Source: Hymenobacter psoromatis (GTDB lineage: Bacteria; Bacteroidota; Bacteroidia; Cytophagales; Hymenobacteraceae). From it: a DNA stretch of 64,000 nt. Both the position numbers and the translations under genes were made by a program. The notes under the pieces were generated by a model. The model was not told where the DNA came from. It worked only from the letters and a program-made list of their open reading frames with translations, and did no database searches. The stretch spans positions 4,030,001 to 4,094,000 of the forward strand of contig CP014771.1 of the NCBI GenBank assembly GCA_001596155.1. Direction: 5' to 3'. Shown here piece after piece: positions 1-64,000 of the stretch. Within the stretch, counting starts at the first letter, position 1; each line of letters starts with the position of its first letter.

Positions 1-903
1 CGCCGCCACCCCAACCTGGTGTTGCACGTGGCCGAAGTGCAGCTGCCCCACCCGCAGGCCCACGTGGGCCGGGCGCGCCGCCTGCTGCTCGACGAAGCCG
101 CCCAACGCCTGGAAAGCACCATTGGGCCCACCGGCGTGTTGCTGAGCACCGATGCCGACACGCTGGTGGCCTCAACCTGGCTGGCCGCCACGCTGCGCGA
201 AATCGAGTTGGGCGCCGAAGCCGTGGGGGGGCGCATCCTCACCCAAATCGCCACCACCACCGAGCGCTGCCCCGTGCGGCGCACGCAGCTCCGCGACGCG
301 GCTTACCGGGTGCTCTCGCGCCAGCTCGAAGACCGGCTGGACCCCTGCGCGGCCGACCGCTGGCCCTGTCACCACCAGCACTACGGGGCCAGCCTGGCCC
401 TCACCGTGCGGGCCTACCGCCGGGTGGGCGGCCTGCCGGTAGTGCCGTTTCTGGAAGATGAGGCGCTGTGGCAGCTGCTGCTGCGGCAAGACTTGCCGGT
501 GCGCCACAGCCCGCACGTGCAAGTGTACACGTCGGCCCGCCGCTGCGGGCGCGTGGCGGTAGGGCTGTCGTGGCAGCTGCGCGAATGGGAAGCCCTGAGC
601 GCCCAGCACCAGGAACCCCTGGTGCCCTGCCCCCACGAGCTGGTGCGGGTGTGGCGCGCCCGCCGCGCGTTGCGCGCCTGGTGGCAGGCCGGCGCGGGCC
701 AGCCCGGCCCCGAGCTGGCCCGCCTGGCCCGCGCCGTCGAAGTGCCCCTGGCCGAGCTGCTGCTCCAGGCGCGCCAGTCCGCTACGTTCGGCCAGCTCTG
801 GCAATGGATTGAGGCTGCTCGCGGGGCTGTTATGCCCGTGCCGCTCAGCGGCGCTTTGCGTGACCTGCGCACCTACCTGCGCGAGGGCGTTGCGGGCGCT
901 TAA
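1..903 (+). CDS. Family 2-like glycosyltransferase, 5'-truncated by the window edge
   Basis: The reading frame is open from base 1, so the start lies upstream; 300 residues are visible. The segment VLLSTDADTLV followed by W and a Gly-rich stretch fits the DxD-bearing half of a GT-A fold glycosyltransferase, where the acidic residues bind a nucleotide-sugar/metal complex. The region FLEDEALWQLLLRQ resembles the conserved ED motif further along such enzymes. It converges on a NodS-like methyltransferase, a PIG-L deacetylase and an acyl-CoA dehydrogenase-like gene. That neighbourhood recurs in bacteria and suggests a joint role in a small glycosylated or lipid-like product. Acceptor and donor cannot be told from sequence. 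The family call is fairly good; the role is inference. Confidence 0.72.
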   Translation, partial: RRHPNLVLHVAEVQLPHPQAHVGRARRLLLDEAAQRLESTIGPTGVLLSTDADTLVASTWLAATLREIELGAEAVGGRILTQIATTTERCPVRRTQLRDAAYRVLSRQLEDRLDPCAADRWPCHHQHYGASLALTVRAYRRVGGLPVVPFLEDEALWQLLLRQDLPVRHSPHVQVYTSARRCGRVAVGLSWQLREWEALSAQHQEPLVPCPHELVRVWRARRALRAWWQAGAGQPGPELARLARAVEVPLAELLLQARQSATFGQLWQWIEAARGAVMPVPLSGALRDLRTYLREGVAGA

Positions 904-991
904 CACGGCTTCAAGCCGGCGCGAGGGGGTAGGCGGTAGCGCAGATTATTCGCACGAACGCGAATAATATAGACTTTGGCCTAAAATCGGA

Positions 992-1582
992 TTAAGCAGT
1001 TTTCTCAAATAAATCGAGCCGGTATTTGTCGGCGCGGTGGCCGTGCAGGTGCTGGAGCTTGTCGGTTTTATGCAGGAAAAAATCGTGCACCTCGTCGCCG
1101 GTCTGGGGGTAGTCGGGCACCACGGGCGTCCAATGCACCAGCAGCAGCTGCGCGCCGGGGGGCAGGGCGGCCAGCAGCAGGTCGGCGGCGCGGGCCAGGT
1201 CGGCGGGCGACCAGTAGTAGCCCACTTCCGACAGCATAATCAGGTCAAACTGGCCCTCGGGAAACTCCTTTGGCACTTGCAGCCGCCGCAGCATTACCTG
1301 CGGCAGGCGCGCGCACCGCTGGCGGGCCTGCGCCAGGGCAGCCTCGCTCACGTCCACGCTCAGCAGCTGGCCGCAGCGCGGGGCCAGTTGCGCCGTGAGC
1401 ACGCCAATGGAGCAGCCAATCTCGAAGGCCCGCTCGTAGTGCGGCCGGGACAGGGCGGCCAGCGTATCGGCATATTTCGTGCGCTCGTAGGGGCTGCTGG
1501 CGAAGGCCCAGGGGTCCTCATTGGCCCGGTACACGTCGTCGAAGTAGTTGGGGTCAAGCGTATTGGGCTGGTCTGAATTCAT
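992..1582 (-). CDS. NodS-like class I SAM-dependent methyltransferase
   Basis: A 196-residue Rossmann methyltransferase. Motif I is visible as FEIGCSIGVLTAQLA, and LLSVDVSEAAL gives the acidic residue after strand 2. The N-terminal PWAFASSPYERTKY block and LIMLSEVGYYWSPADLARAA resemble the nodulation protein S family, which N-methylates chito-oligosaccharide precursors in rhizobia. Outside rhizobia the family is found with PIG-L deacetylases and glycosyltransferases, as here. I chose the ATG at 1582 because it overlaps the deacetylase stop in a four-base ATGA overlap, pointing to translational coupling. A longer in-frame extension upstream is only the shadow of the deacetylase gene. The substrate is unknown; an amino sugar exposed by the deacetylase is a reasonable guess. 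Confidence 0.82.
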   Translation of the reverse strand: MNSDQPNTLDPNYFDDVYRANEDPWAFASSPYERTKYADTLAALSRPHYERAFEIGCSIGVLTAQLAPRCGQLLSVDVSEAALAQARQRCARLPQVMLRRLQVPKEFPEGQFDLIMLSEVGYYWSPADLARAADLLLAALPPGAQLLLVHWTPVVPDYPQTGDEVHDFFLHKTDKLQHLHGHRADKYRLDLFEKTA

Positions 1583-2322
1583 AGGGGTAGGGCGGCTTCG
1601 ATAAACACTTCGGTGGGTTGGGCAAAATGCGCCAGCATGGCTTCCGACAGCAAAAAGCCGCTGGGGTCGTCGGTGATGGTGCCGGGTGCCAGCTGCGAGC
1701 GGTGCGCCGCGATGGCGCGCTGCTTGCGGGCCAGCACGCTGCTGATATCGAGTTGGAAACCAGTGCCCTCGCCCGGCTGGGGCAGGTCGGCGGGGGCGGC
1801 GCGCTCCCAGGCCCACACCACGTATTCGAGGCGGCGCGGGGGGGTAGGGAGCCGGGCCAAAGCGGCGCTGGTCAGCAGGCTGCTGGCGCGGTGGTCGGGG
1901 TGCGGGTCGCGCCGCCAGGGCACCAGCACCGTGTCGGCTTGCTGCTGGATAATAAAATCAGCCAGCTTCGCGGCGGCAGCTTCAAAAGCCGGGCCGGCGC
2001 TGGGCACCTGGCTATCGGGCAGACCTAAATACAGCACGCTATTCTCCTCCACATCGAGCACGGCCAGCGCGTGGCGCAGCTCCGCGTAGCGCAGCTCGCG
2101 GCGGGCGGCGGGCGAAAACTCCCGCGAGTGTGGGTGCGACATGCTGCCGTCGCTCACCAGCGCGGCGGCCACGGGCTGACCCGCCTGGCGCAGCAAAGCC
2201 AGTAAGCCGCCGCAGCCCAGCGCCTCATCATCAGGATGCGGAACGACGATGACGACGCGCCCCAGCGTGGCTGCGTAGCTGGCCGGCCGCAGGGGGTAGG
2301 AGGCGAAGGGTAAAGCGGACAT
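1579..2322 (-). CDS. PIG-L family deacetylase (LmbE-like)
   Basis: A 247-residue PIG-L/LmbE-type zinc hydrolase. The metal-binding HPDDE motif is at about residues 29-33 (VPHPDDEALGCGG) and the second motif, DPHPDHR, is near residue 143. Family members remove N-acetyl groups from GlcNAc-type sugars (GlcNAc-PI, mycothiol and bacillithiol precursors, antibiotic sugars). The start codon of the methyltransferase overlaps its stop, so the two are translated as a pair: deacetylation followed by methylation is plausible. Upstream lies a 246-bp gap holding a palindromic element, then the acyl-CoA dehydrogenase-like gene on the same strand. Whether that element separates or is co-transcribed with the operon is unknown. 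Confidence 0.88.
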   Translation of the reverse strand: MSALPFASYPLRPASYAATLGRVVIVVPHPDDEALGCGGLLALLRQAGQPVAAALVSDGSMSHPHSREFSPAARRELRYAELRHALAVLDVEENSVLYLGLPDSQVPSAGPAFEAAAAKLADFIIQQQADTVLVPWRRDPHPDHRASSLLTSAALARLPTPPRRLEYVVWAWERAAPADLPQPGEGTGFQLDISSVLARKQRAIAAHRSQLAPGTITDDPSGFLLSEAMLAHFAQPTEVFIEAALPL

Positions 2323-2361
2323 GCCAGGTATTCGGTTGGATGAACTATTTCCAGGCCCAGA

Positions 2362-2568
2362 GCGAGGCTGAATTATGAATTAAAAATCTGACTCTCAAAC
2401 AGCGCATTGCAGAAAATATATTTCCGCCGAGCCCGCAAGTCCAATTTGTAACTAATGTTACGCAACGGGGAGTAGCGCGAACTACAAAGTTCGCGCTACT
2501 CCCCGTTACCATCTCGAATAAGGTAGTGCGCAACACCAATTCATAATTCATAATTTTTAATTCATAAT
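2362..2568. repeat. Palindromic MITE/REP-like element (copy A) with AT-rich flanking inverted repeats
   Basis: A perfect 20-bp inverted repeat, AACGGGGAGTAGCGCGAACT (2464-2483), faces its complement at 2488-2507 across a four-base loop. On either side are segments shared with the element at 4323-4478 (for example TTTGTAACTAATGTTACGC on one side and CCATCTCGAATAAG on the other), in opposite orientation. An outer AT-rich pair, AATTATGAATTAAAAAT near 2371-2387 and its complement near 2549-2565, encloses the element. The 80-codon frame crossing it is a repeat artefact. The element sits between two genes of one apparent operon. Confidence 0.85.
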
Positions 2569-3858
2569 TCAAACTCCCCCCTGCCACAGCTGGTAAGCCG
2601 GCTTGTCCGAGGCCAGCGCGAGGCGGCCGATGTCGGCCTGGGCGGCGTCGGGGGCGGGCTGGCGCAGGTAGTGGGTGAGGTCGCGGTGCAGGCGCTCGAA
2701 AGGCTCGGGCTGGAGCAGGCCGCGCGCGCCCACACTACGCTCGGCCAGGCGCAGGGTTTGCAGGCAACTGTCTTCGGTGGTGGTGCGCAGGGCGTTGACG
2801 TAGGCCGCGAGGGCTTCGAGGCGGGCGGGCGGCATGTCGGCCGGGGTAGGGGGTAGGGCGGCGTGCTCGGCCGCGCCGCGCAGCCAGCGCTGGCCGGTTT
2901 CGTGCAGCAGCAGCATTTCGCCCAGGCGCTGGCGCTGGTAGGGGTCGTCGGTGCGGCCCAGGCGGCGCAAAAAGCGGCGGGTTTCGTCGAGCACGGCCGC
3001 GGCTCCGCCCAGCTGCACGGCCGCGAAGCGCGCCGCGCCGCCCCCAAACCACGGGGCGCGGTAATAGTCGTTGGGCTGGCCCACCAGGTCATCCGCCCCG
3101 ATTTCGAGGCCCGTAAAATCGGCCCGGAAGCTGGCCGTGGCCCGCATGCCCAGGGGCCGCCAGAAGCTGCGGTCCAGCACCGGCGGGTGCTCGTCGGCGC
3201 GCAGCAGCACCAGCTGCCAGCCGGCGGGCAGGGGGGGGGTAGGGGCCAGCGCGGGTGCCGGGCCGGGCCCCTGGTCGCGGCGCACGGCGGGCGCGGCCAG
3301 CATGCCGGTCAGCACCGGCCGGGTGATGTGCCCCGCGCCCGAGGCAAACGTTTTGGCCCCGCGCAGGCGATAGCGGCCCGGCGCGGCCGGCAGCGGCTCC
3401 AAATGCACGCCCTCGGCCGGGTTTTCGGTGTTCCAGACGCCGAAGACGTGGCCAGCACGGGCGTCGGCGGCGGCGCGGGCCAGCTGCGCTGGCGTGCCAA
3501 AACAACGAATTAGCAGCAACGCATTCACGTGGCCTTCCCAAAGGCGGCCCACCGCCAGGTTGCCGCGCCCGATGTGGTAGAGCGCTTGCAGCAGCGCCAG
3601 CGCGGCGGTTGGCTCACCCAGGCCCGCGCCGCCCAAATGGGGGGGTAGGGCGGCCGTGAGCAGGCCCGCCTCGCGCAGCCAATTCATTTCCTGGGCCGGA
3701 AAGCCGCCGATGGTATCGGTGGCCGCTGCCTGGGCCAGCAGGCGCGGGGCCAGCTGCGCGGCAGCGGCTACGACGCTGGCAGGAGTGAGGACGGTGGGCT
3801 CGGGCGCTTCGGGCGACTTAAAAGAGGCAAGCAGGTCGGCGGGAGTGAATTCGGTCAT
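2569..3858 (-). CDS. Acyl-CoA dehydrogenase-like flavoprotein
   Basis: About 429 residues. The order of segments follows the acyl-CoA dehydrogenase fold: an N-terminal helical domain (GGFPAQEMNWLREAGLLTAALPPHLGGAG), a middle beta domain with GVWNTENPAEG and RYRLRGAKTFASGAGHITRPVLTG, and a C-terminal helical domain with GARGLLQPEPFERLHRDLTHYLRQ. FAD-dependent alpha,beta-dehydrogenation is the family reaction, but the clear catalytic glutamate of fatty-acid enzymes cannot be assigned here, and the context with PIG-L, methyltransferase and glycosyltransferase genes suggests a specialised substrate. An insert APALAPTPPLPAG coincides with a copy of the GGGGTAGG motif. ATG at 3858 is preferred over an adjacent TTG. 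Confidence 0.82.
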   Translation of the reverse strand: MTEFTPADLLASFKSPEAPEPTVLTPASVVAAAAQLAPRLLAQAAATDTIGGFPAQEMNWLREAGLLTAALPPHLGGAGLGEPTAALALLQALYHIGRGNLAVGRLWEGHVNALLLIRCFGTPAQLARAAADARAGHVFGVWNTENPAEGVHLEPLPAAPGRYRLRGAKTFASGAGHITRPVLTGMLAAPAVRRDQGPGPAPALAPTPPLPAGWQLVLLRADEHPPVLDRSFWRPLGMRATASFRADFTGLEIGADDLVGQPNDYYRAPWFGGGAARFAAVQLGGAAAVLDETRRFLRRLGRTDDPYQRQRLGEMLLLHETGQRWLRGAAEHAALPPTPADMPPARLEALAAYVNALRTTTEDSCLQTLRLAERSVGARGLLQPEPFERLHRDLTHYLRQPAPDAAQADIGRLALASDKPAYQLWQGGV

Positions 3859-4048
3859 CAAGCGGGAGTACTATGAGCAGGCGGTTAAGACTGCATAACT
3901 CCAAATCGGGCGCGGGAGTTACCAACCAATTTAGCCTGGGTTTTTTAAGCTGGGCGGTCCCGCGCCCCGGCCGGCCGGGCTGCCATTGCCGGACTCTGTC
4001 TTTTGGAAGCTCCCGCTGCTGTCAGCCCCCCGTTCGTTTTCACTAGCG
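3859..4048. other. Intergenic spacer, no gene seen
   Basis: A GC-rich gap between the start of the acyl-CoA dehydrogenase-like gene and the 21-bp tandem array. It holds a short self-complementary CCCCGGCCGGCCGGG-type stretch near 3965-3980. No convincing coding frame or clear promoter is seen. Confidence 0.5.
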
Positions 4049-4279
4049 AAACGACCGCGTACACACCCCGAACGACCGCGCACGCACCCCGGACGACCGC
4101 GCCGACACCCCGAACGACCGCGCACACACCCCGGACGACCGCGCACGCACCCCGAACGACCGCGCACGCACCCCGAACGACCGCGCACGCACCCCGGACG
4201 ACCGCGTACACACCCCGAACGACCGCGCACGCACCCCGGACGACTGCGCCGACACCCCGGACGACCGCGCACGCACCTC
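4049..4279. repeat. 21-bp tandem repeat array, 11 units
   Basis: Eleven head-to-tail 21-bp units run without spacers. The typical unit is GAACGACCGCGCACGCACCC plus C. Variants swap GAACG/GGACG and CACGCA, CACACA, TACACA or CCGACA in the middle. Because 21 is a multiple of three, open frames arise on both strands and give heptapeptide repeats, but none has a credible start or family, and one runs straight into the adjacent palindromic element. I treat the array as non-coding. It is not a CRISPR array because there are no unique spacers. Confidence 0.92.
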
Positions 4280-4322
4280 GAACGATTGAAGCGAGCGATA
4301 GGAAATGCAAGGCTTACAAACT

Positions 4323-4478
4323 GCTGTTACGCCCTATCTTATTCGAGATGGCAACGGGGAGTAGCGCGAACTTGGTAGTTCGCGTCCCCGCGCCGTTAAA
4401 GCCAGTAGAACGGCGCGGGGACGCGAACTACCAAGTTCGCGCTACTCCCCGTTGCGTAACATTAGTTACAAATAAGAC
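4323..4478. repeat. Palindromic MITE/REP-like element (copy B) with nested inner palindrome
   Basis: This is the inverted-orientation relative of the element at 2362-2568. Outer arms AACGGGGAGTAGCGCGAACT (4353-4372) and their complement (4434-4453) match copy A exactly. Between them is a second inverted repeat, GGTAGTTCGCGTCCCCGCGC and its complement, with the loop TTAAAGCCAGTAGA. The flanks CGAGATGG and GCGTAACATTAGTTAC are shared with copy A. The inner arm is related to the repeat at 51839-51906, so the element is composite. Confidence 0.88.
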
Positions 4479-4633
4479 TTGCGAAACCTGGCGCGAAATG
4501 CTGGCTGCGTAAGCCCTGGTAAAATTACTTTTTAGTTTGCCGCTGCGGTGGCTGGCCGACTGCCAACCCCGGCCATCGGCGCGCGTAAGCGCTACTAGCC
4601 TATTCGGTTTCAGGGCCGGGCTGCTTATTCAGT

Positions 4634-5965
4634 ATGGCGAAGCAAATCGTAGCAATTCAGTGCCCCAAATGCGGCAGCACGCAGAAAACCGAGATTCGGC
4701 CCGATACTTTTCGCTGCGACAACTGCGGCACGGAGTATTACCTCGATAACGACGACATTAATATCAACATCCGGCAGGTGCCGGACCCGATGCCCCGGCC
4801 GGCTCCGGTGCCGACCGACCGGATGCGCCTAATCCGGCTGCTGGTTGCGTTGGGAACGGGGAGCATCGTGCTGCTGTTCCTTGTCGTGCATTTTATGGAT
4901 GGCAACCGGCCTGCTAGCACTGTTCCCCTCGTGCCCAGCTACCAGGAGCCCGCCGAGCAGCCCAGCTGGGACAACGCGAACACCGCGCTGCTGCCCGGTG
5001 CCGATGGGCAGCCGATGTTGGTAGTAGCCGGGGAGCGGCAGGTTTCCAGAAAGGAGCTTCCCAAGCTCACCGTGGGCTTTTACGATGCCCGCACCGGGGC
5101 GGCGCGGCAGCTCATCGCCCTACCCGACAAAACCCCGACTACCACCGTCGAGGTGAAACTCAAGCAGCTTTCGGACGGGACGCTGTACGGGTTTTGCGAA
5201 AACGCCGTGTACCAGCTAAGCGCGGCCCCGCCCGGCGTGCGCAATATCACGGCCACTTTGCAGGCCGGGCAGCCCGCCCTGGCCAGCGGTGTGGCCACCA
5301 TCGAGCCCGGCCCCGACGACGACGATGCTCTGCGCGTGTTCACCAACGACGGTCACAACCTCAACCTTTACCCCCTCATCCAGCGCACCTATACTAACAA
5401 GGAGCAGTGGAGTGCCGCCCACACCTTCGGCACCCTGCGGCCGGGTAGCCCCGCGCGCACGGGCTTTGCCTTCAGCCATGCTTCGGTGGATTATCCCGAG
5501 GAGCCCATTCGACTGATTACCTACCAGTACCGCGACAATGGCGGCGGCCCCAAAGATGCGCCGCGGTTTCAGTGGCAGGACGATTACGGCGGCTTCGGGA
5601 GCTTCACCGAGGCCGACCCGCACACGAAGGGCTTCCTGACTGCCAGCGATAGGACTCAGGACCGGGTGCTGTCGCTCCGCGACTTCACGCCTGGCCGCCA
5701 CTACTTCAACCCGGCGGTGCTTTATACGGGGGCGGATTACGTGCTGCTTACCTTTCAGCCCACGGCGGCCCCCAACAGCCCGCGCCTCGTGCAGGCGCTG
5801 GATGCCCGCACGGCCGCCATCCGCTTCAGCACCCCGCTGCCCGCCGACGCCAGCGCCCCCGATATGGCCCTGCGCTATCCTGGTGACTTTATTATCGGCT
5901 CCGGCCGCACTACCTACACCCTGAGCCCGACCGGCCAGCTCGGCCCGGCCGTTACTGTCAAGTAA
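4634..5965 (+). CDS. Zinc-ribbon, single-pass membrane protein of unknown function
   Basis: 443 residues. The N-terminus is a zinc ribbon with CPKC at about residues 10-13 and CDNC at 28-31. One transmembrane helix follows at about 66-88 (LIRLLVALGTGSIVLLFLVV). The remaining ~350 residues would lie outside the cytoplasm and are rich in short beta-like strands with Gly/Asp turns, compatible with a beta-propeller, though no family is recognised. The next gene, an SPFH protein, starts two bases after this stop, so they are very likely one operon. A TAGTTTG sequence near 4533 might be a weak -7 element. Function is unknown; a membrane-scaffold role is inference from the neighbour. Confidence 0.75.
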   Translation: MAKQIVAIQCPKCGSTQKTEIRPDTFRCDNCGTEYYLDNDDININIRQVPDPMPRPAPVPTDRMRLIRLLVALGTGSIVLLFLVVHFMDGNRPASTVPLVPSYQEPAEQPSWDNANTALLPGADGQPMLVVAGERQVSRKELPKLTVGFYDARTGAARQLIALPDKTPTTTVEVKLKQLSDGTLYGFCENAVYQLSAAPPGVRNITATLQAGQPALASGVATIEPGPDDDDALRVFTNDGHNLNLYPLIQRTYTNKEQWSAAHTFGTLRPGSPARTGFAFSHASVDYPEEPIRLITYQYRDNGGGPKDAPRFQWQDDYGGFGSFTEADPHTKGFLTASDRTQDRVLSLRDFTPGRHYFNPAVLYTGADYVLLTFQPTAAPNSPRLVQALDARTAAIRFSTPLPADASAPDMALRYPGDFIIGSGRTTYTLSPTGQLGPAVTVK

Positions 5966-5967
5966 TT

Positions 5968-6960
5968 ATGGCATTCAACTTCTTTCGGGGCCAGTTGGCC
6001 GAAGTTATTCAGTGGGCCGAACCGCAGGCGGGGCTGCTGCTGTGGAAATTTTCGTCGGCTCACGACGAAATCAAGAACGCCAGCAAGTTGCTCGTCGGCC
6101 CCGGCCAGGGCGTGCTGCTGGTGTATGAAGGCGAGCTGGCCGACGTGCTCGACGCCGAAGGGCTCTACAACCTGGAGACTGATAACCACCCCTTTCTCAC
6201 CACGCTGAGCAAGCTGCGCACCCGCTTCGAGAGCGAGCACAAGCTGAAGATTTATTTCTATCGCCGGGCCGAAAACGTGAACCAGCCCTGGGGCACGGCC
6301 GCGCCCGTGAAGTACCTCGACCCGGTGTACCAGCTGCCGGTGGAGCTGGGCGCGCACGGCAACTTTTCGTTTCGCCTGGCCGATGCGCGCCGGTTTTTTA
6401 CGGAAGTTGCCGGCCTGGGTGATACCTACGGGGTAGCGCAGGCCAAGCTGCTGCTGCAAGGCCGCATCGGGCAGGATTTGGCGACGCAGCTAGCGGCGGC
6501 TGGCTTCTCCTACCAGCAGCTCGACGCCCAGCTAACCGTCCTCTCCGAGCGCCTGCGCGAACTGCTAACTCCTGAGTTTGCCGTGCTGGGCATTGAGCTA
6601 ACGGACTTTCGCCTCACCGGCACCGTGTTCGACGCGGCCACGCAGCGGCGCATCGGGCGGGTAGCCGACGTATCGGCCGACACCCAGGCCGCCACCGCCG
6701 CCGGCCTCAGCTACGCCGACCTGGAAAAACTGAAGGTCCTGCGCGAAGCCGCCCGCAACACCGGCGGCCTGGCCGGCGCGGGCTTGCAGCTAGGGGCCGG
6801 GGCCGAGCTGGGCCGCCTGCTGGCTACCCCGGTCGGCCCGGCCCCTACTCCCCCCGACCCCGCCGAGCAGCTGCAAAAGCTCAAGCAGCTGCTCGACGCG
6901 GGCGTGATTACTGCTGCGGAATTTGAGGCCAAGAAAAAAGCCTGGCTGGATAAGTGGTAA
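5968..6960 (+). CDS. SPFH-domain protein with C-terminal SHOCT domain
   Basis: 330 residues with no signal peptide. Residues ~1-220 resemble the SPFH/YdjI-like (virion core protein-like) family: an FFRGQLAEVIQW start, a KLLVGPGQGVLLVYEGEL strand pair, and an ITDFRLTG-like segment (GIELTDFRLTGTVFD) before a helical stretch. The last ~28 residues, QLQKLKQLLDAGVITAAEFE, form a SHOCT domain, a short oligomerisation module. SPFH proteins form membrane-associated scaffolds. The upstream gene encodes a zinc-ribbon membrane protein and the downstream gene a four-helix membrane protein, an association that often accompanies YdjI-type SPFH proteins. The molecular role is unknown. Confidence 0.82.
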   Translation: MAFNFFRGQLAEVIQWAEPQAGLLLWKFSSAHDEIKNASKLLVGPGQGVLLVYEGELADVLDAEGLYNLETDNHPFLTTLSKLRTRFESEHKLKIYFYRRAENVNQPWGTAAPVKYLDPVYQLPVELGAHGNFSFRLADARRFFTEVAGLGDTYGVAQAKLLLQGRIGQDLATQLAAAGFSYQQLDAQLTVLSERLRELLTPEFAVLGIELTDFRLTGTVFDAATQRRIGRVADVSADTQAATAAGLSYADLEKLKVLREAARNTGGLAGAGLQLGAGAELGRLLATPVGPAPTPPDPAEQLQKLKQLLDAGVITAAEFEAKKKAWLDKW

Positions 6961-7074
6961 TTGGGCAAGACTTACCCAGGTAGTTTGGCAGTCCTTCCCG
7001 GCGAATCTCAGTAAAAAATGCCGTTGGCTGCTGAGCGCGTGAGTCTTCCTAAACAGCTTTAAATCAAACGCCCT

Positions 7075-7788
7075 ATGTCCGACCAACGGCCCGCAAGCCC
7101 GGCTTCCGCCCCGGTCCTGAGCAGCCCGGTTACGAACGAGCCGCTCGGCCGCCTGGTGGTATGCTCACTGCTGGTTGGTTTCACGCTGCTGGCCTTGCCC
7201 CTGGGGATAGCGCTGTGGAGCTATTGGAAACTGGCAAGTGGGCTGCTGCTGGTGCTGGCCGTGGGTGCCCTACCCCTGGCCTGGCGCACGGCCACGCGCG
7301 ATACTGCCTGGCGGCTGCTCACGCTGAGTCCGCAGGCCCTGCGCCTGGCACCCCTGAGCGGCGCACCGGCCACGGCCGCCGAAACCATTCCGCTGACCAG
7401 CCTCGTGGCGTATCAGCTCTGGCTGGACCGGGACCGGGTTTTTACGCGCTACTACCTGCGCCTGGAACTGGCCGGCGGCCGGGTGCTGCGCCTAGCCGAC
7501 CCGCCGGGTGCGCTGCCCAACGACCCGCCGGGCAGCGTGCCCCTGAACGAGCTGGCAGCCCAGCTGGCCCGCTGGGTAGGGCCGGATACGATAGTCCGGC
7601 TACCTTTTTGGCAAACCCCGCTGGCGCGCTGGCTGCGGCTCCTCAGCTGGCTGGCAGTGGGCACCGTGCCGTTCCTGTTCTGGGGCGGCTACGTGCCGAC
7701 GGGCGTCATCGTGCTGGCTTTTGCGGTGGGGTATCTGTTCAGCTACTACCTGGTGCGGCGGCTTGCTGGCCGGGATGCCCGCCCGTAG
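7075..7788 (+). CDS. Four-helix membrane protein with a PH-like soluble core, function unknown
   Basis: 237 residues. Two hydrophobic helices at about 24-71 are followed by a soluble stretch of ~100 residues and two more helices at about 184-230. The soluble part (LTSLVAYQLWLDRDRVFTRYYLRLELAGGRVLRL) has the strand-rich pattern of bacterial PH-like domains, but this is a weak reading. It follows the SPFH gene by 114 bp on the same strand and may be its partner. Two octamer motifs (CCTACCCC and a GGTAGGG relative) fall in the coding sequence. Confidence 0.62.
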   Translation: MSDQRPASPASAPVLSSPVTNEPLGRLVVCSLLVGFTLLALPLGIALWSYWKLASGLLLVLAVGALPLAWRTATRDTAWRLLTLSPQALRLAPLSGAPATAAETIPLTSLVAYQLWLDRDRVFTRYYLRLELAGGRVLRLADPPGALPNDPPGSVPLNELAAQLARWVGPDTIVRLPFWQTPLARWLRLLSWLAVGTVPFLFWGGYVPTGVIVLAFAVGYLFSYYLVRRLAGRDARP

Positions 7789-7839
7789 CCTAGTCGGCAG
7801 CAGGGGAAGCGGGTCAAGAGGCGGCCCACCCAAGCACGC

Positions 7840-7847
7840 TACCTTTG
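7840..7847 (+). promoter_or_regulatory. Bacteroidota -7 element TACCTTTG upstream of purH
   Basis: TACCTTTG matches the TAnnTTTG consensus and lies about 90 bp before the purH ATG. No clear TTTG -33 partner is seen at the usual 19-bp distance. Confidence 0.5.
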
Positions 7848-7937
7848 CCCGACCAGGCCCCGCCCGCGGTTGGCGGGGTAGGGGCGAGGCAATCGCTGTC
7901 CCTCGCTCGGTTTCTTACCCCTCATTTTCCTTGGTTT

Positions 7938-9512
7938 ATGTCCGACGCCTCCGACGCCCGCCCCATTCGCGCCGCCTTGCTTTCCGTGTATCACAAAGAC
8001 CGGCTGGCCCCGCTTGTAGCTACCCTGCGCCGCCTCGGCGTGACGCTCTACTCCACGGGCGGCACCCAGAAATTTCTCGAAGAGCAAGGCGCAGAGGTAA
8101 TTGCCGTGGAGGACCTCACCGGCTTCCCCGAAGTATTTGGGGGCCGCGTGAAAACGCTTCATCCCAAGGTATTCGGTGGCATTCTGCACCGCCGCCACGA
8201 GGCCGGCGACCTCGCCCAGGCCGCCGAGCACGGCATTCCACCCATTGATTTGGTGGTGGTCGATTTGTATCCGTTTGAGGAAACCGTGGCCAGCGGCGCG
8301 CCCGAAGCGGAAGTGATTGAGAAAATTGACATCGGCGGCATCGCGCTGCTGCGCGCCGCCGCCAAAAACTACCGCGACGTGCTGGTAGTCAGCTCGCGCG
8401 ACCAGTACGAAGCCGTGACGCAGTTGCTGGAAGAAACCAACGGCAGCCCCAGCTACGAGGAGCGCCGCCGCTACGCTGCCGCCGCTTTCTTCACGACCAG
8501 CCACTACGATACGGAGATTCAGAAATACGTGCGCCAAGGCACCGAATCGGGTTCCTGGACGACGACTTCGGTTACGGTCAATGTGGAAAGCAGTACTGGT
8601 AAGTCTGCCCGCACCCCTTTGCGCTACGGCGAAAATCCGCACCAAACCGGCTCGTTTATTGGCGACCTGGGCGCGCTGTTCGACCAATTGCACGGCAAGC
8701 AATTGAGCTACAATAATCTGGTCGATGTGGATGCCGCCGTGCAGCTCATGCGCGAGTTTGCGGGCGGGCCGCCGGCCGTGGCCATCCTCAAGCACACCAA
8801 TGCCTGCGGCGTGGCCCAGGCCGCCGACCTGCACGCGGCCTACGTCAATGCGCTGGCCTGCGACCCGGTTTCGGCTTTTGGGGGCGTCATTGTCGCGAAC
8901 CAGGAAGTGGACTTGGCCACGGCGCAGGAGCTAAATAAGTTGTTCTTTGAAGTCCTCATCGCGCCCAGCTTCGCGGCTGATGCGCTCCCCATTTTGCAGA
9001 GCAAAAAGAACCGTATTCTTTTGAAGCAGAAGCCAGTGCATTTTCCGGCTAAGCTCTTCAAAACCTTGCTCAACGGTGTGATTGAGCAAGATGCCGACTT
9101 GCAAAGCGAGACGGCGCGGGACTTCCGCACCGTCACCAAATCGGCCCCTACCCCCCTCGAAGTGGCGGCCCTGGAGTTTGCCGGCAAAATCTGCAAGCAC
9201 ACCAAAAGCAACACCATCGTGCTGGCCCGGCCCGGCCAGCTGCTGGCCTCGGGCGTGGGCCAGACCTCGCGGGTCGATGCCCTGCGCCAGGCCATCGAGA
9301 AGGCCGCGAGCTTCGGCTTCGATTTGCACGGCGCGGTGATGGCATCGGATGCGTTTTTCCCGTTTCCCGACTGCGTGGAAATCGCGGCGGCGGCGGGCGT
9401 GCGCGCCGTGGTGCAGCCCGGCGGCTCCATTAAGGACCAGGACAGCATCGACGCCTGCGACCGCCTGGGCCTGGCGATGGTGCTGACGGGCGTGCGGCAT
9501 TTCAAGCACTAG
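7938..9512 (+). CDS. purH: Bifunctional AICAR formyltransferase / IMP cyclohydrolase
   Basis: 524 residues, near the usual ~510-525. It catalyses the last two steps of de novo IMP synthesis: formylation of AICAR with 10-formyl-THF and ring closure of FAICAR. The N-terminal MGS-like cyclohydrolase domain (ALLSVYHKDRL, YSTGGTQKFL, GRVKTLHPKVFGGIL) runs to about residue 200. The transformylase domain carries LRYGENPHQ, ILKHTNACGVA and the C-terminal SDAFFPFPD, GGSIKDQDSI and HFKH end. The ATG at 7938 is chosen because family members begin right at the conserved block; an in-frame extension upstream is not conserved. The stop is followed closely by a perfect 45-bp inverted repeat. Confidence 0.97.
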   Translation: MSDASDARPIRAALLSVYHKDRLAPLVATLRRLGVTLYSTGGTQKFLEEQGAEVIAVEDLTGFPEVFGGRVKTLHPKVFGGILHRRHEAGDLAQAAEHGIPPIDLVVVDLYPFEETVASGAPEAEVIEKIDIGGIALLRAAAKNYRDVLVVSSRDQYEAVTQLLEETNGSPSYEERRRYAAAAFFTTSHYDTEIQKYVRQGTESGSWTTTSVTVNVESSTGKSARTPLRYGENPHQTGSFIGDLGALFDQLHGKQLSYNNLVDVDAAVQLMREFAGGPPAVAILKHTNACGVAQAADLHAAYVNALACDPVSAFGGVIVANQEVDLATAQELNKLFFEVLIAPSFAADALPILQSKKNRILLKQKPVHFPAKLFKTLLNGVIEQDADLQSETARDFRTVTKSAPTPLEVAALEFAGKICKHTKSNTIVLARPGQLLASGVGQTSRVDALRQAIEKAASFGFDLHGAVMASDAFFPFPDCVEIAAAAGVRAVVQPGGSIKDQDSIDACDRLGLAMVLTGVRHFKH

Positions 9513-9540
9513 CGCTGTATAAGCAAAATATGAGTTAAAT

Positions 9541-9645
9541 GAACGTCATGCTGAGCCTGTCGAAGCATCTCTACCGCGTAAGTAATCCTAACGTCAGGAG
9601 TTACTTACGCGGTAGAGATGCTTCGACAGGCTCAGCATGACGTTC
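9541..9645. repeat. Perfect 45-bp inverted repeat, 15-bp loop
   Basis: Arms 9541-9585 and 9601-9645 are exactly complementary, and the loop itself pairs partly (TCCT with AGGA). The core CATGCTGAGCCTGTCGAAGC is a sequence I recognise as frequent between genes in many Bacteroidota genomes. It fills the purH-antiporter gap (both genes rightward) and could act as a terminator-like hairpin, but there is no T-run immediately after. Confidence 0.93.
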
Positions 9646-9698
9646 GTCTTTTATTCCGGACGCGCGTAACGCCCTTCTGCAACCCTACCCCCCGTTCT

Positions 9699-11294
9699 AT
9701 GTACGAAATCGAGCTACTCGTTATTCTCCTGGCCGTGACCACGGCGCTGGCCGAGGTGGCCAACCGGCTGCGCATTCCGTACCCCGTGCTGCTGGTGCTG
9801 GCGGGCCTGGCGCTGAGCCTGTTGCCGGGCCTGCCGCCGGTGACGCTGGCCCCGGAGCTGGTGTTTTTCGTGTTTCTGCCGCCGCTGCTCTACTCGTCGG
9901 CCTGGCAGCTGTCGTGGTCGGCTTTCCGCAGTGAGATTCGGCCGATTGGGCTGCTGGCGATAGGCTGCGTGCTGTTTTCGCTGGTGCTGGTGGCGGCCGT
10001 GGCGCACTACGTGCTGCCCGGCTTTGGCTGGGGGCCGGCGTTTGTGCTGGCCGCCATTATTGCGCCCACCGATGCCGTGTCGGCTTCGGTGGCCACCAAG
10101 GGCCTGCCCATTTCGCGGCGCATCATTGCCATTCTGGAGGGCGAAAGCCTGGTGAACGACGCTACGGGCCTCATTGCTTACCGCTATGCGGTGGCGGCGA
10201 TAGTTACGGGGCAGTTTGCGCTGGGCGTGGCCGCTGGGCAGCTGGTGCTGGTGGCGGGCATTGGCGTGGGGGTAGGGCTGGCGGTGGGGGCCGCGTTTTA
10301 CCTGGTGCACCGACTCTCGCGCACCAGCGTCACCGTCGATACCAGCCTGGGCCTGCTCACGCCCTACGCCGCCTACCTGCTGGCCGAAACCGCGCACGGC
10401 TCGGGCGTGCTGGCCGTGGTGACGGCCGCCTTATTTATGAGCCAGTATTCGGCGCGCATCTTCACCCACGAAGGCCGCCTGCAGTCGGCCGCCGTGTGGG
10501 ATACGCTGTCCTTTTTGCTCAATGGCCTGGTATTCATTTTAATAGGTTTGCAGCTGCCGACCATTGTGGCGGGCGTGGCCCCCGAGCTGCGCTGGGCGCT
10601 GCTGGGCTACGGCGCGCTCATCAGCCTGGCGGTAATCGGCGCGCGGATGCTGTGGGTGTACCCCTCGGCCACGCTGTTGCGCCGGCTGGCGGCTATTGGC
10701 CACTCCAAGCAGCAGCAGCTATCGGCGGGCGAGGTCACGCTCATTGGCTGGGGCGGCATGCGCGGGGTGCTGTCGCTGGCCGCCGCGCTGGCCCTACCCC
10801 TGGCGATGCCCACGGGCGCGGGCTTTCCGCAGCGCAATCCCATTTTGCTGCTCACGTTCGTCGTCATTCTGATTTCGATACTGGTGCAGGGCCTCACGCT
10901 GCGGCCGCTCATCGGCTGGCTGGGAGTTGAGGTCGATGACGGGGCCGACCACGAGGTGCTGGAGCTGCGCCTGCGCCTGGCCAGCCAAACCATCGACTAC
11001 CTGGCCAGCCCCGCTGCCGCCGGCCAGGCCCCGCCCGAAATCCTGACCCGCATGCAGCACCGCTACCAGCAGCGCCTGGAGCGCCTGCGCCGCCGCGAAA
11101 ACTCGCCCGGCGAGGCCCTGCCCGAGATAGCCCTTACCCCCTTCCAAAAGCTGCAAGAGGTAGTCATTCACTACGAGCGCGGCTTGCTCGCCGAGCTGCG
11201 CCGCGAACAAAACACCAGCGAGGAAGCCCTGCGCAAGCTCGAAAACGAGCTCGATTTGGAGGAAGGCCGCCTGGCCCTGGACAAGGCGCAATGA
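9699..11294 (+). CDS. Na+/H+ antiporter, CPA1 family
   Basis: 531 residues, about 12 hydrophobic segments in the first ~410 and a ~120-residue cytoplasmic C-terminal helical tail rich in Arg/Glu. Family hallmarks are the FLPPLLYSSAW segment, the ion-binding IIAPTDAVSASV with its Asp, and LEGESLVNDATG. The protein exchanges protons for Na+ (or K+) across the inner membrane for pH and salt control. ATG at 9699 (MYEIELLVIL) places the first helix at the N-terminus as in homologues; the longer upstream frame would translate the inverted repeat. Several CCTACCCC/GGGGTAGG copies lie inside the gene. Confidence 0.93.
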   Translation: MYEIELLVILLAVTTALAEVANRLRIPYPVLLVLAGLALSLLPGLPPVTLAPELVFFVFLPPLLYSSAWQLSWSAFRSEIRPIGLLAIGCVLFSLVLVAAVAHYVLPGFGWGPAFVLAAIIAPTDAVSASVATKGLPISRRIIAILEGESLVNDATGLIAYRYAVAAIVTGQFALGVAAGQLVLVAGIGVGVGLAVGAAFYLVHRLSRTSVTVDTSLGLLTPYAAYLLAETAHGSGVLAVVTAALFMSQYSARIFTHEGRLQSAAVWDTLSFLLNGLVFILIGLQLPTIVAGVAPELRWALLGYGALISLAVIGARMLWVYPSATLLRRLAAIGHSKQQQLSAGEVTLIGWGGMRGVLSLAAALALPLAMPTGAGFPQRNPILLLTFVVILISILVQGLTLRPLIGWLGVEVDDGADHEVLELRLRLASQTIDYLASPAAAGQAPPEILTRMQHRYQQRLERLRRRENSPGEALPEIALTPFQKLQEVVIHYERGLLAELRREQNTSEEALRKLENELDLEEGRLALDKAQ

Positions 11295-11496
11295 TGGTAG
11301 TGACTAATGAAGAACTTTGTTAGTCTAGGACTTACGCAAATCGTCTGTCCTTGCGAGCATGTTGCGCATTAAGCAAGGTCGCGGCAATCGCCCCAGAACG
11401 ACCGGCGCGGGTGTCGTTCTGGGGCGATTGCTTCGCTTTGCTCGCAATGACAGACGATTTGCGTAAGTCCTATAGTCACTCGTCATTAGTCATTAC
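11295..11496. repeat. Nested composite inverted repeat
   Basis: Three nested arm pairs are visible. The outer pair is GGTAGTGACTAATGA (near 11296-11310) against TCATTAGTCATTACC (near 11482-11496, one mismatch). The middle pair is a perfect 24-bp arm at 11326-11349 against 11449-11472. The inner pair is a perfect 19-bp arm at 11383-11401 against 11413-11431, containing GCAATCGCCCCAGAACGAC. The middle part resembles the widespread GCGAGCAAAGCGAAGCAATC-type repeat. An 89-codon frame here is an artefact. Confidence 0.9.
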
Positions 11497-11531
11497 CTGC
11501 TGCGGCTCCTTTTCTCCACTGCGTTCTATCG

Positions 11532-11539
11532 TACCTTTG
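11532..11539 (+). promoter_or_regulatory. -7 element TACCTTTG for mreB
   Basis: TACCTTTG matches TAnnTTTG and sits 40 bp before the mreB ATG. A TTTT at about 11510-11513, 18 bp upstream, may serve as the -33 element. Confidence 0.6.
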
Positions 11540-11579
11540 TTTCTTGCTAACGCTACTTATTCCGCGCGGGGCTATCTAA

Positions 11580-12605
11580 ATGGGGTTCTTCAATTTTTTG
11601 ACCAGCGACATTGCCATTGACCTGGGCACTGCCAATACGTTAATCATTCATAATGACAAGATTGTGGTGGACGAGCCGAGCATTATCGCCAAGGACCGCA
11701 CCACCAACAAAGTCATCGCGGTGGGCACCAAGGCCCAGCAGATGCACGAAAAAACGCACGATAATATCAAGACCATCCGGCCGCTAAAGGACGGCGTAAT
11801 CGCCGATTTCCACGCGGCGGAGGAGATGATAAAGGGCCTCATCCGGCTCATCGACACGCGCAAGCGGCTGTTTCAGCCCTCGCACCGCATGGTTATCTGC
11901 ATTCCGAGCGGCATTACGGAGGTCGAGAAGCGCGCCGTGCGCGACTCGGCCGAGCACGCTGGGGCCAAGGAAGTCTGGATGATTCAGGAGCCAATGGCGG
12001 CGGCCATCGGCATTGGAATCGACGTGGAGCAACCCATCGGCTCGATGATAATCGACATCGGGGGCGGCACCACCGAGATTGCCGTCATTGCCCTGTCGGG
12101 CATCGTGTGCGACCAATCGATTAAGACGGCCGGCGACGTTTTCAACCAGGATATTCTGGATTATATGCGCCGGCAGCACAATTTGCTGATTGGCGAGCGC
12201 TCGGCCGAGCGCATTAAAATTGAGGTGGGCGCGGCCCTGACCGAGCTCGATGTGACGCCGCCCGACTACGAGGTGCGCGGCCGCGATTTGATGACGGGTA
12301 TTCCGAAAGTGATAAAAGTCACGTCGTCGGAAATCGCTATCGCGCTCGATAAATCGGTGGCCAAAATTGAGGAAGCCGTGCTCAAGGCGCTGGAAATCAG
12401 TCCGCCCGAGCTGTCGGCCGACATCTACGAAAACGGCATTCACCTCACCGGCGGCGGTGCGCTGTTGCGCGGCCTCGACAAGCGTCTGGCCGCCAAAACC
12501 AAGCTGCCCATCCACATTGCCGAAGACCCGCTGCGCGCCGTGGTACGCGGCACCGGCAAGGCCATCAAGGACATTCAAGCCTACCGGGGCGTACTACTGA
12601 CGTAG
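11580..12605 (+). CDS. mreB: Rod shape-determining protein MreB
   Basis: 341 residues, the standard length. It is the bacterial actin that polymerises under the inner membrane and directs lateral wall synthesis. The actin-like nucleotide-binding motifs are visible: IDLGTANTLI (phosphate 1), MIIDIGGGTTEIAVI (phosphate 2) and LTGGGALLRGLDKRL (adenosine). The N-terminal MGFFNFLTSD is a likely amphipathic membrane anchor. It begins the mreBCD cluster, with mreC 94 bp on and separated by a 23-bp inverted repeat whose left arm overlaps the mreB stop codon (TAG 12603-12605). Confidence 0.98.
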   Translation: MGFFNFLTSDIAIDLGTANTLIIHNDKIVVDEPSIIAKDRTTNKVIAVGTKAQQMHEKTHDNIKTIRPLKDGVIADFHAAEEMIKGLIRLIDTRKRLFQPSHRMVICIPSGITEVEKRAVRDSAEHAGAKEVWMIQEPMAAAIGIGIDVEQPIGSMIIDIGGGTTEIAVIALSGIVCDQSIKTAGDVFNQDILDYMRRQHNLLIGERSAERIKIEVGAALTELDVTPPDYEVRGRDLMTGIPKVIKVTSSEIAIALDKSVAKIEEAVLKALEISPPELSADIYENGIHLTGGGALLRGLDKRLAAKTKLPIHIAEDPLRAVVRGTGKAIKDIQAYRGVLLT

Positions 12606-12690
12606 AGTTAAGAGTTGAGAGTTAAGCGTTAAGAGTTGACCTTGTGCATTCACCGTCGCCCCTAATTCTTAACTCTCAACTCTTAACTCT
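12604..12690. repeat. Perfect 23-bp inverted repeat between mreB and mreC
   Basis: Arms 12604-12626 (AGAGTTAAGAGTTGAGAGTT...) and 12668-12690 are exact complements with a 41-bp loop. The arm itself is made of internal AGAGTT(A/G)AG units. It starts inside the mreB stop codon and ends 9 bp before the mreC ATG, so a transcript crossing it would carry a hairpin covering the mreC initiation region. Confidence 0.92.
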
Positions 12691-12699
12691 TACCTATTT

Positions 12700-13707
12700 A
12701 TGCGTAATCTCATCGCGTTTCTGCTGCGCTACCAAGGGGTGATGCTCTTCGTGCTGCTGGAGGTGGTGAGCCTGTTCTTGTTTGTTACGAATAGCTCGTA
12801 TCAGCGGGCGGCGTTTTTCAACTCGGCCAATGCCTACGCGGGCGTGGTGCTGGCGCGGCGCACCCAGGTGGCCGATTATTTCAAGCTTGATGAGCTGAAC
12901 CGGCAACTGCTGGCCGACAACGCCCGGCTGCGCCAGCAGCTCTACCCCCCCGATTTTACCCGGCGCGAGGCCGACTCGCTGCCCGTGGGCCGCGATACGC
13001 TGGGGCACGTCATTTACCGCCACCTGCGGCCCGACCCGGCCACGCTGGCGGCAAACCCAAAACCAGGAACCAGAAACCAGCAACCAGCAACTCCCGACAC
13101 CCTGTTGCTGGCGGGCGCGCGGCTGGCCACCCGCGATGCCGCCTACCCCCTGGTGCCGGCCCGAGTGCTCAACAACTCGCTGCGGGCCGTGGATAACTAC
13201 CTGACCCTGAACGTGGGCGCGGCCGACGGGGTGCAGCCCGGCCTGGGCGTGATGAGCGCCGACGGCGTGGTGGGCCAGGTGAAAGCGGTGAGCGCGCACT
13301 ACGCCACGGTGTTTTCGCTGCTGCACTCGAAGATGGCGGTGGCCGCCAAAATAAAGCGCGACGGTACCTTTGGCAGCGTGAAATGGCCCGGCGACGACTA
13401 CAGCCACGCGCTGCTCGACTACATTCCGCGCCAGAACCGCCTGGCGGTGGGCGACTCGGTGGTGACGTCGGGCTACAACGCCGTGTTCCCGGAGGGCGTG
13501 CTGGTGGGCACCGTGGAGTCGTTCGTGAAGGAGCCGGATAAGAATTTCTGGACGGTGAAGCTGCGGCTGGCCGTCGATTTTAGCCGCCTCACTTACGTGT
13601 ACGTAGTGCACAACCGCCCCCGCACCGGGCGCGACTCGCTCGAAACCGCGCTCACGGCCCCCGAGCCTACCCCGGCCAAACCGAGAGCCACCCGCCCCAC
13701 CCGATGA
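12700..13707 (+). CDS. mreC: Rod shape-determining protein MreC
   Basis: 335 residues. An N-terminal membrane anchor (~residues 12-28, VMLFVLLEVVSLFLFV) is followed by a coiled coil around LDELNRQLLADNARLRQQL and the periplasmic beta domain with LNVGAADGVQPGLGVMSADGVVGQV and VVTSGYNAVFPEGVLVG. MreC links MreB to PBP2/RodA. At about residues 120-130 the linker NPKPGTRNQQPATP is encoded by four 7-bp units (AACCAGN, 13061-13088), a non-triplet tandem repeat in a presumably essential gene. The stop overlaps the mreD start (ATGA). Confidence 0.95.
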   Translation: MRNLIAFLLRYQGVMLFVLLEVVSLFLFVTNSSYQRAAFFNSANAYAGVVLARRTQVADYFKLDELNRQLLADNARLRQQLYPPDFTRREADSLPVGRDTLGHVIYRHLRPDPATLAANPKPGTRNQQPATPDTLLLAGARLATRDAAYPLVPARVLNNSLRAVDNYLTLNVGAADGVQPGLGVMSADGVVGQVKAVSAHYATVFSLLHSKMAVAAKIKRDGTFGSVKWPGDDYSHALLDYIPRQNRLAVGDSVVTSGYNAVFPEGVLVGTVESFVKEPDKNFWTVKLRLAVDFSRLTYVYVVHNRPRTGRDSLETALTAPEPTPAKPRATRPTR

Positions 13708-14231
13708 GTACCTTGGGGGAAATCCTGCGCCAGCTGCTGCGCTTCGGGCTGTATGCGGGCGTGCAGGTGCTCCTGGTGGGGCAATTGTCGCTGTTTGGGC
13801 TGGGCTGGTGCTTTTTATATTTGGGCTTCGTGCTGTTTTTGCCGCTACGCACGCCCATCGCGGTGCAGCTGCTGCTGGGCTTCGCGATGGGGCTGGCGAT
13901 GGATATCAGCTACGACACGGGCGGGCTGCACGCGGCGGCGGCCGTGCTGCTGGCCTACCTGCGCCCCTGGGTGCTGCGCCTGCTCACGCCCCGCGACGGC
14001 TACGACGCCCAGGACACCGTGAACGTGCATCAGATGGGCTGGCAGTGGTTTCTGGTGTACCTGCTGCTGCTTGTGAGCCTGCACCACGCGCTGTATTTCT
14101 TCCTGGAATTGGGCTCGTTTCAGCACCCGTTGCGCACGCTGAGTAGGATAGGGGTGAGTATTTTGTTCACGAGCGTGGCGCTGCTGATTGTGCAGTTGCT
14201 GTTTTTTCCGGTGCGCCGCAACCGCAGCTAG
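13704..14231 (+). CDS. mreD: Rod shape-determining protein MreD
   Basis: 175 residues, almost wholly hydrophobic with about five membrane helices, matching the short integral-membrane MreD that accompanies MreC. Its ATG overlaps the mreC stop by four bases, so translation is probably coupled. Low sequence conservation is normal in this family, so the call rests on topology, length and position. It converges with the ArsI/CadI-like gene 44 bp downstream. Confidence 0.9.
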   Translation: MSTLGEILRQLLRFGLYAGVQVLLVGQLSLFGLGWCFLYLGFVLFLPLRTPIAVQLLLGFAMGLAMDISYDTGGLHAAAAVLLAYLRPWVLRLLTPRDGYDAQDTVNVHQMGWQWFLVYLLLLVSLHHALYFFLELGSFQHPLRTLSRIGVSILFTSVALLIVQLLFFPVRRNRS

Positions 14232-14275
14232 CGCCGGCCCCGTGCGGAAGCTTGGCCCGCGCGTGCGGGGCCAGG

Positions 14276-14824
14276 CTAGCAGCAGTTCGATTCTAGGGTG
14301 CGGGAGGTGGGACTGGCATAGCCGGCTGCATTCAGCGCGGCTTCGGCCAAAATTGGTAGTGCTGGCTGCGCGGCGACGCAGCACTGACTGACTTCGGAGC
14401 GGGCCGCGTCGTACTCGGCTTGGTAGCGCGGGTCGTTGAACTCGGCATCGGCGTGGAAATAGTACACTTCCCATTCTACGCCGTCGGGGTCATTCACCCA
14501 AAACTTGTCTTGCTTAGCATAGCAGCAGCTGGTGCCGATTTCTTCGCGGCTGATAAGGCCGGCGGCTTCGGCGGTGGCCCGGCGCTCGGCCAGCTCGGCC
14601 ACGGTTTCAACCTGAAAGCCCAGGTGGCCAAAATGGGACTGCACCCGGTCGGGATTTTCAACGAACGAGATAATAAGCGAGGGGTGCGCCAACGTGTATT
14701 TGGCGTAGCCAGGGCGCACTTTGCTCGGCTCCTGACCAAAGAAAGTCGTGTAGAAGCTGACCGTGGCGGCCAAGTCGGCCACGTAGAGCGAAACGTGCAT
14801 TCGGGGAAAGGTGGGGGTTGTCAT
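14276..14824 (-). CDS. ArsI/CadI-like vicinal-oxygen-chelate metalloenzyme
   Basis: 182 residues of the glyoxalase/VOC fold. The opening RMHVSLYVADLAATVSFYTTFFG, the HLGFQVE strand and TSCCYAKQDKFWVNDPDG are characteristic of the ArsI/CadI group. The vicinal cysteines (CC) and the HV..H..E metal ligands are visible. ArsI cleaves the C-As bond of organoarsenicals; CadI members are cadmium-induced. Additional Cys pairs occur near and at the C-terminus (SQCCVAA, ESNCC), which could add thiol ligands. No ars regulator is adjacent, so the metal specificity is open. Confidence 0.85.
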   Translation of the reverse strand: MTTPTFPRMHVSLYVADLAATVSFYTTFFGQEPSKVRPGYAKYTLAHPSLIISFVENPDRVQSHFGHLGFQVETVAELAERRATAEAAGLISREEIGTSCCYAKQDKFWVNDPDGVEWEVYYFHADAEFNDPRYQAEYDAARSEVSQCCVAAQPALPILAEAALNAAGYASPTSRTLESNCC

Positions 14825-15238
14825 GCTGGTGGTGAAAAAAGTGATGTCGCCCGAAATACAAGTCTGTTTGCCAGCCAGCTAGTTGGCTAATGGCCATTCG
14901 TGCCGGGTGGGCGAAGGCTTTGGCAATCCGTGCCAGCGGCTGCTACTCAGCAATAAAGGCGGCGGGTTGGGCTTGGAGCAAGGGGGTAGGAAATTTTATG
15001 TGGTAAATGTACGGCGTGGTATATTGTGCAAATACAGCGCACCAGGCCGTGCGGCGAAACCCTACCCCCTGGCCTTTCGCTGAAGAAGACGCGAATTGAA
15101 AAAATCCGGGAGCCAGCGGCTTTTTTAGAGGGGGTATAAGGGGTGAGAATTCGTGCTGCCCACCAGGAAGCGCAGTGTGCATTTCGCCGGCTTCCGGCAT
15201 CTTTGGGCTGTTAACCCCAGCCGTTCGGCCCGTTTTTC
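14825..15238. other. Intergenic region upstream of the alpha-2-macroglobulin gene
   Basis: A 414-bp gap between two divergent genes. CATCTTTG at 15198-15205 is one base off the -7 consensus and lies about 33 bp before the ATG, so it may be the promoter. Two motif copies (GGGGGTAGG near 14982 and CCTACCCC near 15060) are present. Short frames here lack support. Confidence 0.45.
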
Positions 15239-18200
15239 ATGCGTTACTTCCTCCTCGTCTGCTGCTTGCTGATGACCACTTTCCTCGCCGATTCGGCCGC
15301 ACCGGGGCCGCCTGCTCCCTTCGCGGCGCGGTGGAAGAAAATTGACGCGTTGCTGGCCAAGGAGCAAACCGCCACCGCCGCGCCGCTGGTGGAGCAGCTT
15401 TATCAGCAGGCCCGGCGCGAGAACAACGCCCCGAACTACGTGCGGGCGCTGCTCTACAAAATCCGTTTGCTGGAGAATAAGGAGAATGACGCCGACGAAA
15501 AGGCCATTGCCCTGCTCGAAAAAGACCTGAAAGCGGCTGGCTTTCCGGCCCGGCCCATTCTGCACTCGCTGCTGGGCGGGCTATATGCTGATTATTACAG
15601 CCAGCATCGCTACCAGCTCTACGACCGCACCAACGGGGCCGCGCCCAGCCCCGGCCCTACCCCCTTGGCCGGGGCCGACGCGGGCACCGGCCTCGCCACC
15701 TGGGATGCCGGCCGGCTGGCCGCCGCCATCGTGCGCCACTACGAATTGTCGGTAGCAGATGAGCCCCAGCGCCAGCTCACGACCACCCTGGCCCAGCTCG
15801 GCGACCTGGCCACCGGCGGCGATGCCGAAGGCCGCGCCCGGCGGCCCACGCTCTACGACCTGCTGGCCCAGCGCGCCATCGCGGCCCTGCAAAACCAGGA
15901 ATTATACCTCACCAAGCCCGAGCAGCAGTGGCAGCCCACCGACCCCAAACTGCTGGGCAGCGCCCCGGAATTTGCCGCCCTCAAGCTTATCGCCCCGGCC
16001 GATGACTCGCTCAACGGCCCGCTGCTGGAGCTGCGGCTGTTGCAGCGCCTCACGGCCGCCCGCCTGGCCGCCGGCAACCTTACGGCCCTGGCCGACGTGG
16101 ACTTGCAGCGCCTCGACTACCTGCGCGGCCTCGTGCAGAATACCGACCTCGCCGCGCTGGTGGAGCCGGCCCTGACCCGAATGGCCGCCACTTACCAGGC
16201 CCTACCCCTCAGCACCGAGTTCATCGCCCGGCGGGCGCAGGCCCGGCGCGAGGCCGGCGACAACGTGGCGGCCGTGGCCCTCACCCGCGCGGCCGAAGCC
16301 CGGTTTCCGAAGTCGCGCGGCGCGGCGCGGGCGCGGCTGCTGCGGGCCGAAATCGAGCGGCCCGAGCTGGCCTTTACCGCCGCCGACGTGGTGGTGCCCG
16401 GCCAGCCCTGGCGCCTCGACCTGACGACCCGCAACGTAACCGGATTGCACGCCTGGGCCTACCGCATCACGCTGCGCGAGTGGGAAAAAACTACAGTTAG
16501 CGAATATGATGAGCACTATGAAGAGCCAGCCCAACGGTATGCTCGTGTTTTCAAAAAGGCACCAAGTGCAAGTTGGACGATTGCCGTACCGAGCCAGCTG
16601 GTTAATTACAAAGAGCAAAAGTTTAGTGTGGCTGGCGCTGCATTGCCACTTGGTCACTACATAGTCATAATCAGTAATCAGTCTCAAAAACCAACTGCGC
16701 CGCGGGCTGGTCTGGTAACATCCTTTGCAGTGATAGGAGCAAGTGAGCTAAGTACTGTGAATCAACGTGCCCTTAATACAGGGACGTTACGACTGCTTGT
16801 TTTACACCGCCAAAGTGGTGAGCCTTTATTGGGTGTAAAAGCTCAAGCTAGGCTCAGTGTGCATGATAGCAGAGGGAAGAGAAATACGAAGCGACTAGGT
16901 AAAGTAGTGCTTACTGATGAGCAAGGACAAGTATTATTGCCACTATTAGCTGGGTCTGAGAAAGAGGACTTTGATGCGATTAATCTGTGGCGAGGTGCTG
17001 ATACATTATTTGTTGAAGGTGTAGGTAATTATAATTACCCAACAAATAATCAGCCTGAGCAACCCCGGCGGCGCACGTTTCTGTTCACTGACCGCGCCAT
17101 TTACCGACCGGGGCAGACGGTGTATTTCAAGGGGATTCTGACCCAGAGTCTGGGCGAAAAGGCCAGCTTGCTCACCGGCCAGTCGGTGAGCGTGCGCCTG
17201 CGCGATGTGAACGGCCAGACCGTGCAGACGCTGCCCTTCACGACCTCCGATTTTGGCTCGTTTAACGGTTCGCTGGTGCTGCCCACTGGCCTGCTCAACG
17301 GCGAAATGCAGCTGCAAACCGACAACGGCAGCCTCAGCTTCGCGGTGGAGGATTATAAGCGGCCCACCTTTTTGGTGACGCTCGACTCGGTGCCCGGCCG
17401 GCCGCAATTGGGCCAGCCGCTGACCCTCACCGGCCGCGCCCGCGCCTACGCCGGCCAGGCCACCGATGGCGCGGGCGTGCGCTACCACATCACGCGCCGC
17501 GAGCTGTGGCCGCTGTTCGACTACGAGGGGGGGGTAGGGGCCGCTTCCGGCCCGGCCCGCGCGGCGGCAACCAGGAAATCGCCCACGGCACCACCACCAC
17601 CGATGCCGAAGGGCGCTTTGCCGTCACCTTCACGCCGCCGCTGGCTCCGGCCGGGGCGGGGGGGGGTGGCTGGCAGCCCGGCTTCCTATTCGAAATAACC
17701 GCCGACGTGACCGACGCGGCCGGCGAAACCCGCACCGGCACCCGCAGCCTGCCCATCGGCCGCAACCCGCTCAGCCTGCAGCTTATTGGCCCCGACCAGG
17801 CCGACAAGCAGGCCCTACCCCCCTTCGTGCTGCTGAGCACCAACGCCACCGGCGAGCCGCTGCCCGCCGCCGGCACGCTGCGCCTGCTGGCGCGCCGCTA
17901 CCGCCCCAACCCGCCCGGCGTGCCCGGCCCTACCCCCGAAACCGACGACAACGAGGCCCCCGGCGAACTGGTCAAAACGCTCGCCTTCGACACGAAAAAC
18001 AGCCCCGACCTGGACCTGCGCGTCGCGCTGGCCGCGCTGCCCACCGGCCGCTACCGCCTCGAAGCCCTGGCCGCTGGGGCCGACTCGGCGCGGGCGCGGC
18101 TCGATTTCACGCTCTACGACTCGCAGGCCGCGACGGTGCCCTACGCCACGCCCGATTGGTTCGTGGTGCCGGCCGACACCGTGGCCCCCGGCCAGCTGGC

Positions 18201-21200
18201 CCCCGTGCTGCTGGGCAGCAGCGAGGCCGAGGCCCGCATATTGCTCGAAGTGGAGCGCGGCGGCCAGCTGCTGCGCCGCGAGTGGCTGACGCTGCGCGCC
18301 GGCGAGCAGCGCCGCCTGCTCGTGGCCAGCGGCCCGGCCGGGGCGCGCGGCCCGCTCTACGTGCACACCACGCAGGTGCGCGCCAACCGCCTCTACCGCC
18401 ACGACGCCACCATCCGGGTGGCCGAGCGGCCCCAGGCATTGCGCCTTTCCCTGGCCACTTTCCGCGACCGGCTCCAGCCCGGCCAGCGCGAAACCTGGCG
18501 CCTCACCATCCAGCAGGCCAACGGCCAGCCCGCCGATGCCGAGCTGCTGGCCACCCTCTACGACCAGAGTCTGGACGCGTTCCGGCCGCATAGTTTTGAG
18601 AAATTGGCTTTTAATAGCGGCTACTACCCGGCGCGGTTTGGCTGGCAGGGGGAGTTTGGGGCGGTTAGCTCTGACTCTTACGGGACGACAGATGAGGGGC
18701 CGGAACCAGCTGCCGTTGAGTATCCTGAATTGAATGACTGGCAGCAGCACCTGGACGAGGTGCCGGACCAGCTGGAGTTAAAGGAGAAGAATGGAAATAT
18801 GCGCCGACGTATGGTGGCTACCGTTACGGTGAAGGGTAATACGGATGCGCCGGATATGTCCAATCTTTCTGGTACGCCGGGCTCTGCGCCGCACGCGCCG
18901 ATGCGCGCAATGTCTGTGGCAATTCCATCACCCGCGATGATGAAAGCAGGCATGGCAAGAATAGGCGAGGACACAGCAGCCTTAAACGAGATGGTCACCA
19001 TCGGCTACGGTACCCCTAAACAAAAGCCTGCCCCCGACCTCAGCGCTGTTCCTACCCGCTCCGATTTCCGCGAAACGGCTTTCTGGCAGCCGGCCCTGCG
19101 CACCGATAAAAACGGCGACATCGTGCTCGAATTTCAGATGCCCGAGGCCGTGACGCGCTGGCAGCTGCTGGCCCTGGCCCACGACCGCCAGCTGCACAGC
19201 GGCCAGCTCGCCCGCCAGCTCGTCACGCAAAAGGAAATCCAGCTTACGCCCAACGCCCCGCGCTTCCTGCGGCCGGGCGATGCGTTCACCTTCCCCGCCA
19301 AATTTTCCAATCTCACCGACCACGCCACGAGCGGCACCGCGCAGCTCTTTTTGCTCGACGCGGCCACCGGCCAGGATATCACGGGCCAGCTCGTGAAGGG
19401 CGCGGCGCGGCAGCCCGTGCGCGCCGTCGCCCACCAAAGCCAGGCGCTGGGCTGGGAAATCAACCTGCCGGCCGACTTCGCGCCTGCCGCCGTCACCTAC
19501 CGCGTGGTAGCGCAAACGGTCAATGAGTCGATTTCGGACCAAAAAGGGTCTAAATTGAAGCACAGAGGGTCTAATAAGTCCCTCGGAGGTACTAATTCGG
19601 ACCTCGGAGGTACTAATTCGGGCCTCGGAGGGTCTAATTCGAGCCTCGGAGGGTCCAATAGGTCCTTCGAAGGCTCCAATAAGTCCTTCGGAGGTACTAA
19701 TTCGAGCCTCGGAGGGTCTAATAAGTACCTCCGAGGTACTAAATCGGGGGTCGGACCCCCGATATCTTACTCCGACGGCGAAGATAATACGCTGCCCGTC
19801 ATTCCCAATAAAATCCTGATTACTGAGAGCCTACCCCTACCCCTGGCCGGGGCCGGCACGCACGAGTTTGAGTTGACGAAGCTGACCAGCACCAGCTCGC
19901 CCACCCGGCGCAACTACTCGCTCACGCTGGAAATGACCGCCAACCCCGCCTGGTACGCCGTGCAGAGCCTGCCCTACCTGATGGAATATCCCTACGAGTG
20001 CGCCGAGCAAACCTTCAGCCGCCTCTACGCCAACCTGCTGGCCGCCCAGATTCTACGGTCGAACCCGCGCTTCAAAACCGTGCTGGCCGAGTGGACGCGC
20101 CAAGCCCAGAGCGGCACTGCCGCCCAGCAAAACGCCCTCGCCAGCAAGCTGGCCCAGAACCAGGAGCTGAAGAATATCCTGCTGCAAGAAACGCCCTGGG
20201 TGCGCGACGCCCAGGGCGAAACCGAGCGCCTGGCCCGCCTCAGCACGCTGTTTGACGAGGCCCGGCTGGCGACTGAAACCGCCGCCGCGCTGGCCAAATT
20301 GCAGCGGATGCAGCTGCCCAACGGGGCCTTCCCGTGGTTCGAAAAGATGCCTGCCGACCGCTACATCACGCAGCTTATCGTGGCCGGCTTCGGCAAGCTC
20401 AAAAAGCTTGGGGCCTTCGACGCGGGCCAGGACGACGCGGCTCGCGACCTGCTGCAACAGGCCCTGCGCTACCTCGATGCCGCCCAGGCCCGCGACTATG
20501 CCGACCTGCGCCGCCAGAAGGACGTGAAGCTGGCCGCCGACCACCTCGATGACCTCCAGGTGCAGGCGCTGTACGCCCGCAGCTTCTGGCCGCAGCAGCC
20601 GGCCGCCGCCGCCGCCCGGCCGGCCGCCGCCTACTACCGCGGCCAGGCCGCGCGCTACTGGCCCGGCCGCACGCGCTATTTGCAAGCGCAGATTGCCCTC
20701 AGCTTATTCAGGGAAGACGCGCGAGCGCCCGCCGCCCAAACGGTGATGCGGGCGCTGGCCGAAAACGCCCTGCACTCGCCCGATTTGGGCATGTATTGGC
20801 AAGACGTGCGCCCCGGCTACTACTGGCGCGAGGCCCCCACCGAAACCCAGGCCACGCTCATCGAGGCGTTCGGCGAAATCAAAAACGACCAAAAATCGGT
20901 GGACGAACTAAAGCTCTGGCTCCTCACCCAGAAGCAAACCCACAGCTGGGAAAGTACCCGCGCCACCGCCGACGCCTGCTACGCGCTGCTGTTGCGCGGC
21001 ACCAATTGGCTACGCCCTACCCCCCCGCTGCAAGTGGAAGTCGGTGGGCAAAAGATTGAGTCCGAAGCCACCCAGGCCGGCACCGGCTACTACAAGCAGA
21101 CGTGGCCCGCCGCCGAAATCCAGCCCGCCCAGGGCCGCGTGCGCGTGACCAAAACCAGCGCCGGCCCGGCCTGGGGCGCGCTCTACTGGCAGTATTTTGA

Positions 21201-21657
21201 AGACCTCGACCAGGTGACGCCCGCCGCCACGCCCCTAAGCCTGGAGCGCCAGCTCTACCGCGAAACCCGCACCGCCGCCGGCCCGCAGCTCGAAAAAATC
21301 AGCGCCGCTACCCCCCTCAACGTGGGCGACGCGCTGGTAGTGCGCCTGGTGCTGCGCACCGACCGCGCCCTCGAATACGTGCATCTCAAGGACCAGCGCG
21401 CCGCCGGCCTGGAGCCGATAAACCAGGTCAGCGGCTACCAGTATCAGGCTGGGCTGGGCTACTACGAGAGCCCGCGCGACGCGGCTACCCACTTCTTTTT
21501 GAGCGAAGTGCCGCGCGGCACCCACGTGTTTGAGTATCGGCTGCGGGCGAGCCAGGCCGGTAATTTTTCGGGCGGCCTGAGCCAGGTGCAGTGTTTATAT
21601 GCGCCCGAGTTTGGGGCCAATTCGGCGGGGCAGCGGCTGGTTATCGCGCCGCGCTGA
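15239..21657 (+). pseudogene. Bacterial alpha-2-macroglobulin-like protein, interrupted by a -1 frameshift in a G8 run
   Basis: Two overlapping frames, 15239-17698 and 17506-21657, together encode about 2,137 residues of one alpha-2-macroglobulin-type protease trap. A signal peptide lies at residues 1-20. The MG2-type block DRAIYRPGQTVYFKGIL is near residue 610, the A2M block FWQPALRTDKNGDIVLEF is in the second frame, and the thioester motif CAEQ is encoded at 19999-20010 (YPYECAEQTF). The frame is lost at 17527-17534, eight Gs followed by TAGGGG; one extra G would join DYEGG to RGRFRPGPRGGNQEIAHG exactly. So this is a one-base deletion, slippery phase variation, programmed shifting or a base-calling error. 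A Gly/Ser/Asn heptad array lies at 19555-19745, and 16487-17060 has markedly lower GC than the rest. Confidence 0.88.
19555..19755 (+). repeat. 21-bp in-frame tandem repeat inside the alpha-2-macroglobulin gene
   Basis: About nine imperfect 21-bp units (such as GGAGGTACTAATTCGGACCTC) encode heptads of the form G-(S/T)-N-x-x-(L/F)-G. The DNA units also contain local palindromes such as GTACCTCCGAGGTAC. The repeat sits between the A2M block and the thioester region and is expected to be a flexible, length-variable linker. Confidence 0.85.
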
Positions 21658-21841
21658 GGGGGGTAGGGCGGGTGGTTGAGCTGGCTTTAGGCGGAAAAAA
21701 GCGGCAACGTTTGGGGGCGGCTGGCCTGCTCTTCAGGAGGGGGTAGGCGCCGCGACAAGCCCGGTTGGGCGTCCGGTGGAGCTTGTGCGGACGGCCCCCA
21801 TAACCTATTTTTGTTTTTCTAAACTATAAGGTAAATTATTG
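21658..21841. other. Short intergenic region, no gene
   Basis: Carries two GGGGTAGG motifs (21660 and 21741) and an AT-rich stretch TTTTTGTTTTTCTAAACTATAAGG just before the next gene that may hold its promoter. Confidence 0.4.
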
Positions 21842-22519
21842 ATGAGGAAGCTAGTTGTTCTATTCGCGCTCTTGCTGAGCACCACGGCCGCCTGGGCTCA
21901 GGCCGAAAAAGTACCGGCCGTTACCAAGCTGCCCGGCGAAGAAAAACTCAGCACCCGCGAGCGCGCCGAACGCGATTTCCTGATGCCGGTGCGCCGAAAA
22001 AAGGCCGCCGAGCTGTCGAAGCCCACTGCCTCATCCGAGCAACTATCCACCGCCGCGCCCGAAACCGACGGCCTCTCGCACTACAGCGAAGCCGCCGCCG
22101 ACCCGCGCCCCGAGGAAGTAGCCGTTGCCACGGCCGAGGCCAGCGCCGCTAGCCGCCGCGCCGCCCGCCACGCCCGCCTGCGGGCCATCGAGCGGGCCGA
22201 GGAGCGTGCCGCTGACGCCCGCGCCGAGCGCCGCGCCGAAGCCCGCCGCGCCGCCCGCCACACCAGCAAGTTGAGCCACAGCAAGAAATCGACTAAAGCC
22301 AGCCGCGCCGCCGAAGCCCGCGAAGCCCGGCACAGCAGCAAGAGCAAGCACCACACCAGCGAGAAAGCCAGCAGCCACCACAGCAAAAAAACCACCTCAC
22401 ACCGCAGCAAAAGCCACCAGGCGACCACCCACAAAGCCAAGCACCACACGGCCGAGAAAAAGGTGAAAACCAAAACCAAGAGCAAAGCGGCCACCACCAA
22501 GCACAAGCACCGCCGCTAG
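21842..22519 (+). CDS. Exported, highly basic Ala/Lys/His-rich protein
   Basis: 225 residues. The signal peptide MRKLVVLFALLLSTTAAWAQ ends in a typical A-x-A site. The mature part is low complexity: Ala/Arg/Glu-rich helical in the middle (AERRAEARRAARH) and Lys/His/Ser/Thr-rich at the C-terminus (KHHTSEKASSHHSKKTTSH). No domain is recognised. The high charge suggests binding to polyanions or metals, which is inference. ATG at 21842 is preferred over a TTG one codon earlier. Two hairpins follow the stop. Confidence 0.72.
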   Translation: MRKLVVLFALLLSTTAAWAQAEKVPAVTKLPGEEKLSTRERAERDFLMPVRRKKAAELSKPTASSEQLSTAAPETDGLSHYSEAAADPRPEEVAVATAEASAASRRAARHARLRAIERAEERAADARAERRAEARRAARHTSKLSHSKKSTKASRAAEAREARHSSKSKHHTSEKASSHHSKKTTSHRSKSHQATTHKAKHHTAEKKVKTKTKSKAATTKHKHRR

Positions 22520-22535
22520 GTGGAGCAAAACGAAG

Positions 22536-22606
22536 GAGGCCCGGCCGCAATGCCGGGCCTCAGCTAAAACTCAAAAGCGCTGGTCGGTAGGCCGGCGCTT
22601 TTTTGT
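22536..22606 (+). terminator. Two tandem hairpins, second with T-run
   Basis: GAGGCCCGGC...GCCGGGCCTC (22536-22561) is followed by AAAGCGCTGG...CCGGCGCTTTTTT (22574-22606). The second has the stem plus T-tract of an intrinsic terminator. Confidence 0.75.
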
Positions 22607-22728
22607 GGGGGTAGGTGCCCGGCAGCTACAAGGCAAGCCATCTACTTTCAACAAGCAGGCGCAGGGTAGTGCGGCCGCGTTAGCGGGTGTGCCAGCCTGC
22701 GGGGCCGGGCCGGGATAGTTGGGGCTGC

Positions 22729-22736
22729 TACCTTTG
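22729..22736 (+). promoter_or_regulatory. -7 element TACCTTTG for the aldehyde dehydrogenase gene
   Basis: Exact TAnnTTTG match, 28 bp before the ATG at 22765, giving a predicted leader of roughly 20-25 nt. Confidence 0.6.
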
Positions 22737-22764
22737 GGCCCTCATCCCACCCCAAGCCCACCCC

Positions 22765-24366
22765 ATGAAGCAGGCCCTCGAAGAAGCCACTACCCCCGAC
22801 GTAACCGTGCCGCACCCCCACGCCGACCCCCACGGCATCCGGGATGTGCTGCGGCAGCTCGGTATTAAAGATGAAAACCCCGCCACCTGCACCGGGCGCA
22901 CCTGGGGGGGGGTAGGCAGCGCAAAGAAGTCTATCGTGTCGCCGGCCGACGGGCAGCCAATCGCCACCGTAGCCGTGGCCACGGTGGCTGATTACGAGGC
23001 CGTGGTGACGACTGCGCAACAGGCTTTTCTGAAGTGGCGGCTGGTGCCGGCCCCGCAGCGCGGCGACATCGTGCGCCAGATTGGCCAGGCGCTGCGCCAC
23101 CACAAAGAAGCGCTGGGCAAGCTGGTGAGCTACGAGATGGGCAAAATATTGCAGGAAGGTCTGGGCGAGGTGCAGGAAATGATTGATATCTGCGACTTTG
23201 CGGTGGGCCTGAGCCGGCAACTGCACGGCTTCACGATGCACTCGGAGCGGCCCGCGCACCGCATGTATGACCAGTACCACCCGCTGGGCATCGTGGGCAT
23301 TATCTCGGCCTTCAACTTCCCGGTGGCGGTGTGGGCCTGGAACGCCATGCTGGCCGCCGTGTGCGGCGACGTCTGCATCTGGAAGCCCTCGGAGAAAACG
23401 CCGCTGGCGGCGGTGGCCGTGCATCACCTCATTCAGCAAGTGTTAGCCGATAACGACGTGCCCGAAGGCGTGTTCAACCTCGTGCTGGGCGGGGCCGATG
23501 TGGGCCAAGCCATGAGCGCCGACGAGCGCCTACCCCTCGTGTCGGCCACGGGCAGCACCCGCATGGGCCGGGCCGTGGGCGCGGCCGTGGGCCAGCGCCT
23601 GGGCCGCGCCCTGCTGGAGCTGGGTGGCAACAACGCCATCATCCTCACGCCGCAGGCCGACCTCGACATGGCCATGCGGGCTATCGTGTTTGGGGCGGTG
23701 GGCACGGCCGGGCAGCGCTGCACCACCACGCGCCGGCTCATCATCCACGACAGCATTTATGAGGAGGTGACGCAGCGCCTGCTGGCCGCCTATGCCAAGC
23801 TGCCGGTGGGCCACCCGCTGCAAGCCGGCACGCTGGTCGGCCCGCTCATCGACGCCGATGCCGTAACGCTCTTCACCAACGCCCTGGAGGCCGTGCAGCG
23901 CGAAGGCGCAACCCTGCTCACCGGCGGCCAGGTGCTGAGCAGCGCCGAGCTGCACGGCGGCCACTACGTGCTGCCCGCCCTGGTGGCGGCCGAAAACCAC
24001 TACCCTACCGTGCAGGCCGAAACCTTCGCGCCCATCCTTTATTTGTTGAAGTACGGTGGGGGGGTAGGGGAGGCCATTGCTCAGCAAAACGGCGTGAAGC
24101 AGGGCCTGTCGTCGGCCATTTTCACCCTCAACCTGCGCGAGGCGGAAGCCTTTTTGGCCGCGCCCGGCTCCGACTGTGGCATTGCCAACGTGAACATCGG
24201 CACGAGCGGCGCCGAAATCGGCGGGGCTTTCGGCGGCGAAAAGGAAACCGGGGGGGGTAGGGAATCCGGCTCCGACGCCTGGAAAGTCTATATGCGCCGC
24301 CAGACCAATACTGTGAACTACGGCACGGAACTGCCGCTGGCGCAGGGCATTAAGTTCGATATATAA
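22765..24366 (+). CDS. ALDH7-family aldehyde dehydrogenase (probable 2-aminoadipate semialdehyde dehydrogenase)
   Basis: 533 residues. The family signature FGAVGTAGQRCTTTRRL carries the catalytic Cys, the glutamate motif is LLELGGNNAI, and the C-terminal GGEKETGGGRESGSDAWKVYMRRQTNTVNYG is typical of the antiquitin group, which oxidises alpha-aminoadipic semialdehyde in lysine breakdown. NAD-binding segments IISAFNFPVAVWAWN and WKPSEKTPL are present. Compared with what I know of the family, short Gly/Val inserts (TWGGVGSA and YGGGVGEA) coincide with GGGGTAGG motifs, suggesting the motif has expanded inside the coding sequence. ATG at 22765 follows a -7 element; the longer frame upstream is not conserved. 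Confidence 0.9.
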   Translation: MKQALEEATTPDVTVPHPHADPHGIRDVLRQLGIKDENPATCTGRTWGGVGSAKKSIVSPADGQPIATVAVATVADYEAVVTTAQQAFLKWRLVPAPQRGDIVRQIGQALRHHKEALGKLVSYEMGKILQEGLGEVQEMIDICDFAVGLSRQLHGFTMHSERPAHRMYDQYHPLGIVGIISAFNFPVAVWAWNAMLAAVCGDVCIWKPSEKTPLAAVAVHHLIQQVLADNDVPEGVFNLVLGGADVGQAMSADERLPLVSATGSTRMGRAVGAAVGQRLGRALLELGGNNAIILTPQADLDMAMRAIVFGAVGTAGQRCTTTRRLIIHDSIYEEVTQRLLAAYAKLPVGHPLQAGTLVGPLIDADAVTLFTNALEAVQREGATLLTGGQVLSSAELHGGHYVLPALVAAENHYPTVQAETFAPILYLLKYGGGVGEAIAQQNGVKQGLSSAIFTLNLREAEAFLAAPGSDCGIANVNIGTSGAEIGGAFGGEKETGGGRESGSDAWKVYMRRQTNTVNYGTELPLAQGIKFDI

Positions 24367-24407
24367 GCTGACGTCTCGGCTTACTACTTGTTAATAAGCA
24401 TAAGGCA

Positions 24408-24443
24408 AGGGCCCCGTCTGGATTTCCCGGCGGGGCTTTTTGC
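24408..24443 (+). terminator. Intrinsic terminator after the aldehyde dehydrogenase gene
   Basis: GCCCCG ... CGGGGC stem followed by TTTTT. Confidence 0.75.
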
Positions 24444-24571
24444 TTGCTGGCGGACTTGGGCAGGAGGTAAATAATGCAGCGCCAGGTGAGGCCCCTCTTC
24501 ATAGCAGAGGTATGTGGCCTGGTTGACCAGCAGCTAGGCCTGAGCCAAGTGCCAGGGCGGAATATCAGCAA

Positions 24572-24608
24572 TAAAAAAAGCCTCTAGCAATGCGCTAGAG
24601 GCTTTTTC
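24572..24608. terminator. Intrinsic terminator downstream of tRNA-Arg
   Basis: AAAGCCTCTAGC-AATGC-GCTAGAGGCTTT with A-run and T-run on opposite sides, so it can work in both directions. It lies just beyond the tRNA 3' end on the minus strand. Confidence 0.8.
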
Positions 24609-24610
24609 TG

Positions 24611-24684
24611 TGGTCGTATAAGGAGTCGAACCTTAAACCTTCTGATTCGTAGTCAGATGCTCTATCCAATTGAGCTATACAACC
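24611..24684 (-). tRNA. tRNA-Arg (anticodon ACG)
   Basis: On the minus strand a full cloverleaf can be drawn. The acceptor stem GGTTGTA pairs with TACGACC, followed by discriminator A and no encoded CCA. The D-stem is GCTC/GAGC, the anticodon arm TCTGA-CTACGAA-TCAGA, and the T-loop TTCGACT. The anticodon ACG reads CGU Arg codons after deamination to inosine. A TACCTTTG element lies 21 bp upstream and an intrinsic terminator downstream. Confidence 0.95.
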
Positions 24685-24704
24685 AGTTCTCCGTGTTGGG
24701 AGTG

Positions 24705-24712
24705 CAAAGGTA
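24705..24712 (-). promoter_or_regulatory. -7 element for tRNA-Arg
   Basis: Reads TACCTTTG on the minus strand, about 21 bp before the mature tRNA 5' end. Confidence 0.65.
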
Positions 24713-24805
24713 GAAAAATATTCTGAAAACCCACAAGATGCCGCCGCTTTTTTTTGCTGTTGCGGGAGAGTTATGGTTGCAAGTTGGTAGTAATCAGGCC
24801 AAAAT

Positions 24806-25513
24806 TTAGTTGGTCGCGCCGCGCCGCAACACTCGTTGCAAAGCCCGGTTGAACACCATATAGAGCCCAAACAGCGACGCGACGACCAGGCCCACCAGCA
24901 CCAGCTTGCTGAGCATGCCCTCGTCGGGGTCGCGCAACAGGGCCAGCACATCCTGCGCCTTGGTGCCGAGCCAGTAAAAAAACAGGCTGCGCGGCAGCAT
25001 TCCCAGCACCGACGCGGCCAGGAAGCGGCGGCGCGCTACCCCCACTATCGCCAGCACGAAGGTCATGAGGGCAAACGGCAGCACCGGCGAGAGGCGCGTG
25101 AGAATGATGAGCGGCCAGCTCTGGGTTTGCAGCTCGGCCAGCACGGCATCGGCCTTGGGGAAGTGGTGCAGCACCGCGCGCAGCTTGCCGTGGTCGAGGC
25201 GGCGGGCCAGCTCGTAGCCCAGCGCGGCGGCCAGCGCGTAGGCCGCTACCATGCCCGGCAGCCCCACCCAGCCAAAATAATAGCCAGAAATAATGGCCAC
25301 GAACGTGGTGGGCGTGAGGGCCAGCGCCATCGTGAGGCCCGCCACCGCGAAGTACAGCAGGCTCAGGCTCAGGCTCAGACTTTGGAGCAGGGTAGGGCGC
25401 TCGTAGAGCAGGCCCAGCACAGCCGCCGAGCCCAGCAGCGGCACCGCCAGCAGCAGGCCCATCGTGAGGAAGGTGGAGAAATTCTTTTGAAAAAGCTCGC
25501 GTAGAAAGTTCAT
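24806..25513 (-). CDS. TVP38/TMEM64-type VTT-domain membrane protein
   Basis: 235 residues with six or so membrane segments. The re-entrant VTT core is visible as TPTTFVAIISGYYFGWVGLPGMVAAYALAAALGYELAR, and ILTRLSPVLPFALMTFVLAIVGV is typical of SNARE-associated/DedA superfamily proteins, which are implicated in lipid scrambling or proton-coupled transport. ATG at 25513 (MNFLREL) starts just before an amphipathic helix; two upstream ATGs are possible but less likely. It is divergent from the PLP-enzyme gene. Confidence 0.82.
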   Translation of the reverse strand: MNFLRELFQKNFSTFLTMGLLLAVPLLGSAAVLGLLYERPTLLQSLSLSLSLLYFAVAGLTMALALTPTTFVAIISGYYFGWVGLPGMVAAYALAAALGYELARRLDHGKLRAVLHHFPKADAVLAELQTQSWPLIILTRLSPVLPFALMTFVLAIVGVARRRFLAASVLGMLPRSLFFYWLGTKAQDVLALLRDPDEGMLSKLVLVGLVVASLFGLYMVFNRALQRVLRRGATN

Positions 25514-25683
25514 AGGCTGAGTAAACATACGGCACCGGGCAGGCACGGATGACTCGGTGGCTCGGGCTCCACCAATCGCCCACGGTCCAGGCCGTATTTT
25601 TACGTCGCTTTCCTACCCCTCCCCACTAGCCAGTCCGCCCGGTGGGCGCATCCGCGAAATCCGTTAAATCCGTTAAATCTGCG

Positions 25684-26823
25684 ATGAAATTTGCCACCAA
25701 AGCCATCCACGCCGGCGTGCACCCCGACCCTACCACCGGGGCCATCATGACGCCCATCTACCAGACCTCGACCTACGCCCAGCGCTCGCCGGGCGACAAC
25801 AAGGGCTACGAGTATTCGCGCACCCACAACCCCACCCGCACGCAACTGCAAGACGCCCTGGCGGCGCTCGACAACGGCCGGCACGGCCTGGCCTTTGCCT
25901 CGGGCATGGCGGCCATCGACTGCGTGCTGCGCCTGCTGAAACCCGGCGACGAGGTGATTTCGACCGACGACCTCTACGGCGGCTCCTACCGCATCATGAC
26001 CAAGGTGTATGAGCCGCTGGGCATCAAGTGCCACTTCGTGCCAATGGGCGACCTGGCGGCGGTGCGCGCCAAAATCTCGCCCAACACCAAGCTCATCTGG
26101 GTCGAAACGCCGACTAACCCGCTGCTCAATATTATTGATATTGCGGGTGTGGCGGCCATCGCGAAGGAGGCCGGCGCGCTGCTGGCCGTCGATAACACGT
26201 TCTCTACCCCCTACTTGCAGGAGCCGCTGGCGCTGGGTGCCGACATCGTGGTGTACTCGCTCACCAAGTACATGGCCGGCCATTCCGACGTGGTGATGGG
26301 CGCGCTGGTTTTCAATGATGATGCGCTGCTGGAACGGCTCAGCTTTTACCAGAATGCCTGCGGCGGCACGCCTGGCCCGCAAGACTGCTTCCTGGTGCTG
26401 CGCGGCCTCAAAACGCTACACCTGCGGATGCAGCGCCACTGCGAAAACGGCCGCGCCATAGCCGAGTATCTGCGCCAGCACCCCAAAGTGGAAAAAGTGT
26501 ACTGGCCGGGCTTCGAAAACCACCCCAACCACGCCGTGGCCGCCCGCCAGATGCGCGACTTCGGGGGCATGATTTCGTTCGTGCTAAAAGGTGATAAGAA
26601 GGAAGAGGCCATCGCGGTGCTCGAAAAATTCCAGCTCTTCACCCTGGCCGAAAGCCTGGGCGGCGTTGAAAGCCTGAGCGGCCATCCCGCCACCATGACC
26701 CACGCCAGCATCCCGCCCGAGCAGCGTCGCAAGGCCGGCCTCAGCGACTCGCTCATCCGCCTCAGCGTGGGCGTGGAGGATGCCGAGGATTTGATGGAGG
26801 ATTTGGCCCAGGCGATAGGGTAG
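25684..26823 (+). CDS. Cystathionine gamma-synthase / lyase-type PLP enzyme
   Basis: 379 residues of the Cys/Met metabolism fold-type I family. Visible landmarks are YEYSRTHNPTRTQLQ, FASGMAAIDCVL, the VETPTNPLLNIIDI and VDNTFSTPYLQEPL blocks, the PLP-binding lysine in VYSLTKYMAGHSDVVMG, and the C-terminal ESLGGVESLSGHPATMTH and RLSVGVEDAEDL. It handles transsulfuration between cysteine/homoserine esters and cystathionine; synthase, beta-lyase and gamma-lyase cannot be separated here. ATG at 25684 follows a short direct repeat, AAATCCGTT twice. The SGNH hydrolase starts six bases after the stop, suggesting one transcript. Confidence 0.92.
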   Translation: MKFATKAIHAGVHPDPTTGAIMTPIYQTSTYAQRSPGDNKGYEYSRTHNPTRTQLQDALAALDNGRHGLAFASGMAAIDCVLRLLKPGDEVISTDDLYGGSYRIMTKVYEPLGIKCHFVPMGDLAAVRAKISPNTKLIWVETPTNPLLNIIDIAGVAAIAKEAGALLAVDNTFSTPYLQEPLALGADIVVYSLTKYMAGHSDVVMGALVFNDDALLERLSFYQNACGGTPGPQDCFLVLRGLKTLHLRMQRHCENGRAIAEYLRQHPKVEKVYWPGFENHPNHAVAARQMRDFGGMISFVLKGDKKEEAIAVLEKFQLFTLAESLGGVESLSGHPATMTHASIPPEQRRKAGLSDSLIRLSVGVEDAEDLMEDLAQAIG

Positions 26824-26829
26824 GGGGTA

Positions 26830-27450
26830 ATGACGAGTTACTTGTCCTTAACTCCCTACCTCGCCCTCGGCGACTCCTATACCATCGGCGAGGGTGCCGA
26901 ACCCGCCGACCGCTGGCCGGTGCAGTTGGCCGCACTCGACCGCGCGCAGGGGGGTAGGCTGGCCGACCCCGATATTATTGCCCGCACCGGCTGGACCACC
27001 GCCGAGCTGCAAGAGGCCATCGCGGCCAGCGGCAACCACCGCCCCGACTATGGCCTGGTGTCGCTGCTCATTGGCGTCAATAACCAGTACCGCGGCCAGA
27101 GTCTGGAAGCCTACCGCGCCGAATTCCGCGAGTTGTTGGCCACGGCCACTGCCTTTGCGGGCGGGGCCAGCGGCCGGGTGGTAGTGCTCAGCATTCCCGA
27201 CTGGGGCCAGACGCCCTTCGCCCGCGACCGCGACCGGGCGCAGATTGGCCGCGAGATTGACGACTACAACGCCGTGGCCCAGGCCGAGTGCCAGCGCGCG
27301 GGCGTGGCCTTCGTGCCCATCACCGACCTGACCCGCGCCGCCGTTGGCGAAGCTGGCCAGTTCACCAGCGACGGCCTGCACTACACTGGCCCCCAGCTGG
27401 CGCGCTGGGCCGCGCGGGCGCTGCCCGTGGTGCGGGGCCTGCTGCAATAA
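26830..27450 (+). CDS. SGNH/GDSL hydrolase
   Basis: 206 residues. Block I is LALGDSYTIGEG with the nucleophile Ser, block III is LLIGVNNQYRG with the oxyanion Asn, and block V is FTSDGLHYTG with the catalytic Asp/His. These esterases act on acyl or acetyl esters. No signal peptide is visible, so it is probably cytoplasmic. It follows the PLP enzyme by six bases; the spacer contains the GGGTAGGGGG motif. Confidence 0.9.
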   Translation: MTSYLSLTPYLALGDSYTIGEGAEPADRWPVQLAALDRAQGGRLADPDIIARTGWTTAELQEAIAASGNHRPDYGLVSLLIGVNNQYRGQSLEAYRAEFRELLATATAFAGGASGRVVVLSIPDWGQTPFARDRDRAQIGREIDDYNAVAQAECQRAGVAFVPITDLTRAAVGEAGQFTSDGLHYTGPQLARWAARALPVVRGLLQ

Positions 27451-27493
27451 AAAGCGGCCGGCCGCGTCTGCGGGGCCACAAACCCTTTTCATC

Positions 27494-28486
27494 ATGCAGC
27501 TACAGCCCCGCCACCTCGGCCATAAATACCTCAACGTGCTGCCCACCAGCGTGAGCCCGCCCTCGGGCTACGGCCACCTGCTGCGGCGCTTTTTATTCGA
27601 AAAAAACGAGCGCGAGCCGCGCCAGCCGCTCGGGCCATTTCGGGCCGATGCGGCGGCGCTGGCCGCGCCCGTGCCCGCCGATGCGCTGCGCGTAACCTGG
27701 CTGGGCCACAGCACGACGCTTATCGAAATTGATGGCCGCCGCTTCCTCACCGACCCGGTGTGGGCCGAGCGCGCCTCGCCCTCGCAGCTGGTGGGCCCCA
27801 AGCGGTTTTTCGCGCCGCCGCTGCCGCTGGCCCAGCTGCCGCCGCTCGATGGCATCATCCTCTCGCACGACCACTACGACCACCTCGACGAGGCCGCCAT
27901 TCGGGCGCTGGCCCCGCGCGGCGAGCACTTCTATTGCCCCTTGGGAGTGGGGGCGCACCTGCGCCGCTGGGGCGTGGCGGCCGACCGCATCACGGAGGCC
28001 ACCTGGTGGGATGTTATCGCCCTACCCCCTGGCTTTGAGCTGATTGCCACGCCGGCCCGCCACTTCTCGGGGCGCGGGCTGCTGAACCGCGACAGCACGC
28101 TTTGGGCCTCGTGGGTGCTGAAGGGGCCGCGGCACCGCGTGTTTTTTGGCGGCGACTCGGGGCCGTTTGATGAGGCATTCCGGCAGATTGGGGCAGCCTA
28201 CGGGCCGTTCGATTTGGTGATGCTGGAAATTGGGGCTTCCGACCCCGAGTGGGCCGACATTCACCTCGGCCCTGACGAGGCGCTGGCCGCCCACCGGCTG
28301 CTGGGCGGCGGGCCGCTGCTGCCGCTGCACTGGGGCACGTTCAACCTGGCGCTTCATGCCTGGCGGCAGCCGGTGCAGCGCCTCATCGCGGCGGCCGATG
28401 TAGCTGTGCCGCTGCTGCTGCCTACCCCCGGCCAGCGCGTTGACGTGGCGGCCGGGCCAGTCAGCTCATTTTGGTGGCTGGCTTAG
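27494..28486 (+). CDS. Metallo-beta-lactamase-fold hydrolase, NAPE-PLD/UlaG-like
   Basis: 330 residues. The zinc-binding HxHxDH motif appears as ILSHDHYDHLD, preceded by VTWLGHSTTLIEIDG, a signature of NAPE-PLD-like enzymes. Later metal ligands are likely in TPARHFSGRG, FFGGDSG and LPLHWGTFNLA. Animal relatives hydrolyse N-acyl-phosphatidylethanolamine; in bacteria the substrate is usually unknown. There is no secretion signal. ATG at 27494 is chosen because the frame further upstream overlaps the SGNH hydrolase gene. Confidence 0.88.
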   Translation: MQLQPRHLGHKYLNVLPTSVSPPSGYGHLLRRFLFEKNEREPRQPLGPFRADAAALAAPVPADALRVTWLGHSTTLIEIDGRRFLTDPVWAERASPSQLVGPKRFFAPPLPLAQLPPLDGIILSHDHYDHLDEAAIRALAPRGEHFYCPLGVGAHLRRWGVAADRITEATWWDVIALPPGFELIATPARHFSGRGLLNRDSTLWASWVLKGPRHRVFFGGDSGPFDEAFRQIGAAYGPFDLVMLEIGASDPEWADIHLGPDEALAAHRLLGGGPLLPLHWGTFNLALHAWRQPVQRLIAAADVAVPLLLPTPGQRVDVAAGPVSSFWWLA

Positions 28487-28583
28487 CGGGTTGATTGCCG
28501 AAGAGGGGGGTAGGCCCGGTTTTATGGCTGCCGAAGAGTGAAGAGGCAGTTATAACTGCGGGCAGAATATTTTGGATAAAATG

Positions 28584-28612
28584 TTGCCCCGGTGAAAATC
28601 GTGTGTAATTTG
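28584..28612 (+). promoter_or_regulatory. Probable promoter for the TonB-dependent receptor
   Basis: TTG at 28584-28586 and TAATTTG at 28606-28612 are separated by 19 bp, as in Bacteroidota -33/-7 promoters; the -7 box is one base short of TAnnTTTG. The ATG is 47 bp further on. Confidence 0.5.
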
Positions 28613-28658
28613 CCCACCTTAAACCTTAGACAAATTAATTCTTTCCCATCTTTTTTGT

Positions 28659-31472
28659 ATGAGAAAAAGCTTATTGACTCCCCTGCTTGCCGTGGTCGCG
28701 CTGGCCGCTCACGCCCAAAAAATAACCGTAACGGGCCGCGTACTGAGTGCCGCCGGTGAGGCGCAGCCGGGCGCTACCGTGCTGGAGCGCGGCACTGCCA
28801 ACGGCACGGCGGCCAACGCCAGCGGCGAGTTTTCGCTGTCGGTGGCTCCCACGGCTACCCTCACTATTTCGGCCATTGGCTTTGCCACCCAGCAGGTAGC
28901 CGTGAATGGCCGCACCAACCTGGACGTGCGCCTGGCGGCTTCGGCCACCGACATCGGCGACGTGGTGGTGACCGGCTCGCGGGCCGCCGTGGGCCGCTCC
29001 AACGTGCTGACCACCGCGCCGGTGGACGTGATTACGGCCCGCGAAATCCGGGCCTTTGCCCAAACCGACGTGAGCCAGGTGCTGACCTACGCCGCGCCGT
29101 CGTTTCAGTCGTCGCGCCAGTCGATTTCGGATGGTACCGACTTTCTGGACCCGGCCAGCCTGCGCGGCCTCGGCCCCGACCAGGTGCTGGTGCTCGTGAA
29201 CGGTAAGCGCCGCTACAGCCAATCGCTGGTCAACATCAACGGCACCATCGGGCGCGGCTCTGTGGGCACCGACCTCAACACGATTCCCACGGCCAGCATC
29301 AAGCGCATTGAGGTGTTGCGCGACGGCGCGGCGGCCCTTTACGGCTCCGATGCCATCGCGGGCGTTATCAACATTCAGCTCAAAGACGACACCACTCGCA
29401 CCAGCGCCAGCAGCCTCTACGGCCAAACTACGCAGGGCGACGGCAAAACCGAGCAAGTCGATTTCAGCACCGGCATCAACCTCAACAAGCGCGGCTTTCT
29501 GGATTTGAGCGGGCAGTTTCTGAACCGCGGCTACACCAACCGCTCGTTTGCTGATACTGCGCCGCTCATGTACCTGGGCGGCAATGGCGGTAATTACCCC
29601 GCTTCGGCCACCACCGAGCAGAGCCGCCGCGACCTCAAGGCGCAGGACGATGCGCTGGTGGCTCAAAACGGCTTCGACCGGCGCGATATCCGGGTGGGCC
29701 AGTCCTCCTCGCGCAACTTCGGGGGGATGTTCAACGGGGCTTATCGCGTGGGCATGGGTGTTGAACTGTATTTTTTCGGCGGGGCTTCGTACCGCACGGG
29801 CCGCGGGCCGGGCTTCAACCGCTTGCCCAACCAGCCCACCCAAAGCGACCTGAGCTTGTTTCCGAACGGCTTTCTGCCGTTTATCAACACCGTTATCACT
29901 GACCAGTCGGGCACCCTGGGCGCGCGTAAAAACGTGGGCGGCTTTGCCGTGGACCTGAGCAACACCTTTGGCCGCAACAACCTGGAATTCAACATTGATG
30001 GCACTGTCAATGCGGCGCTACCGCAGCTGCCCGGCCTGGTGAACCCCACCAGTTTTTACGCCGGCCGCCTGGCCTTTATGCAGAATACGACCAACCTGGG
30101 CGTGTCGCGCCACTACACGGAGGTAGGGCCGCTGGCTACGCTCAACGTGGCGGCCGGCGGCGAGTTTCGGGTGGATAACTACCTGATTAGCAAGGGAGAA
30201 TATGCTTCGTACTTCGGGGCGATAGGCGGCCGCACGGCCAGCAACGGCTCGCCGGCCGCCGCCGGCTCGCAGGTGTTTCCGGGCTACCAGCCCAGCAACG
30301 AGCTGAACAAGACGCGCACCAACGCGGCAGGCTACCTCGACCTCGAAAGCGACATTACCGAAAAGCTGCTCGTGCATTTGGCGGGCCGCGCTGAAAACTA
30401 CAGCGACTTTGGCGGCAACGTGAGTGGCCAGGCCGGCGCTCGTTACAGCCTCATTGAGGGGCTGGCATTGCGCGGCTCCATTGGTAGCGGCTTCCGGGCT
30501 CCTTCGCTTCAGCAGCGGTATTTCAACAATACGAGCACGCAGTTTGTGAGCGGGCTGCCGCAGCAAGTGCTCACCGTGAACAACGATAGCCCCATTGTGC
30601 GCAACGGCTTTGGCGGCTCCGGCCAGCAGGGCTTTGGCGTGGAGCCGCTCCGGCAGGAAAAATCGAAGAACTATGGCCTGGGCCTCACGGCCACCGTGGC
30701 GCGCCAGCTCACCCTGACCGTGGATGCTTACCAGATTGACATCCGCGACCGTATCGTGCTCTCCTCGTCGTTCACGCGGGCCAATCCGTTGGTAGCCACT
30801 ATTCTGGGAACTTTGCCCGTGAGCCAGGTGCAGTTTTTTGCCAATGCGGTGAATACCCGCACCCGCGGCCTCGACGTGGTGGCCAATGAGCGCATTCCGC
30901 TGGGCCCCGACAGCCGCCTGCTGCTCACGGCCGCCGCCAACTTCAACAGCACCGAGGTAACGAGCTTCAACTCCTCGTCTTCGACCATCAACAACGACCA
31001 GACGCCCGGCGTCAACAACCTGCAGAACCGCCTCTTCGACCGCTCGCAGCGCACGCGCCTGGAACACGGCAACCCGCGCAGCAAAATCAACTTGGCGGCC
31101 GCCTACACCATAGGCAAGTTTGGGATAGAGGCCCGCTCGGTGCGCTTTGGCGAGATTCAAACCGCCGATGCCGACCCGACCCGTGCCAACCTCGACCAGA
31201 CGTTCTCGGCCAAGTGGATTACCGACCTCACCGTGAGCGTGCAGCTGGCTAAGCAGTTGGGCTTAGTATTCGGGGTCAATAACTTGTTCAATGTGTACCC
31301 CGACAAAATCTACGTGGACCCGCGCAACAACCCTAATAACTTCTCCACCGACCCCGCCACGAGCTTCAACTCCTCGCTCGACAACTCCAACCGCGGCCGC
31401 TTCCTGTACAGCGCCAACCAGTTTGGCTTCAATGGCGCGTACTATTTCGGCCGGTTGAATATCACGCTGTAA
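28659..31472 (+). CDS. TonB-dependent outer-membrane receptor
   Basis: 937 residues. The signal peptide ends near AAHAQ. A carboxypeptidase-like regulatory domain follows at ~20-95 (ITVTGRVLSAAGEAQPGATV), then the plug domain (~105-235, DVVVTGSRA ... IKRIEVLRDGAAALYGSDAIAGVINI) and a 22-strand-type barrel ending in FGFNGAYYFGRLNITL-like aromatic strand. It transports a ligand such as a siderophore, vitamin or oligosaccharide using TonB energy. No SusD-like gene is adjacent, so a polysaccharide-utilisation role is not supported. The substrate is unknown. A strong bidirectional terminator follows. Confidence 0.95.
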   Translation: MRKSLLTPLLAVVALAAHAQKITVTGRVLSAAGEAQPGATVLERGTANGTAANASGEFSLSVAPTATLTISAIGFATQQVAVNGRTNLDVRLAASATDIGDVVVTGSRAAVGRSNVLTTAPVDVITAREIRAFAQTDVSQVLTYAAPSFQSSRQSISDGTDFLDPASLRGLGPDQVLVLVNGKRRYSQSLVNINGTIGRGSVGTDLNTIPTASIKRIEVLRDGAAALYGSDAIAGVINIQLKDDTTRTSASSLYGQTTQGDGKTEQVDFSTGINLNKRGFLDLSGQFLNRGYTNRSFADTAPLMYLGGNGGNYPASATTEQSRRDLKAQDDALVAQNGFDRRDIRVGQSSSRNFGGMFNGAYRVGMGVELYFFGGASYRTGRGPGFNRLPNQPTQSDLSLFPNGFLPFINTVITDQSGTLGARKNVGGFAVDLSNTFGRNNLEFNIDGTVNAALPQLPGLVNPTSFYAGRLAFMQNTTNLGVSRHYTEVGPLATLNVAAGGEFRVDNYLISKGEYASYFGAIGGRTASNGSPAAAGSQVFPGYQPSNELNKTRTNAAGYLDLESDITEKLLVHLAGRAENYSDFGGNVSGQAGARYSLIEGLALRGSIGSGFRAPSLQQRYFNNTSTQFVSGLPQQVLTVNNDSPIVRNGFGGSGQQGFGVEPLRQEKSKNYGLGLTATVARQLTLTVDAYQIDIRDRIVLSSSFTRANPLVATILGTLPVSQVQFFANAVNTRTRGLDVVANERIPLGPDSRLLLTAAANFNSTEVTSFNSSSSTINNDQTPGVNNLQNRLFDRSQRTRLEHGNPRSKINLAAAYTIGKFGIEARSVRFGEIQTADADPTRANLDQTFSAKWITDLTVSVQLAKQLGLVFGVNNLFNVYPDKIYVDPRNNPNNFSTDPATSFNSSLDNSNRGRFLYSANQFGFNGAYYFGRLNITL

Positions 31473-31488
31473 GCCTAGCTTTCGGTCA

Positions 31489-31530
31489 TAAAAAAGTCCG
31501 CGCTGCCCCAGGCAGCGCGGACTTTTTTGC
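31489..31530. terminator. Bidirectional intrinsic terminator
   Basis: AAAAAAGTCCGCGCTGCC and its complement GGCAGCGCGGACTTTTTT form a strong stem between convergent genes. Confidence 0.88.
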
Positions 31531-31542
31531 GTGCGCAATATA

Positions 31543-32982
31543 CTAATAGCCAGCGCGAAGCAGCCGGGCCAGCGGCCGGCCATCGGCACCGCGCGCCACG
31601 TAGAGGCCGGCCGGCAGGGTAGGGGTAGGCTGCCACTGCACGCGGCCATCGGCCCCGGCCTGGAGCCGCGCCACCACGCGCCCCAGCTCATCCACAATGG
31701 TAACGGCCTGGCCCCCGGCCGCCGCCTGAAACTGCACCTGCTCGCGAAACGGCATCGGAAAGGCTGCCCCGTTGGCGGGGGGTAGGGCCGGGTGGTCGGC
31801 CAGCGCTGTGCCCGGCGCTGAAACTAAGAACGAGAACGTCTGCTCCTCGCTGGCATTGAGCGGGCAGCCATTGTCAAAAACGGCCACGGTGGCGGTGTAG
31901 CGGCCCGGCGGCAGCGTAGCCGGCACCTGCCAGGTCAGGCGCGCCTGCGTCGCCCCGAGGGTAATGAGGCTGAGGCCCGGCACCACGGCGGTGGCATCGG
32001 TGCTGAAGCGCAGCGACTGGCCCGCGTCGGGGTCGGCGGCGCTGAGCGTGAGGCTGACCGCCTGCACCGGCACCACCTGGCTGGGAGATTGCGGGGCGCC
32101 ATTCCCCAGCGTGAAGCCGGTGAACATCGGCGGACTATTGACGGAGGTATAGGCCACATACGTGACGTCGCGCATGACATAGCCGATTGGCTGCCAGGTG
32201 CCATTGAGGCGGCGATACTCGTTCACGCGGGCTGCCATTATATAAAGCCCTTGCTGCACGTTGCCGGCCGGAGCCGTGAGGGCTCCGGTGGCCGCGTTAA
32301 GCTGAAACTGCCCCGGTATGAAGTTCCCTACATCCACACCGCATAAATTGAGCGGCTGCACCGACGACTGCGACGTGGTGAAACTATACACTAGCGAGTC
32401 GCCGTCGATATTAAACGTGCTGAAGCTGTAACGCTGCGCCGAATTGCCGCAGATATAGGGTAGCAGGTTGGTCTCAAACCGGGGCGAGTTGTTTTGCGCC
32501 ACCAGCGCATTATCCAGAAACGCGCTGAGGTAAAGCGTCTGGTTGACAGAGTTAGTGATGTTTCGGATAACAGACGACCGGTTTTCGGTATGCACGCTCA
32601 GGGTCCACTGACCGCGGGGCAGGTCCACGTCCGTCTCGAAAAAGTTGATATCGTAGACGCGCGAGGATGAGAGTAGCGGGCAGTTGGGGGCCGCATAGGG
32701 CACCACCTGCCCGCGGCGAATCGTCACGGTGAAGTAGTCGGCGGCCGTCGCGTTGCAGCCGCCCCGGTTGCATGTGAGGTCTATCATGTCTTGCTGCACG
32801 GCGCTCACTGCATCCCGAAACAAGCGCACCGTGACGTGGTAGCGCGGCACGCCGGCCGTGGTGCTGGCCACCGGCGCGTAGGCAATGTCACCGCCAATAA
32901 TGTGCGTGGCGTGCGCGGCCCGCAGCCCGCCTACCCCCATCAGCAGCGCCAATAACCAGCGGAAGCGAAGTTGTGTGAACAT
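31543..32982 (-). CDS. Secreted beta-rich protein with type IX secretion sorting domain
   Basis: 479 residues. A signal peptide (FRWLLALLMGVGGLRAAHA) precedes THIIGGDIAY, an N-terminal block common in Cytophagales surface proteins. The middle is built of Ig/cadherin-like segments, with DGDSLVYSF and SAADPDAGQSLRFS repeats. The last ~80 residues (MPFREQVQFQA ... TIVDELGRVV ... LPAGLYVARG) form a type A T9SS C-terminal domain, which directs export across the outer membrane. Conserved cysteines (TCNRGGCN) hint at disulfides. The function of the mature protein is unknown. ATG at 32982 is preferred over TTG two codons upstream. IS630 lies about 80 bp upstream of the start. Confidence 0.85.
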   Translation of the reverse strand: MFTQLRFRWLLALLMGVGGLRAAHATHIIGGDIAYAPVASTTAGVPRYHVTVRLFRDAVSAVQQDMIDLTCNRGGCNATAADYFTVTIRRGQVVPYAAPNCPLLSSSRVYDINFFETDVDLPRGQWTLSVHTENRSSVIRNITNSVNQTLYLSAFLDNALVAQNNSPRFETNLLPYICGNSAQRYSFSTFNIDGDSLVYSFTTSQSSVQPLNLCGVDVGNFIPGQFQLNAATGALTAPAGNVQQGLYIMAARVNEYRRLNGTWQPIGYVMRDVTYVAYTSVNSPPMFTGFTLGNGAPQSPSQVVPVQAVSLTLSAADPDAGQSLRFSTDATAVVPGLSLITLGATQARLTWQVPATLPPGRYTATVAVFDNGCPLNASEEQTFSFLVSAPGTALADHPALPPANGAAFPMPFREQVQFQAAAGGQAVTIVDELGRVVARLQAGADGRVQWQPTPTLPAGLYVARGADGRPLARLLRAGY

Positions 32983-33055
32983 AGCCAAGTAGTAAAATGG
33001 TGAGAATCAGCCGACCGAATTACCCAAATATCGGCTACTAAGTAGCCGGCGCTAA

Positions 33056-33703
33056 TTAGATTATGTTAAATTTGGAGAAATTTATCTTCCATAAATTTCC
33101 TACTTGTGCTAAGCAACGATTAACTGCATAGAACAGGGTATCTTTCGTATGATAATCAGCTGGGTCAAGCTGTTCTTTTTTTAATTTGCGCCAAAGCGTT
33201 TCCGCCAGATTCAAGTGCGGTGAATACGTAGGTAAGTAAAATAGGTACAAGCCTCGTTCTTCCCAAAAGGGTAGTTGCTGTTGGATAAGCTGGGCTTTGT
33301 GCATACTTGCATTATCCAATACAATGAACGTTGGCTTTTTAAGTCTAAAGGATAGCTCTTCTAATTGCGTAAATATGAACTGTGCGTTAATATTCTTTTC
33401 GGTCATTACCCACTGCGTTTCATTGCGTCGGTTGATGAGTCCCCAGCTATTTATTTTATAGCCCTTCTCAACACCTGTTGAAACCACTTCTCCCGGAAAT
33501 TGCCAGCCGTAAGGAACATAACCCGTACTACAAACATGACTTTCATCTCCGTACACTAAGTCCACAAAACCTTGCTCGTAAAGATTCTCTAGTTCAGCCA
33601 GTTGCTCTTTTTTTAGCGCGTATATCTCCGGGCAGGGTTCCCCTTTGCACCGTTTCCTTATGCGTTTATATCGTCCGCCAAGACTTTTAAAAAAGCTTTG
33701 CAT
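33056..33703 (-). CDS. IS630 transposase, DDE catalytic part (frame B)
   Basis: 215 residues from the internal ATG, but probably made as a fusion with the upstream frame by -1 frameshifting. The DDE triad is visible as YGDESHV, IVLDNASMH and HLNLAETLW, all in the expected spacing for the DDE_3 domain of IS630. The protein excises and integrates the element at TA sites. The stop is just outside the left inverted repeat. Confidence 0.9.
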   Translation of the reverse strand: MQSFFKSLGGRYKRIRKRCKGEPCPEIYALKKEQLAELENLYEQGFVDLVYGDESHVCSTGYVPYGWQFPGEVVSTGVEKGYKINSWGLINRRNETQWVMTEKNINAQFIFTQLEELSFRLKKPTFIVLDNASMHKAQLIQQQLPFWEERGLYLFYLPTYSPHLNLAETLWRKLKKEQLDPADYHTKDTLFYAVNRCLAQVGNLWKINFSKFNII

Positions 33704-34077
33704 GTGCGTAGACTAACCGACTTGTTCGTTTCCTGTTCCCATTCCGCTTTGGCCGTTTGGGTACGTTGTCTGTTTGCTTTAATAGCTTCTAAAATAGATT
33801 CTTTATCTGTCTCAACAGCTAAGAGGGCTTTGCGCCCGCGTCCAGGCTTTGTTTTCAGCCCGTCAATACCTGCCTCTTTATAACGTTTTGTCCATGCATT
33901 CACACTCACATAAGTCATCGCCGTAAACTTACCTACTTCCTCCGAAGTAAGGCCCATCGCTTTTAGCAAAATTACTTCGCATCTGGTTCGAAAACAGGGT
34001 GTTTTTCCCGTTCTTGCGCCTTGTTCCAATACTGATTTAGCGGATTCACTCAATAAGGGGGTGTTGACTCTTGACAT
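33658..34077 (-). CDS. IS630 transposase, helix-turn-helix part (frame A)
   Basis: 139 residues. Helix-turn-helix segments are visible (RCEVILLKAMGLTSEEVGK and YVSVNAWTKRYKEAGIDGLK), followed by an arginine-rich linker, the DNA-binding half of IS630 transposases. Frame A overlaps frame B by 46 bases, and the overlap contains T_TTT_TTA (33688-33694, minus strand) in the correct phase for -1 slippage. Confidence 0.88.
   Translation of the reverse strand: MSRVNTPLLSESAKSVLEQGARTGKTPCFRTRCEVILLKAMGLTSEEVGKFTAMTYVSVNAWTKRYKEAGIDGLKTKPGRGRKALLAVETDKESILEAIKANRQRTQTAKAEWEQETNKSVSLRTCKAFLKVLADDINA
33688..33694 (-). promoter_or_regulatory. Canonical -1 ribosomal slippery heptamer T_TTT_TTA
   Basis: In frame A the codons are GCT TTT TTA AAA. 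The X_XXY_YYZ heptamer TTTTTTA is in phase, and slipping back one base continues in frame B (TTT TTT AAA AGT). This is the same heptamer used by HIV-1 gag-pol. Confidence 0.8.
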
Positions 34078-34155
34078 GGTGCAAAACTAATCAACGTAAC
34101 ATAAACTATTTACTGCCGAGTACTTATTCACCAAGTTGCAAGAGGTAGGGCTGGC

Positions 34156-35163
34156 TTATTTGCCAGTTGGCGCGCCGGCCGCACTGTTGCCGTCCAATAT
34201 TTGAAACAGCTCGTCTAGTTTGGGCGTGAGAATGATTTCGGTGCGGCGGTTCAGCGCCTTGTCCTGGGGCGTGTCGTTGGCGGCCACGGGCACGTATTGC
34301 GAGCGGCCCGAGGCCGTGATGCGGCTGGGCTCGACGCCGGCTGCCGTGAGCAGGCGCGCGATGTCGGTGGCGCGCAGGGCGCTCAGGTCCCAGTTGTCCT
34401 TGGCCCCGTTCACCACGCCGCGCACGGGCACGTCGTCGGTGTGGCCTTCCACCACCACGTTCACATCGCGTTGCTCTTGTAGCACGGTGGCCAGCTGTTT
34501 CAGCGCCTCCTGGCCTTTGGGGTCCACCTTAGTCGCGCCCGATTTGAAGAGCAATTGCTCAGACAGCGACACGTACACCTTGCCATTCTTGATGTTCACG
34601 GCCAGGTCCTTCGAGTTGAAGCTGAGCAGCGCGCTGCTCACGCGGGCCTTGAGGTCGTTCACGGCCTTGTCCTTGTCGGCCAGCTTTTGGGTGAGGTCGG
34701 CCAGCTTGGCTTCGCGGGCGGCGAGGTCGGCCTTGGTTTTTTGCAGGCTCACGTCGAGCTGGCCCAGCTCGCCCTCGCGGGTGGCCAGGTCTTTGGCCAG
34801 CTTGCCATAGTCGGCGTTGCGGTCGGCCAGAGCGCGGTCACTGTTTTTGAGCAACTTATCGTAGGTATCGGTGAGCTGGGCGTAGAGGGTGCGGGTGCGG
34901 CGCAGGGCGTTGCCGGTCTGGGTCGAGTCGGCCACGAGGCGCTTCTGGTCGAGGCGCAGCTCGGCGAGGACGTCGGTGGCTTTTTGCAGGTCGGCCTTGG
35001 TTTGGCGCAGCTGGCCCTGGGTGGCGGTCAGGCTCTGGGCGTCGCGCTGCTGCTGGGCTTCGAGGTCCTGGTAGCGCTTGGCCGTGACGCAGCTGGTGAG
35101 CGAAGCCGCGCCGCCCGCCAGCAAGGCCAGGCTGAAGAGGGGGTAGGAAAGAAAATTTTTCAA
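34156..35163 (-). CDS. OmpA-family lipoprotein with long coiled coil
   Basis: About 335 residues. A lipoprotein signal ends at LAGGAASLTSC. Residues ~30-190 form a long coiled coil (repeated KADLQKATDVLAEL, REAKLADLTQKLADKDKAV). The C-terminal OmpA domain carries VVVEGHTDDVPV and RITASGRSQYVP, and the conserved LNRRTEIIL end, which bind diaminopimelate in peptidoglycan. The start is uncertain: TTG at 35163 gives a compact lipoprotein signal, while TTG at 35208 adds 15 residues; no ATG fits. Confidence 0.85.
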   Translation of the reverse strand: MKNFLSYPLFSLALLAGGAASLTSCVTAKRYQDLEAQQQRDAQSLTATQGQLRQTKADLQKATDVLAELRLDQKRLVADSTQTGNALRRTRTLYAQLTDTYDKLLKNSDRALADRNADYGKLAKDLATREGELGQLDVSLQKTKADLAAREAKLADLTQKLADKDKAVNDLKARVSSALLSFNSKDLAVNIKNGKVYVSLSEQLLFKSGATKVDPKGQEALKQLATVLQEQRDVNVVVEGHTDDVPVRGVVNGAKDNWDLSALRATDIARLLTAAGVEPSRITASGRSQYVPVAANDTPQDKALNRRTEIILTPKLDELFQILDGNSAAGAPTGK

Positions 35164-35325
35164 GCAGAAAAAAGCCGTAACCGGCCGGCTGAGTGAGGAA
35201 TGGCCCAAGTTACGGCCGCGCTGCCCTTGCCCGGCGTAGCCCCAATAGCAGGGGGTAGGGCCGGCCGGGCCGGCGAGGCCAGCGCCGCCTTACCCCCCGG
35301 TCGGGGGCCGATGGTAACTATCGCG

Positions 35326-35333
35326 TAATTTTG
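35326..35333 (+). promoter_or_regulatory. -7 element TAATTTTG for accD
   Basis: Exact TAnnTTTG match, 97 bp before the accD ATG, inside a gap shared with the divergent OmpA lipoprotein gene. Confidence 0.5.
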
Positions 35334-35429
35334 CCCGTCCGCGGCGCGCCTCCACAAAAGCCCGGCTTACTGGCTGGCTAGCAGTCCTCGCCGCGCCTAT
35401 TATTTGTCATCTCTCTAGTACCCACCAGT

Positions 35430-36290
35430 ATGGCTTGGTTCAAGCGCCAGGAAAAGGGCATTATCACCCCCACCGAGCAAAAAAAAGAAACGCCCGACGG
35501 CCTGTGGTATAAGTGCCCCGAGTGCAAAACCGTGGCCACGATGGCCGAGCACAAGCGCCTGCACTACGTGTGCGCCAACTGCGGCCACCACGACCGCATC
35601 GAGGCGAGCGCCTATTTTGAGCTGCTCTTCGACGGCGGCGAGTTTACGGAGCTGGATGCCAACCTGACCTCCGGCGACCCGCTGCACTTTGTCGATACCA
35701 AGGCCTACCCCCAGCGGGTGCAGGCAACCGAGAAAAACACTGGCCTCAAGGATGCCGTGCGCACGGCCCACGGCCTCAGCGCCGGCCAGCCGCTGGTGAT
35801 TGCTGCAATGGATTTTCGCTTTATTGGCGGCTCAATGGGCTCGGTGGTAGGCGAAAAAATTGCCCGCGCCATCGACTACGCCCGCCAAAACCGGGTGCCG
35901 TTTCTCATGATTTCGCGCTCGGGCGGTGCCCGCATGATGGAGGCCGGCTACTCGCTCATGCAAATGGCCAAAACCTCGGCCCGACTGGCGCTGCTCGCCG
36001 AAGCCAAGGTGCCCTATATCAGCCTGCTTACTGACCCCACCACGGGCGGCGTCACGGCCTCGTTTGCCATGCTCGGCGACTTCAACATTGCCGAGCCGGG
36101 TGCGCTCATCGGCTTCGCCGGCCCGCGCGTCATTAAGGAGACAATCGGCAAGGATTTGCCCAAGGGCTTCCAGAGCGCGGAGTTTGTGTTAGAGCATGGT
36201 TTTCTGGACTTTATCGTGGACCGCCGCGAGCTCAAGCAGCGCCTGGCCGACCTGCTGGGCATGGTAGGAAAAGAGGGGGGTAGGGGATAA
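35430..36290 (+). CDS. accD: Acetyl-CoA carboxylase carboxyltransferase subunit beta
   Basis: 286 residues, standard length. The N-terminal zinc ribbon is [20 protein letters not shown] with a following CGHHDR. The carboxyltransferase core shows [59 protein letters not shown] and [14 protein letters not shown]. With AccA it moves the carboxyl group from biotin to acetyl-CoA to make malonyl-CoA. accA is not in the window, which is normal. The coding end includes a GGGGGGTAGGGG motif (KEGGRG). Confidence 0.97.
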
Positions 36291-36350
36291 GCCCGGCCGC
36301 CATTGACCCCGAATGGCCACTGCCGCCAGCGCATTGCCCCGAAAATAAAC

Positions 36351-36381
36351 GAACCCACACCGATAACCAGTGCGGGTTTTT
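36351..36381 (+). terminator. Intrinsic terminator after accD
   Basis: AACCCACAC ... GTGCGGGTTTTT, one mismatched pair in the stem, followed by a T-run. Confidence 0.65.
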
Positions 36382-36432
36382 GCGTATAAGCCCGAGGTAT
36401 CATCACCAAACTTTCATTCACAACTCAAAATT

Positions 36433-37170
36433 ATGACTACTACTAAGTCCTTTTTAGCCGTGCTGCTGGCATTTGTTATGCTGCTCAGCTCGTGCGCTTC
36501 CTCGCGGCCGGCCAACGGAAACCTGTCTGACAATAATGGCACCGGCGTGCGCAAAGACGGCATGAACAAAACCACCAAAGGCGGACTGCTGGGGGCCGGC
36601 GGCGGTGCCGCCGTCGGCGCGCTGGTGGGCGGCCTCTTCGGTGGGGGTAAGGGCACGGCCATTGGGGCCATCCTGGGGGCAGCCGCTGGCGGCACCACGG
36701 GCGCGCTCATCGGCCGCAAAATGGACAAGCAAGCCGCTGAATTGCAGCGCAATATGGCGGGTGCCAAAGTGGAGCGCGTGGGCGAAGGCATCAAAATCAC
36801 CTTCGACTCGGGCATTTTGTTCGATACGAACTCGGCCGCGCTGCGGGCGGCTTCTACTGCTGATATTGACAAGCTCGCCACTACCCTCAAAGAGTATCCC
36901 GACACCAACATTTTGGTCGAAGGCCACACCGATAACACTGGTACCGACGCCATCAACCAGCCGCTGAGCGAGAACCGCGCGCAGTCGGTATCCAGTGCCC
37001 TCACGACGGACGGGGTAGCTGGCTCGCGCATTACCACCAAAGGCTACGGCTCGTCGCAGCCCGTGGCCGACAACTCGACCGAGGCCGGCAAGCAGGCCAA
37101 CCGCCGCGTCGAAATCGCCATCTTCGCCAACGACAAGATGAAGAAGGCCGCCGAGAACGGCACGCTCTAA
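36433..37170 (+). CDS. OmpA-family lipoprotein with glycine zipper
   Basis: 245 residues. The lipobox is LLSSC near residue 21. A Gly/Ala zipper follows (GGLLGAGGGAAVGALVGG, AAAGGTTGALIGRKMDKQA), then an OmpA peptidoglycan-binding domain with ILVEGHTDNTG, LSENRAQSV and KANRRVEIAI-type end. It is one of two close paralogues here; the other starts at 37801 and lacks the lipobox, with a small glycine-zipper protein in between. The arrangement suggests local duplication. Likely an outer-membrane-to-wall tether. Confidence 0.88.
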   Translation: MTTTKSFLAVLLAFVMLLSSCASSRPANGNLSDNNGTGVRKDGMNKTTKGGLLGAGGGAAVGALVGGLFGGGKGTAIGAILGAAAGGTTGALIGRKMDKQAAELQRNMAGAKVERVGEGIKITFDSGILFDTNSAALRAASTADIDKLATTLKEYPDTNILVEGHTDNTGTDAINQPLSENRAQSVSSALTTDGVAGSRITTKGYGSSQPVADNSTEAGKQANRRVEIAIFANDKMKKAAENGTL

Positions 37171-37197
37171 TTCCCAGAAGCAGCGTCCAAGCTATGA

Positions 37198-37229
37198 AGC
37201 CCGAAGCGATTATGCTTCGGGCTTTTTTT
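37198..37229 (+). terminator. Intrinsic terminator
   Basis: AGCCCGAAGC-GATTAT-GCTTCGGGCT followed by seven Ts. Confidence 0.85.
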
Positions 37230-37319
37230 GTGCATGGCGAATAACCCGGCCAGAATATTTTGCGTTAAAACCGACGCTCTCCAGCAGCCGTGTTTTCCCA
37301 TTTTATTAAGCACTTTTAT

Positions 37320-37595
37320 ATGAAATTCTTTCCAAAACTTTTCGCCATACTACTGGCTTTATTCATGCTGGCAGGCACCGTGGCTCAGGCCCAGGACAAG
37401 CCTAAGGGCTGGAGCCGCAAGGCCAAAGGTGCTGCCATCGGCGGTGGGAGCGGGGCCGTAGTGGGCGGCCTGCTGGGTGGCGGTAAGGGTGCCGTAATAG
37501 GCGCTGCCGCCGGCGTAGTAAGTGGCGGCCTCATTGGCCGTAATCAGGACAAGAAGAAGGACCCGGCCTGCTACAACCGCTACCACAAAAAGTAG
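37320..37595 (+). CDS. Small exported glycine-zipper protein
   Basis: 91 residues. A signal peptide (KLFAILLALFMLAGTVAQAQ) precedes a short basic stretch and a Gly/Ala zipper (AAIGGGSGAVVGGLLGGG, GAAAGVVSGGLIGRNQDKKK). The zipper closely matches those of the flanking OmpA proteins but there is no OmpA domain. It could interact with them in the membrane or be a truncated duplicate. ATG at 37320 is chosen over an upstream GTG. Confidence 0.75.
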   Translation: MKFFPKLFAILLALFMLAGTVAQAQDKPKGWSRKAKGAAIGGGSGAVVGGLLGGGKGAVIGAAAGVVSGGLIGRNQDKKKDPACYNRYHKK

Positions 37596-37637
37596 CCGGC
37601 GTCAGAGTAGGCTGTTGGCTGCCAACAGAAAATTAGG

Positions 37638-37668
37638 AAGAGCCCGGCCGCGCGCCGGGCTTTTTTAT
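37638..37668 (+). terminator. Intrinsic terminator
   Basis: AGCCCGGC-CGCGC-GCCGGGCT followed by TTTTT. Confidence 0.82.
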
Positions 37669-37800
37669 AGCTCTTCGCGAGCCAAGGGGGGTAGGAGTGG
37701 CAACTGCCGGAGTTTGGCAAGGTGGTTGTAAATGCCGAACTTGCCGCCACGTTGCTATAATGCCTGACGCGGCCGTTTATTTTTTTTATTTTTTCAATTC

Positions 37801-38517
37801 ATGAAAACCCTCAAACTCTCGTTCTCCTATCTACTGGCCGTGCTGCTCCTGTTCGGCCATTTCGCGCAGGCGCAGTCAACTACCGTTACTACCGACAAGC
37901 CCGCCGGCATGAGCAAAACCCTGAAGGGTGGCATCCTGGGCGGCCTGGGCGGCGCGGCGGGCGGTGCCATTCTGGGTCGCGTTATCGGCGGCAAGTCGGG
38001 CACGGCGAAAGGGGCGATTCTTGGCGCGGCCGTGGGTGGCGCGGGCGGGGCGCTCATCGGCCGCCGCATGGATAAGCAGGCCGCCGAACTGCGCCGCGAC
38101 CTCGACGGTGCCACCGTGGAGCGCGTGGGCGAAGGCATCAAAATCACGTTTGCCTCGGGCATCCTGTTTGGCAGCAACTCTTCGAGCCTGACTTCCGCCG
38201 CTGCCGGCAACATCGACGAGTTGGCTACTACCCTCCAGAAATACGCCGATACTAACATCACGATTGATGGCCACACCGACTCGTCGGGTAGCAATGCCAT
38301 CAACCAGCCCCTGAGCCAGCGCCGCGCCCAGGCCGTGGCCAACGAGCTGACCGCTAAAGGCGTGGACAACAGCCGCATCAAGGCTACTGGCTACGGCTCG
38401 TCGCAGCCCGTGGGCGATAATGCCACTGCCGCCGGCAAAGCTGCCAACCGCCGCGTGGAAGTAGCCATCTTCGCCAACGAGAAGATGCAGAAAGCCGCCA
38501 AGCGTGGCCAACTGTAA
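37801..38517 (+). CDS. OmpA-family protein with glycine zipper
   Basis: 238 residues. A cleavable signal (LLAVLLLFGHFAQAQ) replaces the lipobox of its paralogue at 36433. The glycine zipper (GGILGGLGGAAGGAILG, GAAVGGAGGALIGRRMDKQA) and OmpA domain (ITIDGHTDSSG, LSQRRAQAVANEL, AANRRVEVAIF) are otherwise aligned along their whole length with the paralogue, including DKQAAELRRD. A duplicated pair with one lipidated and one soluble periplasmic copy is the simplest reading. Confidence 0.87.
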   Translation: MKTLKLSFSYLLAVLLLFGHFAQAQSTTVTTDKPAGMSKTLKGGILGGLGGAAGGAILGRVIGGKSGTAKGAILGAAVGGAGGALIGRRMDKQAAELRRDLDGATVERVGEGIKITFASGILFGSNSSSLTSAAAGNIDELATTLQKYADTNITIDGHTDSSGSNAINQPLSQRRAQAVANELTAKGVDNSRIKATGYGSSQPVGDNATAAGKAANRRVEVAIFANEKMQKAAKRGQL

Positions 38518-38520
38518 TAG

Positions 38521-38705
38521 CTGAACCACGGATTCGATGAATTTTTTGAATTACTCGAATTTTGTAGGCGACCGCCCTTAGCCAGGTCGTGTTTAGCGCA
38601 TAAATCAATTAGCAAAAAAGCCGCCTAAAAGGCGGCTTTTTTCGTTAGGAAGAATCGCCTACAAAATCCGAGTAATTCAAAAAATTCATCGAATCCGTGG
38701 TTCAG
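38521..38705. repeat. 51-bp inverted repeat enclosing a terminator
   Basis: Arms 38521-38571 and 38655-38705 match at 50 of 51 positions. The left arm begins three bases after the OmpA stop codon. The right arm runs into the start (GTG 38697) of the endonuclease III-like gene. Within the loop is AAAAAAGCCGCCTAAAAGGC and its complement, a standard terminator hairpin. Confidence 0.93.
38613..38643. terminator. Bidirectional intrinsic terminator inside the inverted repeat
   Basis: AAAAAAGCCGCC-TAAAA-GGCGGCTTTTTT. Confidence 0.85.
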
Positions 38706-39464
38706 ACAACTTCTCCGCCCCTGGCCAAAGCCCTGGCCGACCATACTATCCTGGATGAGTTTTATGGCCGGGTGCCACCGGCCCCGCGCCGCACGCCCAT
38801 GCGTGAGCTGATTTCTACCCTGCTCTCGCACCGCACTACCCACGCCGACGAAGAGCTGGCCTACGACCGCATGCTCGAAGCTTTTGGCGACTGGGAAGGT
38901 ATGTTGCACGCGCCGCTCGACGGCCTTATTCACGCCATTCGCACCACGCGCTGGCCAGCCACGCAGGCCCCGCGCATCCAGGATATTCTGGGGCGCATCA
39001 AAGTGGAAACGGGGGGTAGCTTTTCGCTCGATTTCCTGGCCGACTGGCCCACTGAGCGCGGCATGCAGTGGCTCACCGATATGCCCGGCATCGGCCTCAA
39101 AACTGCCTCGCTGGTGCTGCTCTTCAACTTTCGCAAGCCCGTGCTGCCCGTCGATGCCCACGTGCACCGCGTGATGCAGCGCCTGGGCGTGCTCGGCCCC
39201 AAAGTGTCGGTGGAGAAGGCGCATAGCGTGCTGCTCGACTTGCTCAAGCCCGAGCTCGACCCCGAAGGCCTGTTCAATTTTCACAAGCACAACTACTGGC
39301 ACGGGCAGCAAATCTGCTTTTTTCAGAAGCCGAACTGCGCACGCTGCCCGCTCAAGAGCTTCTGCGATTATTACGATGAGCACTTTGGCGCGCCTACCCC
39401 CGCCGCCTTGGCCGAAACGCCCGCGCACTGGGATGCCGCCGTCTGGGGCAAGCTGCCGCATTAA
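38697..39464 (+). CDS. Endonuclease III-like DNA glycosylase (HhH-GPD, 4Fe-4S)
   Basis: 255 residues. The helix-hairpin-helix is TDMPGIGLKTASLVL with the catalytic Lys of bifunctional glycosylases, and the catalytic Asp is in PVDAHVHRV. The iron-sulfur loop follows the C-x6-C-x2-C-x5-C pattern (CFFQKPNC, CARC, CPLKSFC). These enzymes remove oxidised pyrimidines in base excision repair. Compared with Nth proper it is divergent, so the exact substrate is open. The only reasonable start is GTG at 38697, placed inside the right arm of the inverted repeat, so the first residues may have been replaced by repeat sequence. Confidence 0.88.
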   Translation: MVQTTSPPLAKALADHTILDEFYGRVPPAPRRTPMRELISTLLSHRTTHADEELAYDRMLEAFGDWEGMLHAPLDGLIHAIRTTRWPATQAPRIQDILGRIKVETGGSFSLDFLADWPTERGMQWLTDMPGIGLKTASLVLLFNFRKPVLPVDAHVHRVMQRLGVLGPKVSVEKAHSVLLDLLKPELDPEGLFNFHKHNYWHGQQICFFQKPNCARCPLKSFCDYYDEHFGAPTPAALAETPAHWDAAVWGKLPH

Positions 39465-39467
39465 ATA

Positions 39468-39559
39468 GGTAGGGTGCGGGGCTTGCCCCCGCCCGTCGTT
39501 GAACAACTCGTACTGGGTTCGTTCAACGACGGGCGGGGGCAAGCCCCGCACCCTACCTT
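39468..39559. repeat. Perfect 38-bp inverted repeat
   Basis: Arms 39468-39505 and 39522-39559 are exact complements (AGGTAGGGTGCGGGGCTTGC...), 16-bp loop. The left arm begins three bases after the stop of the endonuclease-like gene and the right arm ends six bases before the radical SAM ATG, so it fills the whole gap. Confidence 0.94.
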
Positions 39560-39565
39560 TATAGT

Positions 39566-40549
39566 ATGCGCCTTGTCAAGCACCCGGTTCTCTGCAACTA
39601 CTACGTCACGTACCGCTGCAATGCGAAGTGCTCCTTCTGTGACATCTGGGAAAAACCCTCGCCCTACATCACGCTAACCGACGTAGAAGCCAACCTGCGC
39701 GACCTCAAGCGGCTGGGTGTCAACGTCATTGACTTCACTGGTGGCGAACCGCTGCTGCACCGGCAGCTACCCGAGTTTCTGGCGCTGGCCCGGCAGCTGG
39801 GCTTCATCACCACCGTTACTACCAACGGCCTGCTCTACCCCAAAAATGCCGAACGGCTGCGCGGGCTGGTCGATATGCTGCATTTTTCGCTCGATAGCAT
39901 CGACCGTGCCACCCACGACCGCAGCCGGGGGGTAGCGTGCTACGACTTCGTGCTCGAAAGCATTCGCGTGGCCAAAGCGCTGGGTGAGCGGCCCGATATC
40001 CTGTTTACCGTGTTTCGCCACAACCTGGCCGACCTGGAGGCTGTGTACCGCGAAATAACCCAGCCCAACGGCTTGGTGCTCATCCTAAACCCCGCTTTCG
40101 AATACGGCGAGGTCGAAACCGGCGAGCAGCTGACCGAGGCCGAGCTAGACTTCCTCTCGGCCTTCGGCAAGCGCCGGGGCGTGTACCTCAACGAGGGCTT
40201 TATCGCGTTGCGCCGCGACGGCGGCAACCACGTGGCCGCGCCCGTGTGCCGGGCCGCCAGCACCACGCTCGTCATCTCGCCTAGCAACGAGCTGGTGCTG
40301 CCCTGCTACCACCTCGGCGAGCAAAAATTCCCCATCAACGGCCGGCTCTTCGACCTCTACCAGGCCCCTGAGACCCAGCGCCTCGCCGCCCTCGAAGGCC
40401 GCCTACCCCCCTGCGAAGGCTGCACCATCAATTGCTATATGCAGCCCAGCTTCGCGGTCGAAACCAGCAAATACTTCTGGCAGGCGCTGCCCAGCACGCT
40501 GAAATATAACTGGGAAAAAGGCACCTGGAAGCGCCTGCTGAGCGTTTAG
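39566..40549 (+). CDS. Radical SAM enzyme with C-terminal cysteine cluster
   Basis: 327 residues. The C-x3-C-x2-C cluster motif is CNAKCSFC near residue 18, followed by the SAM-binding FTGGEPLLH. The C-terminal part has CRAAS, LPCYH and CEGCTINC, suggesting an auxiliary cluster of the SPASM/twitch kind. The barrel segments VTTNGLLYPKNAERL and LHFSLDSID are typical. The reaction is unknown; relatives modify peptides, sugars or lipids. The ATG comes directly after the 38-bp inverted repeat. The stop overlaps that of the convergent DUF6141-like gene. Confidence 0.88.
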   Translation: MRLVKHPVLCNYYVTYRCNAKCSFCDIWEKPSPYITLTDVEANLRDLKRLGVNVIDFTGGEPLLHRQLPEFLALARQLGFITTVTTNGLLYPKNAERLRGLVDMLHFSLDSIDRATHDRSRGVACYDFVLESIRVAKALGERPDILFTVFRHNLADLEAVYREITQPNGLVLILNPAFEYGEVETGEQLTEAELDFLSAFGKRRGVYLNEGFIALRRDGGNHVAAPVCRAASTTLVISPSNELVLPCYHLGEQKFPINGRLFDLYQAPETQRLAALEGRLPPCEGCTINCYMQPSFAVETSKYFWQALPSTLKYNWEKGTWKRLLSV

Positions 40550-41091
40550 TCCTCCACCTCTCGTTGCGAACCACGAATGCGCAGTTTACTCAGTATCCGC
40601 TGGATAGCCTCCGGCTGTTGCGTGCCGATAAGTAGAGGCTCGCCGCTGACAAGGATTAGCTGCATGCCTTGGTGGCCCCAGGCAGTATAGGCACCACTTT
40701 CCCCTTCAAACGTGCGCATGCCCCAGCCGCCATATTCGCGTAGGGGCGCATAGGTACGTAGGTAAGCCTGCCGCACCTGGGCCCAGGGTGTAAAGCGCCA
40801 CTCGCTTTGCATCGGAGCAAAGCGTACTCGCACACCATCGGTCGCCAGTTGGGTGTGTAGCTTCGTAAACCATAGCATCAGACCCGAAAGTGTGGTAACC
40901 AGGACCAGCATACCGACAATTTCTAGCCAGCTATGCCGGGTATCGACCCCGAGGGCTACCCCCAAGATGATGGCCGGCGCCAGCAGTGCCAGGCCCCACC
41001 AATGCCGCAGCAGCGGCTGGCACTCCGTGAAAAGTAGTGGTGCCGGGGGGCAAGGCTGGGCATGAGCTAAAGATAGCAGTGGGCCATACAT
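40546..41091 (-). CDS. DUF6141-like membrane protein
   Basis: 181 residues. Two membrane helices at about 35-75 (WWGLALLAPAIILGVALGV, EIVGMLVLVTTLSGLMLW) are followed by a PH-like soluble domain. The blocks LATDGVRVRFAP, LREYGGWGMRT and LILVSGEPLLIGTQQPEA match what I recall of DUF6141, a family of unknown function. ATG at 41091 is used; a GTG twelve bases upstream is possible. The stop overlaps the radical SAM stop by four bases on the other strand. Confidence 0.72.
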   Translation of the reverse strand: MYGPLLSLAHAQPCPPAPLLFTECQPLLRHWWGLALLAPAIILGVALGVDTRHSWLEIVGMLVLVTTLSGLMLWFTKLHTQLATDGVRVRFAPMQSEWRFTPWAQVRQAYLRTYAPLREYGGWGMRTFEGESGAYTAWGHQGMQLILVSGEPLLIGTQQPEAIQRILSKLRIRGSQREVED

Positions 41092-41117
41092 TTGGGGATT
41101 CACCTACCCCCACTTTT

Positions 41118-41636
41118 ATGCCTGCCCTCATCCTCCCCGTGCACGGTATCACGCCTATTATTGGCCCCGATTGTTTTATCGCCGACAATGCCACTATCGT
41201 GGGCGATGTGGTGCTGGGTAGGGCCTGCACCGTGTGGTTTACGGCCGTGATTCGAGGCGACGTGAACCGCATCCGCATCGGCGACGCGACCAACGTGCAG
41301 GATGGTGCCGTGCTGCACTGCACCTTCGAAAAAGCCGCGCTCACCATCGGCTCGCGCGTGAGCATTGGCCACCGCGCGCTGGTGCACGGCTGCACCGTGC
41401 ACGACGACGTGCTCATCGGCATGGGTGCCATCGTGATGGACCACGCTGTGGTAGGCGCGGGCTGCCTCATCGCGGCCGGGGCCGTGGTTCTTGAAAACAC
41501 CATCTGCGAGCCCGGCTACCTCTACGCCGGTGTGCCCGCCAAAAAGATTAAGCCCGTGAGCGCCGCCCAGGCCGAGGGTCTGCGCCGCACGGCAGCCAAC
41601 TACCAGCGCTACGCCAGCTGGTTTGAGACGGAATAA
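41118..41636 (+). CDS. Gamma-carbonic anhydrase-like hexapeptide protein
   Basis: 172 residues forming a left-handed beta-helix with hexapeptide repeats (IGPDCFIADNATIVGDVVLG, IGMGAIVMDHAVVGAGC). The metal-site histidines appear in VLHCTF, SIGHRALVHGC, and VIRGDVN supplies the conserved Arg/Asp. Proteins of this YrdA/gamma-CA group bind zinc or iron; carbonic anhydrase activity is proven for only some. Divergent from the DUF6141-like gene; only 26 bp separate the starts. Confidence 0.9.
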   Translation: MPALILPVHGITPIIGPDCFIADNATIVGDVVLGRACTVWFTAVIRGDVNRIRIGDATNVQDGAVLHCTFEKAALTIGSRVSIGHRALVHGCTVHDDVLIGMGAIVMDHAVVGAGCLIAAGAVVLENTICEPGYLYAGVPAKKIKPVSAAQAEGLRRTAANYQRYASWFETE

Positions 41637-42043
41637 ATAGGACAATTAGATTATAAAATGTTTTTTAGCAAAATAAATGCTTTATAAGGGAAGCTGGGGT
41701 AGGAAATAACGAATGTTTGGCAATAGTTTTGCGGCCGAGTTCACTTTCTTCACTTTTCTTTTACTTTTCAAGTACGCTAGTTAAAGCTATGCCCTTTAGG
41801 GCAAGACTTTAGTTGCTACTCACTTTTGCCGGTCTTGTTCAGGCAAGGCTGTTTAATTTTTGATTGTCAGTTAGTTACTGCTATTTGCTCAATGACCGAC
41901 GCCAGCGTTTAGCCAGCAGAATTTCATTCTAAAGCGACCCACTTTCAGTGGCTTCTTTCAGTCGGCTTTAGCCGAAACCGCCGAATTCCATTCGCTTTCA
42001 AACCTATGGACTTACAGTCCATAGTCGTTTAGTTCTTCTCCTT
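41637..42043 (+). promoter_or_regulatory. Long AT-rich leader with a series of compact hairpins before the TM2 lipoprotein gene
   Basis: TAGTTTTG at 41724-41731 matches the -7 consensus and predicts a leader of about 305 nt. The leader holds at least four short perfect hairpins: GCCCTTTAGGGC (41791-41802), CCACTTTCAGTGG (41939-41951), CGGCTTTAGCCG (41963-41974) and CTATGGACTTACAGTCCATA (from 42004). Two share a TTTA loop. No coding frame is convincing. A structured 5' UTR or small RNA is possible. Confidence 0.5.
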
Positions 42044-42643
42044 ATGAGAAAAACTTACCGTTTGCTGTTAGCCCTAGTGGTTGCGGCTACTTCGTTGTCT
42101 TCGTGCAGCCGTTCGAGCTACTCTTTCAACACAAATTCGCCAGCCTATCTAGGTTCAGAGTCGGTGCATGTAGCAACCTCAGCTGCTCCCCAAGCTGTTG
42201 AAAAGGAAGTTGCTGCCATTTCAACCGAAGCCCAACTGCCTGCTACTGTGGCAACTCCGGTAGCTCATGTTGCCCGGGCTCACCGGGCAGCAATGGCTCC
42301 GCTAGCTCATGCTAGTGCTGCTGCATCTATTGTTACCAACCAACCAGTTGCAACAGGTAAGTTTGACCGCAAAGCTTTCAAGCACGAGTTGAAGCGCCAA
42401 TTGGCCGCGGCTCCTAAAGACATATCAGCCGAAGGAAAAAGCCAGCTAGTAGCTGTGATATTGTGCTTTTTCTTGGGTGGGCTAGGTATCCACGACTTCT
42501 ACATGGGCTATGTAGGTAAAGGCATTCTGCAAATTATTCTGTCACTCCTCATTGTTGGTTTCATTCTCGTAATCATCGACTTTATTCGCCTGCTAACGGG
42601 CAGCCTGAAGCCGAAGGATGGTGACTGGGGTACCAAGCTCTAA
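42044..42643 (+). CDS. TM2-domain lipoprotein
   Basis: 199 residues. The lipobox is SLSSC near residue 21, followed by SYSFNTNSPAYLG, a long Ala/Pro/Thr-rich linker and a C-terminal TM2 domain (VAVILCFFLGGLGIHDFYMGYVGKGILQI then a second helix). The short Y-x-F...YLG block after the lipid Cys is shared with the broken gene at 54329, so the two belong to one lipoprotein family. GC is lower than in its neighbours. TM2 proteins are of unknown function. A long structured leader precedes it and a terminator follows. Confidence 0.82.
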   Translation: MRKTYRLLLALVVAATSLSSCSRSSYSFNTNSPAYLGSESVHVATSAAPQAVEKEVAAISTEAQLPATVATPVAHVARAHRAAMAPLAHASAAASIVTNQPVATGKFDRKAFKHELKRQLAAAPKDISAEGKSQLVAVILCFFLGGLGIHDFYMGYVGKGILQIILSLLIVGFILVIIDFIRLLTGSLKPKDGDWGTKL

Positions 42644-42663
42644 GAAGCCTTCGATAAAGAAAA

Positions 42664-42699
42664 TAAAAATGCCCTTCTGTAATCAGAAGGGCATTTTTT
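42664..42699. terminator. Intrinsic terminator
   Basis: AAAATGCCCTTCTG-TAAT-CAGAAGGGCATTTT between convergent genes. Confidence 0.87.
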
Positions 42700-42729
42700 G
42701 TATGCCTGTAAGCAGGGGCAGGATAGCGC

Positions 42730-44055
42730 CTACCCCCCTAGTATCAGGTCTGCGTTGGCGGTGGCGGGCGTGAGCACCCGCAGCTGCACCAGCTCCACCA
42801 CGCGGCGGGCGCGGCTCAGCACCCGAAACTCGTAGGGCTCCAGCACGGCCACGTCACCTACCTCCGGGATGTTGCCGTAGAGCACGTTGAGCAGGCCGCC
42901 CACGGTTTCGTAGTCATCGCCCTCGGGGAGGGGGTAGGGCAGGTACTCGTTGGCATCAGAAATGGCCGTGGAGGTATTCACGCGGTACTCGGTTTCGGAT
43001 ATCTTCTCCACCACCGGCACCTCGTTGTCATACTCATCCTGGATTTCGCCCACCAGCTCCTCCATAATATCCTCGATGGTGACAATGCCCGACACGCCGC
43101 CAAACTCGTCGCTCACAATGGCCATCACCAAATGCTTGCGCTGAAACTGGCGCAGCAGCCGGTTGATTTTCTTGGTTTCAGGCACGAAGTAGGCCGGGCG
43201 CATAATGCGGGCCAGCTCGACCGGTTGCTGCTGCCGAATGAGGGGTAGTAAGTCCTTGACGTAGAGCACGCCCACGATATTATCGATGTTGCCCTCATAC
43301 ACCGGCAGGCGCGAGTAGCCTTCGCTGAACACCGTTTCGAGCAGTTGCTCTTCCGACATATTCACTTCCAGCGCGGCGAGCTTGGTGCGGGGCACCATAA
43401 TCTGCTTCACCATGCGGTCGTTGAACTGAAAAACGTTCTCTATCAGCTCGTGCTCCGAGTCCTGAATTTCGCCGCTTTCCTTGCTTTGGTCAATCAGCAG
43501 GCGCAGCTCGTCGGAGGTGTGCGCCTCGTTGCCGTGCACGTTGCTGATGCCAAACGCCCCAAGCAGCAGGTTGCTGGCCTTCGATAAAAACCAGGTTAGC
43601 GGGATGGTAGCCAGGTAAAAGGCGCGCAACGGCAGCACCAGCGCCAGGCTCACGGCCTCGGGCCGCTGAATGGCCAATGCCTTCGGGAACAACTCGCCGA
43701 AGAGCACGTGCAGAAACGTCAGGATAATCAACCCCACTGCCACCGAAATGCTGTGGGCCGTGACGGGGTTGATGGCCAGACCGAGGTGGGGTAGGAAATC
43801 CAGAATCAGCTCCGTAAAGAGCTCTTCGCCTACGGCACCCAGCAGCAGTGACGCAATGGTGACCCCAAGCTGCGTGGCCGAAAGGTAATCGTAGAGTCGC
43901 CGCACCACGCTCAACGCCTGCTCGGCTAGTCGGCTGCCTTCTTTGGCCTTTATTTCGAGCTGCGAGAACCGAACCCGGATGAGGGAAAACTCTGCCGCGA
44001 CGAAAAAGGCGTTTATTAAAACCAGGAAGAGAGTAAGGAGTATTTTTAAGCCCAT
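42730..44055 (-). CDS. CNNM/CorC-type transporter (DUF21-CBS-CorC_HlyC)
   Basis: 441 residues. An N-terminal DUF21 membrane domain of three to four helices (~1-190), a pair of CBS domains (~205-330; QIMVPRTKLAALEVNM, GYSRLPVYEGNIDNIVGVLYVKDLL) and a C-terminal CorC_HlyC domain (~345-425; YETVGGLLNVLYGNIPEVGD). Such proteins take part in Mg2+/Co2+ efflux or resistance; in Bacteroidota they are also annotated as gliding-motility-related hemolysins. A TACTTTTG element (44104-44111) precedes it. Confidence 0.92.
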   Translation of the reverse strand: MGLKILLTLFLVLINAFFVAAEFSLIRVRFSQLEIKAKEGSRLAEQALSVVRRLYDYLSATQLGVTIASLLLGAVGEELFTELILDFLPHLGLAINPVTAHSISVAVGLIILTFLHVLFGELFPKALAIQRPEAVSLALVLPLRAFYLATIPLTWFLSKASNLLLGAFGISNVHGNEAHTSDELRLLIDQSKESGEIQDSEHELIENVFQFNDRMVKQIMVPRTKLAALEVNMSEEQLLETVFSEGYSRLPVYEGNIDNIVGVLYVKDLLPLIRQQQPVELARIMRPAYFVPETKKINRLLRQFQRKHLVMAIVSDEFGGVSGIVTIEDIMEELVGEIQDEYDNEVPVVEKISETEYRVNTSTAISDANEYLPYPLPEGDDYETVGGLLNVLYGNIPEVGDVAVLEPYEFRVLSRARRVVELVQLRVLTPATANADLILGG

Positions 44056-44103
44056 GTGTTTGGCTCGCCAGCAACACAGCCGGTCAGGGAAGCCTTCATG
44101 CTA

Positions 44104-44111
44104 CAAAAGTA
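44104..44111 (-). promoter_or_regulatory. -7 element for the CorC-like gene
   Basis: Reads TACTTTTG on the minus strand, 49 bp upstream of the ATG. Confidence 0.55.
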
Positions 44112-44198
44112 CGCACACCGGCAGAGTGGGTTGGCGATAGCTACCTATTTACTATAGATTGCGGCCGGTCGCGGCCCCTATCGCCGGGGTCTTAAACG

Positions 44199-44240
44199 AC
44201 TAAGAGGCGCCTTTTCCGAAGAAAAATCGCCTCTTAGCTT
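44199..44240 (-). terminator. Terminator-like hairpin downstream of the tRNA-like RNA
   Basis: On the minus strand CTAAGAGGCG ... CGCCTCTTAG forms a long stem a few bases after the tRNA-like 3' end, followed by a short TCGTTT tract. Confidence 0.65.
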
Positions 44241-44243
44241 TTG

Positions 44244-44367
44244 CTGTAGCGGAAGGACTTGAACCTCCACGAAGTGGTTAGCCAATGGCTTCGAAAAGCA
44301 ACTGATTTGTCCCAGTGTCTTCACCCCCGAGATAGGAGGGCGTGTCTGCCAGTTTCACCACACTACA
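44244..44367 (-). ncRNA. tRNA-Leu-like RNA with abnormal anticodon loop and very long variable region
   Basis: Read on the minus strand, TGTAGTG (44367-44361) pairs with CGCTACA (44251-44245). TG and a D-arm GTGAAACTGGCAGACAC follow exactly as in class II tRNA-Leu. A 5-bp stem CCCTC/GGGGG closes a 7-base loop CTATCTC. The T-arm is GGAGG-TTCAAGT-CCTTC. The central loop triplet would be ATC with T at position 37, both unusual, and the variable region is 55 nt with inner hairpins (GCTTTTCGAAGC, AGCCATTGGCT, CCACTTCGTGG). A -7 element lies 38 bp upstream and a terminator hairpin downstream, so it is probably transcribed. It could be a degenerate tRNA-Leu, a tRNA with an insertion, or a new tRNA-like RNA; decoding is uncertain. 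Confidence 0.6.
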
Positions 44368-44404
44368 AGTTAGTTAACTAAACGCCGCTTGCGTCCACTG
44401 AGGT

Positions 44405-44412
44405 CAAAGATA
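44405..44412 (-). promoter_or_regulatory. -7 element for the tRNA-like RNA
   Basis: Reads TATCTTTG on the minus strand, an exact TAnnTTTG match, 38 bp before the RNA 5' end. Confidence 0.5.
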
Positions 44413-44574
44413 GCGGTAACAGAACTTGCAGTCCTAACAATTATTATTAAATTTATAAAAATCCGGTATAAGTAATATTTTCATCCTCGCCTTGCTGAAA
44501 AATGCCTCTTGTTTTCATGCCGCACGTGCATAGACAACCGCGTAGCAGCAGATAAGTGCCGAGCAGGGTAACAA

Positions 44575-44605
44575 AAAAACCTCCCGACCAGGGCCGGGAG
44601 GTTTC
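44575..44605 (-). terminator. Intrinsic terminator after the repeat-containing secreted protein
   Basis: On the minus strand AAACCTCCCGGCC...GGTCGGGAGG is followed by TTTTTTT. Confidence 0.83.
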
Positions 44606-44628
44606 TGGAAATGCGCTCTACATGTGAG

Positions 44629-44949
44629 CTACATTTTGGCTTTAACGGTTTTGGTCGTAGTCTTATTGGTTTTGTAGCGCATATCGGGCGTGCCGTCGGC
44701 TTTCATCGGGCCGGCAGTATGCATGGTAGTCGTTCTGTTGGCCTTGTAGCGCATGTCGGGCGTGCCGTCGGCCTTCATTTTGGTTGAGGTCGTCGTCGTC
44801 GTGCGGGCAGCCGGCGCGGACGACATTTTAGTCGTCGTCATCTTGCTTGAGCTGCTACTCATAGTGCTGGTTGCCGGGGCCGTTTGGGCCTGGGCCGCGA
44901 AACTGCCTGCTACCAGCAGGGCGGTAAGGAAACTGAGAAAGCGCTTCAT
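44629..44949 (-). CDS. Small secreted Thr/Ser-rich protein with KADGTPDMRYK repeats
   Basis: 106 residues. The signal peptide FLSFLTALLVAGSFAAQAQ precedes a low-complexity Ser/Thr/Met region and two copies of MKADGTPDMRYK separated by a TTTMHTAGP linker. I do not recognise a formal domain, but the repeat is strong and in frame, the signal is good, and a terminator follows. Probably periplasmic or outer-surface. Function unknown. Confidence 0.72.
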   Translation of the reverse strand: MKRFLSFLTALLVAGSFAAQAQTAPATSTMSSSSSKMTTTKMSSAPAARTTTTTSTKMKADGTPDMRYKANRTTTMHTAGPMKADGTPDMRYKTNKTTTKTVKAKM

Positions 44950-45240
44950 GGAGTAAAATAGAAAATGGGTGGAGAAAAACGCTGCCGTACCAGGCAGAAA
45001 ATGTGCCGAAATATAAGGTGTTTACTGATAAAAAAGCACCTGCTTAACGAGGTAATATGGCTGCGCTAACTAATTCACTACAAATAGCATACCGTATAAT
45101 ATTATGCATTCAAAATTTCATGAAAAACTCATTTAAAAGCTGTGTAAAATCAGTAGCATTATTATCTGAAAAAATGAGGAATATCATGGGAGCAAAAGCA
45201 AGTCAGCCCTTTCTTTGTCGCACAACTTTTCTCCGGCACC
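44950..45240. other. AT-rich intergenic island
   Basis: A 291-bp region of clearly lower GC than the rest, between two divergent small secreted-protein genes. It presumably holds their promoters (for instance near TTTCTTTG at 45216-45223). A 144-codon frame crosses it but has no signal or family and is probably spurious. Confidence 0.4.
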
Positions 45241-45423
45241 ATGAAGAAACACCTACTCCTAAGCCTGTTTGTGATGAGCCTGTGCGGCACCGCCGAGCTC
45301 CAGGCCGCTCCCTCCCGCTTGCCCGCTACCGTTACCAGGGCCAATCCCGACCGCTTGCAGCGGACTATGCGCCGGCTGCATCGCCAAGCGCAGGCGCGCG
45401 CGCGCAAAAACCGCCACCGGTAA
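45241..45423 (+). CDS. Small secreted basic peptide
   Basis: 60 residues: a signal peptide (KKHLLLSLFVMSLCGTAELQA) and a short arginine/histidine-rich mature part (RLQRTMRRLHRQAQARARKN). It is supported by the signal, an upstream AT-rich promoter region and a terminator right after the stop. No family recognised. A longer overlapping frame is rejected. Confidence 0.55.
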   Translation: MKKHLLLSLFVMSLCGTAELQAAPSRLPATVTRANPDRLQRTMRRLHRQAQARARKNRHR

Positions 45424-45448
45424 AAAATCGGCTACGGATTAGCCAACC

Positions 45449-45483
45449 AAAAGCCCCGCACCAACTAAGGTGCGGGGCTTTTG
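45449..45483. terminator. Bidirectional intrinsic terminator
   Basis: AAAAGCCCCGCACC-AACTAA-GGTGCGGGGCTTTT between the small peptide gene and trxA. Confidence 0.87.
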
Positions 45484-45503
45484 GTAATTAAGGTAGTTGG
45501 TAG

Positions 45504-45833
45504 CTAAGCGGTTACTTGGGCTTCCAGCTTTTGGGCCAGCACGTGCTTAGGCACGGCACCTACTTGCTTATCCACAATCTGGCCGTTCTTGAAAACCAGC
45601 AGAGTAGGGATGCTGCGGATGCCAAACTTCATGGAAGTCTGGGGATTAGCGTCCACATCTACTTTGCCAACGATGACTTTGCCTTCATATTCGCCGGCCA
45701 GCTCTTCCACTACGGGGCCTACCATGCGGCAGGGGCCGCACCACTCCGCCCAAAAATCCACGAGTACCGGCTTGTCCGAGTTGATAATCTCCTCGAAGTT
45801 GGCGTCGGTTATTTCAATTGCTTTGTGCGCCAT
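45504..45833 (-). CDS. trxA: Thioredoxin
   Basis: 109 residues, standard length. The active site is [12 protein letters not shown], with the cis-Pro in [12 protein letters not shown]. It reduces protein disulfides in the cytoplasm with thioredoxin reductase. ATG at 45833 ([10 protein letters not shown]) gives the usual N-terminus; the frame extends further upstream without conservation. A weak TACCTTG sequence at 45888-45894 could be the -7 box. It is divergent from nothing close; dnaE lies 119 bp upstream, same strand. Confidence 0.96.
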
Positions 45834-45951
45834 GACGCTAGGGGTTAAAATGAAAAAATCGTCCGGCGTATACGGCCGATGAGGCCGCAAGGTAGCGGAG
45901 TTAGGCTAAAACAAGCGGGGTAGGGGAAAGTTCAGCCGGTGTTTGGGCGGG

Positions 45952-48900
45952 CTACAGCAGCGAACACACGTCCAACTCAAACTCCTTCATCTTGTCGATA
46001 AACGTCTTGGGCTCAATCTGAAAGCGGCGCGAAAACATATCCACCGCCAGCCGCTCGTGGGGCTCCACGAACTGAATTTCCAGGCGCTTCGAGCCCTTGG
46101 CGTGCTCAATGGCTTCCTGCAAGCGGTCAATCATGGGGCCGGTCACGGTGCGCAGGTCCAGCTTCACGCGCACGCCCTTGCTAAGCTTATCGGCCACGTT
46201 GGCGAGCTGCTCCATCGTCTTGATTTTTAATTCCCACTGGTCCTGGGTGCCGTAGCGCAGCTCCATTTTGCCCCGAATGAACATGGGCGGCACCTGCTCG
46301 TTGTGGTAGTTTTTGGGGTTAATGAGCGGCCCAAACTTGGAGTAGTCGTCGCGGAACAGTGCCAGGTTGATGCTGGAGTCGTAGTCCTCCACGTTGAACG
46401 ACACCATCGGCTGCCCGCTCTTGGTGGTGCGGAACAGGACGCCCGAAATCAGGCCCGCGATGTTCACGTCCTTGCCTTTTTGGTCTTCCAACTTGTCGAG
46501 CGGGCAGGTGCAGTAGGCGTCAATTTCCATGCGGTAGATGTCGAGCGGGTGGCCCGAGAGGTAGAAGCCGACCACTTCTTTTTCGCGGCGCAGCTTTTCG
46601 GTGGTGCTCCACTCGTCCAGGTCCGGCACCTTAGGCAGGGGCGCGGCCACGGCCCCAAACGCGCTGGCCCCGAACAAGCTATGCTGCGCCGATTCTTTGG
46701 CCGCCTGGTGCTGCTGGCCCAGCTTCATGGCCTTTTCGATGAGGTTCTGGTCGCCGGCCGGCGCGTCCATAAACTGCCGGCGGTTGTACTTCTCGAAGCT
46801 ATCGAACGCGCCCGCCTGGGCCAAGCTCTCCCAGGTTTTCTTGTTCACCGAGCGCAGGTTGATGCGCTTGGCAAAGTCGAATACGTCCGAAAAAGGGCCG
46901 CTTTTTTGGCGCTCTTCCACCAATTCCAGCACGGCCGCCTCGCCCGCGCCCTTTATGGCGGCCAGCCCAAAGCGAATCTGGTTGGCGCGCGGCACGTTAA
47001 ATTTCTGTTCCGATTCGTTCACGTCGGGGCCGAGTACGGCTACCCCCTGCTTGCGGGCTTCTTCGATGAAGAAAGTCACCTTCTTAATGTCGCCCATGTT
47101 ATTGGTGAGCACGGCGGCCATGTATTCGGCGGGGTAATTGGCTTTTAGATATCCTGTCTGATAGGCAACTACGCTGTAGGCGGCGGAGTGGGAGCGGTTG
47201 AATCCGTACTCAGCAAATTTCTCCATCACGTCGAACACCTCACTCGCTTTCTTCGACGGGATTTTGTGCAGCTTGCCCGCGCCTTCGATGAATTTCTCGC
47301 GCTCCAGGGCCATTTTCTTCATGTCCTTCTTGCCCATCGCCCGGCGCAAAAGGTCGGCCCCGCCCAGCGAATAACCCGCCAGAATCTGCGCCGTTTGCAT
47401 GATTTGCTCCTGGTACACCATAATTCCCTGGCTATAATCCAGAATAGGCTTTAGCAGCTCGTGCGGGTACTCCACCGGCTCGCGGCCGTGCTTGCGGTTA
47501 ATGAAGTCTGGGATGAACTGCATCGGGCCGGGCCGGTAGAGCGCGTTCATGGCAATCAAATCCTCAATGTTGGTGGGTTTCAAATCCTTGAGGTACATCC
47601 GCATCCCTTCGCTTTCAAACTGAAAGGTGCCGATGGTGTCGCCGCGCTGGTAGAGCTGGTAGGTCTTCTCATCATCCAGCGGAATGTCGTCAATGTCAAT
47701 CTTCACGCCGTGGTTGCGCTCAATTAAATTCACCGCGTCCACGATGATGGTCAGGGTTTTAAGCCCCAAAAAGTCCATCTTCAGCATCCCGGCCGATTCA
47801 ATTACCTTGCCGTCGAACTGCGTGATGAGCAGGTCCGAGTCCTTGGAAGTCGAGACGGGGATGTACTTCGTGATGTCATCCGGCGCGATGATGATGCCCG
47901 CCGCGTGAATGCCAGTGTTGCGCACCGAGCCTTCGAGGCGCTCGGCCAGGGCCAGAATCTGGCCCTTGAGGTCGCTTTGGTCGGCGCGGATGGCCGCCAG
48001 CTCGGGCACATCGCGGAAGGCCCCGGCCAAGGTGGTGCCGGGCTTTTCGGGCACGAGTTTGGCAATCTCGTTGGCGGCGGGTAGGGGCAATTCCAAGGCC
48101 CGCGCCACGTCCTTGATGCTGCTTTTGGCAGCCATCGTGCCGAAGGTGATAATCTGCGCCACCTGGTTTTTGCCGTACTTCTGCACCACGTAGTCAATGA
48201 CTTTCTGACGGTTTACGTCGTCAAAGTCAATGTCAATATCGGGCATCGACACGCGCTCCGGGTTCAGAAAGCGCTCGAACAGCAGCGAGTACTTAATGGG
48301 GTCAATGTTGGTGATACCCACGCAGTAGGCCACCGCCGAGCCGGCCGCCGAGCCGCGGCCCGGCCCCACCGCCACGCCCATGCTCCGGCCCTTGTTGATA
48401 AAGTCCTGCGTAATCAGAAAGTAGCCCGCGAAACCCATCGTCTGGATAATGCGCAGCTCGTAGTTCAGGCGCTCCTCCACCTCGGTCGTGCGCTCGGAGT
48501 AGCGCGGCTTGGGGCCTTCAAACGCGCCTTTAAACGTCAAATCGCGCAGGAATTCGTCGGCATTGGCAAATTGGGGGGGTAGGGGGAAGTTGGGCAGCAG
48601 AATATCGCGCGCCAGCTTGGGCGGCGTAATCTTATCCACAATCTCGTTCGTGTTGTCCACACTCGCCGGCACATCGGCGAAGAGCGCGTTCATCTGCGCC
48701 TGGGTCTTGAAAAAGAACTGGTCGTTAGCGAAGCCGAAGCGGCGCTTGCGCTGCTTCGGCGGCTTTTGCAGCTCCTCGTCAATGCGGCCGAGCATCCGGC
48801 GGGCGTTTTCGTCGTAGCCGTGGGCGGCTTTCAGGTCATCGAGCGGGCCGTAGTGCACGCGCTGGTCGGCGGTGAGCACGGTGTAGTAATTCGTCTCAAA

Positions 48901-49638
48901 GTCGCCGACTGGGATGCTGCGCTCCTCGGCCGTGTTCACGCACAGCAGCAGGTCGTGGGCCGCGTAGTCGGTCTGGTCCACGTAGTGCGAGTCGTTGGTG
49001 CAGATAACCTTGACGTTGTACTTCTTAGCCAGCTTCAGTAGCACCTGGTTCACGTCTTCCTGGCTCTTGCCGGTACCGTCGAAGTTCATCAGCCCGTGCC
49101 GCTGAATTTCGATATAATAATCCTCGCCAAACACGTTGAGCCACCACTTCAGTAGCTCCTCGGCCCGCTCCTCACTCTCAAAAAGAATAGCCTGCGGCAC
49201 TTCGGCCCCAATGCAGCACGAAGTGGCAATCAGGCCCTCGTGGTACTGCATAAGCAGCTCTTTATCAATGCGCGGGAACTTGGAGTACACGCCTTCAATG
49301 AAGCTCATGGAGCAGAGCTTACTCAGGTTGTGGTAGCCGGCCTGGTCTTTGGCCAGCAGCAACTGGTGGTAGCGGTTGTCCTTCTCGCCCTTTTCCCGCA
49401 AAAAACTCTTCTTGTGGCGGTCGGCCACCAGGTAAAACTCGCAGCCCACAATCGGCTTCACGTTGTACTTATTGGCTTCAGCCACGAAGTTGAAGGCCCC
49501 GAACATGTTGCCGTGGTCGGTGAGGGCCACGGCGGGCATCCCGTCGGCCTGGGCCTTTTTCATGAGCGCCGAAATGCTGGCCTGGCCATCGAGCAGCGAA
49601 TATTGGGTGTGGGAGTGAAGATGCGAGAAGGTGGGCAT
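45952..49638 (-). CDS. dnaE: DNA polymerase III subunit alpha
   Basis: 1,228 residues. The N-terminal PHP domain begins FSHLHSHTQYSLLDG and contains ALTDHGNMFGAFNF. The polymerase palm shows VGPGRGSAAGSAVAYC and the catalytic PDIDIDFDD; the tau/beta-binding and OB parts lie in the last 300 residues (VNIAGLISGV, VSFNVEDYDSSINLALF). It is the replicative polymerase. Length and order match DnaE rather than PolC. A TATCTTTA sequence just upstream (49663-49670) may be its -7 element. A long open frame on the other strand is a shadow of codon bias. Confidence 0.97.
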   Translation of the reverse strand: MPTFSHLHSHTQYSLLDGQASISALMKKAQADGMPAVALTDHGNMFGAFNFVAEANKYNVKPIVGCEFYLVADRHKKSFLREKGEKDNRYHQLLLAKDQAGYHNLSKLCSMSFIEGVYSKFPRIDKELLMQYHEGLIATSCCIGAEVPQAILFESEERAEELLKWWLNVFGEDYYIEIQRHGLMNFDGTGKSQEDVNQVLLKLAKKYNVKVICTNDSHYVDQTDYAAHDLLLCVNTAEERSIPVGDFETNYYTVLTADQRVHYGPLDDLKAAHGYDENARRMLGRIDEELQKPPKQRKRRFGFANDQFFFKTQAQMNALFADVPASVDNTNEIVDKITPPKLARDILLPNFPLPPQFANADEFLRDLTFKGAFEGPKPRYSERTTEVEERLNYELRIIQTMGFAGYFLITQDFINKGRSMGVAVGPGRGSAAGSAVAYCVGITNIDPIKYSLLFERFLNPERVSMPDIDIDFDDVNRQKVIDYVVQKYGKNQVAQIITFGTMAAKSSIKDVARALELPLPAANEIAKLVPEKPGTTLAGAFRDVPELAAIRADQSDLKGQILALAERLEGSVRNTGIHAAGIIIAPDDITKYIPVSTSKDSDLLITQFDGKVIESAGMLKMDFLGLKTLTIIVDAVNLIERNHGVKIDIDDIPLDDEKTYQLYQRGDTIGTFQFESEGMRMYLKDLKPTNIEDLIAMNALYRPGPMQFIPDFINRKHGREPVEYPHELLKPILDYSQGIMVYQEQIMQTAQILAGYSLGGADLLRRAMGKKDMKKMALEREKFIEGAGKLHKIPSKKASEVFDVMEKFAEYGFNRSHSAAYSVVAYQTGYLKANYPAEYMAAVLTNNMGDIKKVTFFIEEARKQGVAVLGPDVNESEQKFNVPRANQIRFGLAAIKGAGEAAVLELVEERQKSGPFSDVFDFAKRINLRSVNKKTWESLAQAGAFDSFEKYNRRQFMDAPAGDQNLIEKAMKLGQQHQAAKESAQHSLFGASAFGAVAAPLPKVPDLDEWSTTEKLRREKEVVGFYLSGHPLDIYRMEIDAYCTCPLDKLEDQKGKDVNIAGLISGVLFRTTKSGQPMVSFNVEDYDSSINLALFRDDYSKFGPLINPKNYHNEQVPPMFIRGKMELRYGTQDQWELKIKTMEQLANVADKLSKGVRVKLDLRTVTGPMIDRLQEAIEHAKGSKRLEIQFVEPHERLAVDMFSRRFQIEPKTFIDKMKEFELDVCSLL

Positions 49639-50004
49639 AGCAGGCAGTAAAGGCAGTTGTCAGGTAAAGATACGATAGCCTGGGTGGGGTTTGCCGGCTT
49701 GCTTTTTCCGGCATTTTCGGGTATGCGCACTCGAAAAGCTACGTAGTTTAGGCAAAGGCGCTCCGTGTTTTCCGGTATAAAAAATGAACCTCTTCCTACC
49801 CGATACGCTTACCTGAACACTAACTTTGGGCATCTTCCACTGGAAGGTGAGTACCAAGGACTGTTGCAGGTCCGCCGCCTGGGCTGCGTTTAGCTCCTAC
49901 TGAGCTAGCACCTTGTTTTGCCCGTGCGTTTGCGGTTTGCCAGTGGCAGCCGTGGTAGGGGCAACTATTTGTGATAGTTGTCGATTCTCCTACCCCACCC
50001 ACCC
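49639..50004. promoter_or_regulatory. Divergent promoter region of dnaE and the desaturase gene
   Basis: 366 bp. TAACTTTG (49821-49828, plus strand) fits the -7 consensus and predicts a leader of about 170 nt for the desaturase gene. The leader ends in a perfect hairpin CAACTAT-TTGTG-ATAGTTG (49962-49980), 24 bp before the ATG. TATCTTTA on the minus strand lies just before dnaE. Confidence 0.5.
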
Positions 50005-51072
50005 ATGAAAGTTCTGACTCCTACTACCGACCCGGTTTATACCCCGCCGGCCGCCCCTTCCAGCCTGGACAAGTGGCTGATTCGCTACTTGCAAGACCCG
50101 CGTGACCTGCCGTTTGCGCACCTCATACTGAAAATAACGGCCACCATGCTGCCGCTGGCGGTGCTGCTGTTTGTGCCGGCGTTGCGCGGGGCGTGGTGGT
50201 GGGCCACGTTCGGGCTGTTATTCTTTTTTAGCAATGCCCGCTACAAAGGGCCGTTTGGTCTGATGCTGCACTGCACCAGCCACCGGGTGCTGTTTAAGAA
50301 GAAGCACGGCTGGCTAAACAACTATATTCCGTGGGTGCTGGGGCCGCTGTTTGGCCAAACGCCGGAGTCGTACTTCGTGCACCACATGGGTATGCACCAC
50401 CCCGAAAACAACCTGCCCGATGACCAAAGCTCCACCATGTTTTACCAGCGCGACTCGCTGGGCGGGTTTCTGCGCTACCTCGGCGACTTTATGTTTCTGG
50501 GCGTGGCCAAGCTGGCGGGCTACTTCAAGGTTCGCAACAAGCCTACCCTGCGCTACCGCCTGCTGCGCGGCGAAATTCTATATGTGGGCCTGACGGTGGC
50601 GCTGGCCTTCGTGAACCTGCCGGCCACGCTGGCCGTGTTCGTGGTGCCGTTCGTGCTCTCGCGGGTCATTATGATGCTCGGCAACTGGGCGCAGCACGCG
50701 TTTATTGATGCCGAAACGCCCGAAAACTGCTACCGCAACAGCGTGACGTGCATCAACACCACCTACAATCATAAGTGCTGGAACGATGGCTACCACATCA
50801 GCCACCACCTCAAGCCGGCCCTGCACTGGACCGACCACCCGCACCATTTCCGCCAAAACCTGGCACAATATGCCGAAAACGAGGCCATTGTGTTCGATGG
50901 CATCCATTTTCTGCACATTTTCTTCTACCTCATGGCCAAGCGCTACGACTTGCTGGCCCGTCACTTCGTGCTGCTCGACGGCACGCAGCGCACCGAAACC
51001 CAGGTGACGGACCTCCTGCGCAGCCGTACCCAGCGCATCAGCCGCGCGGTGCTCGTGCCGCAGTTGGCGTAG
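50005..51072 (+). CDS. Membrane fatty acid desaturase-like protein
   Basis: 355 residues. Three histidine boxes of the di-iron desaturase fold are visible: HCTSH, HHMGMHH and HISHH, with hydrophobic segments around ~45-85 and ~205-245. It would introduce double bonds into acyl chains, or hydroxylate a lipid, at the inner membrane. The substrate is unknown. The stop TAG opens an imperfect inverted repeat shared with the convergent PAP2 gene. Confidence 0.87.
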   Translation: MKVLTPTTDPVYTPPAAPSSLDKWLIRYLQDPRDLPFAHLILKITATMLPLAVLLFVPALRGAWWWATFGLLFFFSNARYKGPFGLMLHCTSHRVLFKKKHGWLNNYIPWVLGPLFGQTPESYFVHHMGMHHPENNLPDDQSSTMFYQRDSLGGFLRYLGDFMFLGVAKLAGYFKVRNKPTLRYRLLRGEILYVGLTVALAFVNLPATLAVFVVPFVLSRVIMMLGNWAQHAFIDAETPENCYRNSVTCINTTYNHKCWNDGYHISHHLKPALHWTDHPHHFRQNLAQYAENEAIVFDGIHFLHIFFYLMAKRYDLLARHFVLLDGTQRTETQVTDLLRSRTQRISRAVLVPQLA

Positions 51073-51144
51073 CGCGGGCTCTGCGAGTCCGCGCGTTGTG
51101 TCGCAGTACTACTTGCCCATGAGCGGACTCACAGGGTCCGTGCT
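51070..51144. repeat. Imperfect inverted repeat spanning the desaturase stop and the PAP2 3' end
   Basis: TAGCGCGGGCTCTGCGAGTC and the facing copy TAGCACGGACCCTGTGAGTC differ by transitions only. The first begins with the desaturase stop codon. The second encodes the PAP2 C-terminal residues NSTDPVSPL. Confidence 0.7.
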
Positions 51145-51807
51145 ATTTCCCTTGCTTCCCGGCCGGCGCAGGCGCCAGTTGTGCCAGGGCTTGGGGTGGC
51201 TGTCGAGGTAGGGTAGGAGCCAGTGTAGTGTCGCCAGGGTAAGGCCGGTGCCCAGCACCGAGCCGGCGTACACATCCTCCACGAAGTGCTGGGCCAGATA
51301 TACCCGTGAATAGGCCGTGAGGGCCGCCAGCGCCACGAACGCGTAGCCCCAACGCTTATCTTTCACGAGCAGCGTGAGCAGCAGAAACACCGAAAACGCC
51401 GACGTGGAGTGCCCCGACGGAAAGCTCTTGAGCGTGCCCATCACTACCCCCTCCACCACGTGCAAGGGCGGGAAACCAGGATTTTCGCTGAAATAGCGGA
51501 ACGGCCGGGGGTGGCCCGTGAAAATGAGCTGCTTGCCAATTTGAGCGGCCAGCGAGGTCACGGCAAAGCACACCAGGCTCACGAAAGCCCAGCGAAAGCG
51601 CACGAACAGCAGCCCCAGCGTGACGAGCACGTAGAACAGGCCGTCGCCTACGTTGGTAAAGGGCCGAAAAAACTGGTCGAAAAACGGCGCGTTGTGGCCA
51701 TTCACGAAGAAAAAAGCCAAGTGCCGGGGCGTGGACAGCAGCACAGTGCCGAGCACCACCAGCAGCACGGCGTAGGGAATGAGGAAGGTGCGGGTTTGCC
51801 GGAGCAT
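51109..51807 (-). CDS. PAP2-family membrane phosphatase
   Basis: 232 residues with about six membrane helices. The phosphatase signature is KQLIFTGHPRP, then SFPSGHS, then SRVYLAQHFVEDV, the three PAP2 motifs with catalytic His. Relatives dephosphorylate phosphatidic acid, lipid A or undecaprenyl pyrophosphate. The C-terminal ~12 residues are encoded by an arm of an inverted repeat. A second, unrelated repeat lies just before the start. Confidence 0.9.
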   Translation of the reverse strand: MLRQTRTFLIPYAVLLVVLGTVLLSTPRHLAFFFVNGHNAPFFDQFFRPFTNVGDGLFYVLVTLGLLFVRFRWAFVSLVCFAVTSLAAQIGKQLIFTGHPRPFRYFSENPGFPPLHVVEGVVMGTLKSFPSGHSTSAFSVFLLLTLLVKDKRWGYAFVALAALTAYSRVYLAQHFVEDVYAGSVLGTGLTLATLHWLLPYLDSHPKPWHNWRLRRPGSKGNSTDPVSPLMGK

Positions 51808-51814
51808 ATAGTAG

Positions 51815-51915
51815 CGCGACTTGGAAAGGGCGGAGCCAACTTTGTAGTTCGCGTCTCCACGCCAGTCGCATCAGCTAAACGGCGCGGGGACGCGAACTAC
51901 AAAGTTCGCGCTACT
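51815..51915. repeat. Palindromic element (copy C) between PAP2 and pepP
   Basis: Arms AACTTTGTAGTTCGCGTCTC... (51839-51863) and GGCGCGGGGACGCGAACTAC... (51881-51906) pair almost perfectly. The outer AGTAGCGCG/CGCGCTACT flanks match the family seen at 2464, 4353, 53228 and 57656. The inner arm matches the inner palindrome of copy B. Confidence 0.85.
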
Positions 51916-51946
51916 TTGCGCTTCCAATCCGTTTCCTACCCCCCTC

Positions 51947-53233
51947 ATGCGCTACGGTCCCATCGCCCCCGAGCTTTTTATTGAAAATCGCCGCCGCTTT
52001 CGCGAGCTGCTGCCGCCGCAGTCGCTGGCCATTTTCAATGCCAACGACATCCTGCCCACCAACGCCGACGGCACGCTGGCGCTCAAGCAGAATACCGACC
52101 TGTTCTACCTCAGCGGCGTGGACCAGGAAGAAAGTATCCTGGTCATTTGCCCCGACGCGGCGCTGGAAAAGCACCGCGAGATATTATTTCTGAAGGAAAC
52201 TTCCGAACACATTCTGGTCTGGGAAGGCTACAAGCTGACCAAGGAACAAGCTAAAGCCGTGTCGGGCGTGCCCACCATTATGTGGCTGGAGCAGTTTCCG
52301 GCCGTGCTGGCGGCACTCATGAACGAGGCCGAGTACGTGTACCTCAACTCCAACGAGCACATCCGGGCCGTGGTGGAGGTCGAAACCCGCGACGCGCGCT
52401 TTATCAAGGACTTGCAGCGGCGCTACCCCCTGCACCAGTATCGCCGCGCCGCCCGGCTCACGTACCAGCTGCGCACCATCAAGAGCGCCGAGGAAATCCG
52501 GCTGATGCGCCGCGCCTGCGAAATTACCGGCAATGCCTTCCGGCGGGTGCTGGGCTTTGTGAAGCCCGGCGTGTGGGAATACGAAATCGAAGCGGAAATT
52601 CTGCACGAGTTCGTGAAAAGCGGCTCGCGCGGGCCGGCCTACACCAGCATCATCGGCAGCGGCGAAAGCGCCACCATTCTGCACTATATCAGCAACGACC
52701 GCCAGTGCCAGGACGGCGACGTGCTGCTAATGGACTTCGGGGCCGAATACGCCAACTACGCCGCCGACCTCTCGCGCAGCATACCGGTCAACGGCACTTT
52801 CTCGCCGCGCCAGCGCCAGGTGTACGAAGCCGTGCTGCGGGTGTTCAAATTTGCCAAAACCCAGCTGGTCGTCGGCAATGAAATCGAAGCCTACCACAAA
52901 GCTGTGGGGGTAGCGATGGAGCAGGAGCTGATTAAGCTCGACCTGCTAAAAGCTGATGACGTAAAAAACCAGGACCCCGACGCGCCTCTCTACAAGCAGT
53001 ATTTCCCGCACGGCACCAGCCACTACCTGGGCCTCGACGTGCACGACGTGGGCTACAAATACCGCAAGTTTGAAGCCGGCATGGTCTATACCAACGAGCC
53101 GGGCATCTACATCAGGGAGGAAAAGCTGGGTATTCGCCTGGAGAATGATATTCTCCTCACGCCCACCGGCAACGAAGACCTCATGGCCAATATCCCGCTG
53201 GAACTGGCTGACATTGAACGGCTAATGAAGTAG
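51947..53233 (+). CDS. Xaa-Pro aminopeptidase (M24, aminopeptidase P)
   Basis: 428 residues. An N-terminal creatinase-like domain (~1-170; NADGTLALKQNTDLFYLSGVDQ) precedes the pita-bread catalytic domain. Metal ligands are visible as LLMDFGAEYANYAADLSR (two Asp), PHGTSHYLGLDVHD (His) and TNEPGIYI (Glu), RLENDILLT (Glu). It removes N-terminal residues preceding proline in the cytoplasm. The final Lys codon and stop (AAG TAG) are within a perfect 43-bp palindrome shared with the convergent gene. Confidence 0.94.
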   Translation: MRYGPIAPELFIENRRRFRELLPPQSLAIFNANDILPTNADGTLALKQNTDLFYLSGVDQEESILVICPDAALEKHREILFLKETSEHILVWEGYKLTKEQAKAVSGVPTIMWLEQFPAVLAALMNEAEYVYLNSNEHIRAVVEVETRDARFIKDLQRRYPLHQYRRAARLTYQLRTIKSAEEIRLMRRACEITGNAFRRVLGFVKPGVWEYEIEAEILHEFVKSGSRGPAYTSIIGSGESATILHYISNDRQCQDGDVLLMDFGAEYANYAADLSRSIPVNGTFSPRQRQVYEAVLRVFKFAKTQLVVGNEIEAYHKAVGVAMEQELIKLDLLKADDVKNQDPDAPLYKQYFPHGTSHYLGLDVHDVGYKYRKFEAGMVYTNEPGIYIREEKLGIRLENDILLTPTGNEDLMANIPLELADIERLMK

Positions 53234-53340
53234 CGCGAACTTTCCAGTTCGCGCGCGAGCGCAGCGAGCAGGCGGAAGCGCGCCGTGCGGACGACAATGC
53301 TCGCTGCGCTCGCGCGCGAACTGGAAAGTTCGCGCTACTT
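53228..53340. repeat. Perfect 43-bp palindrome (copy D) holding both convergent stop codons
   Basis: Arms 53228-53270 and 53298-53340 are exact complements, 27-bp loop. Each arm starts with AAG TAG CGCGAACTTTCC: on the plus strand this is the last codon and stop of the aminopeptidase gene, on the minus strand the last codon and stop of the methyltransferase gene. Confidence 0.96.
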
Positions 53341-54126
53341 CGGCCGGCGGAACAGCAGCAAATGCTGCTGGGGTAGGGTTTCGCGCACCTCCACAAACTC
53401 CAGCCCGATGGCAGCCATTTCCTTTTTGGCCTGCGCCACCGTCATTTTGTGAATCTCCTTAATGGGTACGCTGGGGTCCTCGGCGCGGTATTCTACCAGG
53501 GCCAGGCGGCCGGTGCCGGGCCGCAGCGCCTTGCGAATGGCCAGGCCCATCTCGCGGGGCTTGTCGAATTCGTGGTAGGCATCCACGATGAGCACCACGT
53601 CAACGGCACCATCAGGCAGGTGCGGGTTGCTGGTGGTGCCGAGCACGGGCTCCACGTTGCGCAGGCCGTTCTTGGCCTGGCGCTGCTTGAGCTCCGTTAT
53701 CATTTCGGGCTGAATATCAACGGCCAGCACCCGGCCCTGCGGCACCAGCGGCGCCAGCCGAAACGTGAAAAAGCCCGTGCCCGCGCCAATATCGGCCACC
53801 GTGTCGGTGGGCTTGAGGTGCAGCTCCTTGATAAGGGTAGTGGTGCCTTCTTCCTGGCTGCGCTCGTCGCGCTCCAGCCAGTCGGCACCCTCGTGGCCCA
53901 TCACGTGGGCAATCTGCCTACCCTGGTAGTAGCGGCCAATGCCATTGGGGTCGCGGGCCGGGCGGCTTTGGTAGCCCAGCGAGTCGGGCCGGCGGCTGGC
54001 GTTCGTGATGGCATCGGCCCGGAAGCTAGTGCGGCCACCTACGTTCGACTCGATGGGCAGCTGCGTGCAGGCCGCTACCCCCGCCAGCGTTCCCAGACTG
54101 ACCCACAGCACTACGGCGTTTTTCAT
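53335..54126 (-). CDS. Exported (lipoprotein-type) SAM-dependent methyltransferase-like protein
   Basis: 263 residues. A signal with a possible lipobox (SLGTLAGVAAC) precedes a linker, then a class I methyltransferase domain: VADIGAGTGFFTFRLAPL (motif I), VLAVDIQPEMI (motif II) and VDVVLIVDAYHEFDKP. SAM is not known to be available in the periplasm, so either it uses another ligand or the N-terminal segment is an anchor facing inwards. The block GRYYQGRQIAHVMGHEGADWLER is typical of a family found in Bacteroidota and Planctomycetes. ATG at 54126 gives the signal; TACTTTTG (54230-54237) may be its -7 box. The stop lies in the palindrome. Confidence 0.82.
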   Translation of the reverse strand: MKNAVVLWVSLGTLAGVAACTQLPIESNVGGRTSFRADAITNASRRPDSLGYQSRPARDPNGIGRYYQGRQIAHVMGHEGADWLERDERSQEEGTTTLIKELHLKPTDTVADIGAGTGFFTFRLAPLVPQGRVLAVDIQPEMITELKQRQAKNGLRNVEPVLGTTSNPHLPDGAVDVVLIVDAYHEFDKPREMGLAIRKALRPGTGRLALVEYRAEDPSVPIKEIHKMTVAQAKKEMAAIGLEFVEVRETLPQQHLLLFRRPK

Positions 54127-54229
54127 AACTAGCAATATGGTCAAAAACAGGTTTGCACCCGCCGCACAACAATGAAAAGCCGCTGGTCGTTCAGCGGTTG
54201 GCTGGGGGTAGGGCTGGCCAGCGGCTTGC

Positions 54230-54237
54230 CAAAAGTA
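54230..54237 (-). promoter_or_regulatory. -7 element for the exported methyltransferase gene
   Basis: Reads TACTTTTG on the minus strand, 104 bp before the ATG. Confidence 0.45.
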
Positions 54238-54328
54238 AAATAAATGGTCCTCGTCCCCGGCTAAATTCTTTCCTCCAACGTACTGCGGGCACAATTCTTT
54301 CACTTCCATTCCCCATTTTGCTCACCTT

Positions 54329-54942
54329 ATGCAAAATCTGACTTCTGCTTTGAGCCGCCTCGCCGTGGTTCTCACTGGCGCGCTGGCCCTAGGCTCCTGT
54401 AATCGGGCTGAATACGCCTTCCTGCCCAAGTCCGCCTCGTACCTGGGCACGACTACTGCCGCCCCCAAAGCCCGCGTGGCCCCCGCGCCCATTGCTACCC
54501 CCCCTCGGTAGCTCAAGCCCCTGCGGCAGCGGCAGCGCCCGAAGCGTCCGCCGTGGCACCCGAAATCGTAGTGGCGGCTGTCCCCGTTGCCCAAGTAGCG
54601 GCGCCTACCCCCCCCGCGCCGGCCGAAGCCGCTGTTGCGCCCGAAGCGGTCACGGTTGCCGCGCCAGCCGCGCAAAAGCTGGGCTTCGTGCAGCGATTGG
54701 CCGTCAACAAAGTACTGCGTAAGCTGGAGAAGCAAACGCAAAAGATTACTGCTCACCAGGGTACTAATACGCCTTCGACTGCTCGCAGTGGGTTAGATAG
54801 CAAACTCCGCTACGCCATCATTTTTGGGGCAATAGGCCTGATTTTTTTCGTAATCGGGGGAGGCTTTGCGAATACAATTGGTACCATCTTGTTTATTATT
54901 GCTTTGCTCTTCTTGTTGTTCTGGCTGCTCGACAATCTATAG
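54329..54942 (+). pseudogene. Lipoprotein with C-terminal membrane helices, broken by a -1 frameshift in a C7 run
   Basis: The first frame (54329-54511) has a lipobox signal (LTGALALGSC) and AEYAFLPKSASYLG, matching the start of the TM2 lipoprotein at 42044, then an Ala/Pro linker. It ends at CTACCCCCCCTCGGTAG. The downstream frame (through 54942) continues the same Ala/Pro-rich linker (PSVAQAPAAAAAPEAS) and ends in two hydrophobic helices (YAIIFGAIGLIFFVIGGG, TILFIIALLFLLFWLLDNL). Adding one C to the seven Cs at 54498-54504 restores a 204-residue protein, close to the 199 of its paralogue. The break is the same kind, in the same motif, as in the alpha-2-macroglobulin gene. It could be a real mutation, phase variation or a sequencing error. 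Confidence 0.82.
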
Positions 54943-54963
54943 AACACTCTGATTTGCAGCATA

Positions 54964-55005
54964 CTAAAAGGCCCTGGTTGCAAGCTGCAACCAGGGCCTT
55001 TTGCT
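54964..55005. terminator. Bidirectional intrinsic terminator
   Basis: AAAAGGCCCTGGTTGCAGC-type stem: AAAGGCCCTGGTTGCA pairs with TGCAACCAGGGCCTTT. Confidence 0.85.
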
Positions 55006-55029
55006 GGCTAATGCAAGCGTTTGCTACGC

Positions 55030-57576
55030 TTACATCGGGTCCACGTCCACTACCAGCCGCGCCTGGCGGTATTCCTTCTGGTCGCGCACCACATCCAGCG
55101 CCGCGCAAATGGCTACCTTGGCCGCCTTCAGCACCGTATGCTCGCGGCTGAGCTTGATGACGATTTCCTGCAAAAAGAAATTGCGAATGCGGAAAATGTA
55201 CGGCGCTTCCGGCCCCAGCACCGGCCCGCGCCCGAGGCGGTCGGCCAGCTCCTGCGTGAGCCGAATGGCCGCCTTTTGGGCCAGCTCCTGGTCCATGTGC
55301 TTCACGGTCAGGCGTATCAAGCGGGCGAAAGGCGGATATTCGTGCTCGCGGCGCTGAGTTATTTCGTACTCGTAAAATTCGAGGTAGTCGTTGCGAATGA
55401 CTTTATCAAAAATGACCTGGGTAGGGTCGCCGGTCTGAATCAGCACCTTGCCCTTCTTCCCCTTGCGCCCCGCCCGGCCGCTCACCTGCACAAACATCTG
55501 GTAGGCGCGCTCGTGGGCCCGGTAGTCGGGGTAGTGAATAATGGCGTCGGCATTGACGATGCCCACCAGGCTGACGTTCTCAAAATCAAGTCCTTTGGTT
55601 ACCATCTGGGTTCCCACGAGCACGTTGGTTTTCTGCTGCTCGAAGTCGCCGATAATCTGCTGATAGGCGTTTTTGGCGCGGGTCGTGTCCAGGTCCATGC
55701 GCTGCACGTTGGCCTGGGGTAGCATGATTTTGAGGTCGTCCTCCAGCTTTTCGGTGCCGAAGCCCTGGGTGCGCAGCGCCCGCGAGCCGCAGGCCGGGCA
55801 CTGGGTAGGCATGCCCTCGTGGTAGCCGCAGTAGTGGCAGCGCAGCTCGTGGGCGTGCTTGTGGTAGCTGAGGCTCACGGCGCAGCTTTGGCACTTCGGG
55901 ATGTAGCCGCAGTCGTTGCACTCCGTCACAGGCGCGTAGCCGCGCCGGTTCTGAAACAGGATAACCTGCTCATTCTGCGCAATTTTGCTCGCCATCGCGC
56001 TCAGCAGGTCGGACGAGAAGTGGTTGTGCATCTTCTTCTCGGCGCGCAGCTTGCGGGTGTCAATCAGCTCAATCTCGGGCATGCCGGCCTCGCCGAAGCG
56101 CTTGCTGAGCGTGACTAACCCGTAGCGGCCCTGCCGGGCCATGTAATAGGTTTCCACGGCCGGCGTGGCCGAGCCCAGCAGCACCTTGGCACCCTGGAAG
56201 TTACCCATCATCAGGGCCACCTCGCGGGCGTTGTAGCGCGGGGCGGGGTCGTACTGCTTATAAGAGCTTTCGTGCTCCTCGTCCACGATGATGAGCGACA
56301 GATTATCGAAGGGTAGGAAAACCGCCGAGCGCACGCCCACCACCACCTGAAAGCGGCCCGAGAGCACGCCATTCCATACCTCTACTCGCTCGTTATCCGA
56401 AAATTTGGAGTGATACACGCCCAGCCGCGAGCCGAACACGCGCATGAGCCGGGTTACAATCTGGGCCGTGAGGGCGATTTCGGGTAGCAGGTACAGCACC
56501 TGCCCGCCGCTGTCCAGGGCATTGCGAATGAGGTCGATGTAAATCTCCGTCTTGCCCGAGCCCGTCACGCCGTGCAGCAGCACGATGTTTTGCTGGTCAA
56601 AAAGGCCCATCACCTCGTCGCGGGCCACCACTTGCGCTTCGTTAAGCTGATAAGGCATCTGAGCCACCGGGTTTTCATCGAGCGGAAAGCGCGACACAAT
56701 CTGGTCAAACTGCTCCAGGATGCCATTCTTAATCAGCGTGTTCACCGCTGAAGCCGATAGGTGCGGCGAGCTGGTGAGGTAGGCTTTTTCAATGCCTTGG
56801 TGGTTGAGGTGCTCGTTGTGATGCACCGGCACGCGCTGCAAGTATTTCAGCAGCACATCCACCTGCTTGGGCTTGGCGGCCAGGTCCTCAAACAAGCGCT
56901 CCACGGCGGCGGTGCTCACGTAGTAGTGCGCCAGCCGCACCTTCTTCAGCACTTTGGGCGAATACTTATCCGCCATTTGCTCAAACAGAAAGATGATATC
57001 CTTCTGCATCAGCGACTTAATAACTTTGTGAAATGACGCGATGCCCAGCAGGTCGCCCACCTCGGTAAACGTCAGCGCCTTGCCGTCCTCAGTGCGCAAG
57101 TTGTCCACGATGCGCTGCTCCTTGTCGTCGAGGGGGTAGGGACTGCCCTCGTTCAGGTAAGCCGGGTGCAGCTGAATGCGCGACTCGGAGCTGAGCTTGA
57201 GCGCGGCGGGCAGCGCGGCGTTTATCACCTCGCCCAGCGTGCAGAGGTAATACTCACTTATCCAGCGAAATAGCTTGAGCTGCGGCTGCGTCACCACGGG
57301 CGCGTCGTCGATAAACTCCAGAATATACTTCGCTTGGTATTCCTTGGGCGGCGTTTCGTGCACGGCCGCCACAATGCAGCTCAGCGTGCGCTTGGCCCCA
57401 AACTGCACGATGACCCGCCCACCAACTACCACGTTGTCATTCAGCTCAAAAGGCACCCGATACGTGTAGAGTTTGGGTAGCGGCAGGGGCAAAATAACGT
57501 CCACAAACAGCGTCACGCGGTCGGGCGTGGCCGCCGGGGCGGGGGTAGGCGAAGCGAATTCGAAGGTAAGCGACAC
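55030..57576 (-). CDS. priA: Primosomal protein N' (replication restart helicase PriA)
   Basis: 848 residues. An N-terminal DNA-binding domain is followed by the helicase core: Walker A GVTGSGKTEIY, DEEH box IIVDEEHESSYKQ, and YNAREVALMMG. The zinc-binding insert holds eight cysteines (CNDCGYIPKCQSC, CHYCGYHEGMPTQCPAC). The C-terminal motif V/VI region is GTQMVTKGLDFENVSLVGI and SGRAGRKGKKG. PriA reloads the replisome at stalled forks. The N-terminal FASPTPAPAATPDRV includes a motif-encoded PTP insert. A TATCTTTA box lies upstream. Confidence 0.96.
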   Translation of the reverse strand: MSLTFEFASPTPAPAATPDRVTLFVDVILPLPLPKLYTYRVPFELNDNVVVGGRVIVQFGAKRTLSCIVAAVHETPPKEYQAKYILEFIDDAPVVTQPQLKLFRWISEYYLCTLGEVINAALPAALKLSSESRIQLHPAYLNEGSPYPLDDKEQRIVDNLRTEDGKALTFTEVGDLLGIASFHKVIKSLMQKDIIFLFEQMADKYSPKVLKKVRLAHYYVSTAAVERLFEDLAAKPKQVDVLLKYLQRVPVHHNEHLNHQGIEKAYLTSSPHLSASAVNTLIKNGILEQFDQIVSRFPLDENPVAQMPYQLNEAQVVARDEVMGLFDQQNIVLLHGVTGSGKTEIYIDLIRNALDSGGQVLYLLPEIALTAQIVTRLMRVFGSRLGVYHSKFSDNERVEVWNGVLSGRFQVVVGVRSAVFLPFDNLSLIIVDEEHESSYKQYDPAPRYNAREVALMMGNFQGAKVLLGSATPAVETYYMARQGRYGLVTLSKRFGEAGMPEIELIDTRKLRAEKKMHNHFSSDLLSAMASKIAQNEQVILFQNRRGYAPVTECNDCGYIPKCQSCAVSLSYHKHAHELRCHYCGYHEGMPTQCPACGSRALRTQGFGTEKLEDDLKIMLPQANVQRMDLDTTRAKNAYQQIIGDFEQQKTNVLVGTQMVTKGLDFENVSLVGIVNADAIIHYPDYRAHERAYQMFVQVSGRAGRKGKKGKVLIQTGDPTQVIFDKVIRNDYLEFYEYEITQRREHEYPPFARLIRLTVKHMDQELAQKAAIRLTQELADRLGRGPVLGPEAPYIFRIRNFFLQEIVIKLSREHTVLKAAKVAICAALDVVRDQKEYRQARLVVDVDPM

Positions 57577-57603
57577 AGGAAACAGCTAGCAGCAGGCGAA
57601 TAG

Positions 57604-57611
57604 TAAAGATA
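57604..57611 (-). promoter_or_regulatory. Candidate -7 element for priA
   Basis: Reads TATCTTTA on the minus strand, one base off TAnnTTTG, 28 bp before the ATG. Confidence 0.4.
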
Positions 57612-57655
57612 ACCCCGACCAGCGGCCAGTAGTGCGAATTTCCTGGTTAGGGCTC

Positions 57656-57703
57656 AGCTAGCTCAGTAGCGCGAACTTTCCAGTTCGTGCTACTGAGCTA
57701 GCT
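57656..57703. repeat. 22-bp near-perfect palindrome (copy E) containing a stop codon
   Basis: Arms 57656-57677 and 57682-57703 differ by one G/T-type change, loop TTCC. The right arm contains the last codons and stop (TAG) of the YyaL-like gene; the left arm is its mirror copy, so coding sequence has been copied into the non-coding side, or both sides have been corrected to match. Confidence 0.88.
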
Positions 57704-59735
57704 GCGCCAGCGCCTCGGCTACCGAATGCACCGGCAGTTGGCAGGCGCGGTCGCGGCACACGTAGAGCGTAGTTTGGTCAGTGCCTGTGCGTCCTTCGAG
57801 CAGGGGTAGGGCGCTGGCTGTGAGGCTGCCAGCTAGTATCTCATTGGGCAAAAAATGTCGGCTCAGCTGCGCTCGAAATGCTTCCGTTTCAGGCCCGGTA
57901 ATGGCTACCTCAGCGCCCGGCCGCAACAGCGCCACGTAGAGGCTGGCCCAGTTGGCGAGGTGCTGTGGCTCTTTGGCTACCAGGGCTTGCACCTGACCCA
58001 GCATAGCAACTGCTAACGCCTGATAATCAGAATTTTCAAGGTGGCGACCCAGGCGCAACAAGTTGTGGGCCATCACCGAGTTGGAGCCGGGAATCACGTT
58101 ATCAAACAGCTCTTTTTTGCGAGCGATGAGTGGTTCGGCGCTGGCATCGGTGTAAAAAAACTGCTGCTCGGCGGGGTCAAAGAAATTGTCGAGCACGTAC
58201 GTCGTCAGCGCCTCCGCCTCGCGCAGCCAGTTTTCGGTGAAGGTGGCTTCGTAGAGGCTGATATAAGCTTCAATCACCAGCGCGTAGTCTTCCAGAAAGC
58301 CGCTGATGGTGGCGCGCCCGTTCTTCCAGGTGCGGTAGAGGCGCGGCCCGTTGCGCAGGTTAGCCTGTAAAAACTCGGCATTGCGCAGCGCCAAGTCTAG
58401 AAATTCTCGCTCACCAAAAGCCCGGTAGGCCGCCAGCAGACCACTGATCATGAGCGCGTTCCAACCCGTCAGCACCTTGTCGTCGAGGCCCGGCCGCACG
58501 CGGTGGGCGCGGGCGGCCAGCAGCTGCTTTTGCCAGCCGTGAATGAGCTTGGCCAGCACGTGCGGCTCCAGCATGTGCTCGGTGGCGAAGTTGGCATCCG
58601 ACTGTCGGCGGTGCAGAATGTTGTTGCCGTGCTCCCAGTTTCCGAGTCCCGTGCATTGGTAGTAAGCCGCCGCCAGCGGCTCTTCTTCGCCCAAAATGGC
58701 CTGCAATTCCTCGCGGGTCCAGACGTAAAACTTGCCTTCTTCGCCTTCGCTGTCGGCATCGAGCGATGAGTAGAAGCCGCCTTCCGGATTAGTCAATTCG
58801 CGCCGCACCCAGTTCACGGTCTGAAAAACCACCTCGCGGTACAGCGGCTCCTGCGTCACCTGAAACGCCTCGCTGTAGAGGCTCAGCAGCTGGCCGTTAT
58901 CATACAGCATTTTCTCAAAATGCGGCACCAGCCACTCCGCATCGACCGAGTAGCGCGCCCAGCCGCCGCCCACTTGGTCATAAATGCCGCCCCAGGCCAT
59001 TTCACGCAGCGTGAGGTTTACTTGATTCAACATCTGCTGGCTGCCCGAGATGTGATGCGCCCGCAGCAAAAACCGCCAGATGCTGGGCATCGGAAACTTG
59101 GGCGCGCGGTTGGTGCCGCCAAGTTCGCGGTCGAAGCGCTGAGCCAGGTTATAGGCCATTAGCTTGAATTCCTCGTCATTAACGGCCGTGCCCACCAGCT
59201 CGCCGGCCGCGCCGTACTTCTCTAACTCGCTCGCTTGCAGCACTTGCACGAAGCGCTCGGCCGAGCCCTCCAACTCGGCGCGGTGCTCGCCAGCGTAGGC
59301 CTGGGCCACGTTTTCGAGCAGCTTCACCCAGTTGCCGGGCGGAAAATACGTGCCGCCGTAAAACGGCTTGGCCTCGGGCGTCAGCAAAACGTTCAGCGGC
59401 CAGCCGCCCTGAATGCCCATTGCCTGCACCGCATCCATGTAAATCTGGTCCACGTCGGGGCGCTCCTCCCGGTCCACCTTAATGCAGACGAAATATTCAT
59501 TCATCACTCGCGCTACCTGCTCATTCTCAAACGATTCGCGCTCCATCACGTGGCACCAGTGGCACGCCGCGTAGCCAATGCTCACCAAAATGGGTTTTTG
59601 CTCGGCCTGGGCACGCGCCAGCGCCTCCGGCCCCCACGGATACCAGTCCACCGGATTATGGGCGTGCTGGAGCAGGTAAGGGCTGGTTTCGTGAGCCAGG
59701 CGGTTGGCAGCGGGGGTAGGGGAGGGGCTGGACAT
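57690..59735 (-). CDS. YyaL/SSP411-like thioredoxin-domain protein (DUF255)
   Basis: 681 residues. The N-terminal DUF255 thioredoxin-like domain shows [35 protein letters not shown] and [15 protein letters not shown]. The rest is a six-hairpin glycosidase-like alpha/alpha toroid ([63 protein letters not shown]). The family is widespread; human SPATA20 belongs to it. Function is not settled. The N-terminal [11 protein letters not shown] is partly encoded by the GGGGTAGG motif. The stop codon lies in palindrome copy E. Confidence 0.92.
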
Positions 59736-59756
59736 AATTTCGGAAGCGACGGGTAA

Positions 59757-59787
59757 AACAAAACCCAGCCGGCCGGGCTGGGTTTTG
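59757..59787 (-). terminator. Intrinsic terminator after the GSCFA gene
   Basis: CAAAACCCAGCC-CGGCC-GGCTGGGTTTTG followed by TTTT on the minus strand. Confidence 0.83.
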
Positions 59788-59794
59788 AAAAAAA

Positions 59795-61933
59795 TCAGGT
59801 GGCCGGCGAGTCGCCGGCTGGTGGCGGCGTGCCGCCCGCCGTGCGGCGCGGCCGCGGAGTGGGCGTTTTTGCCGCTGGTTTCTTTGGCGCAGCTTTCTTC
59901 GTAGCAGCCGGTTTAGCAGCTGGTTTTGTAGCCTTAGCTGGTGCTGCCTTTTTAGCGCGGGGCGCGGGCTTTTTCGGCGCGGCCGGCTCGCTGGCAGCAG
60001 CCGGCGGGGTTTGCTCGGCCGCAGAAGCGGCGGCCGCCTCATTGGTGGCTGGCGGGGGGGTAGGCGCTTTGGCGCGGCCCCGGCGCGCCGGGGCTGGCGC
60101 TGTGGGTTTGACCGGCGGCACGTTCGTCATATCGACCGGATTGGGCCGTATGGCTTCGGCCACAGCCGGCCGTTCCAATAATATTTCCGGGATAATTGGC
60201 GCCGAAATGATGGGTGCCTGCGCCGGGTTAGCCTCAGCCGCCGGGTTGTTGCCAACATCGGTCGATGCGCCGGCGCGGTACAAGCCACGGCGCTCACCCC
60301 GCTTCACCAACCCCGATTTAGTAATCACTTTCGACCGCTTGGGTGTCGGGCCCGCCCCGCGCTTGTGGGGGGGGGTAGGCAGCGCGGCACTGGCTATCGG
60401 GCTCAGGTCGGTGGCGCTTGGTGTAGAAACTGCCGGCTCAGTAGGCAGCGGCATACTGGCCGTTTCCTGCGCCAGCTCCTGAAGCAATTCCTCTTCCGCC
60501 AAGCCACCCGTTTGCTCTGCGGCCGTTCGCGCGGCGTTTTTGCGGGCGGTGCGCTTCGCTCCGCCCCGCGAGCGCCGCTTCTTCTTTTTGGCTGGATAAG
60601 CGGTTGCCTCCTCACCCGGCAAAGCTTGCTCTTCGACCACAGCTGATAGCTCGGTAATAGCGTCGGCCGTTATTTCAACTAGCTGTATTTCTGGAGTTGA
60701 AGCGGCATTCGTTTCCGTTGGCTCTGCCGAAGGGGGTAGGGGCCGGCCACCCCGCCGGTCCTGGCTGGGGCGGTCAGCCCGGCGGCCATCGCGGCGATTA
60801 TCCTGGCGGCCGTTGCGGCGCTCCGATTGCCTGTTGGCAATGTCTGCCGGAGGAGTGGCTGCTTTTTCAGCACTCGCTACCGCGTCATCACCAATATCAA
60901 TGCGCTCCTCCTCATCCAGCGCCACTTCGGGCACATACGCTGCCTTGGGGGGGGGTAGGGATACCAGTTGGCGCTGCACGTCGCGCAGCTCCTGGCGCAC
61001 ATCCACGCCTTGGCTGTTGAGGCGCTCCAGCCGCTCGGCCGTTTGGTCCAGGAAGATGCGGTGCTCAGGAGCACCCAGGTGCAGCGGTCGGTGGCCCAGC
61101 GACTGGCGCACTGCCGCCCATTCCTTGCGGAAGCGCCCAAAGTCGGCGTCGAAATAAGCCCGCGCAAATTTGTCCCAGATGTAGTCCTCAGCCACTTCCG
61201 AAGGGTGCAGCATATCGCTGGCGTAGAAGCGGTAGTCGCGCAGCTCATCCGTCAGCAGCTCATAAGCCGGAAAATAGCTAACCCCCGGCAACAGCTCGCT
61301 CAGGTAATGACAAGCCACGCGCAGCACCGACTTGCTCACCGCATTGAGGGGTAGGGTATCCTTAATATGACGCACGGGGCTCACCGTCAATACGATGCGC
61401 ATCTCCGGGTTGAGGTGCCGTAACAGTGCGTGCACCTCCGCCAAGCCGTTCACAATCTCATCGGCGGTCAGCAGCTCCTTCTCAAATAGTGCCGCCGGCA
61501 GCTTGTGCAGGTTGCTGACCAACTCGCCGGTTTCGCGCAGGCGATAGGCCCAGGCAGTACCGAGGGTCAGCACTACGGTGTCGGCGGTGCGCACGAAATC
61601 ACCCACGCGCTGCACCGTCTCCTGAATAAGCTGCAGCAGCTCAACCGGCGATTCAGCCCCAATAGTGCTATGAAAGTCGTAGCTCTGCCAGCGGCCGCGC
61701 GCTTCCACCACGTGCTGCTGCCAGTCTTGCTCTTCGCCCGCCGCCGCCCGTAGCAGCTGTGCCAGCGCTAAGGGCTGAAACACGGTCCCAAACGGGTTAA
61801 CCAACGTTGTTACCTTATTCAGCCGTAGCCGCTCGCCGATGCTGTCGGCAAAACACGAGCCTACCGTGAGTATCCGCGCCGTGCGCGCCAATTGCCGCTC
61901 CTGCGGCGCAATAGTTAATTCAGTCCGAAACAT
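59795..61933 (-). CDS. GSCFA-domain protein fused to a long basic disordered tail
   Basis: 712 residues. Residues ~25-300 form the GSCFA domain ([64 protein letters not shown]), an SGNH-like fold probably acting on polysaccharide or lipid esters. From ~350 on the protein is low complexity: Arg/Asp-rich ([20 protein letters not shown]), then [12 protein letters not shown] and an H1-histone-like Lys/Ala/Pro tail ([20 protein letters not shown]). GSCFA proteins are usually only ~300-350 residues, so this tail is unusual. ATG at 61933 fits the family start; a -7 box ends seven bases upstream. Confidence 0.85.
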
Positions 61934-61939
61934 GAATTG

Positions 61940-61947
61940 CAAAGGTA
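61940..61947 (-). promoter_or_regulatory. -7 element placed directly before the GSCFA start codon
   Basis: Reads TACCTTTG on the minus strand; the ATG begins six bases after it. Transcription would start at or within a base or two of the ATG, implying a leaderless mRNA. Confidence 0.6.
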
Positions 61948-61952
61948 GGCCC

Positions 61953-61988
61953 AAAAAAAGACGCCCCACCTCGCGGCAGGGCGTCTTC
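61953..61988 (-). terminator. Intrinsic terminator of the rpsF-rpsR-rplI operon
   Basis: AAGACGCCCT...GGGGCGTCTT followed by TTTTT on the minus strand. Confidence 0.85.
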
Positions 61989-62010
61989 CTAACAAACTGA
62001 TAGTAAGCAC

Positions 62011-62454
62011 CTAGGCAGCTACCACACGGAACTTAACCGTGTGCTTCACTTCCTTATGCAGGTTGAGGGTAGCAGTATAGTCGCCAGCGGTAGCCGGCTC
62101 CTGGTCGAAGCTCAGGCGCTTGCGGTCCACATCGATACCCTTGTTTTTCAGCGCTTCAGCCAATTGCAGGGTAGTTACGCGGCCGAAGATTTTGCCGGTT
62201 TCACCCACTTTAGCGGGCAGGTCAAATACCTGGTCGCCCACCTGGTCAGCAATAGCCTGAGCGTCGGCTTTCACCTTCTCCGCCTTGTGAGCTGCCTGGC
62301 GTACGTTCTCCGCTACGATTTTCTTAGCTGATTTGTCAGCCAGCATTGCCAAGCCCTGGGGCAACAGGTAGTTGCGGCCGTAGCCGGATTTTACTGTTAC
62401 GAGGTCGTTCTTGTAGCCCAGCCCCTTAACGTCGTCTTTCAGAATGATTTCCAT
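62011..62454 (-). CDS. rplI: 50S ribosomal protein L9
   Basis: 147 residues, standard length. The N-terminal rRNA-binding domain starts MEIILKDDVKGLGYKNDLV and GYGRNYLLPQGLA, joined by a long helix (AHKAEKVKADAQAIADQV) to the C-terminal domain (GKIFGRVTTLQLAEALKNKG). It is the last gene of the S6-S18-L9 operon. Confidence 0.98.
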   Translation of the reverse strand: MEIILKDDVKGLGYKNDLVTVKSGYGRNYLLPQGLAMLADKSAKKIVAENVRQAAHKAEKVKADAQAIADQVGDQVFDLPAKVGETGKIFGRVTTLQLAEALKNKGIDVDRKRLSFDQEPATAGDYTATLNLHKEVKHTVKFRVVAA

Positions 62455-62548
62455 GTCAGATGTGAAATTATGAACTATAAGGTATGAATTATGAATCGCA
62501 CCAAGGGCAGTTCTGATAACTCATACTTCATAATTCCTCATTCATAAT
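62455..62548. repeat. AT-rich inverted repeat between rpsR and rplI
   Basis: TATGAATTATGAA faces TTCATAATTC and ATTCATAATT copies across ~30 bp. It is the same AT-rich family as the flanking repeats near 2371 and 2549, here inserted within a ribosomal-protein operon. Confidence 0.7.
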
Positions 62549-62824
62549 TTATTTAAGGGCGTCGGTTACGTAGGGCATCAGGGCCAGGTGACGGGCTTTT
62601 GCCACGGCCTGGGCCACTTTGCGCTGGAATTTCAGGCTGGTGCCGGTGATGCGGCGGGGCAGCAAGCGGCCCTGCTCGTTCACGAACTTCAGCAGGAAGT
62701 TCGGGTCCTTGTAGTCCACGTACTTGATGCCGTTCTTCTTGAAGCGGCAGTACTTGTTGCGCGTGTCAACAGGCTTGTTGCCGTTGTTGCGGTCGTTGTT
62801 GCGGTTATTATTCTTCGTAGCCAT
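62549..62824 (-). CDS. rpsR: 30S ribosomal protein S18
   Basis: 91 residues. The conserved core [40 protein letters not shown] and [12 protein letters not shown] is complete. An Asn/Arg-rich N-terminal extension ([12 protein letters not shown]) precedes it. It binds the platform of the 30S subunit next to S6. Confidence 0.98.
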
Positions 62825-62843
62825 CGTATTGCTTGCTAGAGGG

Positions 62844-63227
62844 TTACTGAGCTACCGCTTCGGCCGCCTGGGGCGCCTTCTGCTGGTTCATCTCACCATT
62901 GCGGCGGCGCTCGTTGTAGGTCACGGAATGCTTATCGAGCACCGTGGTCAAAAAGCGAATAATGCGCTCGTCGCGGCGGAAAGCCAGCTCGAGTACATCT
63001 ACGATGTTACCTTCCCCGCTGTGATTGTAGGTCAGCGTGAAATAATAACCAGTGGATTTCTTTTGAATCGGGTAAGCCAGCTTGCGCAAGCCCCAGGCTT
63101 CAGTAGAAATGAGGTCGGCGCTATTTTCCTTAAGCACCTGCGAGAACTTCTCGACCGTCTCTTGCACCTGGCCCTCGTTCAGCACGGGGGTAAGGATGAA
63201 GACCGTCTCGTAATTTCTTACGTCCAT
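62844..63227 (-). CDS. rpsF: 30S ribosomal protein S6
   Basis: 127 residues. [20 protein letters not shown] opens the ferredoxin-like fold, with [19 protein letters not shown] and [18 protein letters not shown] following. The C-terminal ~25 residues are a Gln/Ala-rich tail. It is first in the operon with S18 and L9. ATG at 63227 is the family start; the frame continues upstream into the promoter region. Confidence 0.97.
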
Positions 63228-63268
63228 TGACGGGGTTGATTTTAAAAGTGAAAAAATGAATTGGGGGG

Positions 63269-63276
63269 CAAAGGTA
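63269..63276 (-). promoter_or_regulatory. -7 element of the rpsF operon
   Basis: Reads TACCTTTG on the minus strand, 41 bp before the ATG, with a TTG (63297-63299) 20 bp upstream as a possible -33 box. Confidence 0.65.
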
Positions 63277-63299
63277 CTAATTTTTCGTGATATTACCAA

Positions 63300-63538
63300 G
63301 CTTGCGTGTCAGTGCTATCATTAGGGTCGTTGGTGCCGATGGTACCCACTACCCCTCTACACTTGCCAGGACGCTAAAAATCTCAACTTATTTTTAAGGC
63401 AAAAAAACCAAAGCCATTGGTAGCAGGTTGGTCAAACAACCAATACCTTAGTAATAATCGACGTTAAAATAAGACCCTGGTTACCTGTTTGGTTTGCTTC
63501 CAAATAAGCGTGAGCACACTTAAAATGGCTTTCTGACC
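63300..63538. other. Intergenic region between rpsF and the cytochrome gene
   Basis: About 240 bp of mixed composition separating the divergent promoters. No gene or strong repeat is seen. Confidence 0.4.
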
Positions 63539-63569
63539 TTTGTCGCCCACGATTCCTAGACTACATTTG
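63539..63569 (+). promoter_or_regulatory. Consensus Bacteroidota promoter for the cytochrome gene
   Basis: TTTG (63539-63542), 19 bp spacer, TACATTTG (63562-63569): an exact match to the TTTG-N19-TAnnTTTG pattern. The ATG is 48 bp downstream. Confidence 0.75.
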
Positions 63570-63617
63570 TGCCCCGGAAAGGGTACGCCCGCAATCCGTT
63601 TTTACCGGTTCGTTTGG

Positions 63618-64000
63618 ATGATGAATAGCTTTGTATCACGCACCAGTTCTTGGGTGCTCGCACTATTTCTAGCCGTGGCGGGCCCGGCCCTGGCCCAGCA
63701 GGCAGTTGCTGTCGATAAACACGGAGTGGCACCGGGCGGCACTGCGGGGGCTACCCCCAGCATGGCCGCCGCACCGGCAGCCGCTGCGCCAGGTTCGGGT
63801 GGCGGCGATGCCGCTGCCATTGCCGCCGGCGATGCGCTGTTTAAAAACAACTGCGCCCAGTGCCACGCGGTCAATGAAAAGGTAGTTGGCCCGGCCCTTG
63901 GTGGTATCACTAAGCGCCGCTCCATCTCCTGGATTATTCCGTGGGTTCACAACTCGGCCAAGGTTATCGCCAGCGGCGACGACTACGCGGTGAAACTCTA
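63618..64000 (+). CDS. c-type cytochrome, 3'-truncated by the window edge
   Basis: 127 residues visible. A signal peptide (SWVLALFLAVAGPALAQ) leads to a Gly/Ala-rich linker and a heme-binding CAQCH in GDALFKNNCAQCHAVNEKVVGPALGG. The following RRSISWIIPWVHNSAKVIASGDDYA resembles the N-terminal monoheme part of ActA, the cytochrome subunit of alternative complex III in Bacteroidota, but only the start is seen, so a simple monoheme cytochrome is equally possible. Periplasmic electron transfer is the safe call. A consensus promoter lies upstream. Confidence 0.85.
   Translation, partial: MMNSFVSRTSSWVLALFLAVAGPALAQQAVAVDKHGVAPGGTAGATPSMAAAPAAAAPGSGGGDAAAIAAGDALFKNNCAQCHAVNEKVVGPALGGITKRRSISWIIPWVHNSAKVIASGDDYAVKL

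Follow-up and report, generated by a model that had tools for sequence, protein, structure and literature searches.

A hyper-abundant octamer of Hymenobacter genomes and its possible role as one dialect of a self-DNA signal

What could fill a bacterial chromosome with thousands of copies of one non-palindromic octamer? The stretch of Hymenobacter psoromatis DNA analysed here (64,000 nt, hereafter the window) contains 69 exact copies of GGGGTAGG, 42 on the + and 27 on the - strand, whereas 100 dinucleotide-preserving shuffles of the window gave a mean of 1.91 copies and a maximum of 6. Across the whole genome (5.45 Mb) we counted 4810 copies (2460 + and 2350 -, or 0.88 per kb), in contrast to 128 occurrences (65 + and 63 -) of a control word with the letters reversed. 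When 464 kb were divided into coding and intergenic DNA with a crude purpose-written gene prediction script, 154 copies were found to be intergenic (1.29/kb) and 291 coding (0.84/kb; 226 antisense and 65 sense), while shuffling synonymous codons within these proteins led us to expect 22 coding copies. The shuffles and the genome-wide count thus bear out the original prediction of a hyper-abundant, non-palindromic signal rather than an effect of composition, present in coding and non-coding DNA alike. Its remark that the word usually lies within a longer G-run proved both right and specific: in 864 kb, TAG directly followed 161 of 187 G-runs of at least 7, against 7 of 187 A-runs of at least 7. 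Even spacing of the copies was sought and is absent, the spacing being near random (CV 0.97). The word is scarce in foreign-looking DNA: a metal-efflux stretch (20 kb, 65% GC) contains 2 copies, and two small contigs, C1 and C2 (206 kb together), contain 83, which for the contigs amounts to 0.40/kb as compared with 0.90/kb for the chromosome.

All copies located in the window are exact matches, and many carry a T exactly 19 bp upstream of TAGG (T at -19). On the + strand, copies with this T are found at 926..933, 1584..1591, 1841..1848, 2850..2857 (overlapping the copy at 2843..2850), 14983..14990, 17531..17538, 24061..24068, 26951..26958, 28507..28514, 35252..35259, 36277..36284, 41696..41703, 43788..43795, 45917..45924 (just outside dnaE), 54205..54212, 57803..57810, 60057..60064, 60733..60740 and 61348..61355. 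The other + copies are at 2293..2300, 2843..2850, 3236..3243 (in a long G-run), 3642..3649, 7875..7882, 10269..10276, 21660..21667 (directly past an alpha-2-macroglobulin-like gene), 21740..21747, 22608..22615, 22909..22916, 24254..24261, 31622..31629, 31779..31786, 35140..35147, 37688..37695, 42931..42938, 48576..48583 (inside dnaE, antisense), 53370..53377, 57133..57140, 57542..57549, 59713..59720, 60372..60379 and 60952..60959. On the - strand, the T accompanies the copies at 9684..9691, 13142..13149, 15061..15068, 15656..15663, 16201..16208, 17814..17821, 17929..17936, 19836..19843 (overlapping the copy at 19830..19837), 21016..21023, 28021..28028, 28421..28428, 32930..32937, 35704..35711, 39393..39400, 40402..40409 and 54604..54611; the others are at 7269..7276, 9147..9154 (inside the AICARFT/IMPCHase gene), 10793..10800, 13666..13673, 19830..19837, 23529..23536, 25612..25619, 41103..41110, 42729..42736, 49989..49996 and 51935..51942.

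The three genes named beforehand as hosts of the word were all found. The aldehyde dehydrogenase gene (22687-24363, PF00171) contains the copies at 22909, 23529, 24061 and 24254, the acyl-CoA dehydrogenase-like gene (2572-3861, a weak match, yet above the cut-off) those at 3236 and 3642, and the PriA gene (55033-57576) two antisense copies, at 57133 and, at its 5' end, at 57542. A Na/H exchanger gene contains those at 10269 and 10793. For 21 of the 22 positions originally given, the exact octamer lies at most 3 bases away; at the remaining one, 54495, a G-run is followed by TAGC and there is no exact octamer. The window also includes a TonB receptor, and two further TonB-receptor-like frames were found.

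Among 118 Hymenobacter genomes, 14 contain more than 1000 copies of GGGGTAGG; none of 84 genomes from five sister genera reaches this number. Two other words act as dialects of the genus, GGCTAGCC (3 of 120 genomes) and ACCTAGG (5 of 120); among the 118-120 Hymenobacter genomes examined none is high in two of the words, and most species are high in none of the three. All three share a TAG (CTA) core. GGCTAGCC is a palindrome and ACCTAGG contains one as its core (CCTAGG), while GGGGTAGG is not palindromic, and two of the three dialects reappear in distant lineages. Going by the listings, the literature on Hymenobacter octamers or competence, Bacteroidetes uptake sequences and CTAG hyperabundance does not report GGGGTAGG or the dialects, and none of the listed text matches to GGGGTAGG concerned a bacterial genome word.

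Species of the same dialect keep their sites above background. Of the G000 sites, 35/50 were kept in G034 (background 43%) and 13/20 in G083 (35%); in the reverse direction G000 kept 36/45 of the G034 sites (42%), G033 kept 39/58 of those of G021 (39%), and G047 and G040 kept 9/18 (35%) and 8/14 (40%) of those of G065. Elsewhere, orthologous places are mostly without the word: seven word-poor relatives together kept 7 of 149 G000 sites against a background of 26-33%, and comparisons across dialects gave 0/20, 0/24, 0/28, 1/31 and 1/31 against 28-32%. When we looked at ungapped orthologous places in the word-poor relatives, we found different words of equal length, most of them 1-4 positions away from the octamer, and the substitutions toward the word were of many kinds (C to T, C to G, T to G, A to G, G to A). 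The suggestion that copies might appear as clean insertions in such alignments therefore fails as a rule, and a fixed inserted cassette was rejected, yet gaps are in excess at the sites of G065 (12/44 vs a 7% background). The dnaE genes of G000 and G083 show 98% amino acid identity (91-93% at the DNA level), and most of their other aligned DNA is about 81-88% identical; because dnaE is so much closer than the rest, DnaE is unreliable as a species tree and was dropped.

The word also has a second part. A T exactly 19 bp before TAGG is favoured (40% vs 20%, z 14.7, N 794) whatever the length of the G-run, and in the independent lineage G072 we found T at -19 in 66% and at -18 in 55% of copies (N 134). 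Thus GGGGTAGG is bipartite, with a core and a favoured T 19 bp upstream. This T is absent in the GGCTAG dialect (N 455), in the ACCTAGG dialect (N 165) and in the G026/G059/G060 set (N 44).

We propose, with a probability of roughly 0.4, that GGGGTAGG is one dialect of a signal that marks the long-resident DNA of Hymenobacter as its own, bound as duplex, favoured in exchange and built up by drive. A protein would bind the word as double-stranded DNA through two contacts, one with the G-run and TAGG core and the other with the T (or TT) 19 bp upstream. If DNA carrying the word were favoured in exchange between cells, chance mutations toward it would spread and be kept, a form of molecular drive, and we infer that the dialect could change when the reader protein itself is exchanged. 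The abundance, the dialects around a TAG core, the two-part structure, the conservation within dialects, the mixed substitutions and the depletion in foreign-looking DNA all support this uptake-like reading. The near-random spacing, the lack of T at -19 in the other two dialects and in the G026/G059/G060 set, and a replication polarity that uptake does not predict count against it.

A type IV pilus receptor was considered as the reader and rejected: none of 20 genomes had a type II/IV secretion ATPase (PF00437) scoring above the cut-off, whereas 13 of 14 control genomes did. Since a pilus-borne receptor is thus unavailable, the word would need a surface receptor of some other kind as its reader, such as one resembling the pair of an outer-membrane and a surface protein that is essential for transformation in Riemerella. 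In that member of the Bacteroidota, the portion of PMC8459023 drawn on here describes a transformation screen in which ComEC, DprA, ComF and RecA were essential together with four proteins unlike known machinery, and at one place restricts homologues of the outer-membrane protein to the Flavobacteriaceae, which weighs against the proposal. A search by crude patterns that covered some 16% of the genome, plus stretches from relatives, gave no match to comEC or dprA. More tentatively still, Hymenobacter, and perhaps other Bacteroidota, may have a pilus-independent, sequence-specific DNA exchange that relies on a double-stranded word with three or more dialects, among them GGGGTAGG (with the T 19 bp upstream), GGCTAGCC and ACCTAGG; its reader would move between lineages, and each time it was acquired thousands of new copies would be written into the genome within about 18% nucleotide divergence.

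The main rival, which we consider unlikely, is a Chi-like signal, in which the C-rich strand CCTACCCC would be read single-stranded by an AddAB helicase-nuclease during the repair of broken forks and copies would be selected for recombination. The word is indeed weakly polar with replication. Its polarity reverses at dnaA and again close to the antipode, the C-rich word lying on the leading strand and its G-rich complement on the lagging one, and in intergenic DNA of G000 it ranges from 64% for GGGGTAGG (p 1e-5) to 68% for GGGTAGGG (p 4e-6). The Chi-like or replication-polarity reading suggested at the outset is partly supported: a strand bias relative to the origin is real and significant in G000, but it is weak and is not significant in the second lineage, G072 (23 blocks, 108/500 permutations). 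E. coli Chi lies on the leading-strand side, as the C-rich word does here, and the G-rich strands of E. coli Chi and KOPS are oriented opposite to the lagging-side placement of GGGGTAGG. The scarcity in foreign-looking DNA would also fit, as would the distal contact, which lies 3' of the C-rich word on the side where RecBCD cuts (4-6 nt 3' of Chi in an extract of PMC7641324). An AddB-like protein of about 1000 aa with a C-terminal PF12705 nuclease is encoded in 20 of 20 genomes, once as a fragment; its nearest NCBIfam models, one for AddB and one for DNA repair, were matched with scores under their respective cut-offs. In clade B, the AddB-like proteins of the GGGG carriers G072/G055 and the ACCTAGG carrier G058 are 26% different, as compared with 4% for DnaE. 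However, the AddB-like tree is mostly vertical, the protein is also present in word-free species, and two dialects have a palindromic core. In clade A, the 13 fixed residues between four GGGG and two GCTAGC carriers are scattered along the protein, and a single alignment column splits 7 GGGG carriers from 12 others. This column is near the C-terminus (residue 923), and the case for the AddB-like protein as the dialect determinant is unconvincing.

It is rather improbable that the words are, like the HIP words of cyanobacteria, targets of a resident DNA methylase. For HIP1 and the alternate HIPs, the part of PMC4390886 used here proposes that they build up by methylation-guided mismatch repair or some ratchet of that kind, and a density of about 1 per kb with words swapped between relatives resembles what we observed, as do the two GC-rich dialects with a palindromic CTAG core. 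Against this, GGGGTAGG is non-palindromic with a favoured T 19 bp off. Of the two methylase families searched, PF01555 was found in 12/20 and PF00145 in 8/24 genomes; neither is common to the GGGG carriers, and both are missing from five dialect carriers (G065, G040, G021, G050, G061), so that they were rejected as the common determinant.

We give slightly less credit to a functionless biased mutation, by which a polymerase, repair or retro-element copying would write a G-run and TAGG. That very long G-runs stand almost only before TAG would suit it, as would the excess of gaps in G065 and the lagging-strand bias, which could reflect single-stranded DNA annealing at forks. Several words with one mismatch are likewise raised over composition (GGGGTAGT 3.9-fold, GGGGTAGC 3.5-fold and AGGGTAGG 2.6-fold), but 17 of 24 such variants remain below 1.7-fold, 8 of them below 0.75-fold, in contrast to 16-fold for the octamer itself. 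The footprint of a mutational process, which the original prediction had also entertained, fits poorly on its own with the mixed substitutions, the conservation within dialects and a T at a fixed distance that is unrelated to run length.

A KOPS-like polarity signal for FtsK is very improbable, even though GGGTAGGG matches the E. coli KOPS consensus, GGGNAGGG, and is the more polar form. The G-rich strand is directed to the origin, which is the wrong way, the polarity is weak, density does not visibly increase toward the terminus, and other words of the consensus are far rarer (GGGAAGGG 6, GGGCAGGG 47 and GGGGAGGG 23, vs 339 for GGGTAGGG). Finally, composition, codon usage or an assembly artefact can be dismissed, although the genome is GC-rich and other words such as GCTGGCC are frequent too, because neither plain nor synonymous shuffles reproduce the counts and the word is present in separate assemblies with orthologous copies.

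Hyper-abundant genome words have been described in few groups (Neisseriaceae, Pasteurellaceae and cyanobacteria, plus Chi) and their origin is debated. Hymenobacter offers a natural experiment, since the genus combines three mutually exclusive words with numerous close relatives that have none and with gains that happened more than once; a gene that comes and goes together with the word would be its reader. Such an experiment would reveal how words for self-recognition originate and keep species apart, and by what means members of the Bacteroidota that have no pilus ATPase might distinguish own from foreign DNA. The word could possibly also aid the transformation of Hymenobacter bacteria.

Like the Chi sites of RecBCD/AddAB, GGGGTAGG is an octamer with replication polarity that is scarce in foreign-looking DNA; unlike them, it belongs to three words in one genus whose AddB-like protein is mostly vertical, most species have none, and it is about four times denser than Chi in E. 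coli. With the cyanobacterial HIP1 and alternate HIPs the words share hyper-abundance, swapping between relatives and, in two dialects, GC-rich palindromic cores, but GGGGTAGG is non-palindromic and five dialect carriers lack PF00145 and PF01555. In the USS of Pasteurellaceae the distal part consists of two AT tracts located 3' of the core, while in Hymenobacter it is no more than one T, or TT, placed 19 bp 5' of a G-rich core. A strong core with a weaker distal part is nevertheless common to both, as far as an excerpt of PMC7811141 describes the USS core and AT tracts. The DUS of Neisseriaceae differ in that the 20 Hymenobacter genomes lack the pilus ATPase and that the Hymenobacter dialects recur in distant lineages and show weak replication polarity. 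Given the genome sizes, DUS stand at about 1 per kb, and both systems are of that order, on both strands, in coding and intergenic DNA. The same excerpt counts 1,465 USS cores in H. influenzae and 1,892 DUS in N. meningitidis (PMC7811141). Both have exclusive dialects among relatives built around a three-base core, TAG/CTA here and CTG in all of the eight DUS dialects given in an extract of PMC3630211. The closest working analogue of GGGGTAGG would be the uptake sequences found in Neisseriaceae and Pasteurellaceae.

The octamer GGGGTAGG, a G-run followed by TAGG, occurs 69 times on the two strands of the window compared with 1.9 in shuffles that keep the dinucleotides, which rejects composition as the cause of its excess. 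In the complete H. psoromatis genome (5.45 Mb in three contigs, with the window in the 5.24-Mb one), we counted 4810 copies against 128 of the same word reversed. The hyper-abundance beyond composition claimed in the original prediction is thus well founded, and of 22 individual copies that it placed, 21 lie within three bases of an exact match and one does not. It was also right that the word recurs throughout the window, but the range of 1584-60960 was too narrow, since copies occupy the entire window.

Density drops in DNA that looks foreign. A 20-kb metal-efflux stretch at G000:C3:4975001-4995000 (L160; AcrB/CusA-type, HlyD, OEP, P-type ATPase and HMBD), with 65% GC, carries two copies where about 18 are usual, and this nearly word-free stretch is useful as a marker of the age of foreign DNA. 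The two smaller contigs, C1 and C2 (206 kb together), hold 83 copies among the matches listed, in a capped list that reaches into the third contig, or 0.40/kb, versus 0.90/kb on the large contig. At window positions 4001-6000 there are zero copies, and the gene found there has a weak Pfam resemblance, under the cut-off, to an IS1595 transposase zinc ribbon. We also observed, at 9541-9645 of the window, a perfect inverted repeat (45-bp arms, 15 nt between them); it belongs to a dispersed family, and the relative G083 has numerous matches to this family.

In a 464-kb sample, GGGGTAGG was found 445 times, 16-fold over composition, while its most frequent one-mismatch neighbour reached 96. Five of the 24 one-mismatch words (GGGGTAGT, GGGGTAGC, AGGGTAGG, GAGGTAGG and GGCGTAGG) are raised 2.3- to 3.9-fold over composition; 17 stay below 1.7-fold, and two stand at 1.6. 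Between 3 and 10 G precede TAGG in the sample, and the base 3′ of TAGG is G in 65%. Long G-runs are almost confined to sites before TAG: the longer run in which the octamer was said to lie is confirmed by TAG coming next in 161 of 187 runs of at least seven G, versus 7 of 187 A-runs of equal length. A second element is a T favoured at exactly position -19, counted from the T of TAGG, for every G-run length from 3 to 7 (34-50% T). Overall it is present in 40% of 794 sites against a background of 20% (z 14.7), and in 35 of the 69 window copies. The same T is seen in the relatives G083 (42%, N 78), G034 (54%, N 63) and G014 (43%, N 65) and in the set G055/G053/G184/G194 (46%, N 69), while in the distant lineage G072 the element is TT (66% and 55%, N 134); no such preference showed in G026/G059/G060 (N 44) or in the two other dialects described below (N 455 and 165). 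Weaker cores that carry it, GGGGTAAG (14/21) and AGGGTAGG (20/47), are thereby marked as members, whereas the look-alikes GGCGTAGG (4/62) and GGGGTTGG (0/28) mostly lack it. The GGGGTAGG site, combining a core with a favoured T at -19, therefore has two parts and spans about 24 bp.

The coding copies of the 464 kb, in genes called by crude prediction, number 226 antisense and 65 sense where synonymous shuffling expects 20 and 1.5, which excludes codon usage as the cause. Each of the five reading frames that create no stop is used, and the encoded peptides are Pro-Thr-Pro, Leu-Pro, X-Tyr-Pro, Gly-Val-Gly and X-Gly-Arg. The resulting protein sequence seems to be tolerated rather than to be a target.

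Among 118 Hymenobacter genomes, 14 hold more than 1000 copies of GGGGTAGG (1019 to 5122), the next highest having 536, 525 and 521, and none of 84 genomes from five sister genera exceeds 299. Word-poor relatives in the window's clade still exceed the reversed control 2- to 4-fold (236 versus 80 in G020; 536 versus 123 in G021), an excess that may be a relic, a weak signal or composition. A screen of 40-80 kb of word-poor relatives for other frequent words found GGCTAGCC in G065, G047 and G040 and ACCTAGG in G021 and G033, and no comparable word in G020, G005 or G096. Genome-wide, G065, G047 and G040 alone are rich in GGCTAGCC (3011, 2170 and 2079 sites; at most 322 in the other 117 of 120), and ACCTAGG in five (G058 8746, G061 6341, G033 6326, G021 6321 and G050 6251; at most 666 in the remaining 115). 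These eight carriers do not overlap with the 14 of GGGGTAGG, and TAG (CTA on the opposite strand) is common to all three words.

The relatives were retrieved with the window's DnaE, and those named are Hymenobacter. DnaE identity to the window is at least 90%, about 81% or 79-80% in GGGGTAGG carriers and 92% and 79% in ACCTAGG carriers, so the same words were either acquired repeatedly or handed on. The groups come apart in a DnaE tree covering 16 of these genomes, with the caveat that DnaE itself has probably been exchanged. The dnaE region (window 45955-49638; G083:C1:130728-134411) shows 91-93% DNA identity between H. psoromatis and G083, compared with about 81-88% in most other aligned DNA, and the DNA beside it is mostly not alignable; these two genomes, which carry the same word, have likely exchanged this DNA in the past. 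In G191, G029, G163, G203, G087 and G036 the DnaE match breaks at about residues 740-818 within a very long open frame (1501-1781 aa), a pattern expected from an in-frame intein, and five internal stops interrupt the DnaE frame at G200:C1:5574115-5577156.

Site retention was counted at ungapped orthologous places, with other 8-mers as background. From H. psoromatis to other carriers, GGGGTAGG is kept at 35 of 50 sites in G034 (background 43%), 13 of 20 in G083 (35%) and 5 of 12 in G014 (24%), and in reverse directions at 36 of 45 (G034 to H. psoromatis, 42%) and 5 of 9 (G014 to G034, 25%). Likewise, ACCTAGG is kept at 39 of 58 from G021 to G033 (39%), and GGCTAGCC at 9 of 18 and 8 of 14 among its carriers (35% and 40%). 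In non-carriers, only 7 of 149 H. psoromatis sites are kept (G065 1/32, G020 1/30, G005 2/26, G047 0/17, G040 2/13, G021 1/16, G033 0/15; backgrounds 26-33%), and other word-poor or cross-dialect directions gave 0/20, 0/24, 0/28, 1/31, 0/29, 1/31, 2/31 and twice 1/7 (backgrounds 20-32%). A single word ancestral to the whole clade would leave about a third of its sites; since few are seen, each word probably arose inside its lineage and then filled the genome. Copies mostly do not appear as clean insertions: at 32 ungapped places the relatives hold near-matches with many kinds of change (C for the T in 16, C or T in place of G, swaps of A or G). Gaps are nevertheless over-represented at sites (12/44 versus 7% in G065; 7/57 versus 5% in G034). 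Among the commonest substitutes listed at orthologous places, no dialect word replaces another.

The remaining explanation is a signal that is recognised in duplex DNA or during recombination and whose reader can differ inside one genus. We favour an uptake-sequence-like signal, at a probability of roughly 40%. A Chi-like signal, acting in recombination, is the rather unlikely runner-up, to which replication polarity lends support. Strand preference reverses at dnaA (0.8755 Mb of the large contig) and near the antipode in 41 sampled stretches. Taking the antipode (3.498 Mb) as the end point, we counted intergenic GGGGTAGG at 42+/72- on the right and 83+/44- on the left (p 1e-5), and intergenic GGGTAGGG at 24/58 and 59/32 (p 4e-6); tested by blocks, p is 0.003 and 2e-5. 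Gene length is balanced (50% leading), and controls (G-runs without TA; GGGCAG) are non-polar at 48-49%. A weak strand bias relative to replication, as had been proposed, therefore holds for intergenic copies, but within genes only GGGTAGGG is significant (GGGGTAGG p 0.06 each), and no significant polarity appears in the smaller sample from G072. An AddB-like protein, matched by the NCBIfam AddB model below its cut-off, is also present in 20 of 20 genomes, once as a fragment. Its tree (19 sequences) is near vertical, with one column separating carriers of the GGGG dialect. Between G072/G055 and G058 it differs by 26% and DnaE by 4%, and one of the two genes has likely been replaced. The uptake-like signal is preferred to the Chi-like one chiefly on two grounds: the AddB-like protein mostly stays the same where the words differ, and two of the words have palindromic cores. 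PF01555 (N6/N4) and PF00145 (C5) methylases occur in 12 of 20 and 8 of 24 genomes, and five dialect carriers have neither, so these two families do not account for the words as a common cause. A simple mutagen fits the data badly, and a KOPS role does not explain them, the G-rich strand of the word being the lagging strand.

Among candidate readers of the word, the type II/IV secretion ATPase PF00437 is above cut-off in none of 20 genomes, compared with 13 of 14 control genomes. In Riemerella anatipestifer, another member of the Bacteroidota, PMC8459023 reports that transformation needs an outer-membrane protein with an adjacent DUF5689 surface protein, a periplasmic helix-hairpin-helix protein and a DUF1343 protein, as well as ComEC, DprA, ComF and RecA; homologues are described there as widely spread in Bacteroidetes, yet one was found only in Flavobacteriaceae.

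The polarity of the word and the occurrence of an AddB-like protein in every one of the 20 genomes are in line with Chi. It differs from DUS/USS in that the pilus machine is missing and, its uptake role being only putative, it cannot be filed in that family. By analogy it may nonetheless work like DUS/USS, and it is like uptake sequences in its dialects with a common core, its density, its retention within a dialect and its two-part site.
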